Assembly (NCBI GenBank): GCA_027579435.1
Contig: JANBPK010000845.1
Coordinates: 62,001-126,000 of the forward strand
Direction: 5' to 3'
Length of the DNA stretch: 64,000 nucleotides
DNA from: Candolleomyces eurysporus
Lineage: Eukaryota > Basidiomycota > Agaricomycetes > Agaricales > Psathyrellaceae
Every line of letters begins with the position of its first letter. Position 1 is the first letter of the stretch. Shown here piece by piece: positions 1 to 64,000 of the stretch. A program made the translations under genes and the position numbers. The notes beneath the pieces were generated by a model. The model was not told where the DNA came from and made no database searches. It saw only the letters and a program-made list of their open reading frames with translations.

Positions 1-107
1 CCTCTGCGTGGGTGTTTAAAATCGACCGCCTCCATCCTTCTCGAACCCGTTCTCTGCGAAAGAACCTTCTTTCCCCAACTTCCAGTCTCACTATCCTTAT
101 CCTCACT

Positions 108-1642
108 ATGGTTCATACTGCGAATCTAAAAGTACTAGTCTCCATCTTGGCAGTTACCTCACCTTCGCTGGCAATGTTGCGTTTTCCTTGTGCGCAACTT
201 GTCACGCAGAGGTTCGATCCGTAAGCTGTTTCTCTTACCCCGTTTTGAAGCGTATTTATGATTCTCTTCAACCATCGTGAGATAGCCTGGTAACGCCTGG
301 AGAGGTGTCACCTCATGTTCATCAAATCATTGGAGGAGTACGTCTATAACCGCTCTGTGGTGCCTGGATGGATTTAACCTTCCGACTGACCCTCATAGAA
401 CGCGTAAGCATCCTTGATTTCGGCTAGCTCGACGTATTCGCTCATCCGTCACACCTCTCTTGACAGATTCAATCTCTCAATGCACCCGTCGCTCGACCTT
501 CCGTCTTTGGCCACCTGTACCACCTGTCGCTTCAAGGAAAACAAATCCAACTACTGGACCGCCGTCATGTACTTCAAGCACACGAATGGATCATATATTC
601 GCGTCCCTCAAATTCCAAACCATATTGTTGGCAGCCCGAACGGAGGGATGACGGTCTATTACATTCAGCACCCAGATGGAGGAAAGATCACTGCTTTCCC
701 CAAGGTGATCTGTTAATCGATGCGCTGCTCTCCCCATGCTCATTTTGAATGATTTATGGCTTGAATAGGGCTTCCGGATGATCACAGGCGACCCCAGGTA
801 CCGCAAATCCATGTACACCAATGAACGTGAAGGCGAATACTGGTCCACCAGTTTCCGATGCTGGCAAACGACAGGACCCTACGACTACTCTAACTCTCAT
901 GCGATTGGCCCTGGGCCATTCGATTCAGTGCATTTGCCGACAAGGAAATGTCCTGGTGGTATCAGGACCAACACGTTCTTCCCCGCATGTTGGGACGGCG
1001 TCAATCTCGACACGCCCGACCACAAATCTCACGTTGCCTTCTACAAAAACGTCAATCCTGCGAGCGGCCTCTTCCTTTCCAACGGTGTTTGCCCTTCCAC
1101 GCATCCCATTCACATCCCCGCTCTATTCTTCGAGACGGTATGGGATACGAAGGAGCTCAACAAGTTGTGGCCCGAGGACAAGTGGGAGAAGGGTGAACAG
1201 CCGTATGTCTTGAGTATGGGCGATCCGTGAGTCGTTTGTTCATTTTCTCTCTCTCGGTGCTGACTGCGATGCTAGAACTGGTTACGGGCATCACGGAGAC
1301 TACGTCTTCGGATGGGAAGGTGACGCCCTCCAACGTGCTATGGACAAGTGCACTACCATTCGTGGTCGACCTACAGACTGTACGGAATTGACGATCCAAA
1401 CCGACGAAGAGATGAATGCCTGCGCGCAGGCTCCGAGGGTAGATGAGAAAATTGGTGCTGGGGAATGTGAGTTGTGGTGTTGCCGCTTATTTCGTGCCTC
1501 ATTGACGAATCTTCACGCAGTCATTGAAGCCCTTCCTGGATGCAACCCCATCCAACAGGGTCCTGAACCCGCTACCCTCGTTTCAGGGTGCACGGCTGTG
1601 GCGACCACGATTGACTTGAAGCCTACTGCAACATCTGTTTAG
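108..1642 (+). CDS. DUF1996 domain secreted protein, seven exons
   Basis: Coding exons are 108-220, 286-337, 399-403, 467-704, 769-1226, 1276-1466 and 1521-1642. The phases close exactly and give 392 aa. Residues 1-22 form a signal peptide. DUF1996 hallmarks follow: FPCAQLVTQRFDPLVTPGEV, then HVHQIIGGNAF around residues 49-59, CTTCRFKENKSNYWTAV, GMTVYYI, ITAFPKGFRMITGD, CPGGIRTNTFFPACWDGV, SHVAFY, CPSTHPIHIPALFFE and GYGHHGDYVFGWEG near residue 290. The third exon is only 5 nt (AACGC); it supplies the NA of GGNAF and is the only solution I found that keeps frame. All introns are GT-AG and 49-65 nt. The family is secreted and its biochemical role is unknown. The gene is intact, unlike three related remnants at 10.8k, 12.1k and 19.2k. 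Confidence in family and exon structure is high. Confidence 0.93.
399..403 (+). other. 5-nt microexon of the DUF1996 gene
   Basis: This five-base coding exon is preceded by CATAG and followed by GTAAGC. It joins a phase-0 exon ending GGA GGA (337) to one that needs phase 2 (467), restoring the conserved IIGGNAF sequence. Splicing 337 directly to 467 breaks the frame. Confidence 0.8.
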
Positions 1643-2234
1643 CATACCACGTTAGAAGGGATACGGCGAGCCAGAATCTTGGGCCATAGTCTTGATTTTA
1701 TGTTGAGTTATCCTTGACATCCGCTATGAATATCGATTCAGTTTGCTCTTGATTTGGCGATTATCCCTCTCAAAGGCTCGGGTGGGTGGGATGAGAATAA
1801 CACGATTCGGTGCCTATCTCGATTTGATTCAACGCCCGATACTTATTCCACCCCTTTTGGCTCTCGTCGCAGCCAAGGGATACGATCAATGCGTCGTCTA
1901 ATCCAATTTTTATAGACCGCAACCATCGTGTCTACCACGGAAATGACAAGCTGGCTATTCGACTCGAACGGTTGAGATGGCGGCAGTCTTTCTCCACTAA
2001 GCTGGACCGCACCAGTCAACGCCGCGTGACCTTAAATCCCTAGTTAGAGAATTATGTATGCTCCCCTGGCCATGTGAAGGGGCCAGAAAAGGGTAGGTGA
2101 AAGGGAATGCTGGAGAAAGAAAGTATCCCGGACAGCATTTAAGATTTAGAGATCAACGATCTGAGGCTGTGGGTTGGGCGCCTAGGTCTTCAGAAAGCTG
2201 TTAAGGTCAGTCTTTAAATAGCTCGATCCCAGTG
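1643..2234. other. Intergenic, no gene seen
   Basis: This is the 3' flank of the DUF1996 gene and the presumed promoter of the next plus-strand gene. A run GTCTTTAAATAGCTC near 2210 could be a TATA-like element. I see no coding signal on either strand. Confidence 0.4.
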
Positions 2235-4291
2235 ATGTCTTATTTCACTGATGATTCCAATTTCTCAATACGTTCGTCTATCTCATTCAGCAAAGGTACT
2301 CTAATGCTATCGTCTTATCCTGCCGTACACAGTTCGGAGTCTCCTGTACGCTCTACCACCACATGCTACCATTTGGTTGAGACCGATCGAATTTGACCTT
2401 TTCAGATCGATATCCACATCTCGCGTGGGGCGGAAGACAACTACCGTGGCGGAAAATCGATCACAAAGACCGTGTATCGTCAAAATGATTGTCAAGCCCC
2501 TATTTATAACGGTGATATCTCTGACGGTGTCAACGCTTTCCACGAAGGGTCAGCCTTATCGGATCCATGTAAATTAGAAAGGCGCTCATTATCTTCAACG
2601 ATTCAGCGGTGGAATTTACTCTCGGGATCTCATAACCCCCGAGATTCGAGAAAGCCATTAGCGCAGGCAATGATGTGCATATGCCGACTTATCGTGTTCA
2701 CGTTAGCACACCAGACTTCGTTCCCTCCCCTACCAGTGAGGCCAGGAGGAAGAATCGCATTCTACAAACAAGTAATTCAGCCGGTAGTTTTGTTCTTCCA
2801 ATCTCTTGGCAATCGAGACATCCTTATCCACCCACCCACTGCCTGAAGAGACTGGTGCCATAGCGAGCAACGGTTCCGATATACCAGTTCAACACGACAT
2901 AGAGTACCCTTCCCCCCNAGAATGATGACGGCCACATGCGGAGCTTGCCGATGAGGAGTCTGGCGACTCAGAGAATAACAACGAAGCATTATCCACAAGC
3001 GCCTCTGAACAGTCTCAAAATGATCACACTATAGTGCGTATATTATCTTCTGCATACACCTCGGGGTTGTGAATAACGCTGCCATGCTGATTAGGCATCA
3101 ATGAGCGACCTCGAACCACGGCCACAACAATCCCAAGTAACGACGAATGTAGAAATATATACGCGACGTATGCTCTGTTGCCTGCCGTGCCGGCACCCAC
3201 GACCCTCTCCACCAATGGGGCAAAGAGGCATTGTGCCAGGCGATGTAGGCACTTTCAATCACACCCACGGCTTTAGGAAGCTGTTCAATCTTTAGGAAGA
3301 CGATTGGGCGGATGGCCTTGGAGAACTGCCACCTAGGGGAACGACCACACATACCGACTACTTCTCAGAGGAGCATACTATCCAGAGTGGTGCTTCTTCA
3401 AAGATTCGAAGGTTGGAGGATGGAAGGTATGTTCAGGGTCGATGTTGATCCGAAACGTATCGTCCAAAGTGATGTGGTGCATTTCGAATTTCAATGCAAC
3501 ACTGAACAAGGTGCCGTTCTGGCATGCATCACATCAGCGGATCTGGAGGAGCTGAACAATACTGTCGCCCTCGAAAATTTTCTGATCCAGCATGCCGGGG
3601 CCATTCACCACAAGGGAAGTAATGTGATGCCACTTGGCGAAGACGAGTCCCTGTATATCGTGACCGGATGTATCAAGCGCGACGGCTGGGGTACTGCAGC
3701 CTATCACGATGCTATGGTAGGTGATATCCTCAAACTCTCAAAACGATTTGCGAAGGACAACAGCCACGACAAAGGTAGAATCTACGATTGGGTTGACCGG
3801 GGAACGGCGGAGGCTCGACTTTGGCCCAACACGGTCAAGGAAGCGGGTCTGCATCAAGGGAAAACCCGCAGCCTGTTTCTTCGAGGGTTCAAGCTGGCCT
3901 TTTCGCCTGCATTCCGTGCGCGAGTGAACCATGTGGAGCATCCTCATGCAGATTATGGTTCTTCAGGTAATGGTGGTAAAGAAGCAGGTGGGCCTGCTGA
4001 CGACAACACCTACCCCCCAACTTGTTCGGCCTTGATTATCCTCCTAGGCTGCCTGTTCCAAAGCCCAAGGCATGTCTAAAAAGGAAAGCAACGCAAACGA
4101 GACGCGCAAATGATGAATCGTTGAATTTTGAGCTGAAGCGAAGGAGGGCTGTTTGGGGAGAACCTCAGGCCGAGGTATGGATGCGCAGCATCAAGGAGAG
4201 TGTTTCGCTGAGTGTGAACGACACCCAAGGTTATAGACCAATCTCACCCCCTCCTGAAGAACTTGGGCCATTCCTTCGTGTCAGGCCATAA
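2235..4291 (+). CDS. Motif gene A: N/G-rich motif plus large uncharacterised fungal domain
   Basis: This is a multi-exon gene whose exact splicing I could not close. A possible first exon begins MSYFTDDSNFSIRSS at 2235. The family motif is at 2472-2540 (VYRQNDCQAPIYNGDISDGV). Around 3150-3300 there is a block ending GDVGTFNHTHGFRKLFNL. Around 3350-3390 is DYFSEEHTIQSG, and 3640-3930 contains DESLYIVTGCIKRDGWG, then DWVDRGTAEARLWPNTV and LFLRGFKLAFSPAFRARV. From memory, blocks of the type GDVG..FNI and LYVVTGCIK..WG recur in uncharacterised Agaricomycete proteins. Gene B on the minus strand at 32-33.4k has the same order. A basic C-terminal block follows at 4022-4291 in another frame, so an intron or frameshift lies near 3965-4055. 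A single N at 2918 falls inside the gene. Function unknown. Confidence 0.62.
2472..2540 (+). other. N/G-rich family motif, copy in gene A
   Basis: The translation VYRQNDCQAPIYNGDISDGV continues NAF. It aligns residue for residue with the copies at 41.89k, 42.11k and 52.78k. The 35 residues upstream (from DIHISRGAEDNYRGG) also resemble the region before the 41.89k copy. Confidence 0.8.
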
Positions 4292-4977
4292 GGAACTTTG
4301 TTAGGTCTCGATTAATTCCCCACCACATTTCAGTTTTGGAAGGATTCATGTCTGTCATGATGAGAAGCTTTCCTGGTACAGATTCCTTGGGTCTTTCGTC
4401 CAAATCTCATGTATAATCGCTAGCATCCTCAGGTCTCAATTCAGAGGTGGTTGTCATTTCAAAGTTGGTTCCGGCACCTGGCCTTGCTAGTGCTAGTCAT
4501 GGACAATGATCCGTGGAGACAATGGCTTTCGACTTTCGTCTTCCTTCACGCTCCGAGCGATTGTTGTAAAGCCGAAGAGTTAGAGATGGGAGAATGAGAG
4601 GGTTTACCCGCCATGTACCTGGGTGTAAAAAGAACAAAAAGAAAGAAAAGAAAGGAGTTTCACACGCTCAAAAGGAGAGCTTGTCATGACAAAAATGGAA
4701 CTATATATACTAAAAGTCTGTGGAGTAAATAATAGGAGTTTGTGAAACGGATGATGAAATACTGGAGTGATGAGAGCATCGACATAATAATACTCAACAT
4801 GTCACGCACTAGGTTGATTCCCAAAAAGCAAGTGCGCGTCAAGATCGAATAGTACTACTACATAAATAACTCAAAGGATGTAATTTACATTGTGGGTGAG
4901 GCGTTCTGCCGGTTCGAGCTCGCCTATTATCGGCCCCCTTGCAATCAATCCTCTGTTTGCACTATCCGTAAGGATTC
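4292..4977. other. Intergenic, no gene seen
   Basis: A purine-rich stretch lies at about 4629-4656 and an AT-rich stretch at 4680-4870. Short open frames here have no protein-like character. Confidence 0.4.
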
Positions 4978-5616
4978 TTACATAGAATTGTGCAGCGTTC
5001 TATGTCGTACGTGCCTTGACAATCTGGTTGGTGACAGCGCCGGGATGTACGGATTGCTCGCTTGCGATCTTCGCCTACAACACGCCGTCACTTCTGTCGA
5101 TGGGCTCCCTCCAAAATGGCGCTGGGACATCTGTAATCGAAATTTGATTAGTATTTCCCAGAACACTGGCATTTGAGATTGTGACGCCGGGTGTGTCAGA
5201 CTCGATGACGGACTTTGCATTGTCAACGCCATAGGGGCACCGATAGCCAATGAGTGGGGAATGTCGCCTGCGGCCTGAAGATCGCGCACTCCCTCCAAAG
5301 GCTGGACCTGGTTTGCATCGCTGGTTAGAAAGGCTGGGAATGGCTGGTTCTCGGCAGCAAATATATGAGATGACATCTTGGCATTCTCGAGCTCTGTGTA
5401 AATCAGTTCTTTGGATGCACCAATGTTACTGACTTTTTCCCAAGACTTGGCATACGCAGCTAGGACCTCTGGAGCGATGTGGAATCTCGTCTCACCATCC
5501 GCTGTACAGTTCCACTCTTGGGAAAAGGCTTCGAAATTGATTTTTTGTCTTCCACTTACAGCTGCCATCTCGGAGAATGAGCAGAACTTTGTAAAGAAAT
5601 ACTCTCGTGCATCCAT
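4978..5616 (-). CDS. Uncharacterised ORF with a transposon-neighbour type domain
   Basis: An open frame runs from ATG at 5616 (MDAREYFFTKF) to a stop at 4978, 212 aa. The first 100 residues are well formed: KINFEAFSQEWNCTADGETR, then EVLAAYAKSWEKVSNI. From memory, the pattern WN.TADG..R....EVL..YAK.W occurs in basidiomycete proteins found beside DNA transposons; I cannot name a family. The C-terminal half (HFGGSPSTEVTACCRRR and on) looks less conserved and may be out of frame. Assigning it to a mobile element is inference. Confidence 0.45.
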   Translation of the reverse strand: MDAREYFFTKFCSFSEMAAVSGRQKINFEAFSQEWNCTADGETRFHIAPEVLAAYAKSWEKVSNIGASKELIYTELENAKMSSHIFAAENQPFPAFLTSDANQVQPLEGVRDLQAAGDIPHSLAIGAPMALTMQSPSSSLTHPASQSQMPVFWEILIKFRLQMSQRHFGGSPSTEVTACCRRRSQASNPYIPALSPTRLSRHVRHRTLHNSM

Positions 5617-5689
5617 AGTTGTTGGAGAAAGTACAGGAAGCACCAGTGCTTGGCGTTTGCGTAGCCAGTCATCGCTAGCGCTACCGGAA

Positions 5690-5835
5690 GCTGCTCATTG
5701 TTTGGGACGAAGAATTCGCAGGGATGCCGGAAACGCCCACCAAAGCGACCCGACAGCTCGGCGATCACTTTCCCAAAGGCCATACTATTGTGTGTGGCAC
5801 TTATTCGACGGTCTTTCCGTCATCAGATGAAAGGT
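5690..5835 (+). pseudogene. Relic of the gene A/B large domain
   Basis: The frame around 5730-5828 reads MPETPTKATRQLGDHFPKGH and then TIVCGTYSTVFPSSDE, followed by a GTGAGT donor. At the DNA level the block CCCAAAGGCCATACTATTG is almost the same as 32655-32690 (minus) in gene B. In gene A the matching protein block is DYFSEEHTIQSG. No other part of the domain is recognisable nearby. Confidence 0.5.
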
Positions 5836-5839
5836 GAGT

Positions 5840-6655
5840 TTAAGATATACGCTAAAATTCACGTTTACTGACTGTCAATATTCCGGGGCCAGCTACGTGG
5901 AGTAATTTGAATTTCCTCGCATCCCCGAACGATCTTGTGGGTACTTGAGCTCATCTGAGGCGTGATTCGCTAATCTAAGTCGGCAGGTATCGTAGGCAGG
6001 CTATCCCGGGAACCTTTGCGACTCACCCATTGTAGCGTTCAGCGAGTTCGACTTGTATGAGAGGAACTTGGATGAGAGGAATTCCGTACCACATTCCACC
6101 CACGCTTCCTTTCCTGGACTTATGACCCTCTTGCGGAAATCACAAGCCTGTCTTTGTCTTATCTTTGGAATCCGACGTCGAGCCCTCTAAATTCGGGTGC
6201 GTGACCCAGCCGTTCAAGCTGTTGACAGGTCAGATCTTGCCGTTGACCTAGCTAGAGAAAGGTAGAGATACATTCTGGTTAGTTGGGAGGACTGTTTCCA
6301 ATGTCATCGAAGGAAGTAACGGCACCGAACTTTACTCGGAAGGATAGTTCAGTTCGACTCAGCCTGCGATTCACAACTACCAAGATTCTCTAAGTACGTT
6401 TATGAAGCCGGTAAACTCACATTCGTCGGGAGAAGAGATAATGATTAGGACGAGACAGGCAATTCGCCATATTTCTATTGGAATGAGTGGCAAAGTCCCA
6501 AATGGCCTCAATTGTTTAGCATCCCGTTTTCAAAAAANGGTGAAGACCAGAAATGGAGTCTTGAGGAAGAATCATGCTCCTCCCAGGGGCACAGGCTATG
6601 CCTGTCAAATTCATGAATTCATGTCACGCTAACTTCATCTCCGCAGTACTCGCCC
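5840..6655. other. Gene-free stretch
   Basis: I see no supported gene. A single N sits at 6538 next to a run of A. Possible splice signals near 5987 do not lead to a recognisable exon. Confidence 0.35.
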
Positions 6656-6689
6656 GTGGAGCCATTCGGTGACACCAGCCGCGTAAATC

Positions 6690-6885
6690 GGGTGAAATCA
6701 GTTAGATACAAGGTCACCCTGAGTTCGATTTCAATTTCAAGGCATGCTCGTCTTACATCAGTTGAATTTTCACTTGACTACAAGGTCACCCTGAGTTTGA
6801 ATTCAATTTCAAGGCATGTACATCCCGTGTCAAGTAGAATTCCGGTTGGATACAAGGTCACCCTCAGTTCGGATTCAATTATTCT
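6690..6885. repeat. Tandem repeat, three units of about 72 bp
   Basis: The core TACAAGGTCACCCTGAGTT, continuing into CAATTTCAAGGCATG, starts near 6706, 6779 and 6851. The units are diverged, and the third is cut short after CAATT. They translate as YKVTLS repeats in one frame, but no gene is evident. Confidence 0.8.
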
Positions 6886-6899
6886 CTCGGTATGGTAAA

Positions 6900-7880
6900 T
6901 GCCAGGTGCAAAGCACTCAGCTTCTCGTGGCGAACACGAATAGCAGCGGAAGGGAACATGAACTACATCGTGGGGTTTGCTACGACTGCAATGTAGATAT
7001 TCAAGTATCTGTATGAAGCCGTGAGCTTGATTAACCCTTTACGCTGTATGCTAAAGCGCATGTGGTCGAGCTAAGGCGCCGTCGACAAATTACGGCTACA
7101 CACAGGAAAAAAGGATCGCTCTCCGTTGAATATCCACTTGGCTACAATCAAACACCTGCCAAGGCATCAATCACCCGACCAAAGACTCAGTGATAGACCT
7201 TCTCTTACGCCGCCATGGCAAACTAGCGCCTATAAATTACGTGCGAGTAGTACACGCCTCCGAAAAAAAAAANCTGGTAGAATGTACATGACTTGAAAAG
7301 TTGAAATTAAGGGTCGCCGAAGAATTGGTCAACGAGATCGCCGATTCGGTGGACACGCTGCAATCTATTTTCGATCTCGCGCAGTTCGTCTACTACTACA
7401 ATGAATTGTATCCTTGAAGTAATACGATAAATCTAATCAGAGTTGTTTGCATAATAATTTGCACTCGCTGTCAACTAGTTGCGCGGAGCAGAAAATGTGA
7501 CACCATGACGTGTGATGTCACGGTTCAGCTGCTTACCATAGACCATTTGACGAAGAGTTAGGACCAGCGTATCGAAAACGTTTGATCGATGGGGAGCCAG
7601 GTTTGCTGAACGCGGTTTTCGGTTTGTCGTTCGTCGTTCGAGTTGAAAACACCTTGTGATACCCCCTGAAATCGACATCCTGGCAGCTAATAGTGTTATG
7701 TACTACGCGGGACTGAGACTGTAGCCCCTCAAGTATCTCACCCTCTTTCTCGAACACAAAATTTATCTGTGATTTACATTGAGAGGCACCCTTTTTGAAG
7801 ATGTTTTAGAAGTGGCATATAACAATCTCAATGCGGGCCGACCCCGATTGGAACTGGCCCATTTAGAATATATGGAAACT
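6900..7880. other. Gene-free stretch
   Basis: Only short ORFs are present. A poly-A run with an N at 7273 follows GCCTCCG. A similar CGCTCCG plus poly-A occurs at 8922-8940, which suggests two related elements end here. Confidence 0.35.
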
Positions 7881-7910
7881 AGCTCTTGACCCGTGCTACG
7901 CACGCTAGCA
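7881..7910 (-). mobile_element. Possible Helitron 3' terminus
   Basis: Read on the minus strand, a hairpin (GTGC-GTA-GCAC) is followed by GGGTCAAGAGCTAGT. Helitrons end in a short hairpin followed by CTRR, and CTAG fits. A second similar hairpin at 8067-8083 is followed on the minus strand by a CTGG. The assignment is supported by the Helitron-like ORF just upstream on the same strand. Confidence 0.4.
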
Positions 7911-7921
7911 TTCCATTCCTT

Positions 7922-8045
7922 GAAATGTGAAGCCCAACGCGCCTGGCGGGCCCGATAGTTGGGATCTCAACATAGCCGGGTTCTCATGCCGCAGTCGTTG
8001 ATTCCAGCGCCCGCGAGAGCTTTGATGTTTTGCTATGTTGATTTG
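7922..8045. repeat. Dispersed repeat, first copy
   Basis: Blocks TGAAGCCCAACGCGCCTGGC (about 7928) and GATTCCAGCGCCCGCGAGAG (about 7999) recur at about 8514 and 8835. In the second copy the two blocks are separated by the 22-nt array. Confidence 0.7.
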
Positions 8046-8556
8046 GAGACCAGCTCGCCCCTTTGACCCGTGCTATGCACGGTGGGAGACATATGGTACG
8101 GTGGTTCACGAATAAATTCCCATTACTTGCTTGCTCTCGGGCAGGTCCGCTGTCAGTGTTGGCCTCAAAGAAAGCAGCCAATATTGTCTGGTCATCATGA
8201 TAGACAATGTTCTGCTCTCCAGGAAGATGGATCTGGAGACGGACAACTGGTGGGTGCTGGAAGGCAGCTGTAGCATGAGATATATTGAACACCGAAGGTC
8301 CGCAATCAGGGCGGCGGTTGATGGAATTAGTCCGGCCGAACACCGATTGAAGTAAATGAAGAAGCTCTATTATATTTCCATATGTCCTGTTGAAATAGCT
8401 GTGCTGTATTGCGGATAGGTATGTACATAGAGACTCGGGAGGGTCAGGGAAAGGTGGAATAGAGACACGGCCGTCAACGTTGAAGTGAGGAGACTGATTT
8501 GATTCATCGAACTTTGAAGCCCGACGGCCTGGCGGCCCCAACGGTTGGGATCTCAA
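7984..8556 (-). mobile_element. Helitron protein fragment
   Basis: The minus-strand ORF contains VVRLQIHLPGEQNIVYHDDQ, then TILAAFFEANTDSGPAREQA and NLFVNHRT. This matches the segment of fungal Helitron proteins that has V..L.VHLP..Q.V.F, then an AFF..N block, ahead of the helicase. HATAAFQHPP just before it also fits. The upstream part (FDESNQSPHFNVDG) and the downstream part do not clearly belong to it. No Rep HUH motif and no helicase Walker motifs are present, so this is a fragment. Confidence 0.6.
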
Positions 8557-8880
8557 CGCAGTCGGGAGATTGCGACATAGTCAGGCTTGAAAGCTTGGAT
8601 CGAGGCGTAGCCAGGCTTGAAAGTTGAGATCACGGCGGTTTTCCAGGCTGCAATCGTCGATTTTCCAGGCTGCAATTGTCCATTTTGCAGGCTGCAATTG
8701 TCGATTTTCCAGGCTGCAATTGTCAATTTTCCAGGCTGCAATCGTCGATTTTCCAGGCTGCAATTGTCGATTTTCCAGGCTGCAATTGTCGATTTTCCAG
8801 GCTGCAATCGTCGATTTTCCAGGCTGCAATCGTCGATTCCAGCGCCCGCGAGAGCTTCGACGTTTTACTAGTTTGATGTG
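8508..8880. repeat. Dispersed repeat, second copy, expanded by an array
   Basis: This region has the same flanking blocks as 7922-8045, but with about 230 bp of extra sequence between them, mostly the 22-nt minisatellite. Confidence 0.7.
8638..8837. repeat. 22-nt minisatellite, about nine units
   Basis: The unit is TTTTCCAGGCTGCAATYGTC plus GA. About nine head-to-tail copies vary at only a few positions (C/T in ATYGTC, one GCAGG variant). ORFs read across it (CSLENRQLQPGKSTIAAWKID type) are artefacts of the repeat. Confidence 0.92.
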
Positions 8881-9118
8881 ACTTGTGTGACATGCGGGGC
8901 AAATGCGGGGTAAGGATACGCCGCTCCGAAAAAAAAAAAAGCTGTGGTATATGCACCAAATGCACTTTGGCCAGGCCCATTGGGAGGTAAAATCTCATTT
9001 TTATTTACAAGAATCAGCTTCAGCTCTTGGATCAAAGCTGCAGTGATCCCTCCGGCCAGTATTCATCATTCACCCCTCTCGTTTTCGAACCCAACATCTT
9101 GCGTTTGCTCATCACCCG

Positions 9119-9768
9119 ATGTCTTCGCCACGTCAGAGCCCCGTCGTGTACAACCAACAGAACAGTCATGTTATCTATAATGGAACGATAACTGGCGGGG
9201 TCTGCACTGGCACGTACATCAACAACGGAGTGCCTGATTGCACCCTCAGGCCCACTCTGAGCAAAACAGAGCCAGTCTCTGATCCTTGCTCAGACCCATT
9301 GCATGTGCCTTCCGGTGAGATCTGAGAAACATAGACTTGGAAACAGCGTCTGATGTATGTCTCCTGTGGTGGCGTACGCGCAGAACCCCCCAGGAATGAT
9401 TCTCCTCAGGACGCTAACGGTAACCCCCACCATATTTCTCTTCACTCTTCACTCTTCACTACTCACATATTTCTATGTAAACAGCGCGTGTTTGACCGTG
9501 GCTCTTACAGCACCACCAACAACAAACGACGACAACGGCAGCAGCGATATCTGCGTACTCTTGGGCTCGTTGGGCCTATCCTCCACTCAGTACTTACCCC
9601 CCTCCTCTACCACCACACATGACTTTCTTGTCACATTTTCCAAGCTACTACAGCCCTCATACAGAGCAATCAACTGCTTCGTCTCTTCCAGTAATCCAGG
9701 AACCTCAACATGTGGATGAATGCCGCAGAGCGGTTGAGGGAGGCAAATGCGAATGCAAGATCTAGGTG
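9119..9768 (+). CDS. Motif gene J, with Pro/Tyr-rich tail (inverted module copy)
   Basis: Exon 1 starts at ATG 9119 and runs to a GTGAGA donor near 9316. It encodes the motif VVYNQQNSHVIYNGTITGGV followed by TLRPTLSKTEPVSDPCSD. A 36-nt exon at about 9391-9426 gives the segment with NDSPQDAN. A last exon from about 9500 encodes LQHHQQQTTTTAAAISAYSW, then RWAYPPLSTYPPPLPPH, and stops at TAG near 9766. The matching segment in gene L has HHHQAIVAAASAYSW and AYPPFSSSSPPLPPH. The acceptor phase of the last exon does not close by hand, so one junction is wrong or lost. Paralogues are at 14.3-14.9k and 21.0-21.6k (both minus). Function unknown. Confidence 0.6.
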
Positions 9769-9776
9769 CCGCTTTG

Positions 9777-10030
9777 TTTCCAACTTCTCGTTCACATTTG
9801 CCCATTGTTTCGTCATGTACTGGGACTCTGAGCCATCAATATTCACTTACCTACTAGCCTGATGGTCCTCTTTTGTTATTCATTACCTGCTGTTCCTCGT
9901 ATTCCATGTACGAATTTTGCTCTCTCGTGTTCATCTCGTGTTACGTATAGCTTCAATGTATCAATTGTGAGACAGAAGTCAGATAACTTAGATAGTGGAA
10001 TCCCAGCCCGGCGAGAAGCCTGAATGCGTT
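9777..10030. other. Intergenic, no gene seen
   Basis: This lies between the convergent halves of the inverted module. The Y segment seen in the two direct copies is not recognisable here. Confidence 0.35.
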
Positions 10031-10039
10031 ACCCAGTTT

Positions 10040-10530
10040 ACGGCGACCATAGTTTGAGTTGGATAATTAACTCATCCAATTCCTTCAAACTGCTCCCGCA
10101 GCAAAACCTCAGGATATGGTGATGTCGACTTGGCAGCTGCATCCTTCGCAACACAGTGTGTTTTCCCATCCCATGCCCAGGCTCATCTGTGAAGATTATG
10201 TCCAAATCTTTCACCGAGCTCACCAAGTAAATTCTTCAGGATGCACACAGCATGATCAGTGGATTGGGCTCTGCATGTTATCAAAATACTCTAATTATGC
10301 CCCAAGCCCTCCCCAATCTCGACATTTGTCGCACAGTGACGACACGGCATATCTAAAGCACCGACGAGGATATGAGTAGGCCTCACATCGATGTTACAAG
10401 AAAGGAAGTAAGAACAAGTTCGGTGGACGATACAAAGACTACTAACCGCAGGTGGTGTCAAATTGCGACATGAAGCTGGGCTTGGTGCCGCCGGCATCCT
10501 CGGAAAGGAGTATGGCATGTTGTCAACGGG
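10040..10530 (-). pseudogene. Gene X relic, inverted module copy
   Basis: The minus strand encodes RPTHILVGALDMPCRHCATN then VEIGEGLG (10291-10383). This aligns with STHSLVRALGMLFGDCATTV plus ESAEGLE at 13.3k. The following stretch down to about 10040 aligns at DNA level with the 3' part of gene X (GTGAAAGAT... to the block before TTTGAAGG) but has lost its reading frame. Orientation relative to the DUF1996 remnant matches the other modules. Confidence 0.55.
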
Positions 10531-10821
10531 CAACCTAGTTCAATAGATGGATGGGCATTGATAACACGGCATCTATTGAAATAGGAAGACGAGAGGATCC
10601 TCAGTCAGATCGGGGCGAACCAGGATAAACGCCTGATCGCATCCTTCTTGGCGAGATATTGAAAAATGAATGCATGCTGCTGTTGAGCGCTTCATATCAG
10701 CGATATCAAGAGCAGACTGAAACAACATTCAGATAAAGAAACTCAACCATAGATTTCTTCTCATTCGCATCGTTTTCCACCTTTCATCGTCAAGATACGA
10801 AATCACGCATTTCCCGATGGC

Positions 10822-11457
10822 TAATCAGACAGCGCAACTAGCTTCAATTCAATGGTGGTCAACACGACCAAACACCCTGGAGTTAGGGTAGCAGATCCAG
10901 GACCTGGTTGGATACGGTTGCACCTAGGAAGGGCTTCAATGCCCATCTAGTAAGGAGATAGTCAACGAGGAACGAACTTGAGGACAACAAAACGACTCAC
11001 ATCCCTTGCACCAATCTTCGTATCATCTCTTCAGTTTGGACTATCAACTATTGTTAACCCAACGGGTCGACCGAAAATGCTGGTGCACTTGTCCATGACG
11101 TGTTGGACCTTCCCATCTTGAGACCCTCCATGATGACCAAGGCCGCTCATACTATCCCGTCAGTCTAAGAATGATCGATTGATGATCGTAGTACGACTCA
11201 CTGATTCCCCCATGCTTAGCGCATGCAGCTGCTCATCTCTCCTAGGGACAACTATGAGGATCTGTCGTTTCCCAAACCGCCAGAAAGAAGAGAGCAGGGA
11301 TGTGAGTGGGATGTGTGGAGGGGCAAGTGCCGTTGGAGAGGAGGTCGAACGCGGGGCCCACGTTCCTGCAGAAGATGACGTGCGAGCGCGTCTGAGGCAG
11401 TCCCAGCATGCAGGGAAGGCGAGGGAAGAATGAGAGGTAAGTACACCTGCATACCAT
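10822..11457 (-). pseudogene. DUF1996 pseudogene, inverted module copy
   Basis: On the minus strand, 11450-11250 encodes NGTCPSTHPTHIPALFFLAV after a frameshifted FFPRLPCMLGLP block, matching CPSTHPIHIPALFFETVW of the intact gene. Lower down are a degraded GLGHHGGSQDG, then VQHVMDKCTSIFGRP (intact: LQRAMDKCTTIRGRP). The last exon is open and ends at 10822: IEALPRCNRIQPGPGSATLT then PGCLVVLTTIELK (intact: IEALPGCNPIQQGPEPATLV). Several frame breaks and the missing N-terminal half make it a pseudogene. Confidence 0.82.
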
Positions 11458-12124
11458 TCAAATCAGCACGCATTTGGTCGTCTCAATGACGATATCTGCA
11501 GTACCAGAAGTATGACGGGCATATGCTGAGCGGCTAAGCTGGCCGGCAAGAACGAAGCACCAGAGACGCGGGCGAACAGAAAGAAGCCGCAGTATGTAAT
11601 TGCTCCTGCTTGCCAAGGGTTTTCCGGGTGATCGGTCCTGATTGACCACGCGCCCTACCTCGCTCCTCCTTTTGTCTTTGTCTTCTCTGAGCAATGTGCG
11701 GAGTTCCTGTCACCCCCCAAATTCCCGACCATCTTTTCCAAGGGAATGTAACGCCACTCCCCAGCCTCTCTCTGTCGTCGTCCCTGGTCTCCCATACCTC
11801 ACGCATTGGCCAGCTTGCCGTACTCCAGCCACTCCAGAGCCGCCATCCTACAGCTATTATCATCACTGGTCAGCTACGCTGTCGAAATTTTAGAGGGGCG
11901 GATGCGATGAGGGGAAAGAAGCTCTCTCGTGGCACCTATGGTTGATTGGAGTCCACCGGTGCAAAGGTGTGTTCGTCTCTCGCTCTTCTTTCTCAACATT
12001 CCAATGGAACGGTTATACAGGCTCGGAAACGGTAGGCTGGTAGACTGCTCTCCAGATGCTGCGCTGTCCAGCTTCTCCACGTAGGCATGATCTGCGCCGG
12101 AATGCATGCACACAATCATAGCTC
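11458..12124. other. Gene-free stretch between modules
   Basis: Overlapping ORFs on both strands have no family features. This is the junction between the inverted and the first direct module copy. Confidence 0.35.
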
Positions 12125-12862
12125 ATGGGTTCAGTCGCCGGTCCCAACGACGACTCCAGCTCTCATGGAATGGGCCCCAGACAGTTCGATTCGCTGCATC
12201 TGCTGACAAGGAAAATGTCTAGTGATATCAAAAATAACGGGCCGGCGGGATATATGCGCAGTCGCCCACCGCTTCACTTCAACACACCTGCCCACCGGTC
12301 TCATGCCTCCTTCAAATGAAAAATCATTGGCACATGTTCCTTTGCGCATCCCAATCTCATCTTGATCCTGTCCCCGCTCTGTTCATTGAGACGGCGTGGA
12401 TTCGAAGGGGTCGAATAAGCTGCGGCTCGAGGGATCGAGGCGAGCGGCTGTATGTCTCCAGACGGGCGTTCCGTGAGTCGCTTGTTGATCAATTCTCCCT
12501 CTCGATGCTGATTGAGATGGTAGGACCAGTTACGAGCATCGTGGAGCTACGTCTTTGGACGGGGACGTGACGCTCTCCAATGCGCCAGTATTCATGGCCG
12601 ACCTGCGGACTATACAAAATCGACGATCCAATTGATGGAGAGAAGAACACCTGCGCAGACCCCAAGGGTAGATGGGATGATTGGTGCTGGGGAATGTGAG
12701 CCGTTTTGCTGTCGTTCAATCCGTACCTCATTGATCAATCAGCACGCAGACATTGAAGCCCTTCCTGGATACAATCCCATCCAACTAGGTCCGAAATCGG
12801 CGACCCAAGTTCGGGCTATGTGACGGTTCAACTACGATTGAACTGGAGCCTACTGTAACCTC
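12125..12862 (+). pseudogene. DUF1996 pseudogene, first direct module copy
   Basis: Opens with a degraded match to the central domain: SSSHGMGPRQFDSLHLLTRK corresponds to SNSHAIGPGPFDSVHLPTRK of the intact gene. Later pieces include LFIETAW, the GTGAGTCG intron start and VDGMIGAGE (intact VDEKIGAGE). The 3' exon reads IEALPGYNPIQLGPKSATQV and then loses the frame. The signal peptide and the HVHQI segment are missing. Confidence 0.8.
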
Positions 12863-13212
12863 TGTCCAACAATCTTGGTGAACATGGGTGATGATGTCGA
12901 AGGGTACGAGAGGTGACGATTCAAACACGAAGAAATTCTCATTGTTGAATTCATTTGTTGAGTTTCATGACCTACGAATATCAATTCATTATGCTTTTGA
13001 TATGCTGATATGAAGCGGCAAAGAGCGTTATCATTCCTTCATTTATTTTCCATTATTTTAGCACCGAGAAGGATGGGATAAGGCGTTTATCTTGTTGAGC
13101 CTCGATGTTTCTCTCGTGATCTCAATAGACGCTACGTTATCGATGCCTATCCCTTGAACCTTATCTCCTCTTGATGACACGCAATGCTCCTTTCTCAGGG
13201 CGACAGCTGTAT

Positions 13213-13625
13213 GACGATGTCCAGCGTAATATTCCCTGGAAGCGTGGGCGGTGAGTGGTCTTTGCGTTGTCTACCGAATTTGCTCTCACTTCTTTCTCCG
13301 GGGCACATCTAGAGTCTACTCATTCGCTCGTCCGTGCTTTGGGCATGTTGTTTGGGGACTGTGCGACGACTGTTGAGAGTGCGGAGGGCTTGGAGCGTGA
13401 ATGGGTGGTTTTGATTACACGTACGGCCCAATTTGTTGATCGCACGGTGTCGATCCTGACGAGTTTACGGGGAGAATAGTGAAAGATCCGGTGAGGAGGT
13501 CACAAGTGAATCTGGGAATAGGATGGAGAGATACACTGTCTGCTGCGAGAGATGCAGCCGCTGAGTCGGCACTCCTATACCTCATTACTGTATATCCTGA
13601 ACTCTCGCTGCTAGAGCATCTTTGA
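13213..13625 (+). CDS. Gene X, first direct module copy, unknown protein
   Basis: Exon 1 may begin MTMSSVIFPGSVG (ATG at 13213) and splice at GTGAGTGG (13250s) to an exon starting after CATCTAG: STHSLVRALGMLFGDCATTV then ESAEGLEREWVVLIT. A second intron (GTACGG) would lead to VKDPVRRSQVNLGIGWRDTL, then SAARDAAAESALLYLITVYP, with a stop near 13625. Related sequence lies at 10.0-10.5k (minus) and 19.9-20.3k, both decayed, so this is the best-preserved copy. No domain recognised; about 120 aa. Confidence 0.45.
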
Positions 13626-13829
13626 TGGAGATGTATCGATTAGTTTCACTACTCAAAGTATGCCAGTGGTCGCACCATGTTCTCGCACTGACTGAAATCA
13701 TTCTGTAGGCAGATAGATACTTTCCGGGCTGTGGCGTGTTGATACTTTCGATACAATAACATACCTACATAATACTGCCGCGCCAAATCCAGACAGGGCC
13801 TTTCCGCAGGCAGTTCTATGGATCGATTG

Positions 13830-14060
13830 CCGCCTTAACCTGCTCTAGATCTACAATCCGACCTCGCTTCGGTGGGTAGGCGATAAAAACCCGCCTCTTG
13901 GACGGCACGAGGATAGAAAGTCCTGTTGATTTCCATATACGAAGACATGTGGCTTATGGGGACCGGGGTCTCGGAAATGATATGTGCTTTGAACCTCTTG
14001 GAGAACGGGGATTCCATTTCATATATGACTTCTAACTTGGAACCAGGCTTCAGAGTCTCA
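13830..14060 (-). pseudogene. Module segment Y, first direct copy
   Basis: The minus-strand frame has SHMSSYMEINRTFYPRAVQE then AGFYRLPTEARS. The matching DNA at 20.43-20.70k is diverged and has stops. No family recognised. Confidence 0.35.
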
Positions 14061-14302
14061 CCATAAACTAACTGTGATGCACATTAGATCTGGTGTATTA
14101 TATGTAATAGCAACTGATACATTTAAGTTATGCACAGTCCGAGATCATGGGTCCGAGAAAGCAAGATTTACGAATAGGATATGATGAGTGACTATTGACC
14201 TAATAGATAGGGAGGCAGTACGAGGTCCCAAAGAAAACACGTGAATGGAAATGAGAAAAGGTTTGGAATGAACGGTACCCAGAGGTAGATCCACCCGGCG
14301 TT

Positions 14303-14918
14303 CTAAAACCTGCGGTTGCGTTGACCTCCCTGAAATGTTCCATGACATGCATCCGCATGTCGAGACCCTTGAGCTACAGAAGGCAATGAAGCAGTCCTTG
14401 GTCGCCCTGGGTGAGGGCTGTAGCCTGGGAACTGCGATACGAAAGGCAAATGCGGTGGTAGAGGAGGGGGTGAACTGCTGAGAGGAGGATAGATATAACG
14501 TGCCCAGGGGTATGCGGACGCCGCTGCCACTGCCGCTTGTTGGTGGGACTGGAGGAGCCAATGCCTGATGCGCGCTGTTCAAAACACATATGAGTGGTGG
14601 ACAATAAAGAGAAAGATCATGGTACATACCATCAACATCCTGAGGGGATTCATCCGCGGCTCTCTCCACCGCCGCACGGGACGTATGTCAGAAGGTGTAC
14701 TCTCCGTCTATGCGTAAAAAGGTCAACTCACCAGAAGGCATTTGCGACTGCTCCGAGCAAGAGTTGGAGGCCGAAGCATCCGTTTTGCTGAGGGTGGGCC
14801 CGAACGTACGATCTGCCACTCCATTGTAGTACGTGCACACCGTGGAGTTGATTGTTCCATTGTAGACGGCACCGCAGTTGTTTTGGTTGTACACGACGGT
14901 GTGAGGTGTAGAAGTCAT
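14303..14918 (-). CDS. Motif gene K, with Pro/Tyr-rich tail
   Basis: Exon 1 starts at ATG 14918 and ends at 14732 before GTGAGT. It encodes VVYNQNNCGAVYNGTINSTV then DRTFGPTLSKTDASASNSCS. A short middle exon gives the segment with DESPQDVD, and the last exon gives HWLLQSHQQAAVAAASAYPW, then YIYPPLSSSPPPLPPH and GTFQGGQRNRRF, stopping at 14303. The middle exon is 2 nt shorter than its counterpart in L, which puts a TGA in frame, so the copy may be newly broken. It is convergent with the DUF1996 remnant and gene X upstream. Confidence 0.6.
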
Positions 14919-14999
14919 TGGATAATGGGTAAGTGAGAGGTCTCGAGGTTTGAGAACGAGAGGGGCAAATGATGGATGTTAGTACTGGCTGCAGAATCA

Positions 15000-15900
15000 C
15001 CGAGGCTTTTATCTAAGAGCTAAACCTGATTCTTAAATGAGCACCATTGCTCCTGAAGGTTTGCCATCGGGCGTCTATCCAGCTTTTCCGAGGCGGTGTT
15101 AAGGTTCTGCTTCGGTTCCGCTATCACGCAGGGCCCACATCCACCATGCTGGGGTAATATAAGCTGACTTCCGCCAAAGGCAATTTGTGAAGCCGGTCTC
15201 TCAATAAACAGATTCCGATCGGGGAATCGGTTTGTACTAAGAGGGTACTATCAACCTCGCATTCATCAATGAGATACACAGTGAAGCGTGTACGACACGC
15301 ACATAGAAAATTCAAATTGGTATTGATCAGGACTGGCACATCTGCATTGGCATATGATTCTCTGACATTCACGGGTGGGTCACCGATAGATTGCTCTAAG
15401 GGTGCTACAGCGTTGGAGGTGTGAGCAGCATTTACCTGCAGCTTCCTAAAAGGGAATGGGTAAAGAAGAGAACTGCTTTTGGACGGTGTACTGGCGCTTT
15501 TCTGCGCTAAGGTATGACCCCACTCATTAAAAAACGCCAGAGCGTTCCCATCATACGCTCAGGGGTTTCTCGAGGTTTTCCAGGGCCCTCTCTGATATAG
15601 TCTGCTTCGTGTGTCATACCCCGCAGTGCGCCCTGTGAGAAACTCCACATTCCCTCAGTTGCTCGCAATAGTTGTCAACGGGCCCGTCTCGACCGGAAGG
15701 AACATAGGGAGAGGCAGTGAACACTCGACTTTCATCGCGTTCATTCACCCTTGGGCTGGCTGAGGCCTGGAACTGGCCGTTCCGGATTGGAACTTTCATG
15801 TTAAAAAACCACCAAATGGCTCTGACGTGCCAAAGGCACTGTAGCAACTATATCCGACCATGTCGTAGCAAGCATCCTCAGCCCATGCCCTATTACGTAC
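15000..15900. other. Duplicated module tail (direct copy 1)
   Basis: The segment 15200-15900 aligns in order with 21820-22440. Shared blocks include the CCGATCGGGGAATCGGTTTG and CCTCGCATT regions and the TTGCTCGCA block near 15660. Minus-strand ORFs (for example VPVLINTNLNFLCACRTRF) exist, but the other copy does not keep them open. Confidence 0.55.
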
Positions 15901-17400
15901 TATGACACCTTTCGAACTCTCAGGCAATGAGATCCATCGTTCCGTTGAGTCCCTGGTCCCGCAAGACGAATCGGCTGTGATAAGGCATTCTTATACGTTC
16001 AAATCAACAAAGCACTTGCACGCTACAACGGTGTCCCGCTCATCTCGGCGTTGCCGAACTCAGCTTGATGTCGCAATGCAGGTACCTCCCCGAAGACTCT
16101 GGTATTGCCAGCCACATGCCTGCTCCCATGAGGCATAATTATTCGGGGCAAATTGACGATCGATCAGGAATGTTGGAAATTCTATCAGACGTGCTGTTTC
16201 ACCTAGCCGCCACTAACTCAGGATCACAACTGACAGGCCTAGGTTCAAATACATGATTAGACGCCCGTCAGTGAGTTTATATTATCCCCTTGACACGCCC
16301 CCGAAAAGTTGGGATCATTCCTTTTCTTTAATGGAACTGCCAGTAACGCTTTGTTGGAGCCTCGCCTTTTGGCGAAAAAATCGGCAGAAGATGAAAACCA
16401 TGATGACACCTGCTGTGAAGGGTTCGGAGCGTCAGTTCCACCAATTGCTCGAACTTTTCAGGGATTGATGAAGAAACATGGTTTACTCCGCTCCCTACTC
16501 TCCGCTCCTTGTACTTTGACTTGCCTCTACCATCTCTGTGTTCGGTTTGATCAAGTTCATAAGGTCGACATGACGTAAAGGCATTCCCGAAAGCCAGGGT
16601 TCTGATGTGTCTCTGAGGATCGGTGCAATCATGACTTCTACCGGTTACCATGCGGGTTGAGAGACGTAAGTAGCATCCTGGCCATTGAAGATGCTCCTGA
16701 ATGTGTCGCTTTACCGCCCATTCGGGACAATTTTTCCAATTGCACTGGTACCATTCTACAACGGCCACGCGCCATTGAGCTTTTCACAGCCTGCTTGCGT
16801 ACCGCCCTCTGACAACTGACTAACCGAGTCACATCTACAATACCACGGTCTCCTTGCTGCTCATTAATCCCGTTGCCATGACCTACAGGCGTTTGCAACA
16901 TGTGTTCGAGTCGTGGATAGCGTGAGGAAAACCAAGGAGGCCACGAGAGGACATCTAGATGCTGTCTCGGATAAACAAAGATTACGTTTATTCCCGCTAA
17001 ATGAGGTAAACTGACTCGTTGAACATCTGTCCGACGAATGCACGTTGAAAGGTCGGTGCAGCACAACAGCTAATATCAGCATGGTAATTAAAGCTAAAGG
17101 GGTTTTCAGAAATGAAGTTGGCTCTGATACAGTAATAGTACGGGGTAATTGAGCCCCAGGTCTTTATGAATATACTACCGCCGCAACAGTTGGATGCCGG
17201 TGAAGTCGGGATCGTTGCGGCGGGCAACCTCGTAATGCGGCCGTTGGGTAAAAACACACGTTAGACAGTTTCTAATATTCCTATTGCAGGACCAGAACCG
17301 GGATCGGTTTGCCGGTGTGGTGCATTTTGTTCTTGTTGGAAGTATCGAAATGAGATTCAAAATCTGGGGGAAGGCATCTGCAGGTTCCTTTCCACAGTCA
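15901..17400. other. Relic-rich stretch without a clear gene
   Basis: A short coding-like frame INKALARYNGVPLISALPNS lies at 15990-16060 on plus. The 146-aa minus ORF at 16328-16768 has C..C and H...H spacing (CNWKNCPEWAVKRHIQEH), but nothing extends it into a known domain. Confidence 0.3.
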
Positions 17401-17545
17401 TCACCACGCCAAAATCGCCTTTTCAAAACGCTGTAGTACATCGAATTGGACGAGGATGTTGCCTATGGTGAAGACAGGAGCGCAGCCGGACTGTTTCAGC
17501 GCGAGTATTTTTCGTCAGTCTGCTGCACCATTAAATTCCTAGCTT
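17360..17545 (-). pseudogene. DUS1 exon fragment
   Basis: The minus strand reads RKILALKQSGCAPVFTIGNI then LVQFDVLQRF, a decayed copy of [20 protein letters not shown] and LFQSDILRC of DUS1 exon 4 (23.72-23.83k). The similarity continues downstream at DNA level with stops. It includes only part of one exon. Confidence 0.75.
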
Positions 17546-19230
17546 AGCGAAAGGAGAGCCGGGAGTTGTAGACCTGTTAGTATGCAGCCATGATATGCAT
17601 GTCATGCAAGAGTCTGAGCTCCTGCCTGCTCAGGGAGCTTCATGTGCTATCTTTCAGGGACAGGCAGAATGCATGAACGTTGAGGCTTTGACGGAGAATA
17701 ACATCTATCACGCGTCTTCGCAAATCTGTGAGACAACTCTATTTGCTTTAGCACTCCAATATTGATGAAAGAAGAACAACGCCAGAGACGAGACACTGAC
17801 GGCTGCGCTGTCATCGACCCAGCAATCAAATCTGGTGTTCCACAACTCAGAGTTGGCAGACAATGTGTGTAGGCCGGCCGTTCCTAATTGGGGCCTTGTG
17901 CCGTTACTATCATATGATATGATGTACTCAAATGGCATCAGCAATCGGTAGAAAACGGAAATGGGTTAAGGAGGGATGGGGAAGGGAGGAAGAGGGGGAG
18001 AAAGAATATGATGCTCAACTACACGCTCAACTGCCACGCGTCGTGCAGAAGCTATGGTCATGCTCTTTCTTTGCAATGTCTTTTGAGCCCTCGAAGCTCA
18101 CATCTACCGCAATAAGGTCCCAGCACTTTTCAGTGGTGAGCTGCTGCTCCGAATGTTTTGCGCACAACTGCACGAAAAAGGGCTGTCGATGGACCGATTG
18201 CCTTCTTCTCTGAAACGCGCAGAGCGACTGCTAAGTCACAATTGGAGATTCAACAGAACTTACTTACTTACTCTTACAAGCCGCAGCCTCCATCTACATG
18301 CATTATACCCCGGGCACTTCCCAGTCAACTGGGGTATTCGTGTCGGCGTCGACGTTGCTGGTCAATAGACGTGGAAACAACAGCAATTTGAAGCAGTTGA
18401 ACTGATCGATACCGAGAAAGTGAACGAGCGCAATACATGGTCTTGGGGCATAATTTTCCCACAAGGAATATGACAAGTAAGATACCGTTGAAAAATGCGA
18501 GGATAAAAGCCCTCGATCAAACAAGAGGCGCCGGAGTCTTCAGTGATGGCTGTTGTCACGCCTTGTCACGCCTTGTCACGCCTCATCACAGCGCCACGAA
18601 ATTTCCGACATTACCTCTTTCCGTTTTCATTATCGGATTTTTCTCTTCCAGTTCGCTTCCTTGCTCAGTGCAAGACTCTCGACTTTTGAATGAACCTGCT
18701 ATGCTCTTGCTTTACCTCCACACCGCTCTCGCTGCATCTTGTTGTCATTCACTTTCAATCGGAAGCAGATCCATCGGACGCCTCAAAAAGGTATTTTGGA
18801 CCCAGTACTCTCTCCAATTTAAATATCAAACTGGTGAAGACTGTGCGCCGTCACAAGATCATGAGGGGTGGTGTGCCCCAAAGACACCCTCCTGGAACGG
18901 TACGTGCATTTCTGCCCCAATTCAATGTGACGACCAAGCTGCAATCGTCTGAAAAATGGCTCCATACGCCCCTCTTTGATGGTCTCGCTGTATTCCTTCT
19001 TTGTTGCAGAATCGGTATTGGAGGGGATCGGCCCAACAGTCTCAATATAACCATCTTCAATACTCTCATTTACCTCCCCTACCCCCAAAAATTTCAATCC
19101 TCGTGATGAAACAGTACCGGAGCTAACATCTAATTTTGAACGTCCCCTCCGACCTCTTTCCTGTTTTGTCTTCTCCTATCTCCTGGAACTCTACACTGCT
19201 TCCTCGTAAAGGAGTAATGCACCCTATGGG
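17546..19230. other. Gene-free stretch with a short tandem repeat
   Basis: Three copies of CTTGTCACGC at 18552-18582 are the only clear structure. ORFs near 18.7-19.1k on both strands overlap and show no family signature. Confidence 0.35.
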
Positions 19231-19239
19231 TGTGCTAAC

Positions 19240-19620
19240 TATGAGGGATCCATGAGCATTGTCCATTCTCGAGACGAACAAGACGCTTGAACCGCCTTTG
19301 TTCATCATGGAGAACGTCTTGCAACGGCAGGCTGATGCTCCACGCAAGTGCGAGGCTCCGAAATCTTCGGCCGACCCACCAAATATACAGAGTTGACAAT
19401 TCAAACTGCAGATTCAGAGAGTGAACGAGAAGATTGGGGAAGTGTGAGTTCTATTGTCGTCCTTGATTTTGTTTCTCGATTATTGTCTCCTTGTTGCACA
19501 GACATTAAGACCTCCCTGAATGCCGCACCATCCAACCAGGTCCTGTACCTGCCGCCCTCGTTCCCGGGTATAAGGCCCGTTGATCACGCTTGAAGCCGGC
19601 TGCAATATCTGTTTACCTTC
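19240..19620 (+). pseudogene. DUF1996 C-terminal relic, second direct module copy
   Basis: EIFGRPTKYTELTIQT at 19360-19410 matches IRGRPTDCTELTIQT of the intact gene. The following intron and the last exon align at DNA level (ending AATATCTGTTTA versus ACATCTGTTTA) but are out of frame. Only the last quarter of the gene remains. Confidence 0.8.
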
Positions 19621-19899
19621 AGAGAAAGTGGGATGATATCGAAATACGGCATGATCCTGAGCGTGAAGGACGATATTACAAAGAAGGAGAAGCACGTATT
19701 GCTGAGCTTTACTATCGAGTCAGTTTTCTCCTGATATGGTTGATATGAAGTGCTGAACAGCGTCATGCATTCATTTCAGGGTATCTCGGGCCTGAGCGTT
19801 TATCTCGTGTCGCCTTGAGGTTCCTTTCATGATCTCAATGGACGCTACGTAATTAATGCCCGTCCCTTTCTTGAACTCGATCTCCCCTTGACCACACGT

Positions 19900-20310
19900 C
19901 ACGCTCCTTTGAGTGGGTGACGGCACGATCAAGTCCAGCATAAGTTGCCCCCGCGGCCGGTAGCGCCAGTGGTGAGTGATCTTTGTCGCCCTTCATTCCC
20001 TGTGACATCCATGTAGGTTTTTCTCATATGTTCGTCCGCGCCTTCGACGCCTTTTTCGGTGACTGAGCGGTGTTGACTTTGTGGGAGCTTGAATTGTGAC
20101 TCGGAGGTTTCAACTGCATGTAGGACCCCGTCTGTTGTTTGTGTTAGTGTATCCTACTGCTTTCCACTTGTAAGATTAGTGAGAGATCCGAATATGAGCT
20201 CACAGGTGAATTTGGGTAGGAGATGGGAAGATGCACCATCTACCGAGAGATTTAGCCGCCGACCCTGCACCTATACTTCATTACTCCATATTCTGAGCTC
20301 TCACCACCGG
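19900..20310 (+). pseudogene. Gene X relic, second direct module copy
   Basis: The block TTCTCATATGTTCGTCCGCG then CCTTCGACGCCTTTTTCGGT reads SHMFVRAFDAFFGD and then TGA. Downstream, SSQVNLGRRWEDAPSTERFS corresponds to RSQVNLGIGWRDTLSAARDA at 13.5k. Stops break the frame. Confidence 0.6.
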
Positions 20311-20414
20311 ATCAACTGTGATGGCGATAGATGGGGTGACTTCCCTACTTTAATTTCGGTCGAGCCGTTCTTAGCTCCTGAGTGAAATCATTTTGTTGCT
20401 AAATACTTTCTGAG

Positions 20415-20700
20415 CTACAGCGGATTGATGCCCTCGGTAGGACGACATACCAATATATCTCTGCGCCAAATGTAGACCTGGGCTTGCCGCATACGGTTTC
20501 GGGGATTTATCGCAACACGGCTTGCTCTGTCCACATTCTGGCCCGTCCGCAACTCAGATGGACAGGCGCTCAAACATAAAAACCGGTCTCTGACGGCGTG
20601 ATGACAACATTTTGCATACCCGAAGACATGTGGCTCTTTTGCTGTGCCATAATGCATGCCTCGAGCCTTTTTGGCTAGCTTGGGCTTTTTGCCTGATAAG
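20415..20700 (-). pseudogene. Module segment Y, second direct copy
   Basis: The segment aligns with 13.83-14.06k around CGAAGACATGTGGCT and the repeated GCGATAAAAACCCG/CATAAAAACCGG block. It is less well preserved and has in-frame stops. Confidence 0.35.
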
Positions 20701-20974
20701 AATGTCTCAGAGTTTTCCCATAAACCAGCTTATAATATTACGATACGATAGCCCATTGGACCTAGTATGGATTGTCATATCAACTGATACATTCCACTTA
20801 TATGTAGTAGGCGATTGTGGGTAGAAGAGAGCAAGATATACGCATGGAATACGATGAACGGCAGCCATCGAACTAATACGTCGGGTACTAACGACACAAT
20901 GTCCCAATATATTGTGAAAAAACGTGTGAATGCGAACAGTGGGAATGGAACCAAATCTAGATCCATACGGTGTT

Positions 20975-21599
20975 TCAAAACTTGCAGTCGCATGCGCCTC
21001 CCTCAGCTGCACTGCGGCATGCATCCGCATGTTGATGCCCCTGAATTACAGAAGGAGACGAAGTGGTTGTCGGCTGCCCTGGGTGAGGGCCGTAGCCTGG
21101 AAAAAGTGACGAGAAAGCCGTATGTGGTGGTAGAGGAGGGGAAGAACTGCTAAAAGGAGGATAGGCCAAGCGAGTCCAGGAGTACGCAGACGCCGCGGCG
21201 ACGATGGCTTGGTGATGGTGCTGTAGGACCCACTGTCTAATGTTTGCTTATCAAAAGCACACGTTAGTGGTGCAGGGTAAAGGAAACGATGGTGGTGGTA
21301 CCGTCAACGTCCTGAGGGGATTCATTGCTGCGGTCTTCTACGTGGCCGCAGAGGAAGTATGTCAGAAGGCATACCCTTTTTTATGTTTGTCAAAAGGCAG
21401 ACGACTCACCAGGAGGCATTTGAGTTTGCTGCGAGCCAGAATCAGGGCCCGGCACGTCTGTTTTGCTCAGGGTGGGCCCGAACGTACCATCGGCCACTCC
21501 GTTGAAGTACGTGCAAACCGCGCTATTTATTGTTCCGTTATAAACGGCACGGTTGTGTTGTTGGTTATACACGATGGTACTCTGAGGTGGGGAGGACAT
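20975..21599 (-). CDS. Motif gene L, with Pro/Tyr-rich tail
   Basis: ATG at 21599; exon 1 ends at 21410 before GTGAGT (phase 1). It encodes STIVYNQQHNRAVYNGTINS then TFGPTLSKTDVPGPDSGSQQ. A 36-nt exon gives the segment with NESPQDVD. The last exon gives QWVLQHHHQAIVAAASAYSW, then LAYPPFSSSSPPLPPH, FPGYGPHPGQPTTTSSPSV and AEGGACDCKF, with a stop at 20975. It is very like K and J. The phase into the last exon does not close by hand. It is convergent with the DUF1996 and X relics, as in the other modules. Confidence 0.62.
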
Positions 21600-21891
21600 T
21601 GGGTGATGGGTGAAAGCGAGATGTTGAGGTTTGAGAACGACAGGGGCGAATGATGTATGTGAGGCAGGATCACCGAGCCTTTTATCTACCAGCTGGAGCT
21701 GATTTCTGTAAAGGAAAGACATTTTTCCTCTTTAGAAACCCGGGGACTTTGCCATTGGGCGTCTATTGAACTTGTTCCGGGGCGGCAGACCTTCCTTTGG
21801 CGGGGGTGTTAAGCTTTTGCTGAGCTTCCAAATGGACTCCGATCAGGGAATCGGTCCGTGTTGAGAAGCAACCGTGAACCTCGCATTAATA

Positions 21892-22017
21892 ACTAGGAAG
21901 AGATAGAGCTAGTTGACTCAAAATACAGCTTTCGACTTTTGTTTTTCTGCGGAGCTTGTACAAATAAAGGTAAAAAATCTGTGTATTTTGAGCCAACTGG
22001 CTCTATCATTTCTTAGT
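21892..22017. mobile_element. MITE with TA target site, about 126 bp
   Basis: Terminal inverted repeats of about 37 bp, imperfect: left GATAGAGCTAGTTGACTCAA then AATACAG, right GTATTTTGAGCCAACTGGCT then CTATC. The element is flanked by TA on both sides, as in Tc1/mariner-type MITEs. The first module copy (15270-15290) continues through this point without the element, so it acts as an empty site. Confidence 0.75.
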
Positions 22018-22500
22018 TAGCTGGAACTTCACAGTGAAGTACGGAAGACCCGCATATGCATTTCGAATTCGATGAAATTGACCGGGATCGATCCAGCTCT
22101 CAAATTCCTCGTGTCTGAATCGCCGATGGATCTTCTAAGGGTACTAAAGAAGGGTACAGCGGTTACTTCCTCTTTCATAAAACGGGTTACGGAAAAAGAG
22201 GGTACCACTTCTGGACAGTGGTGTCCGAGGCGTGCGATCACTCCTCCGAGCGTTTACGTACTTAACGCGCAAGGCTCTTTCTGGGGATATAGATTGAATG
22301 GGTGTAATTCGTTGGGCCGGGCATACCGGCAGTGCCTCCTGGGACAACCCCCGAATTCCCCTAGCTGCTCGCAGCAGTGGGGTCTTTCTTTCCATCTCGA
22401 CTGGAAAGGAGCATGGAGAACATGGTTCCGGGTTCTATTCTCGCGAATTTATCCTCTCATGCGCACTAAACTTCTATGTACGGCTGTGGCCCTCTCTAAT
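22018..22500. other. Duplicated module tail (direct copy 2)
   Basis: Continues the alignment with 15290-15900. A 147-aa plus ORF (22072-22515) and minus ORFs exist, but the counterpart copy does not conserve any of them. I call no gene. Confidence 0.45.
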
Positions 22501-22703
22501 GCCATATCCGACTAATCTTACCGAGGTATCGTCCATGCCTCGAGACCGACTGACACTCCTGACTTTCTGCACGGTGATAGACCCGTCGCGCCTGATCAAA
22601 TCCACCAAAGCTCGGTCTGAATCATTGACTCTTCAGACTCCCACCATTCCCTTGATCCTGAGCCCTTTCGCGCTCCTCGTCCCTCGCCTCGCCCTGGCCT
22701 TGA

Positions 22704-24739
22704 CTATTCTTCGGCGACTGAGGTTGAGGGGGGCGGCGACTTCCTCCAATAAGGCTGCAGCAACCAATGCGGCATAACTTCAAACCCTGTATTCGGGTCG
22801 ATCGTGATAAGGTCTTTGAGTGGTATCGTCCCTTCTTTCGTAGCTTCCCTTTCGGTTTTCTGCGTGGGGAGGAGTCGATGTTAGTGTCGTGCTCGGCTGG
22901 GGTTTTTTGAAATCAAAAGGAAAGAAAATGGAGATAGAAATGTATGGGAAGTGAAGAAGGGAGGACTCTTTGAAAGAATGGGGGAGGGAGAAGAAACGGA
23001 GAAAAGGGAGAGATGTACAGAGGAAGCAGGGAAGGTTGGGAAATGAGAAATGAAGATGGGCCGCGCGGATAGACAGAGAGACAAGAGAGGCGAAAAATGA
23101 ACAGGCGGAGCTGAGCAAAGACAGTAAGAGAAATGGGCGAAATCGAGTCAAGCCCAGAGAGCAGAACGGACGAAGAGAGAAGCAGAAAAGGGGAAAAGAA
23201 AAGGAAATCACTAACCTCCATCCTCTCCTTTAACTCCTCGCAGATCTCCACGTACTCTGCTAACCACCCACCCCAATCCGCTTCGGCTTTCGGCCGCTCA
23301 CCGACCTTGGCCCTGCCTAACCGTTCTCGTAGATCCACCTCCTTAGTGAGTGCAGGTAGCAAGATTTTGAATAAATGACCTTTGACAGCGCTGACGCAGG
23401 TTCTGGTCTTGAGCGATTTGACGATGGATATGTACTCGAGTGCGATATCAGCTGAGCGCGGATGTCGAAGCAAGATCGAAGAGTCAGAGTAATAACCAGG
23501 ATGAGACGGGTGAGCAGGGTGCGTTGGGGGTATTATCGAAATCGGTATTGAAGACTGGGAGGAGACGGATGGCAACGAGCCTGATATCAAAGTGGCTGTT
23601 GGCATCGACGAAGGGAGGGCTGGAGTAGATGGAGCGACGAAAGGCGTTGGCAACGTCTCAGGTAGTCCATTGAACAACGCAACGTTATACAAGTTGCCTT
23701 CTGCACTCATCACCGCATCGCACCCAGTCTCTTCTAGACATCGCAGAATGTCGGATTGGAACAGGATGTTGCCGTTGGCGAAGACGGGAACGGAGACGGA
23801 TTGTTTGACTGCGCGGATTTTTTGCCAGTCCGCTACACCCTGGAATAATTCAATCGATTCAGTTACTCTTCTGAAGCCGGTGGAGCGATAAATGGAGAAG
23901 GTAGAACATACGGTATTCTGGCCCCGTTGTTCACGTAGTCGACCGTGGCATGTAAGAATCTGGGCACCGGCGCGTTCGAGCATCTTGGCATACTCCACGG
24001 TCTTTTCTATCGTTGGAAAGACCCGGAATTTTGCGGTAACGGGGACGTTGAGGTTTTCATGGAGGGTATTGACTGCGATGGGCAATTGGAGGTCAGTTCA
24101 GACGCAAAAGAGAATGCATGATTGAGGTAGATTGAAATGGAGAGGGCCAATGGGATGGGTAAGAAGGAAGACGAGAGAGATGAATCGTACTCACTCAGCG
24201 TGTATATCAGCTCCCACTCGTCCTGCAAGAAACTCCCATAATGACCCTTCTTCGCAATATCCTGGGGACAGCCCAAATTCAAATCCACAGCATCGCAATA
24301 CGATTCGAGAACTTTGGCAGAGGTCAGCAGTTGCTCTGGATTGTTGGCGCAAAACTGCACGATCAAAGGCCGGTCGGTCGAGGTGTCTCCCTCCTCGCCT
24401 GAAGGTATATCAAAGTTTGCAGAGCGGAACGATTTGTTCGTAGGATCCATGAACATTTTGGCGTTGATCATGGGGGTGTAGACAAGTTGAGCACCATAGC
24501 GCCGTGAGAGACGCCTCCAAGCCTATAAAATCGTCACATAAAATGATGAGAAAATGGCCAGGGCAGAATGAGAGACGAACGAACCTACGTACCAGCTCAC
24601 TCTGATCTACCATAGGTGCCACGACATACTTCGGACTGCCGAGCACTTCCCTGTAGAGCTCGTACCCTGAAAGCTTCCTCCTGGTGGTCTGAGTATCCGC
24701 TCCTGTCGAAGACGACGTCCCTGGCGCTGATGGCTCCAT
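22704..24739 (-). CDS. DUS1: tRNA-dihydrouridine(16/17) synthase
   Basis: Exons on minus: 24739-24593, 24522-24195, 24072-23912, 23839-23216 and 22859-22704. Phases close to 471 aa. It reduces uridine to dihydrouridine at tRNA positions 16/17 with FMN and NADPH. Landmarks: [20 protein letters not shown] at the start of the TIM barrel, [21 protein letters not shown], the catalytic-Cys block [76 protein letters not shown] and [16 protein letters not shown]. The C-terminus ends with [16 protein letters not shown], typical of the family. The frame stays open upstream to 24970 without an ATG and is Arg/Ser-rich, so an upstream start in another exon is possible. It is divergent from NOPCHAP1. Confidence 0.93.
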
Positions 24740-25239
24740 GATGACAGCACCAGAAGGGATCGGGGGTATGACTGAAGACGCTGGGCTGGTGGAGTACGGG
24801 GAACACAAGCGCCGGAAGAGTGTCCGCAGGGAGTTATCCTCCCTTGGGAGAAGACGGCGGAGAATTTTGGACGTTGGAGCGCCTCTGGAGAAGGCAGGGA
24901 GAGAATAAAATGGATGGCGGAGCGGAGAGAAACCTCGGAACACGGAAGCAAAAACTGGGGTTGGGGGCAAATGCCTCTCGGGCCGCGTGCTCCGACGTGT
25001 CTGCTGGTTGCATTTTCTGCTTTGCTCTTGAACTTCGTCCGCCTTGCATCATTCCCGGCTCTGCTCCTTCTGATACTTGAAGAAAGAATGGAAAAGAACA
25101 CGAAACCCGAAAAACTGGATGTAGAAGGGGGAGAATCGCGCCAAAAACGTCTCCGTACGCCTCAGTCGCATCTTTCTCCAGCCCCTCAGCTCATCGAGTT
25201 GCATCACCTTTCGCTCTCGTAGAATCTCTACTGGAACGC
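24740..25239. promoter_or_regulatory. Shared promoter region of DUS1 and NOPCHAP1
   Basis: The two housekeeping genes start head to head 500 bp apart. The NOPCHAP1-side part (from about 24967) is duplicated at 33567, so the second NOPCHAP1 kept its own copy of most of this region. No specific factor site is claimed. Confidence 0.5.
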
Positions 25240-26119
25240 ATGAGCACGACAGATTCTGTGACCTCGGCTTCCACATCTTCCCCATCCTCTCTCTCTGGGC
25301 TACCCAAGTTCGATTTTGGCGATCGAGCAATACCAGAGTTTACGCCGAATACTGAACGTATGTCGCTTCGAACACTTCGAGACGACTATGCAAACTGACG
25401 CATCATGTTTTCTCATCATGATCATAGTGCTCGGCAGGATTCAAACCTTTCTCCCCCAGCTTGAAGCATCCAACCGGGCGCTACTCCAACGTGCTCAGGC
25501 CGATCCATCGAGTGTCGATATCGAGAATGTGGATGAGCAGGGAGAGGGAGGGTATATCGAAATGGTGCGCGTTATTCTTCCTTCCTTAACCTTGTGTTAT
25601 TAAAACCATTCACCCCCTTCGTGGTGATAGAATCTCGGTCTTGGTGTCTACGAAGAACGACGGCAGAGGAAGCGAGAAGAATCAGATGACAATAATGCTT
25701 CGATGCAAGATGGGGAAGAAAACATGGAAGATGTATCATCCGACGGAGACGACGACGAGTCAGACTCAGATTCGAGTTTGACCTCGGACTCAGACTCGGA
25801 CTCGGACTCAGACTCCTCCACAACAGCAGCGGCTGACCCTGTCTCATCGTTTTTCAAATCCCTACGCGATCGCCGTCGTACAACGAACTCATCTTCCTCC
25901 TCATCCTTCTCCTCCTCCTCATCGTCATCATCCTCCTCTTCCTCATCCAGCTCAGACTCCGACTCCGACTCGGATTCAGACTCGTCTTTTAGCAGAGGCC
26001 CCACCATTCCTGTTGCCGAACGCCACATCAAACCTCTACCTAGACGAACGAGGAAACCGCCCTTCATCGAAGTTATAGGCGAGTCGACGAACACCACTGG
26101 TGTGTATCTCACAGTATAG
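25240..26119 (+). CDS. NOPCHAP1: DUF4598 / NOP protein chaperone 1-like protein, copy 1
   Basis: Exons 25240-25357, 25428-25564 and 25631-26119; phases close to 247 aa. The conserved core is LLGRIQTFLPQLEASNRALL then AQADPSSVDIENV and GYIEMNLGLGVYEER (residues 40-93), the DUF4598 signature. In animals this family helps load NOP58 during box C/D snoRNP assembly; I infer the same role. After the core come an acidic Ser/Asp tract (SDSDSDSD) and a poly-Ser tract, then a basic tail with PLPRRTRKPPFIEVIGESTN. A nearly identical second gene is at 33833. The product is expected to be nuclear or cytoplasmic; there is no signal peptide. Confidence 0.85.
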
Positions 26120-26560
26120 CTTCTCCAAATTTCCTATCTGAACCTCAATCTTCCTCCAGCCGACCCCCAACCATGAATTACAAGCATATGGGCCTTTCCT
26201 ACGCGTCGTTGAAGGGTCAGCACAATCCATAGCTTTCCTCATCCTACGGGTCCACAGCCCAAGATGAAGTGGCATCCCTCTGGACGGGGAGCTCGGATGA
26301 CCTCTAGCATCGTAAGAGGTAGTAGGATATGACACCGTTTCTTTGTACGCATGAGGCGCTAGCGATGGCGTCGAAACTCGCAATCCACGTGCATTGGGGG
26401 ATGGGAATGCAGGTGGACTGGGCGTCGCCGAGGTGGCGAGACTGCTCCAATTCTCGCAGGGTGCAGGGTGCGCTCATTATGTTTCTATCCACCGGACCTG
26501 TGTAGCATTTAAAATGAACCCGAATTCATTACAATCACGACCGGACGGAGGCAAAAGTAT
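26120..26560. other. Duplicated 3' flank of NOPCHAP1
   Basis: The flank aligns with 34717-35100. A minus-strand frame in both copies reads ASFDAIASASCVQRNGVISY here and TSFDVVASVSCTKQNGVGSY at 34.9-35.0k. It may be a last exon of a gene not otherwise resolved. Confidence 0.4.
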
Positions 26561-26573
26561 CTGTATGCAGCAC

Positions 26574-28066
26574 GATTCACGCATCCCCGAGGGCAGCTTG
26601 CATGATTTTGTCTCTGGGGATGTAGCCTATGCTATAAAGGTAACTGTAGGCTACGATCTTCTTAGCTGCTATGAGGGTGGCTGCTGAAGCCCGACCGACT
26701 TCAATGCCTTTCACTATGATCATCGAAGTGTTTTGATTTCAGCACACAAGCATGGGTGAATGGAAGGAATCAAGGCTCACCTAAGTAGCGAACGGTGTGC
26801 ATTTTAGTACGGCTAGTTGCTGGTAACACTTCCCACACGCCATCGACGTGATTGCGGAGGATTTGGATCTGGTCTAAATGGAAGATCTATATCTATCCTG
26901 GGGTATTGAGCCACGTAACTCACCATTAAGCGGCGAACGTGGACCACCGGGCATCTTATCTGGACCAAGCCCATCAAGCTTCATTTTCCTTGCCTTCGCA
27001 CCTATATGGACGCTCAGCCTTTAGGAGAAAGGTGCAACCACAAATGAGGGCACGAACGCTCATACGTATCCCCGCCGTTGGCTTGCCTGCTCCTCGATGG
27101 AGAGTCGCATCCCTCTCTACTACCATTGACAAGGTCCATGATTTCGATGTCGTAGGCTTGTGTTTGATTCTGAACTGTATCCAAATCCCCAACGTCTTGC
27201 GGAAAATGGGCAACATCTACGGTAGCAAAACTTCATTGTGGTACTGGAAGAAACAAACGCCTTGAACTATGGGAGTGCTCACCTCTGTCAATAAGAAAAG
27301 CTTGAGAGGCAATAATGTGCGAAGGCGAATAGTCTGTTTTCACGAATAAGCCAGCAGAAGCACGAGCGTTTATGTAGCACCTGTTCACTTACCGTTCCAC
27401 GAATTCCAGGGCGATGTGGAAGACTTCAATATGCGCCTCCAGTCATCATCGTATGATGAAGCAGAATCTGCCCGTCTAAATTCGCAGTAACTCTGATGTA
27501 AGCTCGAAAACCCAGGCTACCTCTTCGAAGTACTGACAATGTCTAGTAACAGTTGCGTGATCATCTTGCCAGGGTGGAAAGTCCTCTGGAACTAAAGTTT
27601 GAACTCGGGGGAGCTAAGAGTCCACGAACGAAAAACGCACCGCCGTAGACATGTCAGGGAAGTAATTAAGTTGAACGCCGCTGGCGAGCGAGGTGTTCCT
27701 GTCATTCGTCGAGGAAAGATCAAACTTATAAGACAGCAAAATTTCAGCGGTGGCTGAATTTCGCAGTCGCAGCCCAAGGCCCTGCTCGCCCCTGTATCGG
27801 AGAAGCCGTCGATAGGACTTCTTGGTGGAAAGGATCGAGTCCAGGAAGGAGAGGAGATCCTGGTGGGCCTCTTCGACGACTTTTTGATACCCTGAAGCGT
27901 CGAGTTCTTCCAGACTTTCCTCCAGCTGAATCCACCGAGAGCGTCGGTCAGGCTGGATTGGTGTAGCGAGGGAATCTGAGGAGGTTGAGGGCTTGAGCCG
28001 TTGCAACGACACAGTCTGGGCAGTGTCCCCTGTGGCCATAGGTTGGGGAGAGGAGATGTTCTTCAT
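26574..28066 (-). CDS. Uncharacterised minus gene sharing its 3' half with 35.1k gene
   Basis: The 5' exon (28066 to about 27615) encodes MKNISSPQPMATGD, then ASGYQKVVEEAHQDLLSFLD and SILSTKKSYRRLLRYRG, a helical region with no named family. The frame meets TAG after RFSFVDS, so a splice or break lies near 27620. Towards 26700-26900, blocks such as QIQILR and HTVRYL match YVQILHDVV and HTVRLL of the 35.1k gene. The final segment, ASAATLIAAKKIVAYSYLYS then IGYIPRDKIMQAALGDA, ends at 26574 and matches RIMAKKIIAYEYLRNNGYLK there. The two genes have different 5' halves. Exons are not fully resolved. Confidence 0.42.
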
Positions 28067-28845
28067 GACAAGGGCGGGTAGAGAGAGGAGGGTTCAAGAT
28101 GCAGGTTTAGCCCATGTTGAGAGTCGGCAAGTAACCAGGTTCTTAAATAGAGCTGCTGGTATGCTAAATTGCGCCAAGAACATGATGATAGCTGGAAAAA
28201 ATGGATGCGGCGGCCGAGATTACAACTATCCAACGAATGTACCGTTTACTGCTGGATTGACATGGAGTCAATATTGGTTGCTGGATTGACCCGGATTGCT
28301 GGATTGACGACTCCGATATTATCGGCCATCTTTGCCTTGCACTCGTACGCACCCATCTAATTTCACCGCTGTGACCGATGTTTAAAAGAGTGTAGGGACT
28401 AACCTGCCGCTCTTGGCATGATACTTATCCCTTGGTGTTTATCCCTTGGGTTATGGCAAAACTGACTGGTGTTTCTGATCCCGATGCGCCGAACAACCAC
28501 TGTCTTTTAAAAACGACCTCAGGGAGCTTCAAGTTTCAAAATCTGTGATAAGATAAATGAAATTATCGGCCCGATGAATAGGAATACCCCGGTCTCCGGG
28601 CGATATGCAGGCACGAACGTGTTGACACAGTGCTACTCGGTCGAGCGTTTGGGAACCAGAGACTGACGTACAACAATGGTGCTCCCTCATGTTTTCTTTG
28701 GACCCAAGGGGTTCGCTAACAGTTATCGGCTTGAAGGATATTTCAAGATGCCTCCGCGCCCACAGTAAACCTGCCACACAGTGAATCCGTCACACAGTAA
28801 ATCCGCCACACATCATGAGAAGTTCCTGCCCCTTACGGGAGTACT
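28067..28845. other. Intergenic with short tandem repeats
   Basis: GCTGGATTGAC occurs three times at 28250-28308. A 16-nt unit around CCGCCACACAGTAAAT occurs about three times at 28769-28812. No gene is supported. Confidence 0.5.
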
Positions 28846-29568
28846 GTTGGCCAGGGGGACAAGGCAAGGACAAGGTCTATTTTCTAGTCGAACTGTCGGA
28901 TTTTAGTTGATGGGGTCCTTTCACGAAGTTCTGTCACGCTTTGTGACCTCAATATTGAATAATACTGAATTATATACTAGTGGCATCAGTTGGCGGCAGC
29001 GTCGTCGGGGAGGGCGCATCAGGGATAGCGCCCGCTCGGTCGCCTTCACACCTACTGTTTTCCCGAGTCCCTGGCTGTTTCTCTTAAAAAAAATGCGTCG
29101 TATGGCGTGTAATATTTGAATACACTCCTTCCGCTGTTATTTTGAGTGTCAGGCTTTGAGACAAGTATCTCGAGCAATGATAGGAGGGTAGCCATGTCGT
29201 GTACAGGTACAATATAATTTCTTCAAGATGCCAGCCTCATAATTGGCATCATGAGAGTGGTATAACTCTGATTAACACGAACATTCCATTGCTGACTGGT
29301 CTCTGAAAGGACACATATTCTAGGTAAACTGTACCGTACCAGAGGAGATTGAGGAGATCGGGGCCGCAAGTATTCCCGCCTTTAGGCGCAGCGCGCTTAG
29401 AGTCGGTAGGCGGGATGCGGCGGTCACAATCACAAAAGAAATGCTGGACGCTTAGGATATTTAGTGTCACGGAGTGCCAAAGCTTCTTCCGGGAGCCCCA
29501 AAACCCTTACATGATCACCCGAATATGGCAAAGTCTGCTTAAAAACAGACCTTGTCCCCCTGGCCAAC
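28846..29568. mobile_element. Inverted-repeat bounded segment, possible non-autonomous DNA element
   Basis: GTTGGCCAGGGGGACAAGG at 28846 is matched exactly by its reverse complement ending at 29568. After an 11-nt insertion in the left arm the match continues through GTCT-TTTT. The interior of about 720 bp has no transposase. Target-site duplication was not identified. Confidence 0.5.
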
Positions 29569-29900
29569 GGTAAGCGCCTCTTCAAGTCGCCTCTCAGGCG
29601 CCGGCTGGCCATGACAACGTTCCGGGTCGTTGGCCTCCAGGCAGAGCACAAGGAATCAACGATCCTTGTCTCTTTCCCATCCTCAACCGACAAGATCGCC
29701 ATAGCTGTCTTGTCTGTGAATTACCACCTCGCTCGCCAGAATATCAAGGTATCTACCCCAACAATGGCCTCAGTTGCTCCGTCGAACGCCGGACATTACC
29801 TTGACCAATTGTCACGGAGTGCCATCACACCATCAAGACCTCGAACACCCCTTCAAAATCCAAATGCGACAAGAAGTTAGACCTTGTCAACGGTAATACC
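29569..29900. other. Gene-free stretch
   Basis: An 89-aa plus ORF (29611-29880) has no family features. The phrase AGACCTTGTC recurs at 29880, echoing the inverted-repeat end at 29548. Confidence 0.3.
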
Positions 29901-29908
29901 GTCCTTTC

Positions 29909-30532
29909 CGTTTCCATCTAGCACCGGAGTTTTACGTTTGTCTGGTCAATAACTCGGTAGCCAAAATGTCCAAGTGAAGCAAGATCGAACTGGACAGACG
30001 ACATGTACGCAAGCATAGGCCAACAGTGGTTAATGTGGATCCAGAGAAATCAAACGAGGTTTCGCACCGCACGCTCGAATCAACTCTGGGACGCCAACAT
30101 CGCAGGAAAGCGGTTGCAGGGAGATCAGGGTGGTGATGATTGTCGTATCAAGCAGCTGAAGACAAAAAGTAACAATTCAAAACTATTACTTTCAATGTTA
30201 AAGTAGAATTTTAGTAGAATTTTGAGATGATCTACGCGTACATAACACTTGAACAACAACAGAAGCTACAGCATGCGACCAAAGCAAGAGCGAGCGACGG
30301 CTGGAGGGATGAACACCAGCATGATGTGCAGCGGGTGCCTGGATATCCGACTACCAAGAAGGTCTGCGTTCACAGCGTGTGTAGCATGGGTAAAAGTCTT
30401 GGCAGACGCACCGGTATCTTGACCAGACAAACGTAAAACCAGACAAACGTAAAACCAGACAAACGTAAAACTCTGGTGCTAGATGGAAACGCAAAGGCCG
30501 GAATGTCCAAAGATCTGTCCAGTTCGATCTTG
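29909..30532. repeat. Foldback-like element with two inverted block pairs
   Basis: Block a (29909-29946, GTTTCCATCTAGCACCGGAG...) is inverted at 30454-30492. Block b (29979-29997, GCAAGATCGAACTGGACAG) is inverted at 30515-30532. Order is a b a' b', so the pairs cross rather than nest. Three 16-nt units of CCAGACAAACGTAAAA (30423-30470) overlap a'. Confidence 0.7.
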
Positions 30533-30727
30533 TAGCACGGGTAAAAGTCTTAGTGACCATAGCGGACCTTGAATATTGAATGCATCCGTGGTAAAATACA
30601 CCCACGATATGTCACAAGCTTCCCCTGACTCGGAGCGGACTTCGACGAGATCTGGTCAAGGAGATCTGGTCATCAATCCACCGCGAAACAACCACCTGCA
30701 TAAATAGCCTAGTAAACCATCTCCAAA

Positions 30728-31511
30728 ATGACCATGTCCAATTCCTCTGCCCTCATACTTAGCTCTTGTCCCTTCCCCGAGTCAGCTGCAGGCCACCCAT
30801 CCCTCCTGATGCCCTGTTCTATCTACAATCAACGGGGCTGCAAAGCACCGATCTTCAACGGTCGGGTTAACGGCGGTATCAGGATGTTCACCGGAGGGTC
30901 CGTCAGATACCCAGTCTCTGTCCTCACAGCGGGGATGTCCCACCATGAAACGGGTCAACCACAGGAGGATAGTGAGTAGATTTTACCTTTTACTTGATAT
31001 TCACTGTCAACTGACGGCTTTTTGGCTCAGCAGAGACAATACACCTATCTGGAATCTACCTTCAGGATGGTGCCGAACAGTCAATATACAACGGTGACAT
31101 CAACGAAGTTGTGTTCATGCACAAGGATACCCATGTTACCTTTGAGGACTCTTATTCAGGAGAGAATAGTTCATCTCGGAATAGTGAACGAAGAGGTAGC
31201 AATGGGCATGCCCGTGAGTCTGTTATACCTGACGTCTCAGTAACGACGGCTGATCGGCTGATCAATTCTCAACTAGGCCATGGTCAGTTGGGGGACTATA
31301 AGAACCTGGGGCACCCCACTCGTGCAGCAGATAGTCGTGAGTGCATTCCAAAGATTGTTCTTGCTTCATGGCTCTACGGGTATCTGACACATCCCTTGCC
31401 ATCGTATCAGACCTTAAGAGGCGTCTAAGTGCCCATCTCTCTACTATCATCCGACTCTTTCGTTTCATCCGGTTCTTGAGGTCCATAGTGTCCCTCCTTC
31501 GCCTACTGTGA
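30728..31511 (+). CDS. Motif gene I: two motifs and a basic amphipathic C-terminus
   Basis: Exons 30728-30971, 31031-31336 and 31411-31511; phases close to 216 aa. Motif 1 is SIYNQRGCKAPIFNGRVNGG (30818-30877) and motif 2, after the first intron, is IYLQDGAEQSIYNGDINEVV (31056-31115). A Ser/Asn-rich linker follows (SYSGENSSSRNSERRGSN). The second intron (GTGAGT to TATCAG, with a CTGAC branch-like site) brings in 33 C-terminal residues made almost only of Leu, Ile, Phe, Arg and Ser, for example STIIRLFRFIRFLRSIVSLL. If that intron is not spliced the frame ends at 31428 instead. It is convergent with gene B. Membrane activity is inference. Confidence 0.68.
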
Positions 31512-31958
31512 ACACCCAGGTCATGCACCGCTGAGAGCTTGGAGCTCGAGTCCCTCCAAGTGCTGGGATCCTCCTCCCAGCCCTGCTGATACCTAGACTC
31601 AAAACAAACATTTTATTCCTCATCCTTTAACCACCAGTGAAAGTAACAGGCTTTCTCGGCCTGTCCCTATACCCTTTCCCCAGCAGACAATGCACTACCT
31701 TCCTTAACGCACTACTTCTGCAGTCCTTGAAGGACCTGTCGCTATTTAACTGGCGTTCCTCTCTTCATTCTTGAATTGCTACTTTAGAATAGCGTCCCTT
31801 GCATTCTATTTATACCATGCATCTTTCCACCATGTTTTCCATATGTAGGCACCAGGCTACTTAGGTTCCGCTTCTCTTCATGTCATCTTTGTTAATTTCA
31901 TTCGCTTTCTTGCTCTGGCTTTGAATTCGTTTATATACAATTTTGCCCTTGTTTTTGA
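31512..31958. other. Intergenic between convergent genes
   Basis: Pyrimidine-rich 3' flanks of genes I and B. No gene seen. Confidence 0.4.
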
Positions 31959-33449
31959 TCACTTTTTTCCTCGCTCTTGCTTTAGTTTGCCTCGCTTGTT
32001 TGCTGCGGAACTACTTCCAATCAAACCAGATCGACTACTGCCTGATGGTTCCGGTCCAGAGGAATTCAGCCTGCCTTCCTCTTGTCCCGTCGCTGGGGCC
32101 CGCAGGCTGCTCATGAGCCGAGTACGAGCTGCGGACGAGAATGCTAGCGTAAATCCCCGAAGAAAGAGGGTATGGGCTTTTCCATCATCCAGATTCGCCT
32201 CTTTAGCTGTGTTGGGCGACAAAAACGCCTCTCCTGTCCCTCGATCGACTCAACCATACAACTTGCCTTCGCCAGAACTAGTATCCCCACTGAATTTTTT
32301 TGTGAGCCTAAGGACCTGTTCTTGCATTCCATATTGATAAGTGGAAAGTCCCCAACTTGCACTCTTGATACATCCAGTCACAACGTAGAGAGAATCATCT
32401 GCTACCAGCGGTTCTACCAAATACGCGCGCTTGTAAATGTCCTGCGCATATTTGAGCAAATAGTCTTTCAGTGCACACGGGCTTTTCAGCCACCAGATCT
32501 GCTGGTGAGGTCCATGCCAGTACTGCACCTTCCTCACTTTTACAATCGAACTCGAACAGCTCGACCGATCTAGAGGGATTATTTTAGCATCAACCCCTGG
32601 TGGGACTATATTTAACGTACTGTCCATCTGGTGACCTCCGGATCCTCGAGAAGGCGCCACTCGCAATAGTATGGCCTTTGGAAAAATGACTGCTGCAGAC
32701 TCAAACAGTCGTGCCAGGGTGGACTTCACGCGGAAACACACCGTACCCCTCGTCCCAGATATTGCCACCACACCTGATCTCCTGGATGGTCCTTGCTCCG
32801 TGGAATATTACACATTCCATCATTTCGCCGACTCGTGCCTTGTCAGCCAAACTGACCACCGTAACCACAACCCTGCTAGACTCGGAGAGGACGACCACCC
32901 GAGCCGTCGGCGCTGTTGGAAGGTGTTGCATACCCATGCTGGGCATTATTAAAGGGACGACGTTGATGTATACGTAGAGAAGTACCGTCCCTCGCGAGTG
33001 TCCTGTGAAGCTAGTCGTCCTCGACAGGCTCAGTGTATATCGGCCCGTCATGGAAGTCTATCGATAGGTTGGGTTAGCATATAACTCAAAAGAATGTCTA
33101 GGAATGATTTACAGCGACGCATATCCCGGTCGGTAGACTCATCCTGCGGGGTATGTTGATCACAAGGGTATTCGCCTGCGATTGTTGAGATAATCCAGTC
33201 GCTCAGAATCAGTAGAAAAGAGAGCGAACCACCATTATGACAAGTGCTCTCAGGCCTGACCAAGCTCTCCAAGCCCTCAGGTACTCGGTCATACCCCTCA
33301 ACATATGCATTTGTGTAGTTATCCACAAAACCCACACCTCCCTCGTTAAACACTACTCCTTTGTTACACTTCTGGTCAATGACCGGACCTTCGTGACCCT
33401 GTTGAAGCCATTGTGCTGAAATTTGAACGCGAGTGAGGATAATTAACAC
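31959..33449 (-). CDS. Motif gene B: N/G-rich motif plus large uncharacterised fungal domain
   Basis: The 5' exon seen (33430-33200, minus) has the divergent motif GPVIDQKCNKGVVFNEGGVG, then EGYDRVPEGLESLVRPE; the latter recurs in gene H as GYDRVPEGVAILLERRG. Further on, 32690-32655 encodes HFSKGHTIASGAFSRIRRSP (gene A: HTIQSGASSKIRRLED). Then come DDSLYVVTGCIKSASWGLST, WVDRGTGEAFLSPNTAKEA and LFLRGFTLAFSSAARTR, with a stop at 31959. Order and spacing match gene A. Several introns are needed and not all junctions were resolved. The true start must lie upstream, but the NOPCHAP1 duplication begins at 33567, so the 5' end may have been lost or displaced. Function unknown. Confidence 0.62.
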
Positions 33450-33566
33450 AAACGATCAAGATTTGAGCTCACAGAAGGCTACCTGCTGAGGCATTGGCGG
33501 TGAAATTTCAGGAGCAGCCTCGTTTTGAGCCCCCTCACCGGCCGGCTGCGGGCTTGTTTGATTGGC

Positions 33567-35540
33567 AAATGCTTCTCGGGCCGAGTGCTCCGACCTGTCT
33601 GCTGGTTCGCATTTTCTGCTTTGCTCTTTGTCCGCCTTGCATCACTCCCGGCTCTGCTCCTTCTGATACTTGAAGAAAGGATGAAAAGAACACGAAACCG
33701 GAAAAAAATGGACGTAGAAGGGGGAGAATCGCGCCAAAAACGTCTCCGTACGCCTCAGTCGTATCTTTCTCCAGTCCCTCGGCTCATCGAGTTGCATCAC
33801 TTTTCGCTCTCATAGAATCTCTACTGGAACGCATGAGCACGACAGACTCGGTGACCTCGGCTTCCACATCTTCCCCATCCTCTCTCTCCGGGCTACCCAA
33901 GCTCGATTTTGGCGATCGAGCAATACCAGAATTTACGCCGAATATTGAACGTATGTCGCTTCGAACACTTTGAGACGACTATGCAAACCGACGCATCATG
34001 TTTTCTCATCATGATCATAGTGCTCGGCCGGATTCAAACCCTTCTCCCCCAACTTGAAGCAAGCAACCGGGCGCTACTCCAACGTGCTCAGGCCGATCCA
34101 TCGAGTGTCGATATCGAGAACGTGGATGAGCAGAGAGAGGGAGGGTATATCGAAATGGTGGGTGTTATTCTTTTCTTCCTTAACGCTGTGTTATTAAAAC
34201 AATTTACCCCCTTCGTGGTGATAGAATCTCGGTCTCGGTGTCTACGAAGAACGACGATGGAGGAAGCAAGAAGAATCGGATGACAATAATACTTGGATGG
34301 AAAATGGGGAGGAGAACATGGAAGATGTATCATCCGACGGAGACGACGACGACGACGAGTCAGACTCAGATTCGAGTTTGACCTCGGACTCAGACTCGGA
34401 CTCGGACTCTTCCACAACAGCAGCGGCCGACCCTGTCTCATCGTTTTTCAAATCTCTACGCAATCGCCGTCGTACAGCGAACTCATCTTCCTCCTCCTCC
34501 TTCTCCTCCTCCTCCTCATTGTCATCATCCTCCTCTTCCTCATCCAGTTCAGACTCGGACTCGGACTCGGATTCAGACTCGTCTTTTAGCAGAGGCCTCA
34601 CCATTCCTGTTGCCAAACGCTGCATCAAACCTCTACCTAGACGAACGAGGAAACCGCCCTTCATCGAAGTTATAGGCGAGTCGACGAATACCACTGGTGT
34701 GTATCTCGCGGTATAGCTTCTTCGAGTTTCCTATCTGAGTATTCGTGTTCCTCCAGCCGACTCTCAACCGTGAGTTGCGAGCATAGGCCTGTGCTACGGG
34801 TCGTTGGCCGGCCAGCACATTCTATTACTCGCCTTATCGCTATGGGTTCGGACCCCAGATGAAGTGGTTATATTGAACAGGAAGTCGGGACGACCTGTAG
34901 CCCAGTCAAAAGCGTAGGAACCAACCCCGTTTTGTTTAGTGCATGAAACGCTGGCGACGACATCGAAGCTCGTGTACGTGTACAACGGGAAAGGAGCCCG
35001 TGGCGTGGGGGCGGTGCAGACTGCACCAATACTCGCAGGGAGGGTCCACACATTTACATTTATGGACCGATCCACCGGCCTCGGGTAGCATGAAACAAAA
35101 TGTTATTGTTGAGGGATCAAATGAAATCAGAGGGGGAAAAGGACCTCTATGTCACGGCGCAGCACGTCTCGCTGACCCCTGAGGATAGATTCCATTTCTT
35201 CGTCGTTCTTCTTCAAGTAGCCGTTATTACGAAGGTATTCGTAGGCTATGATTTTCTTGGCCATTATACGCCTACTTGCTGAAGCTCGCCCGACTTCAAC
35301 GCCTCCGACTAAGGCAGTCACAGGGTTTTTGCCTGAGCAACCAATTCACTAATGGATGCAAAAGAAAGAGAGACTCACCTAGCAAGCGAACAGTGTGCCT
35401 TCCCGGGTGCGTAACCGGCAGCGGGTCCACCCAATCATATGTGAACCGTACGACATCGTGGAGAATTTGGACGTAGTCTACAACAGAAGATTAATATCGC
35501 AGTTTCGCTGCATTAAGAGACGTGTTCACCTGTAGATGAG
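33567..35540 (+). repeat. Segmental duplication of about 24967-26890 region
   Basis: Direct copy, in the same orientation, of the NOPCHAP1 promoter side, the whole NOPCHAP1 gene, its 3' flank and the end of the next minus-strand gene. Similarity begins abruptly at GGCAAATGC (33563/24966) next to gene B. Confidence 0.88.
33833..34716 (+). CDS. NOPCHAP1: DUF4598 / NOP protein chaperone 1-like protein, copy 2
   Basis: Exons 33833-33950, 34021-34157 and 34225-34716; phases close to 248 aa. Intron positions and the core (LLGRIQTLLPQLEASNRALL, IEMNLGLGVYEERR) are as in copy 1. Differences are mostly substitutions, plus length changes in the Asp and Ser tracts. Both copies keep open frames and splice sites, so both may be expressed. 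A third, decayed trace of the first exon lies at 56.86-57.03k. Confidence 0.85.
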
Positions 35541-37002
35541 TTGTATGAACGCTCCAGATGGGACGGGAGCATAATGTGCCGAGGTAAATTCAAAAGCAGC
35601 TTCACAATGATGTTTCGCAGAAACATGCTAGCATCTTGTGGATCTTCTTCATCCGGCAACCCAGGCTTGGCTTGCACCAGAGGATCCGCTTGTACATTCC
35701 GGTCACAGTTGGGGCTGGAGAATGGCAGTCTCCAATCAGCAATGCCTCACGCAGCGTGGTATACCAACGTGATGTACCAGAAAACCCTCTCGGAAGTTCT
35801 CGAATCCTCCGACACTTGCACCGGAATGTCCTTTTGACACGATGGACAAGAGAATGTAGTTTGTTGAGGTGTCATACTTCGGTAGGTAACAACGCTCGTG
35901 ACGAGCTTGGTTTCGCTTCTGAGGTGCGGAAGAAGTGCTGGCGGAACTGGAATCGCTTTGAAGCCGTCGTCGATTGTTATCTCGAAGTTTCCTTTGTTCA
36001 CGAAACCCTTTATCAACGACTGAAGTTGGGGGTTCTCGTCATACCGTCCCAGTACCCATTGCGCGACAAGCTTCAAAGCCTAAGTTATGCGTGTAGTAAG
36101 CTAAGTCAGACAACTCACTTACTGAGATATCCCGCTTCAAAGGCTTTTCGAAAGTCTGCTCAAATCCGAGTGGGTCGATCACGGTAATTTTCTCTATGGT
36201 CACTTCTTTGGCTCTGAGGGACATTTCGAGCCCCACAACAGTGAGAAGCTGTGATTGATTCCATTCAAAAGACCGTATAATTCCAACCCTTGAGGAGCGN
36301 AAAAAAATAAATATCAGCAACTCACAGTACACTCCTGTAGATAGGAATTGATTCGTGAATTGCACTGAGCAATGGACGCCGTAATCACATCGTATCGCAA
36401 ACGCTTCTTCTTGAGTAAGCGATCGAGGTCTACGGATATTTCTTCCAGTCGACTACATGGAGATATTTTCAGTGTAGAAATTGGATCTTCTTACCCAACT
36501 ATCGTTGAATACCTTATCATGCGTATAAGGGGTGCGGATGGTGTGGGCGCATGACTCAGCTGTTGGACCAGTGACTCTATCCTCTGCAGCAGCTCTTCGA
36601 CATCTTCTTTGATCTGAAACCTTTTCTGGTACCCAAAAGCAAACCGGTAAGCGGTATGAGTGTCGCCAGTGTTCAGGATACAAGCGAGTAGGGTTCACTC
36701 ACCTCGATCAAGTCTAACACCTTGTACAGCGCCTCCAACGCTCCCTTGATTGACGGGCCAATCAGCGGGATGGCCTCAGCAACCGAGAACAGGACGTTGT
36801 TAACGCTCATGAAACTCTGCAATACTCGTCGAGAAGTTGTCAGTGTCGCATCGTCGCAATCCTCAGCTCTTCTTCCGGCCTGGAAAGGCCTTGAGATGGC
36901 GTCCCGTAGGCGCTGGAAGGTTCCCCTCTTGCAACTACGGATTGCTATGACTCGTCCGGTTGATTCATTTCTGCTTGAGCCGCCTGGTCTGTTTCGATAC
37001 AT
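35127..37002 (-). CDS. Fungal STAND-type N-terminal helices plus ubiquitin-like domain
   Basis: Exons on minus that close in phase: 37002-36703, 36625-36495, 36452-36326, 36248-36123 and 36079-35765. The first three give the helical domain seen at the N-terminus of fungal STAND/NLR proteins: SVAEAIPLIGPSIKGALEAL, KEDVEELLQRIESLVQQL and DLDRLLKKKRLRYDVITASI. Next is a ubiquitin-like fold segment: TVIDPLGFEQTFEKPL, LVAQWVLGRYDE and GNFEITIDDGFKAIPVPPAL, ending in CPSCQK. After 35765 the same frame continues (DWRLPFSSPNCDRNVQADPL) through one TGA, so a splice was missed or the copy is broken. Later exons reach MAKKIIAYEYLRNNGYLKKN and a stop at 35127. No NACHT P-loop was seen. An N at 36300 is intronic. 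Confidence 0.6.
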
Positions 37003-37270
37003 GTGGTAGCAATGGAAAGAGCGGAACAATATCGATTGCAGTGTGATGCGAACGTGAGAAGGCTGCCGGTGATGAGTGGCAGTACGAAGGGCCAATGAGC
37101 GCTTAGAGAGCGGTAGTCTAGTGAGATATTCGATAAAGTTATAATATCAGACTGTCCCTCTTTCGACCTCCCTCATAGCGCACATTTGGTAAATCCGCTC
37201 ATGAGCTTGGGAGGCTCTGAAGAAGTGCCGCCGTAGTCAACCGCAGTCAACCTCCTGAGATGCGGAGCGC
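37003..37270. other. Intergenic between paralogues
   Basis: Promoter side of the minus-strand STAND-type gene; no gene seen. Confidence 0.35.
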
Positions 37271-37276
37271 TTTCTT

Positions 37277-37830
37277 TTGAATAAACGGTTGGGAGACCAT
37301 GCGATTGCAACGTTCATCGCTAAGTGCGAGTCACAAATCAATGCCTGTATACGCGAACGCAATCTGTGTCTCGCCTCAGCACAGCCATATCCAGATGGTC
37401 GTCCAAGTGAAATCTATCCCAATTTTTCACCCTCAGAGAAGCTGGCTTCCGTGAGAGGGCTAACAGAAATGACGATTGAGTCTAGAACTATGACGGACCC
37501 ACTCGGTTTCGAAAAGTATTCCCCAAAGCCCCAGAGAGCGTATATATCAAGTCATAAACGTACAATTTGCGGCTTATCGCAGAATGGGTACCGGAACGTT
37601 ATGATGCAAGTCCTGTGGGGAGTGGGAAATTCGAGATAACGCTTGAAGATGGCTTGAAACCGATTCCAGCACAAGCTGAGCTCCTTCAGCATCTCAAAAA
37701 TGACACCATTAGCGGTCGTAACGCTTCAAAATGCGTCCCATCCGTCAACAAACCACGATTCCATGTTTATTGTGTCAAAAGAACACACCGGTATGTATGA
37801 GTGTCGCAGGGCTCGAGCGGATTGAGCGAG
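37277..37830 (+). pseudogene. Paralogous fragment of the STAND/ubiquitin-like gene
   Basis: Plus-strand pieces in several frames: FIAKCESQINACIRERN (paralogue: SIAQCNSRINSYLQE), EMTIESRTMTDPLGFEKYSP (paralogue: EVTIEKITVIDPLGFEQTFE) and RLIAEWVPERYDASPVGSGK then FEITLEDGLKPIPAQAELLQ. Order is preserved but the frame changes. It is head to head with its intact relative, 275 bp away. Confidence 0.7.
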
Positions 37831-40450
37831 GGGGTCTACGTACATCATGCCATGTTGCCCGCTATGAGCTATGAGTGAATGCTCGTGCAACGTTGACGTC
37901 CTGAAGCCCGCACTGCGCTCGGAGTGTACAGGTGGGTACCCTAGCATAGGAGAAGCCCAAGTCAACGGCTGTTGAGAACCTAACTCATGTTTTGAGGGCA
38001 GCTCTGCGAGAACGCAATTGAAACGAGGCCTGCCTCGCTTCGCAACGGCTTCAGGATACATGGACATTACGACCAAGTTCGGAGTCGATATGTCTCTTGG
38101 CTCTTGGAATTATCGCGTATGACGATCTTCAGTGAGTTCGAGGAGTCCGGTACAGACCCATGAATTTGCTCGAGGACTGTGCCAGCAACTCCGATCGGGC
38201 CAGAAATACCTGTACACCCTCACTACTTGTGGAAGTGAGATCAGTGACGTGCTTATTCCTCTCAGTTGAGACCGTCACCGGACAATCATATCCAAAAAAA
38301 AAGATGTTTTGGAAAAGCCTATTGCGTACACATAAAAGCGATTAACGGACGTCAAGCTCACCCGTTCAAAGCCCCTACTTTTGAAACAGACGGAATTTGA
38401 AAGGGACTTGAGCTAGGTATCCAAATTTAAAATATGATGATGACTCAGAATCATACAGAGGTCAGAGCAGGAACAAAAAGCAATTGTACAGAACGCAGAA
38501 AGGGCGTATTTGGAAAGAACCGGTCAGAGAGAACGCAGCCAAGCAGTAAACAGAAGCAAACTGATCGAGGACCTATGAGGATAGTGGGTTGCGTCGGATC
38601 CGGGGCCTCCCTCGGGAATCGAAGAAGAGTCAAGGGGCGCATGGGCCTGCTCACAAGCACAGAAACAGCAATCCTCCAAAACGGGAATCTCAGTGTATGT
38701 ACGCGCCCGGCCAGAACTCCAGCTTGGGATAGGCTCTGATGATTATCATGCAGGCCAAGTATATGAGAACGAGATGTTTAATTGGGTTTAAATGATTAGC
38801 ATGCAGTGGGAGGAGACTGTCGAAGCATCTGAGGAAGGGGCGAAGGACGATAATGATGATGAAGAGGAGGATGGAACTGGGTCTCCAAGGGGTCTCGAAG
38901 ACGTCTCAATGGGACCAGCGTTTGGGGAAGTAGTTCCTGGAAATTGGAGCGGAGTCTGATTCATCGCCAACGTCCACCTCGCCTACTCCGTTGTCGGTGT
39001 TTCACATAGGCTGTCGCCCCTAAACCGGGATTCCATCACCGCTCACAACGAGAGATCGATCTCAGCAAGACGAAGTGNAAAAAAAAAAGTACGCACGACG
39101 CACCGTCAGGCATATCGGATATCCTTCCTCTCTCTTAATTCACAGTAAATCAACCATGCTAAAACAAGGGTAGAGTTGGAAACGGAGCATACGAAGACGT
39201 TTTTCACGCAATGTCTCGCCTCTATGTTCGATTTCCACGAGTATCGTTCCCATTCATGTCGTGTTTGGAGATAGATGCGACTTTAACAGATCGCTGTTCA
39301 TGTGCCCTGTAAATGGGCGAACAAAGGAGAAAGCAAACCAGAAGGGTGCTACAGTTGGTACGTAGAAGTGCATCTAGGCGGTGAGCTTGTCTCAGCAAGC
39401 CTTCCATGGCAAAGAATCCCTTTGGACTTTCCCCGGTGGATTAGAAGAGGAGAGAAGGGATCCCCGAAGAAACACTCCAAAGCTCCACCGTCCGGCCGCA
39501 TGGAAAGCCTGGGTTCCGGCTTCTAGTCCAAGAATATCAGATGTAGACAGAGAAATATCCTCTGCCATCATCTTTGCTACGCACTGAACCCAATTATCTT
39601 GAGGGCTTCAGAAGGTGCCAACAGCACGACCAAGTGGCATGTTTTACTGGAGGGCTGGACGTCATATCCCGCGGTTAAATGACCGGGATCAAACTGGGAT
39701 CAAACTGCAGGTTCTGGATAGAGTCCAGTTTACTAGAACCGGCTAAGTTCCTGAAGATAACGTAACGCCTCATGGGGGTGGGTCGCTGGCTCGCCACCCT
39801 GCGGTCCCATTCTGGGAGGATCAGAAGCTCGAAGAGTGTAGTCAGGTCACGGCACATTGGATTCCCAATTTGTAGCACCTCCTTCAAGCATGGACGGCCC
39901 TAATTCACTCCTTACCCCAATAGCCAGGAGCTCAACTTGAATGATTCTTGAGATGGGCAGTCGCTTTAACTGAATGCTTTCTCCCTGCTTCGGTCGCGCA
40001 GACCGCAATCCCCGTTTTTTTCAATACCCTGTCAGTGAGTGATCCTTAATCCGAGTCTGTGGAACAAGCTCACTGTGCTGAACCGATCACCACATGGTAT
40101 AACACGCGGTATCTGCGAAGGCAGTGTGTAGACGACGCGCTGTAAGCTCGAATTCATCTCTGTATATCGAGTAATTTGCTAGATCCAACAGCACACGTAC
40201 AAAGGACAACGAGGCGTTTCAAATTGGCAGGTTGTAATGCAAGAGTCAAGTCTCAGCACCCAAGGACTGGTGGAGATCTATCTGGAGTATAGGCCCCCTT
40301 TTAATCTATAAGACATTTGTCGCTAAAGGAGAGAAAATCGAATTTTTATGTTAGGAGTAGGGAGAATGAAATGAATGAATTAACCGATATGAAGGATCAT
40401 TCCGGCCAGCCCGCGATGGCGGTGGACCGTCAAATGAGTAACTCGGCTGT
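37831..40450. other. Gene-poor stretch
   Basis: Scattered ORFs of 60-117 aa without family signatures, for example minus 39675-39887 (EVLQIGNPMCRDLTTLFELL). An N lies at 39078 before a poly-A run. No gene is called. Confidence 0.35.
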
Positions 40451-40451
40451 T

Positions 40452-41191
40452 TCAATATTTCTCTGTAGTTGTGTGGTACAGTGGCATTGGTGTATTCTTA
40501 ATTAAACAGTATTGTATCAAAGGTATAAAAGAGTGACGAAAGCAAGGGTGTCGTTCCACAGTACGAAACCTCATTTCGGCTTCCGAGCCACAGATTTGAT
40601 CCGCAGGCCAGTCGTCTCGCGCAGCCTTTATCCACCGTGTACTGGGGCCAAACCTTCTTCGGCGGATCTGGACTACACCTGCACACTCTAAATCTTTCTC
40701 CCTATCAAGCAGGAGGGTTCCTGACACATCAGTTGCTTCTCGACAGTTCGGGCATTTCTGGTCAAATTCGATGAGATGGCCAGACCATGAACTGGCTTTG
40801 GACGTTACAATGAATACGTGAGGCAACCTCGTTCTCATTAACGGAGAACCATCCAGCATGACCGATTCAGGTCTCCGATCGCCGGGGAACTAAAAGAACC
40901 TATATATTCACCATCCGTGACGTTAAGATTACTCAAAAGGTATAAAATGCATTGTGCAAGGTCACCTCCCGCTTCTGTCCTGTTGTTATGTGATGTTGCC
41001 TTCCTCGCTTGTCGTACCTCCTTTATTCCATCCAGTTGTGTGAGCTCGTTGACGAAGAGGAAAGCGAGAATATCCGAAGGCGAACCATCAACCGCCGGGA
41101 GTTTCGATCTTTCTGCGCTAAGATGCTGGTGTCGCCGCAAGTCAAGGACAGCGTACACGCTATCCTGTCCCGATATCTCCCTGTCGTACAC
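40452..41191 (-). CDS. Uncharacterised ORFs with a CPxC segment
   Basis: Minus-strand frames carry SSWSGHLIEFDQKCPNCREA then LLLDREKDLECAGVVQIRRR. The CPNC block is reminiscent of the FSCPSCQK segment at the end of the ubiquitin-like domain at 35.9k. The reading is broken between 40838 and 40859. It may be a relic of the same family; weak. Confidence 0.28.
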
Positions 41192-41290
41192 CTTTTTAGC
41201 AGCCCAGCCGAGTACTATGCTGGTCTACCTGAGGAGGCCTATGTGCAATTGCACGATTTGCTGCCAGTTTACAGGTCCCAGTGCCAGTGA
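41032..41290 (+). CDS. Uncharacterised exon
   Basis: After a TCCATCCAG acceptor the plus strand stays open: LCELVDEEESENIRRRTINR then EFRSFCAKMLVSPQVKDSVH and YYAGLPEEAYVQLHDLLPVY, with a stop at 41290. The composition is protein-like. It overlaps the minus-strand frame above, and at most one of the two is real. No family recognised. Confidence 0.35.
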
Positions 41291-41739
41291 TCGCTGGTTT
41301 CTCTAAGGATCATCGAGGGTGTATATTCTTCCTCACGAGTCAAAATGTTTGGCATTAGAACTTGGTAGTATTATGTTGCCTACCTGTGTTCCTGTGTGTT
41401 GAAAGACCATTACCGGGTTTGATCACCCTATTCAAAATTACGTCGGCTTTGTGGAGCCCTCGTTCACTATGTCTTGGCCATACTGAGCTAAGCTTCTGGG
41501 CTTCGCTTCCACACGTGTCAGTACCACAACCGCAGGAATTTTTATAGCCCTTGATGCCTTAGCGTGAGGCGATGGTCCCCAACAGCATGGCTAAGGTGTG
41601 TATCTCAGGCTCTCTTACTTTATATAAAGTGGACGACGACGTTCAGCTGTAACCCCGCTTCTTCCCTCCCCTCAGCGGGATATTCATTCCTCTACCTCTT
41701 TTGCCCCCCAGTCCGCACACTACGGTCGTATCTTCAATA
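41291..41739. other. Promoter side of motif gene C
   Basis: Contains ACTTTATATAAAG near 41618-41630, a good TATA-like palindrome about 115 bp before the gene C start. Confidence 0.4.
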
Positions 41740-42701
41740 ATGTCCGGACGCCAGATACACCCCATGCCAATTTTGCAGAACGCATCTCACTTTTCTCTAG
41801 AGAATCTCCATGTTAGCAACGTCCAGGGCAACTATTATGATCGCCGCGTGTACAAAACTGCCAACGACAACTCAGTCTGTAATCGGACGGTGTACCACCA
41901 AGAGGGCAATCAAGGATCCATCTTCAACGGCGACATTACGGGGGGAGTAAATACGTTTTTTGGGTCGGTCGTTACGTATTCGGCAGGCCAGCCTCATAGG
42001 CCTTTGTCCAACCAACCGAGAGTGCGATCACAGAAGAGTCGGTCGATCCTGCTTATCGAGAGATTCGTCGGCTTACACATCGCTCTTTCAGCAAATAAGA
42101 GACGAGCGGGGGTATACTACCAGCAGAACTGTCAAGGCGCCATCTTCAACTGCGACATTCAGGGCGATATCAACACATACAACGACACGGACGTATTATT
42201 TGGTGACGAGTCAGATGGTCATAATACTGTCGCCCGTAAGTCGATCCTGTTCTATTAGCCATTCGCAACTGATTCGCAACCGGGATGAGGGCGATAGGCC
42301 AAGCCAAAAAGAGCAGCGACCGCCGCAAAAGCTACAGGAAAGAGGAGGGTATTCGCTCTAGTCAGGTTTCGGAATACCGTGAGTACATCGCATGCATTGT
42401 CCGCAAAATATTGTCGCTTGACATGTTCATTGATAAACGAATATAGAATATAACGACGGTAACGAATACGGCGCGACTGGGGCTTGGCGTGAACCACGCA
42501 ATGTCCGAGACGACCAAGGTGAGCGTCAGAGTTTATCTAAGGGCTTTCAGACCTGACACAAAACAATCTGTTTAGTCCCTGATTTGTATGGTCCACAGGA
42601 GAGAATTTTCTCTTTCCCCTCAGCGCCACCTCCAGGTGTAGCGACCCCGTACCGATCTCGTCCCCACCCGAATACTACAGATCGAACAGAAAGGTGATGA
42701 G
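41740..42701 (+). CDS. Motif gene C: two motif copies and Pro-rich tail
   Basis: ATG at 41740. The first 173 residues are open: MSGRQIHPMPILQNASHFSL, ENLHVSNVQGNYYDRRV, then motif 1 TVYHQEGNQGSIFNGDITGG (41887-41946) and motif 2 YYQQNCQGAIFNCDIQGDIN (42115-42174). A donor (GTAAGT at 42237) follows. Later exons include EYNDGNEYGATGAWREPRNV before GTGAGC and, after a TTTAG acceptor, LYGPQERIFSFPSAPPPGVA then TPYRSRPHPNTTDRTER with a stop near 42701. The opening resembles gene E (ASHFSMERVNLNTYHGDYN), and the tail resembles the Pro-rich tails of D, E and F. It is uncertain whether the sequence between the motifs (41960-42090) is exon or intron. Confidence 0.65.
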
Positions 42702-42709
42702 GTGGCGAT

Positions 42710-45430
42710 CGGAAGAGAGCCGACCCATTTCCGTAACGTGTTCTAAAAGTATTGCATGGGATTACATCTTGATCCGTACCCTTCCACATCGAGGCTCACA
42801 ATTTATTAACACAATTCATTCTTCCCTGGGACTACCGTAGTATTCGCAATATTCGCTGTTCTCTCAAGTGCTAGCATTCCTATCTTTTTTTGTTTACTTT
42901 ACTCTTTACACCCTTACAACATTAGGGATTCATCCAATTATGGCGACCTAGAATGGAGCATTCGTGGGATGGGAAAGATTGTTGAGCAGGCCAAGATACA
43001 GCAAGCGACGAAACGATAGACCCACTTCACTGTAGTTGATCTTGTTTACCATACAAACAAAACTATGCCTAATTCAGCAGGCTGCGTTTCATTCTCAACA
43101 AGCTCTGGTTGAAAGTCAACCGTGTGCCAGTGCGTCATCGAACATACCACAGGCGAAGGTGTACGACAGCATTACCAAATTCTCACTTCCTTAAACTTCA
43201 AGCATGGGCAATCGTCGTCTTATTTCCAAAAATTTGATCTTGAACATGCGCCTTGCACCTCATTACAGTCGTTTGCATAACAATCTGCGCGATTTTTTCT
43301 CTCCTCTCGTCGTTTGACAGGTTGATGTGACCAGTAGTGAGTAATGTCACGCTTGCTAGTGGTAGTGCTTCGAGGCAGAGTTGGTATGACGTATATGAAT
43401 ATTTGCTAGATAAGAGACATGAACTTGAACATTGAGCTGAGATCTGGTGACTAGATTCCACCGCATTTGGTGTGTGACCCGGCTAGCTTGCGCGCTCAAA
43501 AATCGAATCACGCAGATTATTATGCAAACGACTGTAAAAATCCATCCTATTATATGCCTAGCCCCGTGCGGGATCCATGGGAAAAGCAAGTTGCTTGGAT
43601 CCGGCGACAATGCCGAGCTGTTGGTGGTTGAGAATGGACACACTGCTGGTCGGTGGCTGTTACTGGTTGAGACGTGTTGCTGGTTGGGTGATCTCTGTAA
43701 AGTGGTCTATCGTTTCGTCGCTTGCTGTAATGGAGGTCGTAGGAGGTGCCAATCGGCAACCCTTTCAGCCGGTTGGAGGAAGAGGTTAATCAACGCGATG
43801 GACCAACCGGTCTGAACTACGAAAGAGCACCAAACGTGCTGAGAAAACTTACTACAACTACTTACTACCTGTACCACTACGTGGAACGACGAAACACATG
43901 GAGAACCGGATGCGGCAGTCCGTCCAGTGTGGCGAGCCATGTATATCTACTGGCGTGTGGGGGGGCTGTGGCACAACAAACAAAGGAGTATCCCAGTTAG
44001 GCCACTCAAACCTGCACTGGGGTAATGGGCAATCTGAATAGCCTGGTTGGTCCCTCGAATAGCGTGATAGCGCCGAAGGTGACAATTTTGACGCGCTGGT
44101 ATCAATGGAAATACAATAATCACAGCCACCATCTAATATTTCCCAATCTGAGCCCTTGAGTACAGGAAGCAAGTAGCGGTGTTGACCGCTGACCCTTTGA
44201 TTCTCGATCAAAAATTTCAGATACTTCTAAATTGAAGAAAAGACTGCTTGTGCTTCAGTTGGAGGAAAAGTAGAGACAAGAAGAACAGCAAGGCACAACA
44301 GACGCGGACCTTGATTCCTTCGACTCTCTTAAGCCTCCATACTCGCTCAAATTGCTAACTCCAAGCTCATGGGGCTGTCCGTGTTCAGAGATTGACAGGG
44401 CGATGGATATAGCGGTTGGATACCGAGCAGTCACAGCAGTAAGCGCTGAAAGCCCGGACTGAGTTGGTACAATTCTGCTCGCTTGACGTATGTGATTTAG
44501 TCTCTTTCGATCGGGCTCAACCTTCTTGCAGAAGGCATCCCATGGATAGTGAGCACGCAGTATTTCGTGTCTCAGCACGGAGCATCAGGACTTGATTCAT
44601 GCTTTCGTCCTATCAACCGCTTCTATCATGCTTGTACCACGCCTCAACGGCCCAGCAGCCACGAATATTGCATACAATATGATCAAAACACAAGCTTCAC
44701 ACGAGTTTGAAATCTGTCACATCACTTCGCGTCCCTATGAGGCAATTTTGGGGCGGTTTGCATCAGGGGAAGACATCCGCGTGTCTCCAACGTGTCTGGA
44801 TTTCCGTTGGTGGACCACGGGGTCCAGCTTAAAAAAGACGGACGAGCAGGTATAGAGATGTCGTGCGATTGATAATGAGGAGAAGTAGATATAATGCGTT
44901 TGGCACAAATATTGGGTAAAAAATCAAATCTGGTGCAGATTGGGCCAGCAGAGCGAGAATTTTTAACAAGTTGACGGAGCTGCCTTGGACAGCGTATAGA
45001 TAATCAATGAATCCGGCGAATTTTATAAATTCCTGTGAGCTACTATGAGTTCAGTCTGGCCTCGAAGATGAAAACGGGTCAGTTGCTCAAGCTTGGCGTG
45101 CAATTGCTGAGCGGAGAGTGAACTCGGGACTCTGCCACAGCTTGGCCCCCAGACCACCTCTAGAGACTGGAGAGCGAAATATATCTGTAGACCTAGCAGT
45201 GGGAAACTGCGCACAGGGGTAGTAGTATCGGTAAATTTGAAGTATCACCTTCCAGATTTTTCAACGCACTGATTCAAAGAGCCTGGGCTTTCGCCTCGAC
45301 TTATGATCATTGGTCTTGGCGAACAGATCATGGCTGAGAGCCTGCCACGTCGAAATTTTTGGTGAAAAAAAAAAGCTTTAGAGAGTTGTGCATATCCCAA
45401 TATCGAAGCATCGTGCTTTGAAAGATTGGT
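42710..45430. other. Gene-poor stretch
   Basis: Only short overlapping ORFs. No motif copy, transposase or known domain was seen. A run GGTGAAAAAAAAAAGC lies at 45361. Confidence 0.35.
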
Positions 45431-45599
45431 TACGATGTGGAGGATGAGCAACCAGAAAGATGGCGTCGACAACATACTATGAACATTGGCTGTTGGCCAG
45501 TTGACTCTGAGACGGCCCCAAGAAGGAATAGAAAACTGTTGTACGACGGCAAGGCATCTGCTGAAATCCTCAAGAAGCGACTACGGGGGTACACGAGCG

Positions 45600-46060
45600 T
45601 AATGGCTATTGAGAAATGCAGAGCAGGGCACCTCTCCACATCCCCAACTCTCGGAGTGAGCAGGTGGTGTGACGGATCTGAGAGTGTTTCGTGCAGGCAG
45701 TTCTGGTAAGTCAAAGAACCTTCAGCATTCGTCTGCCTCGATGTGTAATCAAGAGAACTGGACGAGTTCCAGTGTCTGCCTCGGCCAATGTTTAATAGCA
45801 GGCTTGGCCTCTCGGATTGGTGGTAGGATAGCAAGGCGGGAGTTATGCAGTGCGGTTTGAGATGGTCCTCGAGAGTCGGGAAGGTTGAGGGTTGCACAAG
45901 AGAAGGGTCGAGGGTTTACGAATGATTCTGTACGAGATAGTGTGAAGAGATGGGCTGGAAAACCTTTGTCGATGCACCTCTTCACATCCCCGGTTCAGAG
46001 CGCGGGTGGTTTGACGGATCCGAGAGTTATGTGCCTGCAACAAAAGTATGACCAGCGCCA
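45600..46060. repeat. Diverged direct repeat of about 90 bp
   Basis: The 45620-45705 block (CACCTCTCCACATCCCC... GTGTGACGGATCTGAGAGTG) recurs at 45968-46045 (CACCTCTTCACATCCCC... TTTGACGGATCCGAGAGTT). Frames through the two copies differ, so a coding role is unsupported. Confidence 0.6.
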
Positions 46061-47058
46061 AGAGTCTGTCTTGCACGATGCAGTTCACCAATATCGCCAG
46101 ACAACTCTTCCTGTGTTACGTGATTCGCAGGAGCGCTGAACCTTTTGGCATCCAACCTCGCCCTACAAGAAGCTGAGGATTCAGGCCTCGGAAATCTCTT
46201 GTCAGCGTTACTCTTGAACGATCTCGAGGATGCTTGCTTACCCAAAATTGCTCATCTCGCAAAAATTTCATATATAGTACTCGATAACACTCGTTGACTG
46301 TCGGTGATCAACGCTGCCTCTCACGTCCCATGATGTAGCACGCCGGCTCACGGTGTTGCGCACTGTTGCACAACGAGAGGTGGTCACCGTGCCGGACGCT
46401 GGTCCTGCCAGATGATGGCAAACTTCCCAGGTCTGGGCAGACGGCCACACCAAGCGGCAGTCAAACGATCAATTCGGCATGGAAGCCGTGTCCTCTGAGC
46501 TCGGGATGGCTAACTTACATAGAAGAACCGGAACCCCTGGGGTGAAGCCTGTACAGAGATAGCTCGCCCCCAACCTGAAATTTTTTGGCTTCATCCACCC
46601 TGGCAGAATATTTGACCATTGTCGTGGATTGTGGTGACCTCAGTGCAGGGCAATACGAAAATAAAATATATGAATCGAGGTTGTGATTGAGGAGACAAGA
46701 CATACACGAAGGAAAGAGAGGAAAATTTGGGTAAGGGAGCCCGGCATCACCCCTTCGTCAGTTCCATGTTGCCTGGGGATACATCCAAGCTAGTTAGAAA
46801 CGACGACGACCCACCCTCTAGTAACCATGGCCTACTAACTTTGAAAAGCACAAGAGTCGAAAATAAATACCGAAGCGGATGGAGTGACTATGGGCGTTGC
46901 GTCTCATTGTGCGCCCTAAACTCTCTCCTCGAGACCAACTTTTACTCTAACCTAGATACGCCAATATCCATGAACCACGAGCGGACAGTTCGTCCACTTA
47001 GGCAGTTCTGCTCAGCTCGTTAGCCGACCGGTACATCATTGACACCATTCGAATAGTC
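46061..47058. other. Gene-free stretch
   Basis: Short ORFs only. No recognised structure. Confidence 0.3.
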
Positions 47059-47865
47059 TCAGGGGCCGTAAACGCCTGGTGTCGGAGGGAGCGAGGGTAA
47101 AAAATGAGGGTACGTCGCAGATGGAGGTGATGGATATGAGCCGCCATAATTTAAATTTGGAGCAGTTGGCGATCCAGGCGTGAAAAGAACGGGCTCGGGC
47201 ATTGTCACTTGTCTTTGGGGTCTGCTGAGCGTCGCTACCGGGTCTACATTGAATCCTCCCACCCAGACTTCCTGTATATAGGGCGCATCGCCCCATTGAG
47301 AGCTGTTGGAAGCAGTACCATGAGGCGAAGGTAGGGAATCTAATCCAGATATCCGTACAGGTAAACTGGGGTCCCCAGAGCGAGAGAAAGCTAGCTCACT
47401 GAAACGGCGATAGCCCTGATAATTTTGGTCATTTACCTGGGCGTTTAAATCGTTTCCCTGGTCTAGAATGAGTCAAAATGAGGCTTAAATTGTGAAGAAA
47501 CAAGCAAGATGCTATAGGCGTACAGTGAATCCTCTGGTGCTCTGTGTAGTGGCCAGGCTCTGTTGTAGCCCGCTCAGCGTACGAAGGCCGTCCGTCTAAA
47601 CACAATATATCAGTGATGGCGTTAAGACAGATTCAACAATCAAAGGAGACTAACAAGGCGACAATGGCGTTGAAGCGGCGGTATTCACCTCCATATCCAT
47701 CCTCGGTGGGCAAGACTCCGTGCGAGGCTGACGTTGACCGTGCTGCATTGTCACGTTTCCTGAGATAGGGCCGTTGCAAATAATACCTTGGTTACTTCCT
47801 TGATCGTAAAAAGTGCGGCGGTCGTTGTATTCGCCGTTATAAGTGTTATGAGAGCCGTTTTCCAT
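47059..47865 (-). CDS. Motif gene D, with Pro-rich tail
   Basis: ATG at 47865: MENGSHNTYNGEYNDRRTFY then the motif YDQGSNQGIICNGPISGNV and PRTESCPPRMDMEVNTA. The exon ends near 47655. Small exons follow (RPSYAERATTEPGHYTEHQR and DQGNDLNAQ). The last exon contains QNYQGYRRFSELAFSRSG, PYIQEVWVGGFNVDPVATLS and FTPGSPTAPNLNYGGSYPSP, ending SLPPTPGVYGP at 47059. The C-terminus is close to gene E (PSIFPSPGFYPY). The motif has Cys where others have Phe/Tyr. No signal peptide or transmembrane segment. Confidence 0.62.
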
Positions 47866-48590
47866 GACTTGTAGGCCGGCACCGTGACAACGTGAGACGC
47901 TGGGTGTGCAAGGATGAGATGGGGAGATGTCAGCAGAGTGATTGCGTTCTTATCCAATTACGGTTTTCCCTCGTGTATTGCACAAGGCATGACATTTCGG
48001 CAAACTTCCCGGAGAAGAAAGTACCCAAATCGGACAGAATCAGTGAGGTCACGTTGTAGGGCTCTTCAACGGTTGCCTCGTGCATACGCCTCATTCGAGG
48101 GAAGAACAAAGCCAATCACGAGGTAGAGAGCTCGCTGCGTAGGTCCCACTACATCCCATATGATATCGACTCCGTGGTAGGTAAGTAGTAACAGTAGCCT
48201 CGTGTTAAACTCGCGTATGAGCTGCGGGCAAGGCGTGCTGATTTCTCAAATTGGAAAAATGTGCATTTCAACTTATGAGGAGCAGCCGCAGGGCACCCAT
48301 CTTGCTCCCATAATAGCTCCGCATATAGGTCGTCAAGTCTAAGCTAGATGAACGCAGATTCTGGTTGGTGCTTGTCCTCAATCCTCTCACTCTGCGAAAT
48401 TACAGAAAAACAAATTATTTTTAAGCTGAACTTGATACCGTGTATTGTACTCTATAAGCGTAGCCCTGTGCCCTGATGCCAGACTTCCTTGTGCTGCCGA
48501 GGTCTATTCAGTGATGCCCCAATTCAACGGCGTGGACATGAACGTGGGAGGAAACAGTAATCAATGGGATCGGCAAAATCTGGACTGAGA
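47866..48590. other. Promoter side of gene D, no gene seen
   Basis: ORFs on both strands of 60-70 aa are not convincing. Confidence 0.3.
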
Positions 48591-48599
48591 TTTACTCCA

Positions 48600-48760
48600 A
48601 TATCTTTCGAGGACTCACATGTAGAATACATCCCGCTGGATCGGAGTTGCTCTTCTGAGAGGCAAGCGCCTCCAATAGACGCCTTGTGACGTCATCGATT
48701 CGCTGGAGGTTCAATGCGAATCTTTTCTGGAAAAACAATTCTGATCGAATGGACATGGAG
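48600..48760 (-). pseudogene. STAND N-terminal helix fragment
   Basis: Minus-strand KRFALNLQRIDDVTRRLLEA then LASQKSNSDPAGCIL precedes a GTGAGT donor (48620). It matches KRFQIKEDVEELLQRIESLV of the 36.6k exon, including the KRF start after an acceptor. Other exons were not found. Confidence 0.45.
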
Positions 48761-48965
48761 GATCGAGAAGGTGCGATCCGACAAACTGGTATCGGGAAAG
48801 TCGGTGACATCGCGTTCTAGTATGGCCAGTGCAGCAGATAGAAAGAGACGTGTAATTGGGGCGTGAGGCGCCTACGACCAACGCGTGGTTTGGGCGTGGC
48901 ACCAGGGCTTTTGTGCATAGCCGTTTGTTATATCATAAAATGGCTGTTTTAATCGATGATCGCTT

Positions 48966-49256
48966 ATGGATCATGGGCAAATTTGTGACGGGAAATACAG
49001 CATGGGGAGAGGTCGTGATGCGCCACGACGAATTAACTTTGATGTGTCAGAGACCATAATATACTTGAATATACCTGGGTCCGAGTCGGATACTGGCCAG
49101 CGACTGGCTCTGCAGATTCAGATCGACATCTTTATCGGCAAGAAGACTACGAAGCTAAATAGAGAGACGGTCCTGAGGACTCATGATGAGTCCAGTCGGA
49201 ACTCGCTTATCAGTAGACTGGAGCGAAACGAGTTTCGGAATTTCGGAAAGTTTTGA
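48966..49256 (+). CDS. Uncharacterised small ORF
   Basis: RRINFDVSETIIYLNIPGSE then RLALQIQIDIFIGKKTTKLN and SRNSLISRLERNEFRNFGKF. The composition is plausible for a protein, but there are no domain or splice signals to support it. Confidence 0.25.
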   Translation: MDHGQICDGKYSMGRGRDAPRRINFDVSETIIYLNIPGSESDTGQRLALQIQIDIFIGKKTTKLNRETVLRTHDESSRNSLISRLERNEFRNFGKF

Positions 49257-50362
49257 CCGGTTTGGAGGTAGCTCGATGCTCTAATACATGCTAAGAGAAC
49301 GGGTACGAAAGTCAGATTTACTGTTCTACACATCTCCTAAATAGAGGATAAAGGATGGAACCGCCAGTTCAGTGGAAATTGAGTGAAGTGCCTAAACGAC
49401 GAATCATACTTGCCATCGGCTCAACGGATGTCTGGCCCGTGAGTTGTATCTCGCGATTGTGCATTGGTCGAACTGGACCATCACGAGGACCTAGCAAAGT
49501 TGGCCTAGTCAGTTTGTGACTATCACCGAGATTCATCAAAAAATTGACATGGTAAAGACCAATTCAAATACCGAGTCCCACGTTGGGGCGCTGACGACGG
49601 TAGCGCAGGGATGACAGCCTGAGAGGAAGGGGCTCCTGCGACCTTTAAACCGACAGAGACCCCCTCGAACTCAAGGCTCGTTAAGCCTTTGCGCGCACCA
49701 GACGAGCCCTTTCTATTATCAATTTCTCGGATACCAGTCGCTCAGACTCTCACACGGATTCGTATCTAAATTCGCGTGGATGTTTTAAGACTCCTGTTTG
49801 TGAGCGCCACAACCCGACATTAGGAAAGGTGGAAAGCTACATGAGCGGATGTTGCATGAGACAATCCATTATAATAATCATGATTCAAGGTGTGCTTATG
49901 TCACTCCTTACGAATTGTGACTACTGGATTGACCAGGGTATCAATGCGGGAAGCTACGGGACACGGTATACCGGTGTGCTTCCAAGACGCATCGGTCAAC
50001 ATGTGGGTTTCGATGATGTCTAATATCATTGTTCGCTGGGTTATACCGTCCCTAACATTCCTATCCCTCGCCACGACTCTTGTGACTACGAATTGTTGGT
50101 GGCACGACCGCCGGATACTGCCGCTAGGAATACGGCACGGTTATGGTCGAGAGGAGGACACTGTAGGGGAAGGGGCTTGAGAGTCGGAGTCGGAGTCTGA
50201 TGACTCGTATGCAGAATTCCTTGAGTGGCTGTATGCTGAGAACACGCTCGGTTAGATAATGGTACACGGATCGTCAGAGAAGCATACATAAACACCTACA
50301 CCGGCAATACTCTTGGCAAGGATGGTCGTAGAGTGGGAAGGATTGATCACCTATTGTCGATT
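49257..50362. other. Gene-free stretch
   Basis: No supported gene. The plus ORF at 49890-50180 lies partly opposite the 3' flank of gene H. Confidence 0.3.
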
Positions 50363-50399
50363 TTATTCCATGGGCTCAGTGTGTGACTGAAGGAGAGTA

Positions 50400-51029
50400 A
50401 ACCACTCACCATTTCTACCTATTCTGCTGTTGTTGTTTTCACCCCGACGCTCGAGTAATATAGCGACACCCTCAGGGACTCGATCATAGCCCTGAAGAAG
50501 CAGAGCACCTTTGTAGTGTTTCAGTGTACCATCGACATTGCCGTTAACTAGAGATGCCTGGTTCCCTCTCTGGTCAAGAATCAGTTTCCCGGAGCGTCGC
50601 TCTGACAGCTCTTCCACTAATATCGAAAAGACAGTGGGATGTAAGGCCTTGTTATATCTGAATATCAATGGACTCACGCAAAGACTTTCCCTGAGAGGTG
50701 TCTGAGGAAGGCCCAGGGGCAGGCTCGCCTCCACCCTCGCCACAACCTGGGTTTTTAGCCATCACTATTGTGTCGAAAACAGCCACGTTACCGTGGACAT
50801 GGCCGTTGACCAAGAGTGCCCCGTTGTCCCTCTGGTTGATCACGGTGGCGTAGTTGGAGGAGTCATCCTGTGCGCTGGCCATGCGGTAGTTGTGATGATG
50901 GCCTCTAGATCGACGGGGAAAAACTTGGGGGCGGACACTCTGGGTGTTGCTCATAGTAGTGAGGTCGGAAGATCCATCCCGGTCAGGGCGGCTGTGTCTC
51001 GATCGATGCTTATTGCGGTCCGCAGGCAT
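50400..51029 (-). CDS. Motif gene H: two divergent motifs
   Basis: Exons on minus 51029-50678 and 50616-50410, joined in phase 1 (KSL plus LEELSERRSGKL), with at least one more exon. The start is basic and His-rich (MPADRNKHRSRHSRPDRDG). Motif 1 is YATVINQRDNGALLVNGHVH then GNVAVFD (50857-50772). Motif 2 is LILDQRGNQASLVNGNVDGT (50590-50530), followed by GYDRVPEGVAILLERRG, a block shared with gene B (GYDRVPEGLESLVRPE). The two motifs differ from the main group in having L/V-N-G in place of F/Y-N-G. No recognised catalytic domain. Confidence 0.6.
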
Positions 51030-52048
51030 AGTCTTCGGAAATGAGTTGATAAGGAGAAGGATGAGCCAAGAGAGAGGAGGAAGGAGTACAGAGTGGACGA
51101 TTCAAGCCGGTACTTGTAGGCTTGAGAATTGACACTTATAACTTGGGGTGAATACAATATCAGCTGGAATCGGAGGATGCCGATAGAAACCCGGCGTTGT
51201 AATTATGACCAGGGTCTCCCTACTTCTGAATCTCCTTGCCTCCCGACCTACTAGTAACAATTCAATTCACTCCGAGAGACCGTCCTTACACATGGGTCAC
51301 TTGCCGCTATGCACCTGGCGCTGCGGCGCGCCAATCCCCGACTCCAAGGTTCTCCGGTTAGATATCCTCAGCTCGTTCCCTCATCGTCCTTCAAAACTTG
51401 ATACTAATTATACACTACAACACAATCTACAATCCCAATATGATAGCGATACAACGTCCAGGGGCGGGTTGGGTCTTCGAAGACCTCCACAAAAGATTCA
51501 GGGAAATAGAACTGATCGTAGTGCAAATGATAGTCGCAAGGGTATGGGAGCATCCAAAGGGAGGGCAGTCCTGCGAAGCAAGAACTCGAGTTTCTTGAGT
51601 TATTGCTTCTGGACGAGTGTGAAGGTAAAGAGGCAAGAGGCAAGATCTGGAGGTACCGGGGTTCGAGCGGCATGTGTGCGAAAAGGCGCACGGACCAAGA
51701 ATTTTGAGAACTGGATCTTAATCTTAATTTGTATACATTATATCATCCCACGAGAGGCTATTGTTGTACGAGAGTGATGCACAGGATGAACGTTTTCGAC
51801 GGTGCACGACCCTTTGGCGTGTAAAACCTGCATGTGCGCTGTTTCCTTTTGACCATTCCTGGTCGTGTCGTGAGTGCTGTAAAGTGGGCATAGGGCAAGG
51901 GGAAGGGCACGCACCACGGGCAGTCATTATCCCCCTTTCGCACTGCTGTGCAATGAGATTTGCCCCAACTTCAAACATGAGGATGGCCACAAGCTCATAG
52001 TGTGCATACACCAGTTCGAGGCCTCCTCTGTTCAATCCCATTTTTCAC
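51030..52048. other. Gene-poor stretch
   Basis: Several overlapping ORFs in the 51.2-52.0k region on both strands have no family features. Confidence 0.3.
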
Positions 52049-52224
52049 ACCCCACCCAAAATTCGATGTTTCAAGGTGTGGCATTGGTGGGGAACCATGG
52101 CAGGTCGGTTTTTATGTTTCCGACTTCCTTTGTCTGCCCTTTGGTACCCCCGACACATAGAAACCGACCTGCTACGATGCCGCTCAATGGATCACCCGGG
52201 AACATTACATTTTGGGTGGGGTGT
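52049..52224. mobile_element. Imperfect palindrome of about 175 bp, MITE-like
   Basis: The outer arms ACACCCCACCCAAAAT (52049) and ATTTTGGGTGGGGTGT (to 52224) are perfectly complementary. Inner arms GCAGGTCGGTTTTTATGT and ACATAGAAACCGACCTGC match with one change. The spacing between them is the same on both sides, so the entire element is a hairpin. No clear target duplication was identified. Confidence 0.7.
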
Positions 52225-52660
52225 CACGGCACTTCCGCCGGCCTAGTCCCATCAACGTATTCCAGGCTCATCTCGGGCTCCGCTGTAACATGCCCTTCGG
52301 CGTTAACCCCTTGCCGCTACAGCCGAGCGAGTTTAAATCACCCGTTTCGCACTCCATCGTTGCGGCACACGGTCCAGCACTCGAGGCAACGGAGGCCAAT
52401 ATTCGGCCCTTGCACTGCGACAGGCTCCAAGCAGCTACTTGCGCGCCTCAGATAATACATTGTAGAGGATGTGGCCGACTAGCGCATCCACCAAATTTAG
52501 ATAAGCACTGGCTCTCAAACTCGAGACAACTTCGACGTCGAGCCTCCCCTATTTGGATTATCCTCCGACGAAGAGATCATCTCTTTAACCTGTCTACTTT
52601 GCTTCTCTTGTGAGAATGGCGGTTGTTTTGAGTGTCATTTGAACTTCCTCGAGAAATACA
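52225..52660. other. Gene-free stretch
   Basis: The plus ORF ending 52613 crosses the hairpin and is not supported. Confidence 0.3.
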
Positions 52661-52663
52661 AAT

Positions 52664-53077
52664 TCACTTACTCCCCTTGACCCGCGTTTTCGAAGACGCT
52701 GGGAAAGCCCAGGGTTCCCCCACCGAGGCTACGATAGTCCCACCACCATACGCAGTGACACCGCCCGTGATGTTACCATTGAAGATTGATCCGCAGTTAC
52801 CCTCTTGGTGGTACACTGTTGAATTATGTACTGAACAGTCGTTCACACTTGCGGACCATCGAGCGTTGGACCTGGCACGGCCTATGGACGGGTTTTTGCT
52901 TATTCCCATTCCGTGCACACCTGACTTCGTGCCTTGTTCCACGCGATGGACGATGCAAGTCGCTGAAGGTAGAGAAGGTGGGTATGAAGTTTTGGCGCCT
53001 TCGTTGTTTGCTCTAGCACGCACGTTATATAGATATCGATACTTGTATAGCAGTGCAAGACGTTTGGAGGTGACCAT
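52664..53077 (-). CDS. Motif gene G (partial)
   Basis: An open minus frame contains TVYHQEGNCGSIFNGNITGG (52818-52759) then VTAYGGGTIV. This is nearly the same as motif 1 of gene C, including the preceding ND.SV.N.TVYHQEG. The exon reaches a GTAAGT donor near 52669. The upstream 60 residues are not similar to other members and the start is not certain. No tail exon was found, so it may be a fragment. Confidence 0.5.
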   Translation of the reverse strand: MVTSKRLALLYKYRYLYNVRARANNEGAKTSYPPSLPSATCIVHRVEQGTKSGVHGMGISKNPSIGRARSNARWSASVNDCSVHNSTVYHQEGNCGSIFNGNITGGVTAYGGGTIVASVGEPWAFPASSKTRVKGSK

Positions 53078-53955
53078 GTGAAAATGGCCCCTAGTCTATG
53101 CTATTTGTTCACTCTCGAGGCTCTAGGCGCCCACCATGGTGCTCGAGAGGAGCAGAATTAGTGATCAGAATGTCGAAGGAACGAGAAAAGTCACGGTCCG
53201 TGTGTGACGGTGGAACATGCCGGGACTGCTGTTGAGGGGTTATGGTGAACTAGTCTATAGTGTCAGTAATCAAGATAACGATCTAGTATCTGGCTACATG
53301 GGTGGTATTTAGGGAACATTCTATCATGATGCTCATGGGAAAGGTCTNCCCCCCAAAGCTAGGAACCCGATCATAATAGTGCAGTGTGCAGTATCTATCC
53401 TCATTAGTACGTGTCTTCTTCCCAATGCAGTCTCTCTCGTGCCTGATGTCCCTTTGAGCGTACGGCGGCTGAACAGCTTTCCAGTCCTGAATGTAAGTTA
53501 CTTTAAGGTCTGGTGCTTCTCCTGAACTAGAAGATCATTTGGCGCAGTCCAGCTGTGACCAGCCAGACACCAACCTTGGAGGGTCTCGAGTCTGATCGCA
53601 CACTGCAATCCTTCAAGGGTAATTATCGAAAACGTCAATGATCAAGGAGAGATGGGAGTGGATTGGCACGTCATTTTTCCCATCCTTACCTTTGTTCACA
53701 CAGCTGATGTACTTGCTTTTGGTGACGGCAGAGTTTGCTTCCATGTGTATATGCAGGGCATCGACGAATAAGGCGGTCGAAGACGACAAAGACACGAGTA
53801 GATGCTCCTTAGAGGTATATTTACCTGCCCTTCACCTACGACGTTGCTTTCGTTTTCTGGGGAGCCACAGAGGTTCGGACAAATGTTGTACATTCTCAGA
53901 AGTAATAACCACTCTGAAGGTTAGGAGGCTTAAGCGCCGTACTTATTGTCATAAA
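53078..53955. other. Intergenic, no gene seen
   Basis: Includes one N at 53348 before a C run. Short ORFs only. Confidence 0.35.
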
Positions 53956-53956
53956 T

Positions 53957-54800
53957 TCAGTATGGGTAGAAACCTGGAGATGGAAAAATAGACGGCGAGG
54001 GAGTGGGCATCTGACGATGTGGAGGCGAGGTAGAACTCGGAGATGGGCCACCGTAATGGGTCGGAGCAAGTGCAGCAACTGGAAATCCAATGGGACCGGG
54101 TACAAGTAGCTGCCCTTGTTGCCCGTGAAATGCTTGTTCCGGCGGTGAGGCGCAGCTGAATCCCCCAGGCCATGTTGGTGCTCGAGCAGGATTCTTGGGT
54201 AGTGGACTCGGGACTACCGAGGCAGTTGGAGAATGGCCGGGTGGATACCCAGGCTCTGATACAGGTGAGCTTATAGCTAAATCTCGAGGTCTGAAGTGTG
54301 AACACGACATACGGTGATTGATTTGAGTCTCCTCGTAGAAGTCGTCCTCTTCATCCTCCCCATCTAGGAGCGAGTACAATTAAATTTTATACTGCGCGGC
54401 GATTAACGAGAGTGCATACAGTCACTACTCTGATACCCGTGGTCATAGGCGGGCCGTACAGCGGTTGACTGAGCGTGATAATTTTGCGGATCTAGTACCG
54501 TTACTCTTCATCGATCGAGCATTCAACGATGAACAAATACTTACCTGATGGCCATGGGGACAGAGCGGGAGTCTGCATCGCCGAAGGCGCAGTATTTATG
54601 CGTGGAGGACGCTGTCGGCCATTGTGGTGCGTAGTCGCCCCTCCAGCGACAGATCCGTTGAAGATAGGACCCCTGCTGTCTGGCTGATGATACATGGTTG
54701 GGCTGTTGTTGTAATCACCGTGGTAAGTGTTGAGATTGACTCTTTCCATGGAGAAATGGCTGGCGCCGTGACCGATTGAGATATTAGGTGGTGCGGACAT
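53957..54800 (-). CDS. Motif gene E, with Pro-rich tail
   Basis: ATG at 54800: MSAPPNISIGHGASHFSMER, VNLNTYHGDYNNSPTMYHQP, then the motif YHQPDSRGPIFNGSVAGGA and PRINTAPSAMQTPALSPWPS before GTAAGT (54543). A middle exon has PQNYHAQSTAVRPAYDHGYQ, then an acidic exon has DGEDEEDDFYEETQINH before GTATGT. The last exon has SEPGYPPGHSPTASVVPSPL, FPVAALAPTHYGGPSPSSTS and ends PSIFPSPGFYPY at 53957. The exon order matches gene D. No signal peptide. Confidence 0.66.
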
Positions 54801-57705
54801 TGCTCAGCGCAGAGGGAGGAATATGAGAGCGTCTTGAGCTAAGAGCGAAAATGTGAGAAACGAGGGACTCTGGAACCGATCGAGTATTTATTGTGAAATC
54901 GCATCTTGTTCCCATGCCGTTGCCAAAAGCGTGAACGATCGCGTTTCTAAGATGGGACAGTGAGACTGTACATAACACTTGCTGTTTTCAATACTGGGCT
55001 GCATATAGACAAAACTTGGTTCTATGTTGGCGGTTTTCCAAAGTTAATCTGACATTCAACCGTGCGGGGGACGCGTTGTTTGATTTTAGTCACCAGGAAG
55101 CAGTCTCGAATAGGGTGCAATGTGCCTTTCCCTGGTGGTGGGACTGCCAAGACGTGACTAATCGGCTCCAGGACTCTATATTGTACTAGGTTTCTCAGGG
55201 TTTCCCATCTTGCTTCGGAGAAACCTGGTTCATGAATTGTGTTTGCTGTTCGAAAATACCATTATGGCCCCTTCCAACCTGCGACTTCTTGCCTTTGCTC
55301 CGTCCGCTCGTGCTACGAGTTTCCATGGCTTTCGGTGACGTCTATATTATACTGTGCTGTGTGCTGATTGAGGCAGTGGTGTGTGACCCCCGAACTTCAC
55401 GAAGCGCCCAGACAAGACTACCCTGTGCCCTGGTGGTGTGTTATTAACCCCTTGCCATTGAGCGCCTGCCATCACGTAAGGCGCTAATTCACGGGGACAA
55501 TGACTCCGTGGCGGCACTGATGCCATGCTTTTCGGGCATAAGGAGTCCGGCGCTTATGTTCGGCTCCCCTGAGGACCTAATGTACATCCCGTGTGCCCAA
55601 CATGATCAATTGTTCCTACGGCAGAGGCATGTAGTGACTGTATATAGAGGCTATGAGATCGGCTAGCAGCTCAGTACGTGTCCATTGATTGGCTGGATCC
55701 GAGAGGAAGCAATTCAAGCGCCCATATGAGGAAGCGCTCAGTGGCGTATTCTAGACTCCTTTACATGCATCAGACGGACAAGTCCGCCGTCCCAAGCGGA
55801 AATAGAAGTATGTCGCTTCCCCTTCCAATGATACACGCGGTGTGGTGCCCGTCCCAATCGAGACGGTCAAGTCCAGCTGGGAATGCCTTGCGTTGAATTG
55901 GAATGACGAAGGCTCTGACGTGATAAAGATGGAATTCGAAACACAGAGAGAGCTAACAAACTAGTCGGAATCGGCAACATGGCCAAATATAGACTCCATA
56001 TCGAGACGAGAGAAGGTTTAGGGAATACCTCCGTCAAAAGCGTATCTCGGGATCAATACCGAGGGAACGGAAATCTTCAGCTTTTCATTTTCATGACGTG
56101 TTGAATAGTTGGGCCATGTTGGTCGGGAGCACCGTTCCGCGCTGTGGAGGTGCATCTTGCACCAGCGGAGGGTACAGGATGATTGAGTGTAGTGGGAATT
56201 GATGGGTCTGGAAGGCTTGAAACACCGATACATTGGGAACATACCTATTCGAGTTTCATATGAACGACAGCGACGATGTTCGGAACACTTACTGGTCCCA
56301 TGGAATAGAGGATATTTTAAAGGGCGGCAGGAGGGTTTCCTCACGGATATCATTAGATATCAGTGTGTCTTGAAGGAGACAAGCAATGGTTGAAGATGAA
56401 TTCTTGGCTTGGTGAATTAAAGTACCCACGTCGACAATGTCGAGTTGCACACAAGGCACAGTTGGTAGGGTTGGGTAACGGGAATTTAGATCAAACTCAC
56501 CGAATAGCCACTGTGGAAACGTAAAGAATGATGATCATCGTGAATGTTGGGATAATGGTGATGGCTGAGGGCATGATCCCCGAAGGTGAATGGGGTTCAA
56601 TGGACGCATGGTGTCTTCGAAAGGTGCTTCGAACTCCAAGTGTGCGAGGAAAACACCAACTGGTCCTGGCGATATATCAATTTGATCGGGTCTGCTCAAT
56701 ACAATAAGCTATCGCACCCTTATTAAACGTCAAACGGGTCTAGTCGTAGCCTTGGTTGTCTCTGGAGAAGTCAACGCCCGCGAGGCGGGCAGGCATACAA
56801 ATACCCACTGTTTGTCTTTGTTGTCGATGGCTGATCTTGCGGTTCCATACCTCGACCTCATAGAATCCCTACTGGAGCGCAAGAGCACGATACACTCAAC
56901 CCCCTCATTGACGATTATTAATATGCCCTGCGCCCTCTTCCTCCGCTGAGCGAAGCTCTAGTGGAGGTTAACCAAACTCGACTTCGATGAGATAGCTATC
57001 CCAGACTGTTCTCCCTGCACTGGACGTATGTCGCTCTGATGCCGTCTTCTCACCGAAGTTCGACTACGTTCTGTCACCCGTAAAGGATTTCTCATCTATC
57101 ATTAACGTCGTCTATACATGTTGTGTGACTGACTTGTGTGGGATGGTCCTGAAAGGCCACTATTTCACACTTCACAAGTCCCCCAGATATCTGAGCGTCT
57201 ATTAATTTTCGAGCCCTTGACGTGAGGCGTACTTGTCAATTGGAACGGCGACAACCTCAGCACCCGACCAAAATGCGTCTCTCTCTCAGAGAGGCAGGGG
57301 CCTTTGGCGATGCATAGATTAACAGTTCTGTGATAATTCAGTCGTTGTGCAACTCGAGAGCCGGTTCATATCCGTTAAACATCCTTATCCCTTGAATTGG
57401 AGTATATCGCATGCATTATCCCGTATGATATCCGTCAGAGTTTGGATCCGTCGTTGTACGCAGGTTTTTGAGCCTCGGGATCTTTGGAGAAGCAAGGAAT
57501 ACGCTCCTGGCGGCTATGAATTGAGATGCGTGTCAATAATGTACAAATATGAGTGGTACGCCATACCTGGAATGAACAGAAGGTGATTATCGCTCAGCAG
57601 CCACAAAGACGTCCAAATACTATAGAGTCAAAGGGAGTATCTATCAAAAAATAACGCTAATTGGAGTGCTGCTGAGCAGGCATTCAGAGATGCTCGAACC
57701 AAAAA
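54801..57705. other. Gene-poor stretch with a NOPCHAP1 remnant
   Basis: Apart from the remnant at 56.86k no gene is supported. ORFs of 60-110 aa near 55.2k, 55.7k and 56.0-56.4k have no recognisable features. Confidence 0.35.
56855..57035 (+). pseudogene. NOPCHAP1 first-exon remnant
   Basis: TAGAATCCCTACTGGAGCGC at 56868 matches TAGAATCTCTACTGGAACGC just before both NOPCHAP1 starts, with the ATG changed to AAG. Downstream CAAACTCGACTTCGATGA... ACTGGACGTATGTCGCT (to 57033) matches the end of exon 1 and its donor. The second and third exons are absent. Confidence 0.65.
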
Positions 57706-57709
57706 AGGT

Positions 57710-58620
57710 TTAGATCGCAACCGGAGAAGAGGAGCCAACAATGTAGCGCTTGAATGGGTTTTTATCACTAATCTTATCGGCAGCAATACCGCCAGTAGTA
57801 GGAGCGCCGCAGCTCAATGCCATCGAATGTCGAGGTGACCACCCATCGTCCGATTGGCCGCTCCTTACACTATGAGCAGTGTACATCGTATCGTGGCAAG
57901 GAGAGCGATGACACGGCGGAGCAGTCGGGGCATGCTCAGCCGTCCAGGGATCCGAATTTTGGCGTTGGAACGGGTAGTGTGGTGGGTACTGGGCAGAGTA
58001 GGGCTGCTCGTGGTATTCGGAAGGAGGCGCCCTGAGTGGACCAGGGAAGTCTGAGCGATAAGATAAGAAGAGCGACAGCAGGAGGGGTTGCAGATAAACA
58101 ACTGACACTGTGGATAGCTGGGGTATCTAGGATCGTACTGTTGGCTATACTGGCTAGTGGCTGTCCCTTGTCCTGATGAAACCCATGAATACAAATTTCT
58201 AGTAGACGATAAGGCTGTGAGCGGGAGCTTACGGCTGGGCATGCCACTATATGAATAAGAACGGCTGTAGTCAACTGGTATGAATTTTGCAGCGGCTTTT
58301 CAGTTCAATGGGAATCAATTAGTTTTCATTCCAAGAAATCCCGCTTTACTACTCACTGGGGGGTAGTGGGGTTGTTCAAGCAGCGGAGGAACAGACCAGT
58401 GAGGCTTAGGGTTCATAACCCGCTTACGAGACCTGACTCCATCCTCAATGGCTTCGAGCGAGTGAGTCTCAGTCGACTGGTGGCGATTTAAAATATTGAT
58501 GTTCGTTGTTGAATTGTCGGTCCGCTCGTGATACGTTCGAGAGTCGGTGTAGCTTCCGTGGTTTTCCGTAAAACTGACTCTGTCGAGTTTGGCGTTTGCG
58601 CCGTTAAAAGACACGTTCAT
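57710..58620 (-). CDS. Motif gene F (degenerate motif) with Pro/Tyr-rich tail
   Basis: ATG at 58620: MNVSFNGANAKLDRVSFTEN, HGSYTDSRTYHERTDNSTTN then EAIEDGVRSRKRVMNPKPHW, ending before GTGAGT (58360). The layout G.Y.D.RT follows genes C and D, but the F/Y-N-G core is replaced by NINILNRHQS. A second exon has RSYSYSGMPSRKLPLTALSS and SQYSQQYDPRYPSYPQ. The last exon has RAPPSEYHEQPYSAQYPPHY, PFQRQNSDPWTAEHAPTAPP and ends KRYIVGSSSPVAI at 57710. The family assignment rests on architecture. Confidence 0.52.
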
Positions 58621-58979
58621 AATGGCTGCGCAACGGTGTCGACGTTGGAATCAAAGTGACAGGAGAGAATGGAGCGCAACGAGAGGAGTGAGGATTGACC
58701 CTCGGAGTGGTAGGGAGCCAGAGGCACAAGATGGCATTTGTAGACTTAATTTATGTGCAGAAGATGGGATCTCCCTCGCCGTAGCAGATTCTATTCGTCT
58801 CATTGGGAGTTGATAACAATGAGAATGCCCTTGAAGTGGTATTTTTTGTAATTTCGCTACCAAATTAGGAGGGCATCAACGCATGATGACATGCGTAGTA
58901 CCATGTCTGGACGCCCATGGTGCCCCGGGTTTATTGCCTTACTTCTTTGCCTGAGCGTCTACTCGACATCCTGAAGGCA

Positions 58980-59085
58980 ATGCCACTTGGTTCCAAATGC
59001 TTGGTACACGGTTCGAAGCGGTACAAGCTGCGCCGGATAAGGTTTGACTGACGGAATAAACGTGTTTGAGGACTACGGCGGCTCC
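58980..59085 (+). pseudogene. Relic of an N/G-rich motif exon
   Basis: LTDGINVFEDYGG (59044-59082) resembles ISDGVNAFHEG of gene A. The preceding DNA (CAAGCTGCGCCGGATAAGG) aligns with the CQAPIYNG coding DNA but is frameshifted. Confidence 0.4.
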
Positions 59086-59089
59086 ACAA

Positions 59090-60304
59090 ACCACATGGCG
59101 ACCACTCGTCAGCGGATTCTCAGACCCCCTTATCCCCAAGCCGGTAGCGTTACTCCATTTCCCATTGCGCCACACCTTCCTCAGGAACCCTTGATCAATA
59201 GAGGCACGAAATTACATCGGCCAAAATTGAATGGTGACGACTTGGCGGATCGACTTCTTCCGTCCTGTGCCATGTCAGTGCTTAATGCGGATTTGAGTTT
59301 AGCTGAAAATAGCTGTGCGCGGCATGAGCGCCTAGGCATACCTCGAGGCGAACAGCTGTTTTACTCCGTAAGCCTCGATCGTCATCCTGGAAATGCGTCC
59401 ATTGGAGGGCTGGGTAGTGAAACCCGCAGTTGAGTTCGCTCTGTGCGCATCGTCTTATTCAGGTCACATGAATCTTCGATGGAGAATACAATTGGGCGTT
59501 TCCATCATCAAAGTTGATGCTGGTTCCCGCGAATGCCTTTTATCAGACTTGAAAATCGAGTCACAGCCATTTATAGCTAAGCGCTCGATGATGTCGTCGG
59601 TCTCGACATCTCCTTGGGCCTTGTGTTATCCATCAGTGCTGGCTTAGCTAAGTTCCCACCGCTTGGATACGTCGCCCCCTTCGTGGAAGGGCGCCCTTCA
59701 TTGTGCTGTTGAGCTGGAGATTGGACATAGTTAAGTCGCATCGCGGGAAAATAGATCAGATTTACCATCTAGCCGCGACCATATCATAGTGGCGGTGGCC
59801 GCCTCCGATGGAACCATCGGACATGTTCGGATGATCGTAGCCGTTGTAAATATTTTTATGTTAGCTGAGAGCAGAACATCCAAAGCTGAATCAGAGCATT
59901 ACACTCTCGAAAGGCCTCGAGCCCAAAAAGTGCGAGGAAGCACTAGCTAGTCTGCCAACACATCAAGCCTCCTTATTCGATTGGGTCTGATCGATTTTAA
60001 ATCAGCCATTATAACGCCGGTTCAGCGTAGAGCGAGTATAGCGTAGACTGGGCTATCTCCAGCGACGTCAACGTTCACGGTCCCCACGTAAAGGGGAGAC
60101 GCCCACACAAAGTGAACGTGAGCAGACGCGAAGCACGCGTTATTTGCCTTTGTTGTGTAGTGACTTCTGATGGACCTGTCGATGAGAGGCTGTGCACTTG
60201 CTTCCTGCCTTCGACCACGCTCTTCTGGATCAACGTCCCTAGTCACACTTCAAACAACACACAATCATTTATACGAGTACCAAAAACCTAGCCTTTTTGT
60301 AATC
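59090..60304. other. Intergenic, no gene seen
   Basis: Short ORFs only. The last 130 bp are the promoter side of tropomyosin (for example ACACAATCATTTATACGAG). Confidence 0.35.
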
Positions 60305-61030
60305 ATGTCAGCGATGGATGCGATCCGAGCGGTACGTGTTATCCTTCAACAATCTCGAATGGGAGCAACTGATTGATCTCTTGTGTATCTCTTGACACTC
60401 GACCCAACCTACTGATCTGCTATGGGTGCACTCCAAACAAACGAAATGACACTTTTTCTTGATTGCAGAAATTGTCAAAGCTCACTAATGAACGGGATGC
60501 AGCATTCGATCGCGCGGAGGATGCGGAATCGCAGCTCAAACAGCTCAAACTCGACTTTGCGAGAGTGGAGCAAGAGAACAACTCTTTGACGGCGAAGGTA
60601 AATAAGTTGGAGGCGGAGCTGGAGGATACGACGCATGCTACTGACGATTTGAAGAAGAAGTGAGTAATTGATTGGTACTCTCTCTTGCTTTCGTTCGTTG
60701 GTTTGTTCATACATTCTCATTGGCATTCAACTGTGACACACTTTATACAAATGCTGACCATACATTTCCCTCACAACTTCGTCGTTGACGGCACATCGTA
60801 GGCTTCAAGGAACGGCAATCGAAGCGGAGAATATTGCGAGAAGTATGCAAGGCGCTCAGAAGAGCTCCGAGGATTGGGAGAAGAAATACGAGGTACGTGC
60901 TCCTTGGTGGTATACACTTCTCATAACTAAATCGAATACCTCGTTCTTGTCGAAACAGGAACTCGAAGCTAAGTACAAGAAGGTGCAATCCGAGTTGGCT
61001 GAGTTGGAGGCGTCGCTGGGTGGGCTGTGA
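60305..61030 (+). CDS. Tropomyosin, short form
   Basis: Exons 60305-60331, 60469-60659, 60802-60892 and 60959-61030; phases close to 126 aa. Sequence is a continuous coiled coil: MSAMDAIRAKLSKLTNERDA, AFDRAEDAESQLKQLKLDFA, NSLTAKVNKLEAELEDTTHA, with the C-terminal hallmark WEKKYEELEAKYKKVQSELA then ELEASLGGL. Tropomyosin polymerises along actin cables and is needed for polarised growth and cytokinesis. Fungal tropomyosins are usually about 160-200 aa, so this one lacks about one actin period, or an exon was missed inside the 142-bp intron (60660-60801) or the 137-bp first intron. Confidence 0.85.
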
Positions 61031-61440
61031 TCTAGAGAGTGATGACGACGATCCGGATCGTATCGGTGGGAGACCCACTCATATAGTACTAAGTACACGT
61101 ATATGCATTGATGGACATTCATTTTGGTTTTGCATTTCAGTATCCCTACCGTCGATCACTGTGAGGTGGCTCGTCACCGGTTGCAATGCATCCATGAGGC
61201 GAAGTCAGGGTCACTGATGCCTCGCCCGACGCCCGTCTCCCATAATGGAAGAGCCCTTGAGAGGAAGAGATTGCAAAGATTCTCGTAACCGAACGGTGAT
61301 CTCCACTCTCGAGCGGGTAATCGATGTTTCATCACTCTTTGCGCTACTCGCGATAATACAGCCGTTCGGCGGTGGCGAGGGACCTACGGCCACGTCTATC
61401 TGTGAATAAGGATATCGACGATGCGCGCATGCTGGAAAGA
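61031..61440. other. Intergenic, no gene seen
   Basis: 3' flank of tropomyosin. A TATAAAAAGG sequence lies at 61466, just downstream. Confidence 0.35.
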
Positions 61441-61469
61441 CCCACTGAAGCCCACGTCTCGCCGCATAT

Positions 61470-62169
61470 AAAAAGGACAGAGGAACCGCAATTATTCATT
61501 CGTCAGTTCATGCCTTTCATTATGATCCTGCCTCACCAGTCGTCGTGCCCTCGAAACTTGAAGGTGTTCTTCTCTCCTTCCTGCCGCAATTACTGCGGTC
61601 GACCTCTCCTCTGGCGTTTACTCTTAAGCTGTGCTCCGTCTCTGTGCTTTCCCATCTCTACTTCGTCGCTTCGTCTGACACCGTATCTCCTGCACAGGAC
61701 GAAGAGGTCCAATTACAAGTGAATGCCGATGGATTGATGGAAGAGCCGTGGAATCTCAGACGGCTCGAAGGAGCTCTTGGCAAAGTGGTACGAGTAAAAA
61801 GCTCGATCGATCGCTGTATCAGAGTTCTCCACTCGTGATTTCCTTGACGAACTTGAAGAATACCATGGATTGGCCTAATAGAATGTGGCCCGCAATCCGA
61901 CTCCCTGGCCCTCTGACACAACCCGGTTGTCGAGGTTTGCTTTTGGAGAGATCGAACTTAAACCCAAGGAATATTGGGATAAGGATGGCAGTCATATCAA
62001 GAATTTACTCACGCAGCTCCCCAGTTCCCCGACGACGGTGCCACCACTGACTGCAAACCCTTCCCCGAAGAACAAGCAGAAACTAGTGTCTAACAAGATG
62101 GGCTCTGGCAGCAGTGCGGCAGGAAAGGAGCCCCCTGGCGGAGGGGCAAAGGGGGTGGCAAGATTATGA
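61470..62169 (+). pseudogene. Unrecognised protein gene with interrupted frame
   Basis: A long coherent frame reads HAFHYDPASPVVVPSKLEGV, LLSFLPQLLRSTSPLAFTLK, LCSVSVLSHLYFVASSDTVS and VQLQVNADGLMEEPWNLRRL then EGALGKV. It is followed, perhaps after a 35-nt intron, by FSTRDFLDELEEYHGLA. Two consecutive stops (TAA TAG near 61878) come next, and then in the same frame NVARNPTPWPSDTTRLSRFA, FGEIELKPKEYWDKDGSHIK and a Gly/Lys-rich end at 62169. No ATG is in frame at the start. I do not recognise the family. It is either a recent pseudogene or an intron model I could not solve. Confidence 0.4.
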
Positions 62170-62489
62170 ATGGGAGGCAGAGGGCGGAGGAGGACTAGCA
62201 GTACACGGCTCTTTCATAATACACCTCCACTGCGAGCAGGGTCTGAATCATGGGCCCTTCTTTACGTACGAGTACTTTTCACTGTAATATCAACGAAACA
62301 CTTCATAAGATTGGGGGACTAGGAAAAGCAACAACCAAATGTGCATCTACGCTGTCCAATAGTTGATGCATAGTCATAATTATCGGATAAGTCATCCATC
62401 TGAGCTTGAGGTGACGAAGCGAAATCGACGGCTTCGATTGTGTACGTAGTGATCAATGTCATATCTTCCAAGTCAACACCCATCTTACA
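62170..62489. other. Intergenic, no gene seen
   Basis: 3' flanks of the two convergent genes. Confidence 0.35.
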
Positions 62490-63992
62490 TCACGGACGGT
62501 CTTGGCAGGGTTTTGTGTCAGGGGTTGTTACGACACTTTTTAGTGGAGTCGTTGGTCGGTTTCGGCGCTGGACGTGCGAACCACTTCTCCGGGACGCAAT
62601 GAATCTCACCAGAGCTGCCTGGGAGAACACAGCCATGACCGTCGTCTGGCAGCCAAATATTTTGAGTTTGGGACACAGGCAGCCCTCTTGCCCATTTCGA
62701 TGAACGAGCTTGTCCAAAACTGAGTCGAGAATGGTCGGAGTCTGGGAAGAGGGGAGATAACGTTGAACGCCCTCAACCAGTCTGAGACTGACAACGTTAG
62801 GCAAAAGCTGAAGCGCCTCAACCAGCGTGGACTCGGTGAAGACCCCGGTATCGAGGACCACGTCTGTTAAGCAGTCGCCAAACCTTCGAACCAATTCGAT
62901 GGACCCGCCCTCGTCCCCTTGCCTTGTCCGATATGACTGACACAGGAGGGTGAGTTGTCGGAGAGAAGGAAGGTGGAGATGTGACGTAAACAAACGGAGT
63001 GTTTTTGAGCCCCGAATTTCGAGTGTATGGAGCATTGATAGGTATATTCCACCGTTAGGGATCTGGAGTTGGGTTCCAGTGTAAGTAAGTATGAGAGAGT
63101 TGGCGAAGGTTTGGATGGGTGGAAGATCGAGGGAACAACGAGTAAAATTTGGGCATGCAGCAAGTACAGTGAAGGGAAAGGCAGTATCGGTTCGACCAGA
63201 TTGAATGGCAAAGTGTAGCTCTGTCAGTCCGGCTCAGTCCATGAGGATCCTCATAGTTAAGACCGCTATTAACCAGAATTTCGGTACCCACGAACGCACA
63301 ACTGCTAGGCGGCGGAGGTATGGCGCCTTGACGAGCTCTCTGCCAGACGCAATCTCGAGATTCGACTGCAACTCCGGCGATTGCCTGAACGCGCTAGAGG
63401 AAGTGAGGGAGACGTTTACGGAGAGATTCTCGAGGAGGATAAGATCTTCGAAGGTGAGCCGAATGAGTTGGGAGGGTGGTGATACCATGTTCATGATTTC
63501 GAGTGAAAGGTGGACCGTCTTCCACCGGCTGGAAACGTCGCGGAGAGCATCGGCGATAGAAGCCACCCTTTCAGTCGCTCTAGTTGCAATTTCCTCCTTG
63601 GATAGTGCCGAATGTTGGAAGGTTAGGCCGCCTGTAAAAGAAACAGCCAAGGAACAATGGGCAGATCGAGGAATCCAAGTTCTGGTCATCCGATCATCTA
63701 TCCTTTGTAGCTGCCGCTCCCACCGATGTACTTCAACCTCGAGGTCACACCCCTGGGCACCCGGGAACCTGGGTACATCGATATCGATGACAGTCCAGAG
63801 TAATGCCGTGGTGAGCGACACCTGGCGCCAGCGCTGGCAAACATGACTGACAACGACCGCCGGGTGGTTCTTCGAAAGGATCGTCTGCCTTCGGGTGGGT
63901 GTGTTCCGGGGTAGAGACGCAAGGAATATAAGAGAAAGGATTTCGTTGGGTACCCGACAAACGGCCGACAACAGAACAGAATGCTCTTTCAA
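62490..63992 (-). CDS. F-box-like protein, 5' end at window edge
   Basis: The N-terminus is CRVPNEILSLIFLASLPRNT, then VVVSHVCQRWRQVSLTTALL and WTVIDIDVPRFPG, the F-box-like pattern common in Agaricomycetes. The frame runs to 63234. It continues in another frame from about 63215 as ELHFAIQSGRTDTAFPFTVL, AACPNFTRCSLDLPPIQ, LHTLEIRGSKTLRLFTSHLH, LPSLRQLTLLCQSYRTRQGD and VSLRLVEGVQRYLPSSQTPT, a leucine-rich-repeat-like region, with a stop at 62490. An intron or a frameshift lies at about 63215-63290; no junction tested closes cleanly. The frame is open to the window end, so the start may lie outside. F-box proteins usually act as substrate receptors in SCF ubiquitin ligases. Confidence 0.7.
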
Positions 63993-64000
63993 GAATCTCA

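Follow-up and report, generated by a model that had tools for sequence, protein, structure and literature searches.

The same short motif, here called type 2, was found at the N-termini of NLRs of one NACHT clade and of non-NLR proteins, including VTGC-family proteins, dsRNA-binding-like proteins and proteins of the window (the whole 64,000-nt stretch of DNA analysed). Because it stands on NLR N-termini and on unrelated proteins, and because a profile built from NLR copies alone recovers window copies, the architecture gives good support to the prediction that type 2 is a homotypic signalling motif linked to NLRs, and the motif is a good candidate for a plug that would join NLR receptors to their partners. 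The earlier note on this DNA had proposed an amyloid-like signalling motif linked to NLRs; the NLR-linked part of that idea is supported by the placement of the motif on NLRs and other proteins, and the sequence evidence on the amyloid part was mixed.

Motif family in the window

A six-frame scan of the window with ten conserved positions yielded 14 retained copies at 11 loci (Table 1). A score of at least 8 was reached at 12 places, compared with one place in 20 pooled mononucleotide shuffles (31 places at score 7 and 472 at score 6), and the reversed window contained no place with a score of 7 or more. The retained set consisted of these 12 places, 31063(+), which scored 7, and 21566(-), which scored 6 and was kept as a paralogue of 14888 and 9152; 4966(-), with score 7, was discarded as chance. 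The dispersed N/G/Q-rich family described in the earlier note was thus confirmed as real, far above shuffled sequence. Its supposed degenerate copy at 59.0 kb was not recovered, as nothing with a score of 6 or more was present there. The consensus was Y-x-Q-x-x-x-x-[GA]-P-I-[YF]-N-G-x-I-x-G-G-V, rich in Gly, Asn, Gln and Ile, and differences between close copies fell mainly at third codon positions (117/113/280 by codon position, counted over 48 non-independent pairs).

An iterated profile, whose seeds were partly window copies, matched 13 of the 14 copies at E < 1 (five via identical loci), leaving 33374(-) unmatched. The NLR-only profile, built from 22 NACHT-side copies with no window seeds, matched eight of the 14 at E < 1e-3, in addition to 21566 (E 0.056) and 50834 (E 0.18); 14888, 31063, 33374 and 50572 were absent among the matches listed for it. 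This profile picked up window, VTGC and other copies with a top E of 1.3e-9, versus 0.58 for the best reversed sequence. The 10 motif-bearing window ORFs had no Pfam match at the curated cut-off. A gene with a STAND-type N-terminal domain had also been placed in the window; no such domain was detected in the 30 ORFs scanned out of 254 of at least 80 aa, and PigL_N had no match on the window's contig at E <= 0.1.

Table 1. Type-2 cores, type-1 motifs and VTGC-family domains in the window. NLR-only and iterated refer to the profile giving the E value.
Feature	Position	Strand	Scan locus	Details
Type-2 core	2475..2531	+	2481	L077; first exon (ORF 2397-2846) of VTGC-family gene; 934 bp upstream of VTGC domain; E 5.5e-9 (NLR-only)
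VTGC-family domain	3477..4004	+		G000:C1133:65477-66004; inside ORF 3249-4079, downstream of 2475 motif; 50% identity to L031; no Pfam match over cut-off
Type-2 core	9149..9202	+	9152	One of three paralogous loci; E 4.7e-4 (NLR-only)
Type-2 core	14838..14891	-	14888	Paralogue of 9149 and 21516; E 0.011 (iterated)
Type-2 core	21516..21569	-	21566	Paralogue of 9149 and 14838; weak, pattern score 6; E 0.0022 (iterated), 0.056 (NLR-only)
Type-2 core, first of two	30824..30880	+	30830	Identical to L059; E 2.7e-7 (NLR-only)
Type-2 core, second copy at 30824 locus	31057..31113	+	31063	Score 7; E 1.8e-5 (iterated)
VTGC-family domain	32028..32477	-		G000:C1133:94028-94477; downstream of 33324 copy; 48% identity; one internal TGA
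Weak type-2 copy	33324..33380	-	33374	Score 8; upstream of VTGC-family domain; unmatched by both profiles
Type-1 motif, tandem with type 2	41764..41835	+		L009; E 3.9e-7, own sequence among profile seeds
Type-2 core, best copy in window	41893..41949	+	41899	L009; E 3.7e-9 (NLR-only)
Type-2 core, second copy after 41893	42115..42171	+	42121	E 7.4e-6 (NLR-only)
Type-2 core	47752..47808	-	47802	E 1.8e-5 (NLR-only); Pro/Ser-rich ORF downstream
Type-2 core, second of two	50522..50578	-	50572	Score 9; E 2.1e-3 (iterated)
Type-2 core, first of two, divergent	50784..50840	-	50834	Score 9; E 0.28 (iterated), 0.18 (NLR-only)
Type-2 core	52757..52813	-	52807	L013; E 7.8e-8 (NLR-only)
Type-2 core	54636..54692	-	54686	E 1.5e-8 (NLR-only); Pro/Ser-rich ORF downstream
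Type-1 motif, tandem with type 2	54711..54785	-		E 6.3e-9, own sequence among profile seeds

First exons of a NACHT NLR clade

The type-2 family is not confined to the window and is spread through the same 65.85 Mb genome. Across the genome, a NACHT NLR clade with 107 members included 33 that were preceded on their own strand, at a distance of 104-207 bp, by a type-2 place; when the strand of the motif was flipped as a control, no NACHT-clade and no VTGC member had such a place. Reading the first exons of 40 further members revealed type 1, a different short motif, in 32 and type 2 in eight, with both or neither in none, and the two types were mutually exclusive among the members read. The earlier note had suggested looking for the motif on NACHT proteins, and in this genome that test was positive: of 73 members examined (the 33 with an upstream place and the 40 read further), 41 had type 2 in the first exon. 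Type 2 is a short motif (about 20-30 aa) in a short NACHT NLR N-terminus; for example, the sequence behind the type-2 exon of L035 matched the Pfam models NPHP3_N (E 1.1e-20) and NACHT (E 3.2e-7). A phase-1 donor pattern, GAYG|GT, preceded similar second exons in 27 type-1 and three type-2 exons. A tree of 34 NACHT domains required three changes of exon type (two to three in bootstraps), and repeated swapping was left unclaimed because a single clade was not rejected (AU p 0.105). The carrier families are large and clustered in the genome.

Non-NLR carriers

As the earlier note had observed in the window, the proteins behind the shared motif differ, comprising NACHT, VTGC, dsRNA-binding-like and domainless multi-cassette proteins. 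In the VTGC family, an unnamed protein family with the signature 'LYIVTGC...LFLRGFKLAF', at least 10 of 59 members, one of them in the window, had a type-2 motif 810-934 bp upstream. Comparison of the lists by eye placed the type-2 VTGC genes and the type-2 NLR genes of the clade on different contigs, and no neighbouring NLR-partner gene pair was seen between the type-2 VTGC and NACHT-clade lists. Unlinked NLR partners have been predicted in print for some species. A gasdermin-like fold of the VTGC domain, considered because of a sequence resemblance, was rejected: the best PDB match (0.013) was an unrelated enzyme, there was no Pfam match, and the AlphaFold model was too poor for a fold search.

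A few dsRNA-binding-like proteins are also headed by type 2. L027 and L014 gave sub-threshold dsrm matches (E 0.069 and 0.10; 14.2 and 13.6 bits, cut-off 23) that rest on introns chosen by GT-AG rules, and hand-joined pieces gave no dsrm match. In a PDB search, all six matches of L027 were dsRNA-binding proteins (best E 0.0023). Furthermore, some proteins, two of them in the window, carry type-1 and type-2 motifs in tandem, and some multi-cassette proteins have no domain that was recognised. When a type-1 profile was trained solely on multi-cassette proteins, NACHT type-1 exons ranked first, besides overlapping copies of the training genes (E 0.007 for L110, 0.01 for L090 and 0.028 for L118; best reversed 3.6), suggesting a modest link between these proteins and NACHT type 1. 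The first type-1 profile was circular because it had been seeded with both NACHT and VTGC sequences. Profiles trained on either side alone missed the other side, and the claim of a type-1 motif common to NACHT and VTGC proteins was accordingly dropped; these one-sided profiles gave no support for type 1 as the usual N-terminal motif of VTGC proteins.

The genome search returned no HeLo domain over the cut-off. One MLKL_N and six PigL_N matches were present in the genome, and no listed motif place lay within 100 kb of any of them; no cell-death effector was found as a type-2 partner with the HeLo, MLKL_N and PigL_N models.

Possible function of the type-2 motif

We consider the chances about even that type 2 serves a fungal NLR system as a short N-terminal cassette for homotypic interaction, probably acting through amyloid-type assembly on its partners. 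The cassette, as the first exon of NACHT NLRs, would substitute for the type-1 motif, and the same cassette would head the non-NLR carriers (some VTGC, dsRNA-binding-like and multi-cassette proteins). NACHT oligomerisation could draw the cassettes together, the gathered cassettes might form an ordered, beta-rich stack, probably of amyloid type, which could recruit or template the same cassette on partner proteins, and these might then execute or regulate a response. What the sequences show is the family, its position on NLRs and on unrelated proteins, and first-exon types that exclude each other in the members read; self-assembly, an amyloid fold, signal flow from sensor to partner and any cell-death output are inferred. 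Several results speak against this account: the weak strand periodicity and frequent proline of the core described below, the lack of Pfam and PDB matches, the uninformative AlphaFold models, the HeLo, MLKL_N and PigL_N results, and the separate contigs of the type-2 VTGC and NLR genes.

A doubtful, though tenable, alternative is a non-amyloid short linear motif at the N-terminus that binds one common protein or co-localises its carriers without self-assembly. The type-2 copies seen were N-terminal, although C-terminal copies may also exist; proline was frequent in the core (31 of 54 copies), and its strand periodicity lay within column shuffles, being equalled in 85 of 500 at 160 degrees, 162 at 170 degrees and 122 at 180 degrees. 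A linear motif would account for all three of these observations. The Gly/Asn/Gln/Ile-rich make-up fits assembly better, however, which is also favoured by tandem copies within one protein and by interchange with another short motif at the N-terminus, comparable to those that have been reported to be amyloid-like in NLRs of Agaricomycetes.

It is rather improbable that type 2 is a mobile first exon lacking a common function, spread by recombination among duplicated dispersed families, so that its distribution would reflect history and not interaction. The large, clustered carrier families and the apparently compatible detected borders of types 1 and 2 are consistent with this, but the excess of differences at third codon positions and the retention of the same residues across diverged carriers argue against it. 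Least probable is the reading of type 2 as a single rung within a folded beta-solenoid or some other globular domain. The I-[YF]-N-G-x-I-x-G-G-V pattern and its recurrence in multi-cassette proteins recall such a rung; against this, many carriers have just one copy, within a short first exon, searches with the motif gave nothing above noise in Pfam and nothing at E <= 10 in the PDB, and AlphaFold predicted no more than a short pair of strands with low confidence, the models (mean pLDDT 46 and 32) being uninformative. Pfam includes RHIM and HET-s models; type 2 had no significant Pfam profile match to the RHIM, PP or HET-s families, bearing in mind that short motifs can evade profiles.

The homotypic-cassette reading could be extended, in an unlikely and speculative form, to an NLR network wired by two or more amyloid-type plugs that are encoded in first exons and can be exchanged, the NLRs of one NACHT clade taking either the first plug or the second. 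Proteins with several plugs and no recognisable domain, such as those of the window (type 1+2+2), would be adaptors that bridge both circuits, VTGC proteins would be the missing executors of NLR amyloid signalling in basidiomycetes, overlooked because the motif is N-terminal and the domain has no Pfam model, and dsRNA-binding-like type-2 proteins, likened to an animal protein in which nucleic-acid sensing is coupled to an amyloid motif, would provide a parallel virus-sensing input.

One motif ties an expanded NACHT clade to the N-termini of proteins without a Pfam model. The non-NLR type-2 carriers constitute a concrete list of candidate NLR partners, and the distribution of the motif allows a direct test of whether the NLR circuits of these fungi use exchangeable plugs.

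Comparison with known systems

Short amyloid-like motifs have been described at the N-termini of Agaricomycete NLRs, with dozens of NLRs per basidiomycete strain and seemingly fewer effector-side copies after a search of effector C-termini (Wojciechowski et al. 2022, PMC9815663). Type 2 resembles the NLR05/08/22/29/44 meta-family and NLR20 in being a short motif in short NACHT NLR N-termini, dozens per genome, and part of the type-1 copies show by eye the described hydrophobic residues and G[DN] pair. This comparison is with the motifs as described there; partners were sought at effector C-termini in that study, whereas the non-NLR carriers found here bear the motif N-terminally. No description of type 2 was found in the literature text searched.

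In common with HET-s/NWD2 (HRAM) and PP/RHIM, one short motif is present on an NLR and a non-NLR protein, and several motif classes occur per genome; unlike those systems, type 2 had no Pfam match to such motifs, no HeLo over the cut-off and no adjacent NLR-partner pair seen, and by eye it differs from PP in having no NxGxQxGxN pattern. Death-fold and TIR adaptor domains of NLRs interact homotypically and are exchanged as N-terminal modules between receptors and adaptors. Type 2, at approximately 20 residues and with no globular domain recognised, is unlike them in this respect and resembles them in its apparent modular N-terminal exchange.

Motif Copies in the Window and in the Genome

The earlier note had described a dispersed family of a short N/G/Q-rich motif (hereafter type 2), and the family was recovered as 14 copies at 11 loci, well above shuffled and reversed sequence. 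In a six-frame scan scoring ten conserved positions, scores of 8 or more were reached at 12 window places versus one place in 20 pooled shuffles, and no place in the reversed window reached 7. Two of the retained copies score lower, at 7 and 6; 4966 (−), also of score 7, was not counted, and the scan found no copy at 59.0 kb, where one had been suggested. A profile whose seeds included some window copies was iterated, and at E < 1 it matched all but one of them (13 of 14), the exception being the weakest, 33374 (−). Differences between close copies were distributed 117/113/280 over the three codon positions (48 non-independent pairs), a third-position excess expected of a constrained protein segment. 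A chance origin of the family is excluded. Some copies are followed by a small conserved tail, GYD[RE][VL]PE (33374 (−) and 50572 (−) in the window; position 1784 of locus L020).

The contig of the window (C1133) belongs to a genome of 65.85 Mb in 1296 contigs. Across this whole genome, a DNA pattern for the motif core gave 106 matches versus 19 with the reversed pattern, and tblastn gave 55 matches with a window copy and 31 with an NLR copy as query. Merging the matches listed yielded at least 120 distinct type-2 places, of which 34 were assigned to a NACHT clade, 10 to a family labelled VTGC and 76 to neither; 49 of these 76 had the DNA pattern as their sole basis, and chance matches must be among them.

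Features in the window and type-2 carriers elsewhere
Feature	Location	Strand	Remark
VTGC member	window 3249–4079	+	family without Pfam match
VTGC member	window 32028–32807	−	family without Pfam match
Class 3 (multi-cassette)	window 41764–42171
Class 3	window 54636–54785
Class 3	L010, L011, L012, L020, L025		elsewhere in genome
Type-2 proteins with dsRNA-binding-like domain downstream	L027 (C63); L014/L016/L018 (C77, C947); C673; C1116
Short tandem repeat	window 8611–8881		FQAAIVDFPGCN-like; readable in three frames
Dihydrouridine synthase gene	window 22916–24522	−	at least two pieces (Pfam Dus)
Similar stretches with matching ORFs	window 25391–26133, 33984–34730		looks like a duplicated segment; Pfam gives only weak sub-threshold Nop14 matches

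Type 2 on NACHT NLRs

A P-loop NACHT domain behind the motif exon was first seen at loci L035 and L067 (Pfam matches of L035: NPHP3_N, E 1.1e-20; NACHT, E 3.2e-7). The L035 NACHT domain had 150 genome matches, of which 107 were used, second or partial pieces and matches below about 50% identity being left out. Among the places listed, a type-2 place lay 104–207 bp upstream on the same strand in at least 33 of the 107 members, and in none when the motif strand was reversed as a control. The upstream 450 bp were read for 40 of the remaining 74 members, giving 8 type 2 and 32 type 1 (a different short first-exon motif of this clade), with none carrying both or neither, by a type-1 profile seeded with some of the same exons; a first tally had left four exons typeless because identical sequences had been removed beforehand. 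Thus, the presence of the motif on NACHT proteins, a check named in advance, was confirmed for one clade of this genome, with type 2 on 41 and type 1 on 32 of the 73 members examined. The clade has more than 100 members in the genome, with clusters on C490, C207, C526, C155, C1054 and C1142.

The donor pattern GAYG|GT was present in 27 type-1 and 3 type-2 exons, in phase 1 wherever present, and was not found in 5 exons of each type; second exons begin alike in the NACHT genes with the pattern. Given one type per exon, the phase-1 donor and the like second exons, this NLR clade seems to use types 1 and 2 as alternative first exons. In a tree built from 34 NACHT domains (19 type 1, 15 type 2), three type changes were required, and a single change was compatible with the data (p-AU 0.105).

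A profile trained on 22 NACHT-side type-2 copies alone matched non-NACHT copies (top E 1.3e-9; best reversed-sequence match 0.58). Unlike the other loci tested with this profile, the window had not been picked by motif search; 8 of its 14 copies matched at E < 1e-3 (41899, 2481, 54686, 52807, 30830, 42121, 47802 and 9152) and two more at E 0.056 and 0.18, while 14888, 31063, 33374 and 50572 were not among the matches listed.

Other Carriers of Type 2

The large VTGC family, recognised by the blocks LYIVTGCxKSxSWGxxAY and SLFLRGFKLAFS, had 66 genome matches, of which 59 were used after seven partial or remote pieces were left out. Among the places listed, type 2 lay 810–934 bp upstream of at least 10 of the 59, including the window gene 2475–4004, and the weak copy 33374 is upstream of a second window member. 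Of 20 other members read upstream, two (L119 and L123) also carry type 2, 15 matched a first, circularly seeded type-1 profile, and three were counted without a match (two repeat other sequences; L125, E 1.5). The family has its own short N-terminal motif, which one-sided profiles did not link to NACHT type 1. Its domain had no Pfam match over the cut-off in two window ORFs, none in six members, and weak PDB matches (best E 0.013).

Spliced by GT-AG rules before the domain search, L027 and L014 gave dsrm matches below the cut-off (E 0.069 and 0.10), and all six PDB matches of L027 were dsRNA-binding proteins (TARBP2, Loquacious; best E 0.0023). The L027 domain had 13 genome matches, counted as 12 genes including L027. 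When the lists were compared by eye, at least seven of the 12 were preceded, on the same strand, by a listed type-2 place (that of C673 being a DNA pattern alone), about 0.27 kb away in L027 and 1.16–1.35 kb in the other six. None of these seven was recovered when the Pfam dsrm model was run genome-wide at E ≤ 1.

In class 3 proteins, a type-1-like motif precedes one or two type-2 copies. Once overlapping copies from the genes used for training are set aside, the top matches of a profile from these type-1 copies alone were type-1 exons of NACHT genes (E 0.007, 0.01 and 0.028), with a best reversed-sequence match of E 3.6.

Mechanism and Known Amyloid Motifs

The earlier note had named a match to a known domain as evidence against an amyloid motif; no known domain was matched. 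Several results count against equating type 2 directly with the amyloid signalling motifs of ascomycetes. It matched nothing in the PDB, and its Pfam matches did not rise above noise. The genome, in which the earlier note had proposed to look for the motif on HeLo-type proteins, gave no HeLo match over the cut-off; there were one MLKL_N and six PigL_N matches, none near the listed motif places. Adjacent NLR–partner pairs were not found for the type-2 VTGC genes. Proline occurs in 31 of 54 type-2 cores, and strand periodicity of the core did not exceed column shuffles. AlphaFold models of the tandem region (seven window sequences) and the VTGC domain (two) were of low confidence and uninformative. 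The motif is most economically read as a homotypic signalling cassette linked to NLRs, for which an amyloid form is the likeliest, though unproven.

In ascomycetes, short motifs common to NLR N-termini and other proteins are amyloid signalling motifs (PMC9815663, PMC7889193), and in Agaricomycetes dozens of NLRs in each strain are reported to bear amyloid-like motifs, with seemingly fewer effector-side copies (PMC9815663). The present family fits this picture in architecture and adds non-NLR carriers with the motif at the N-terminus.
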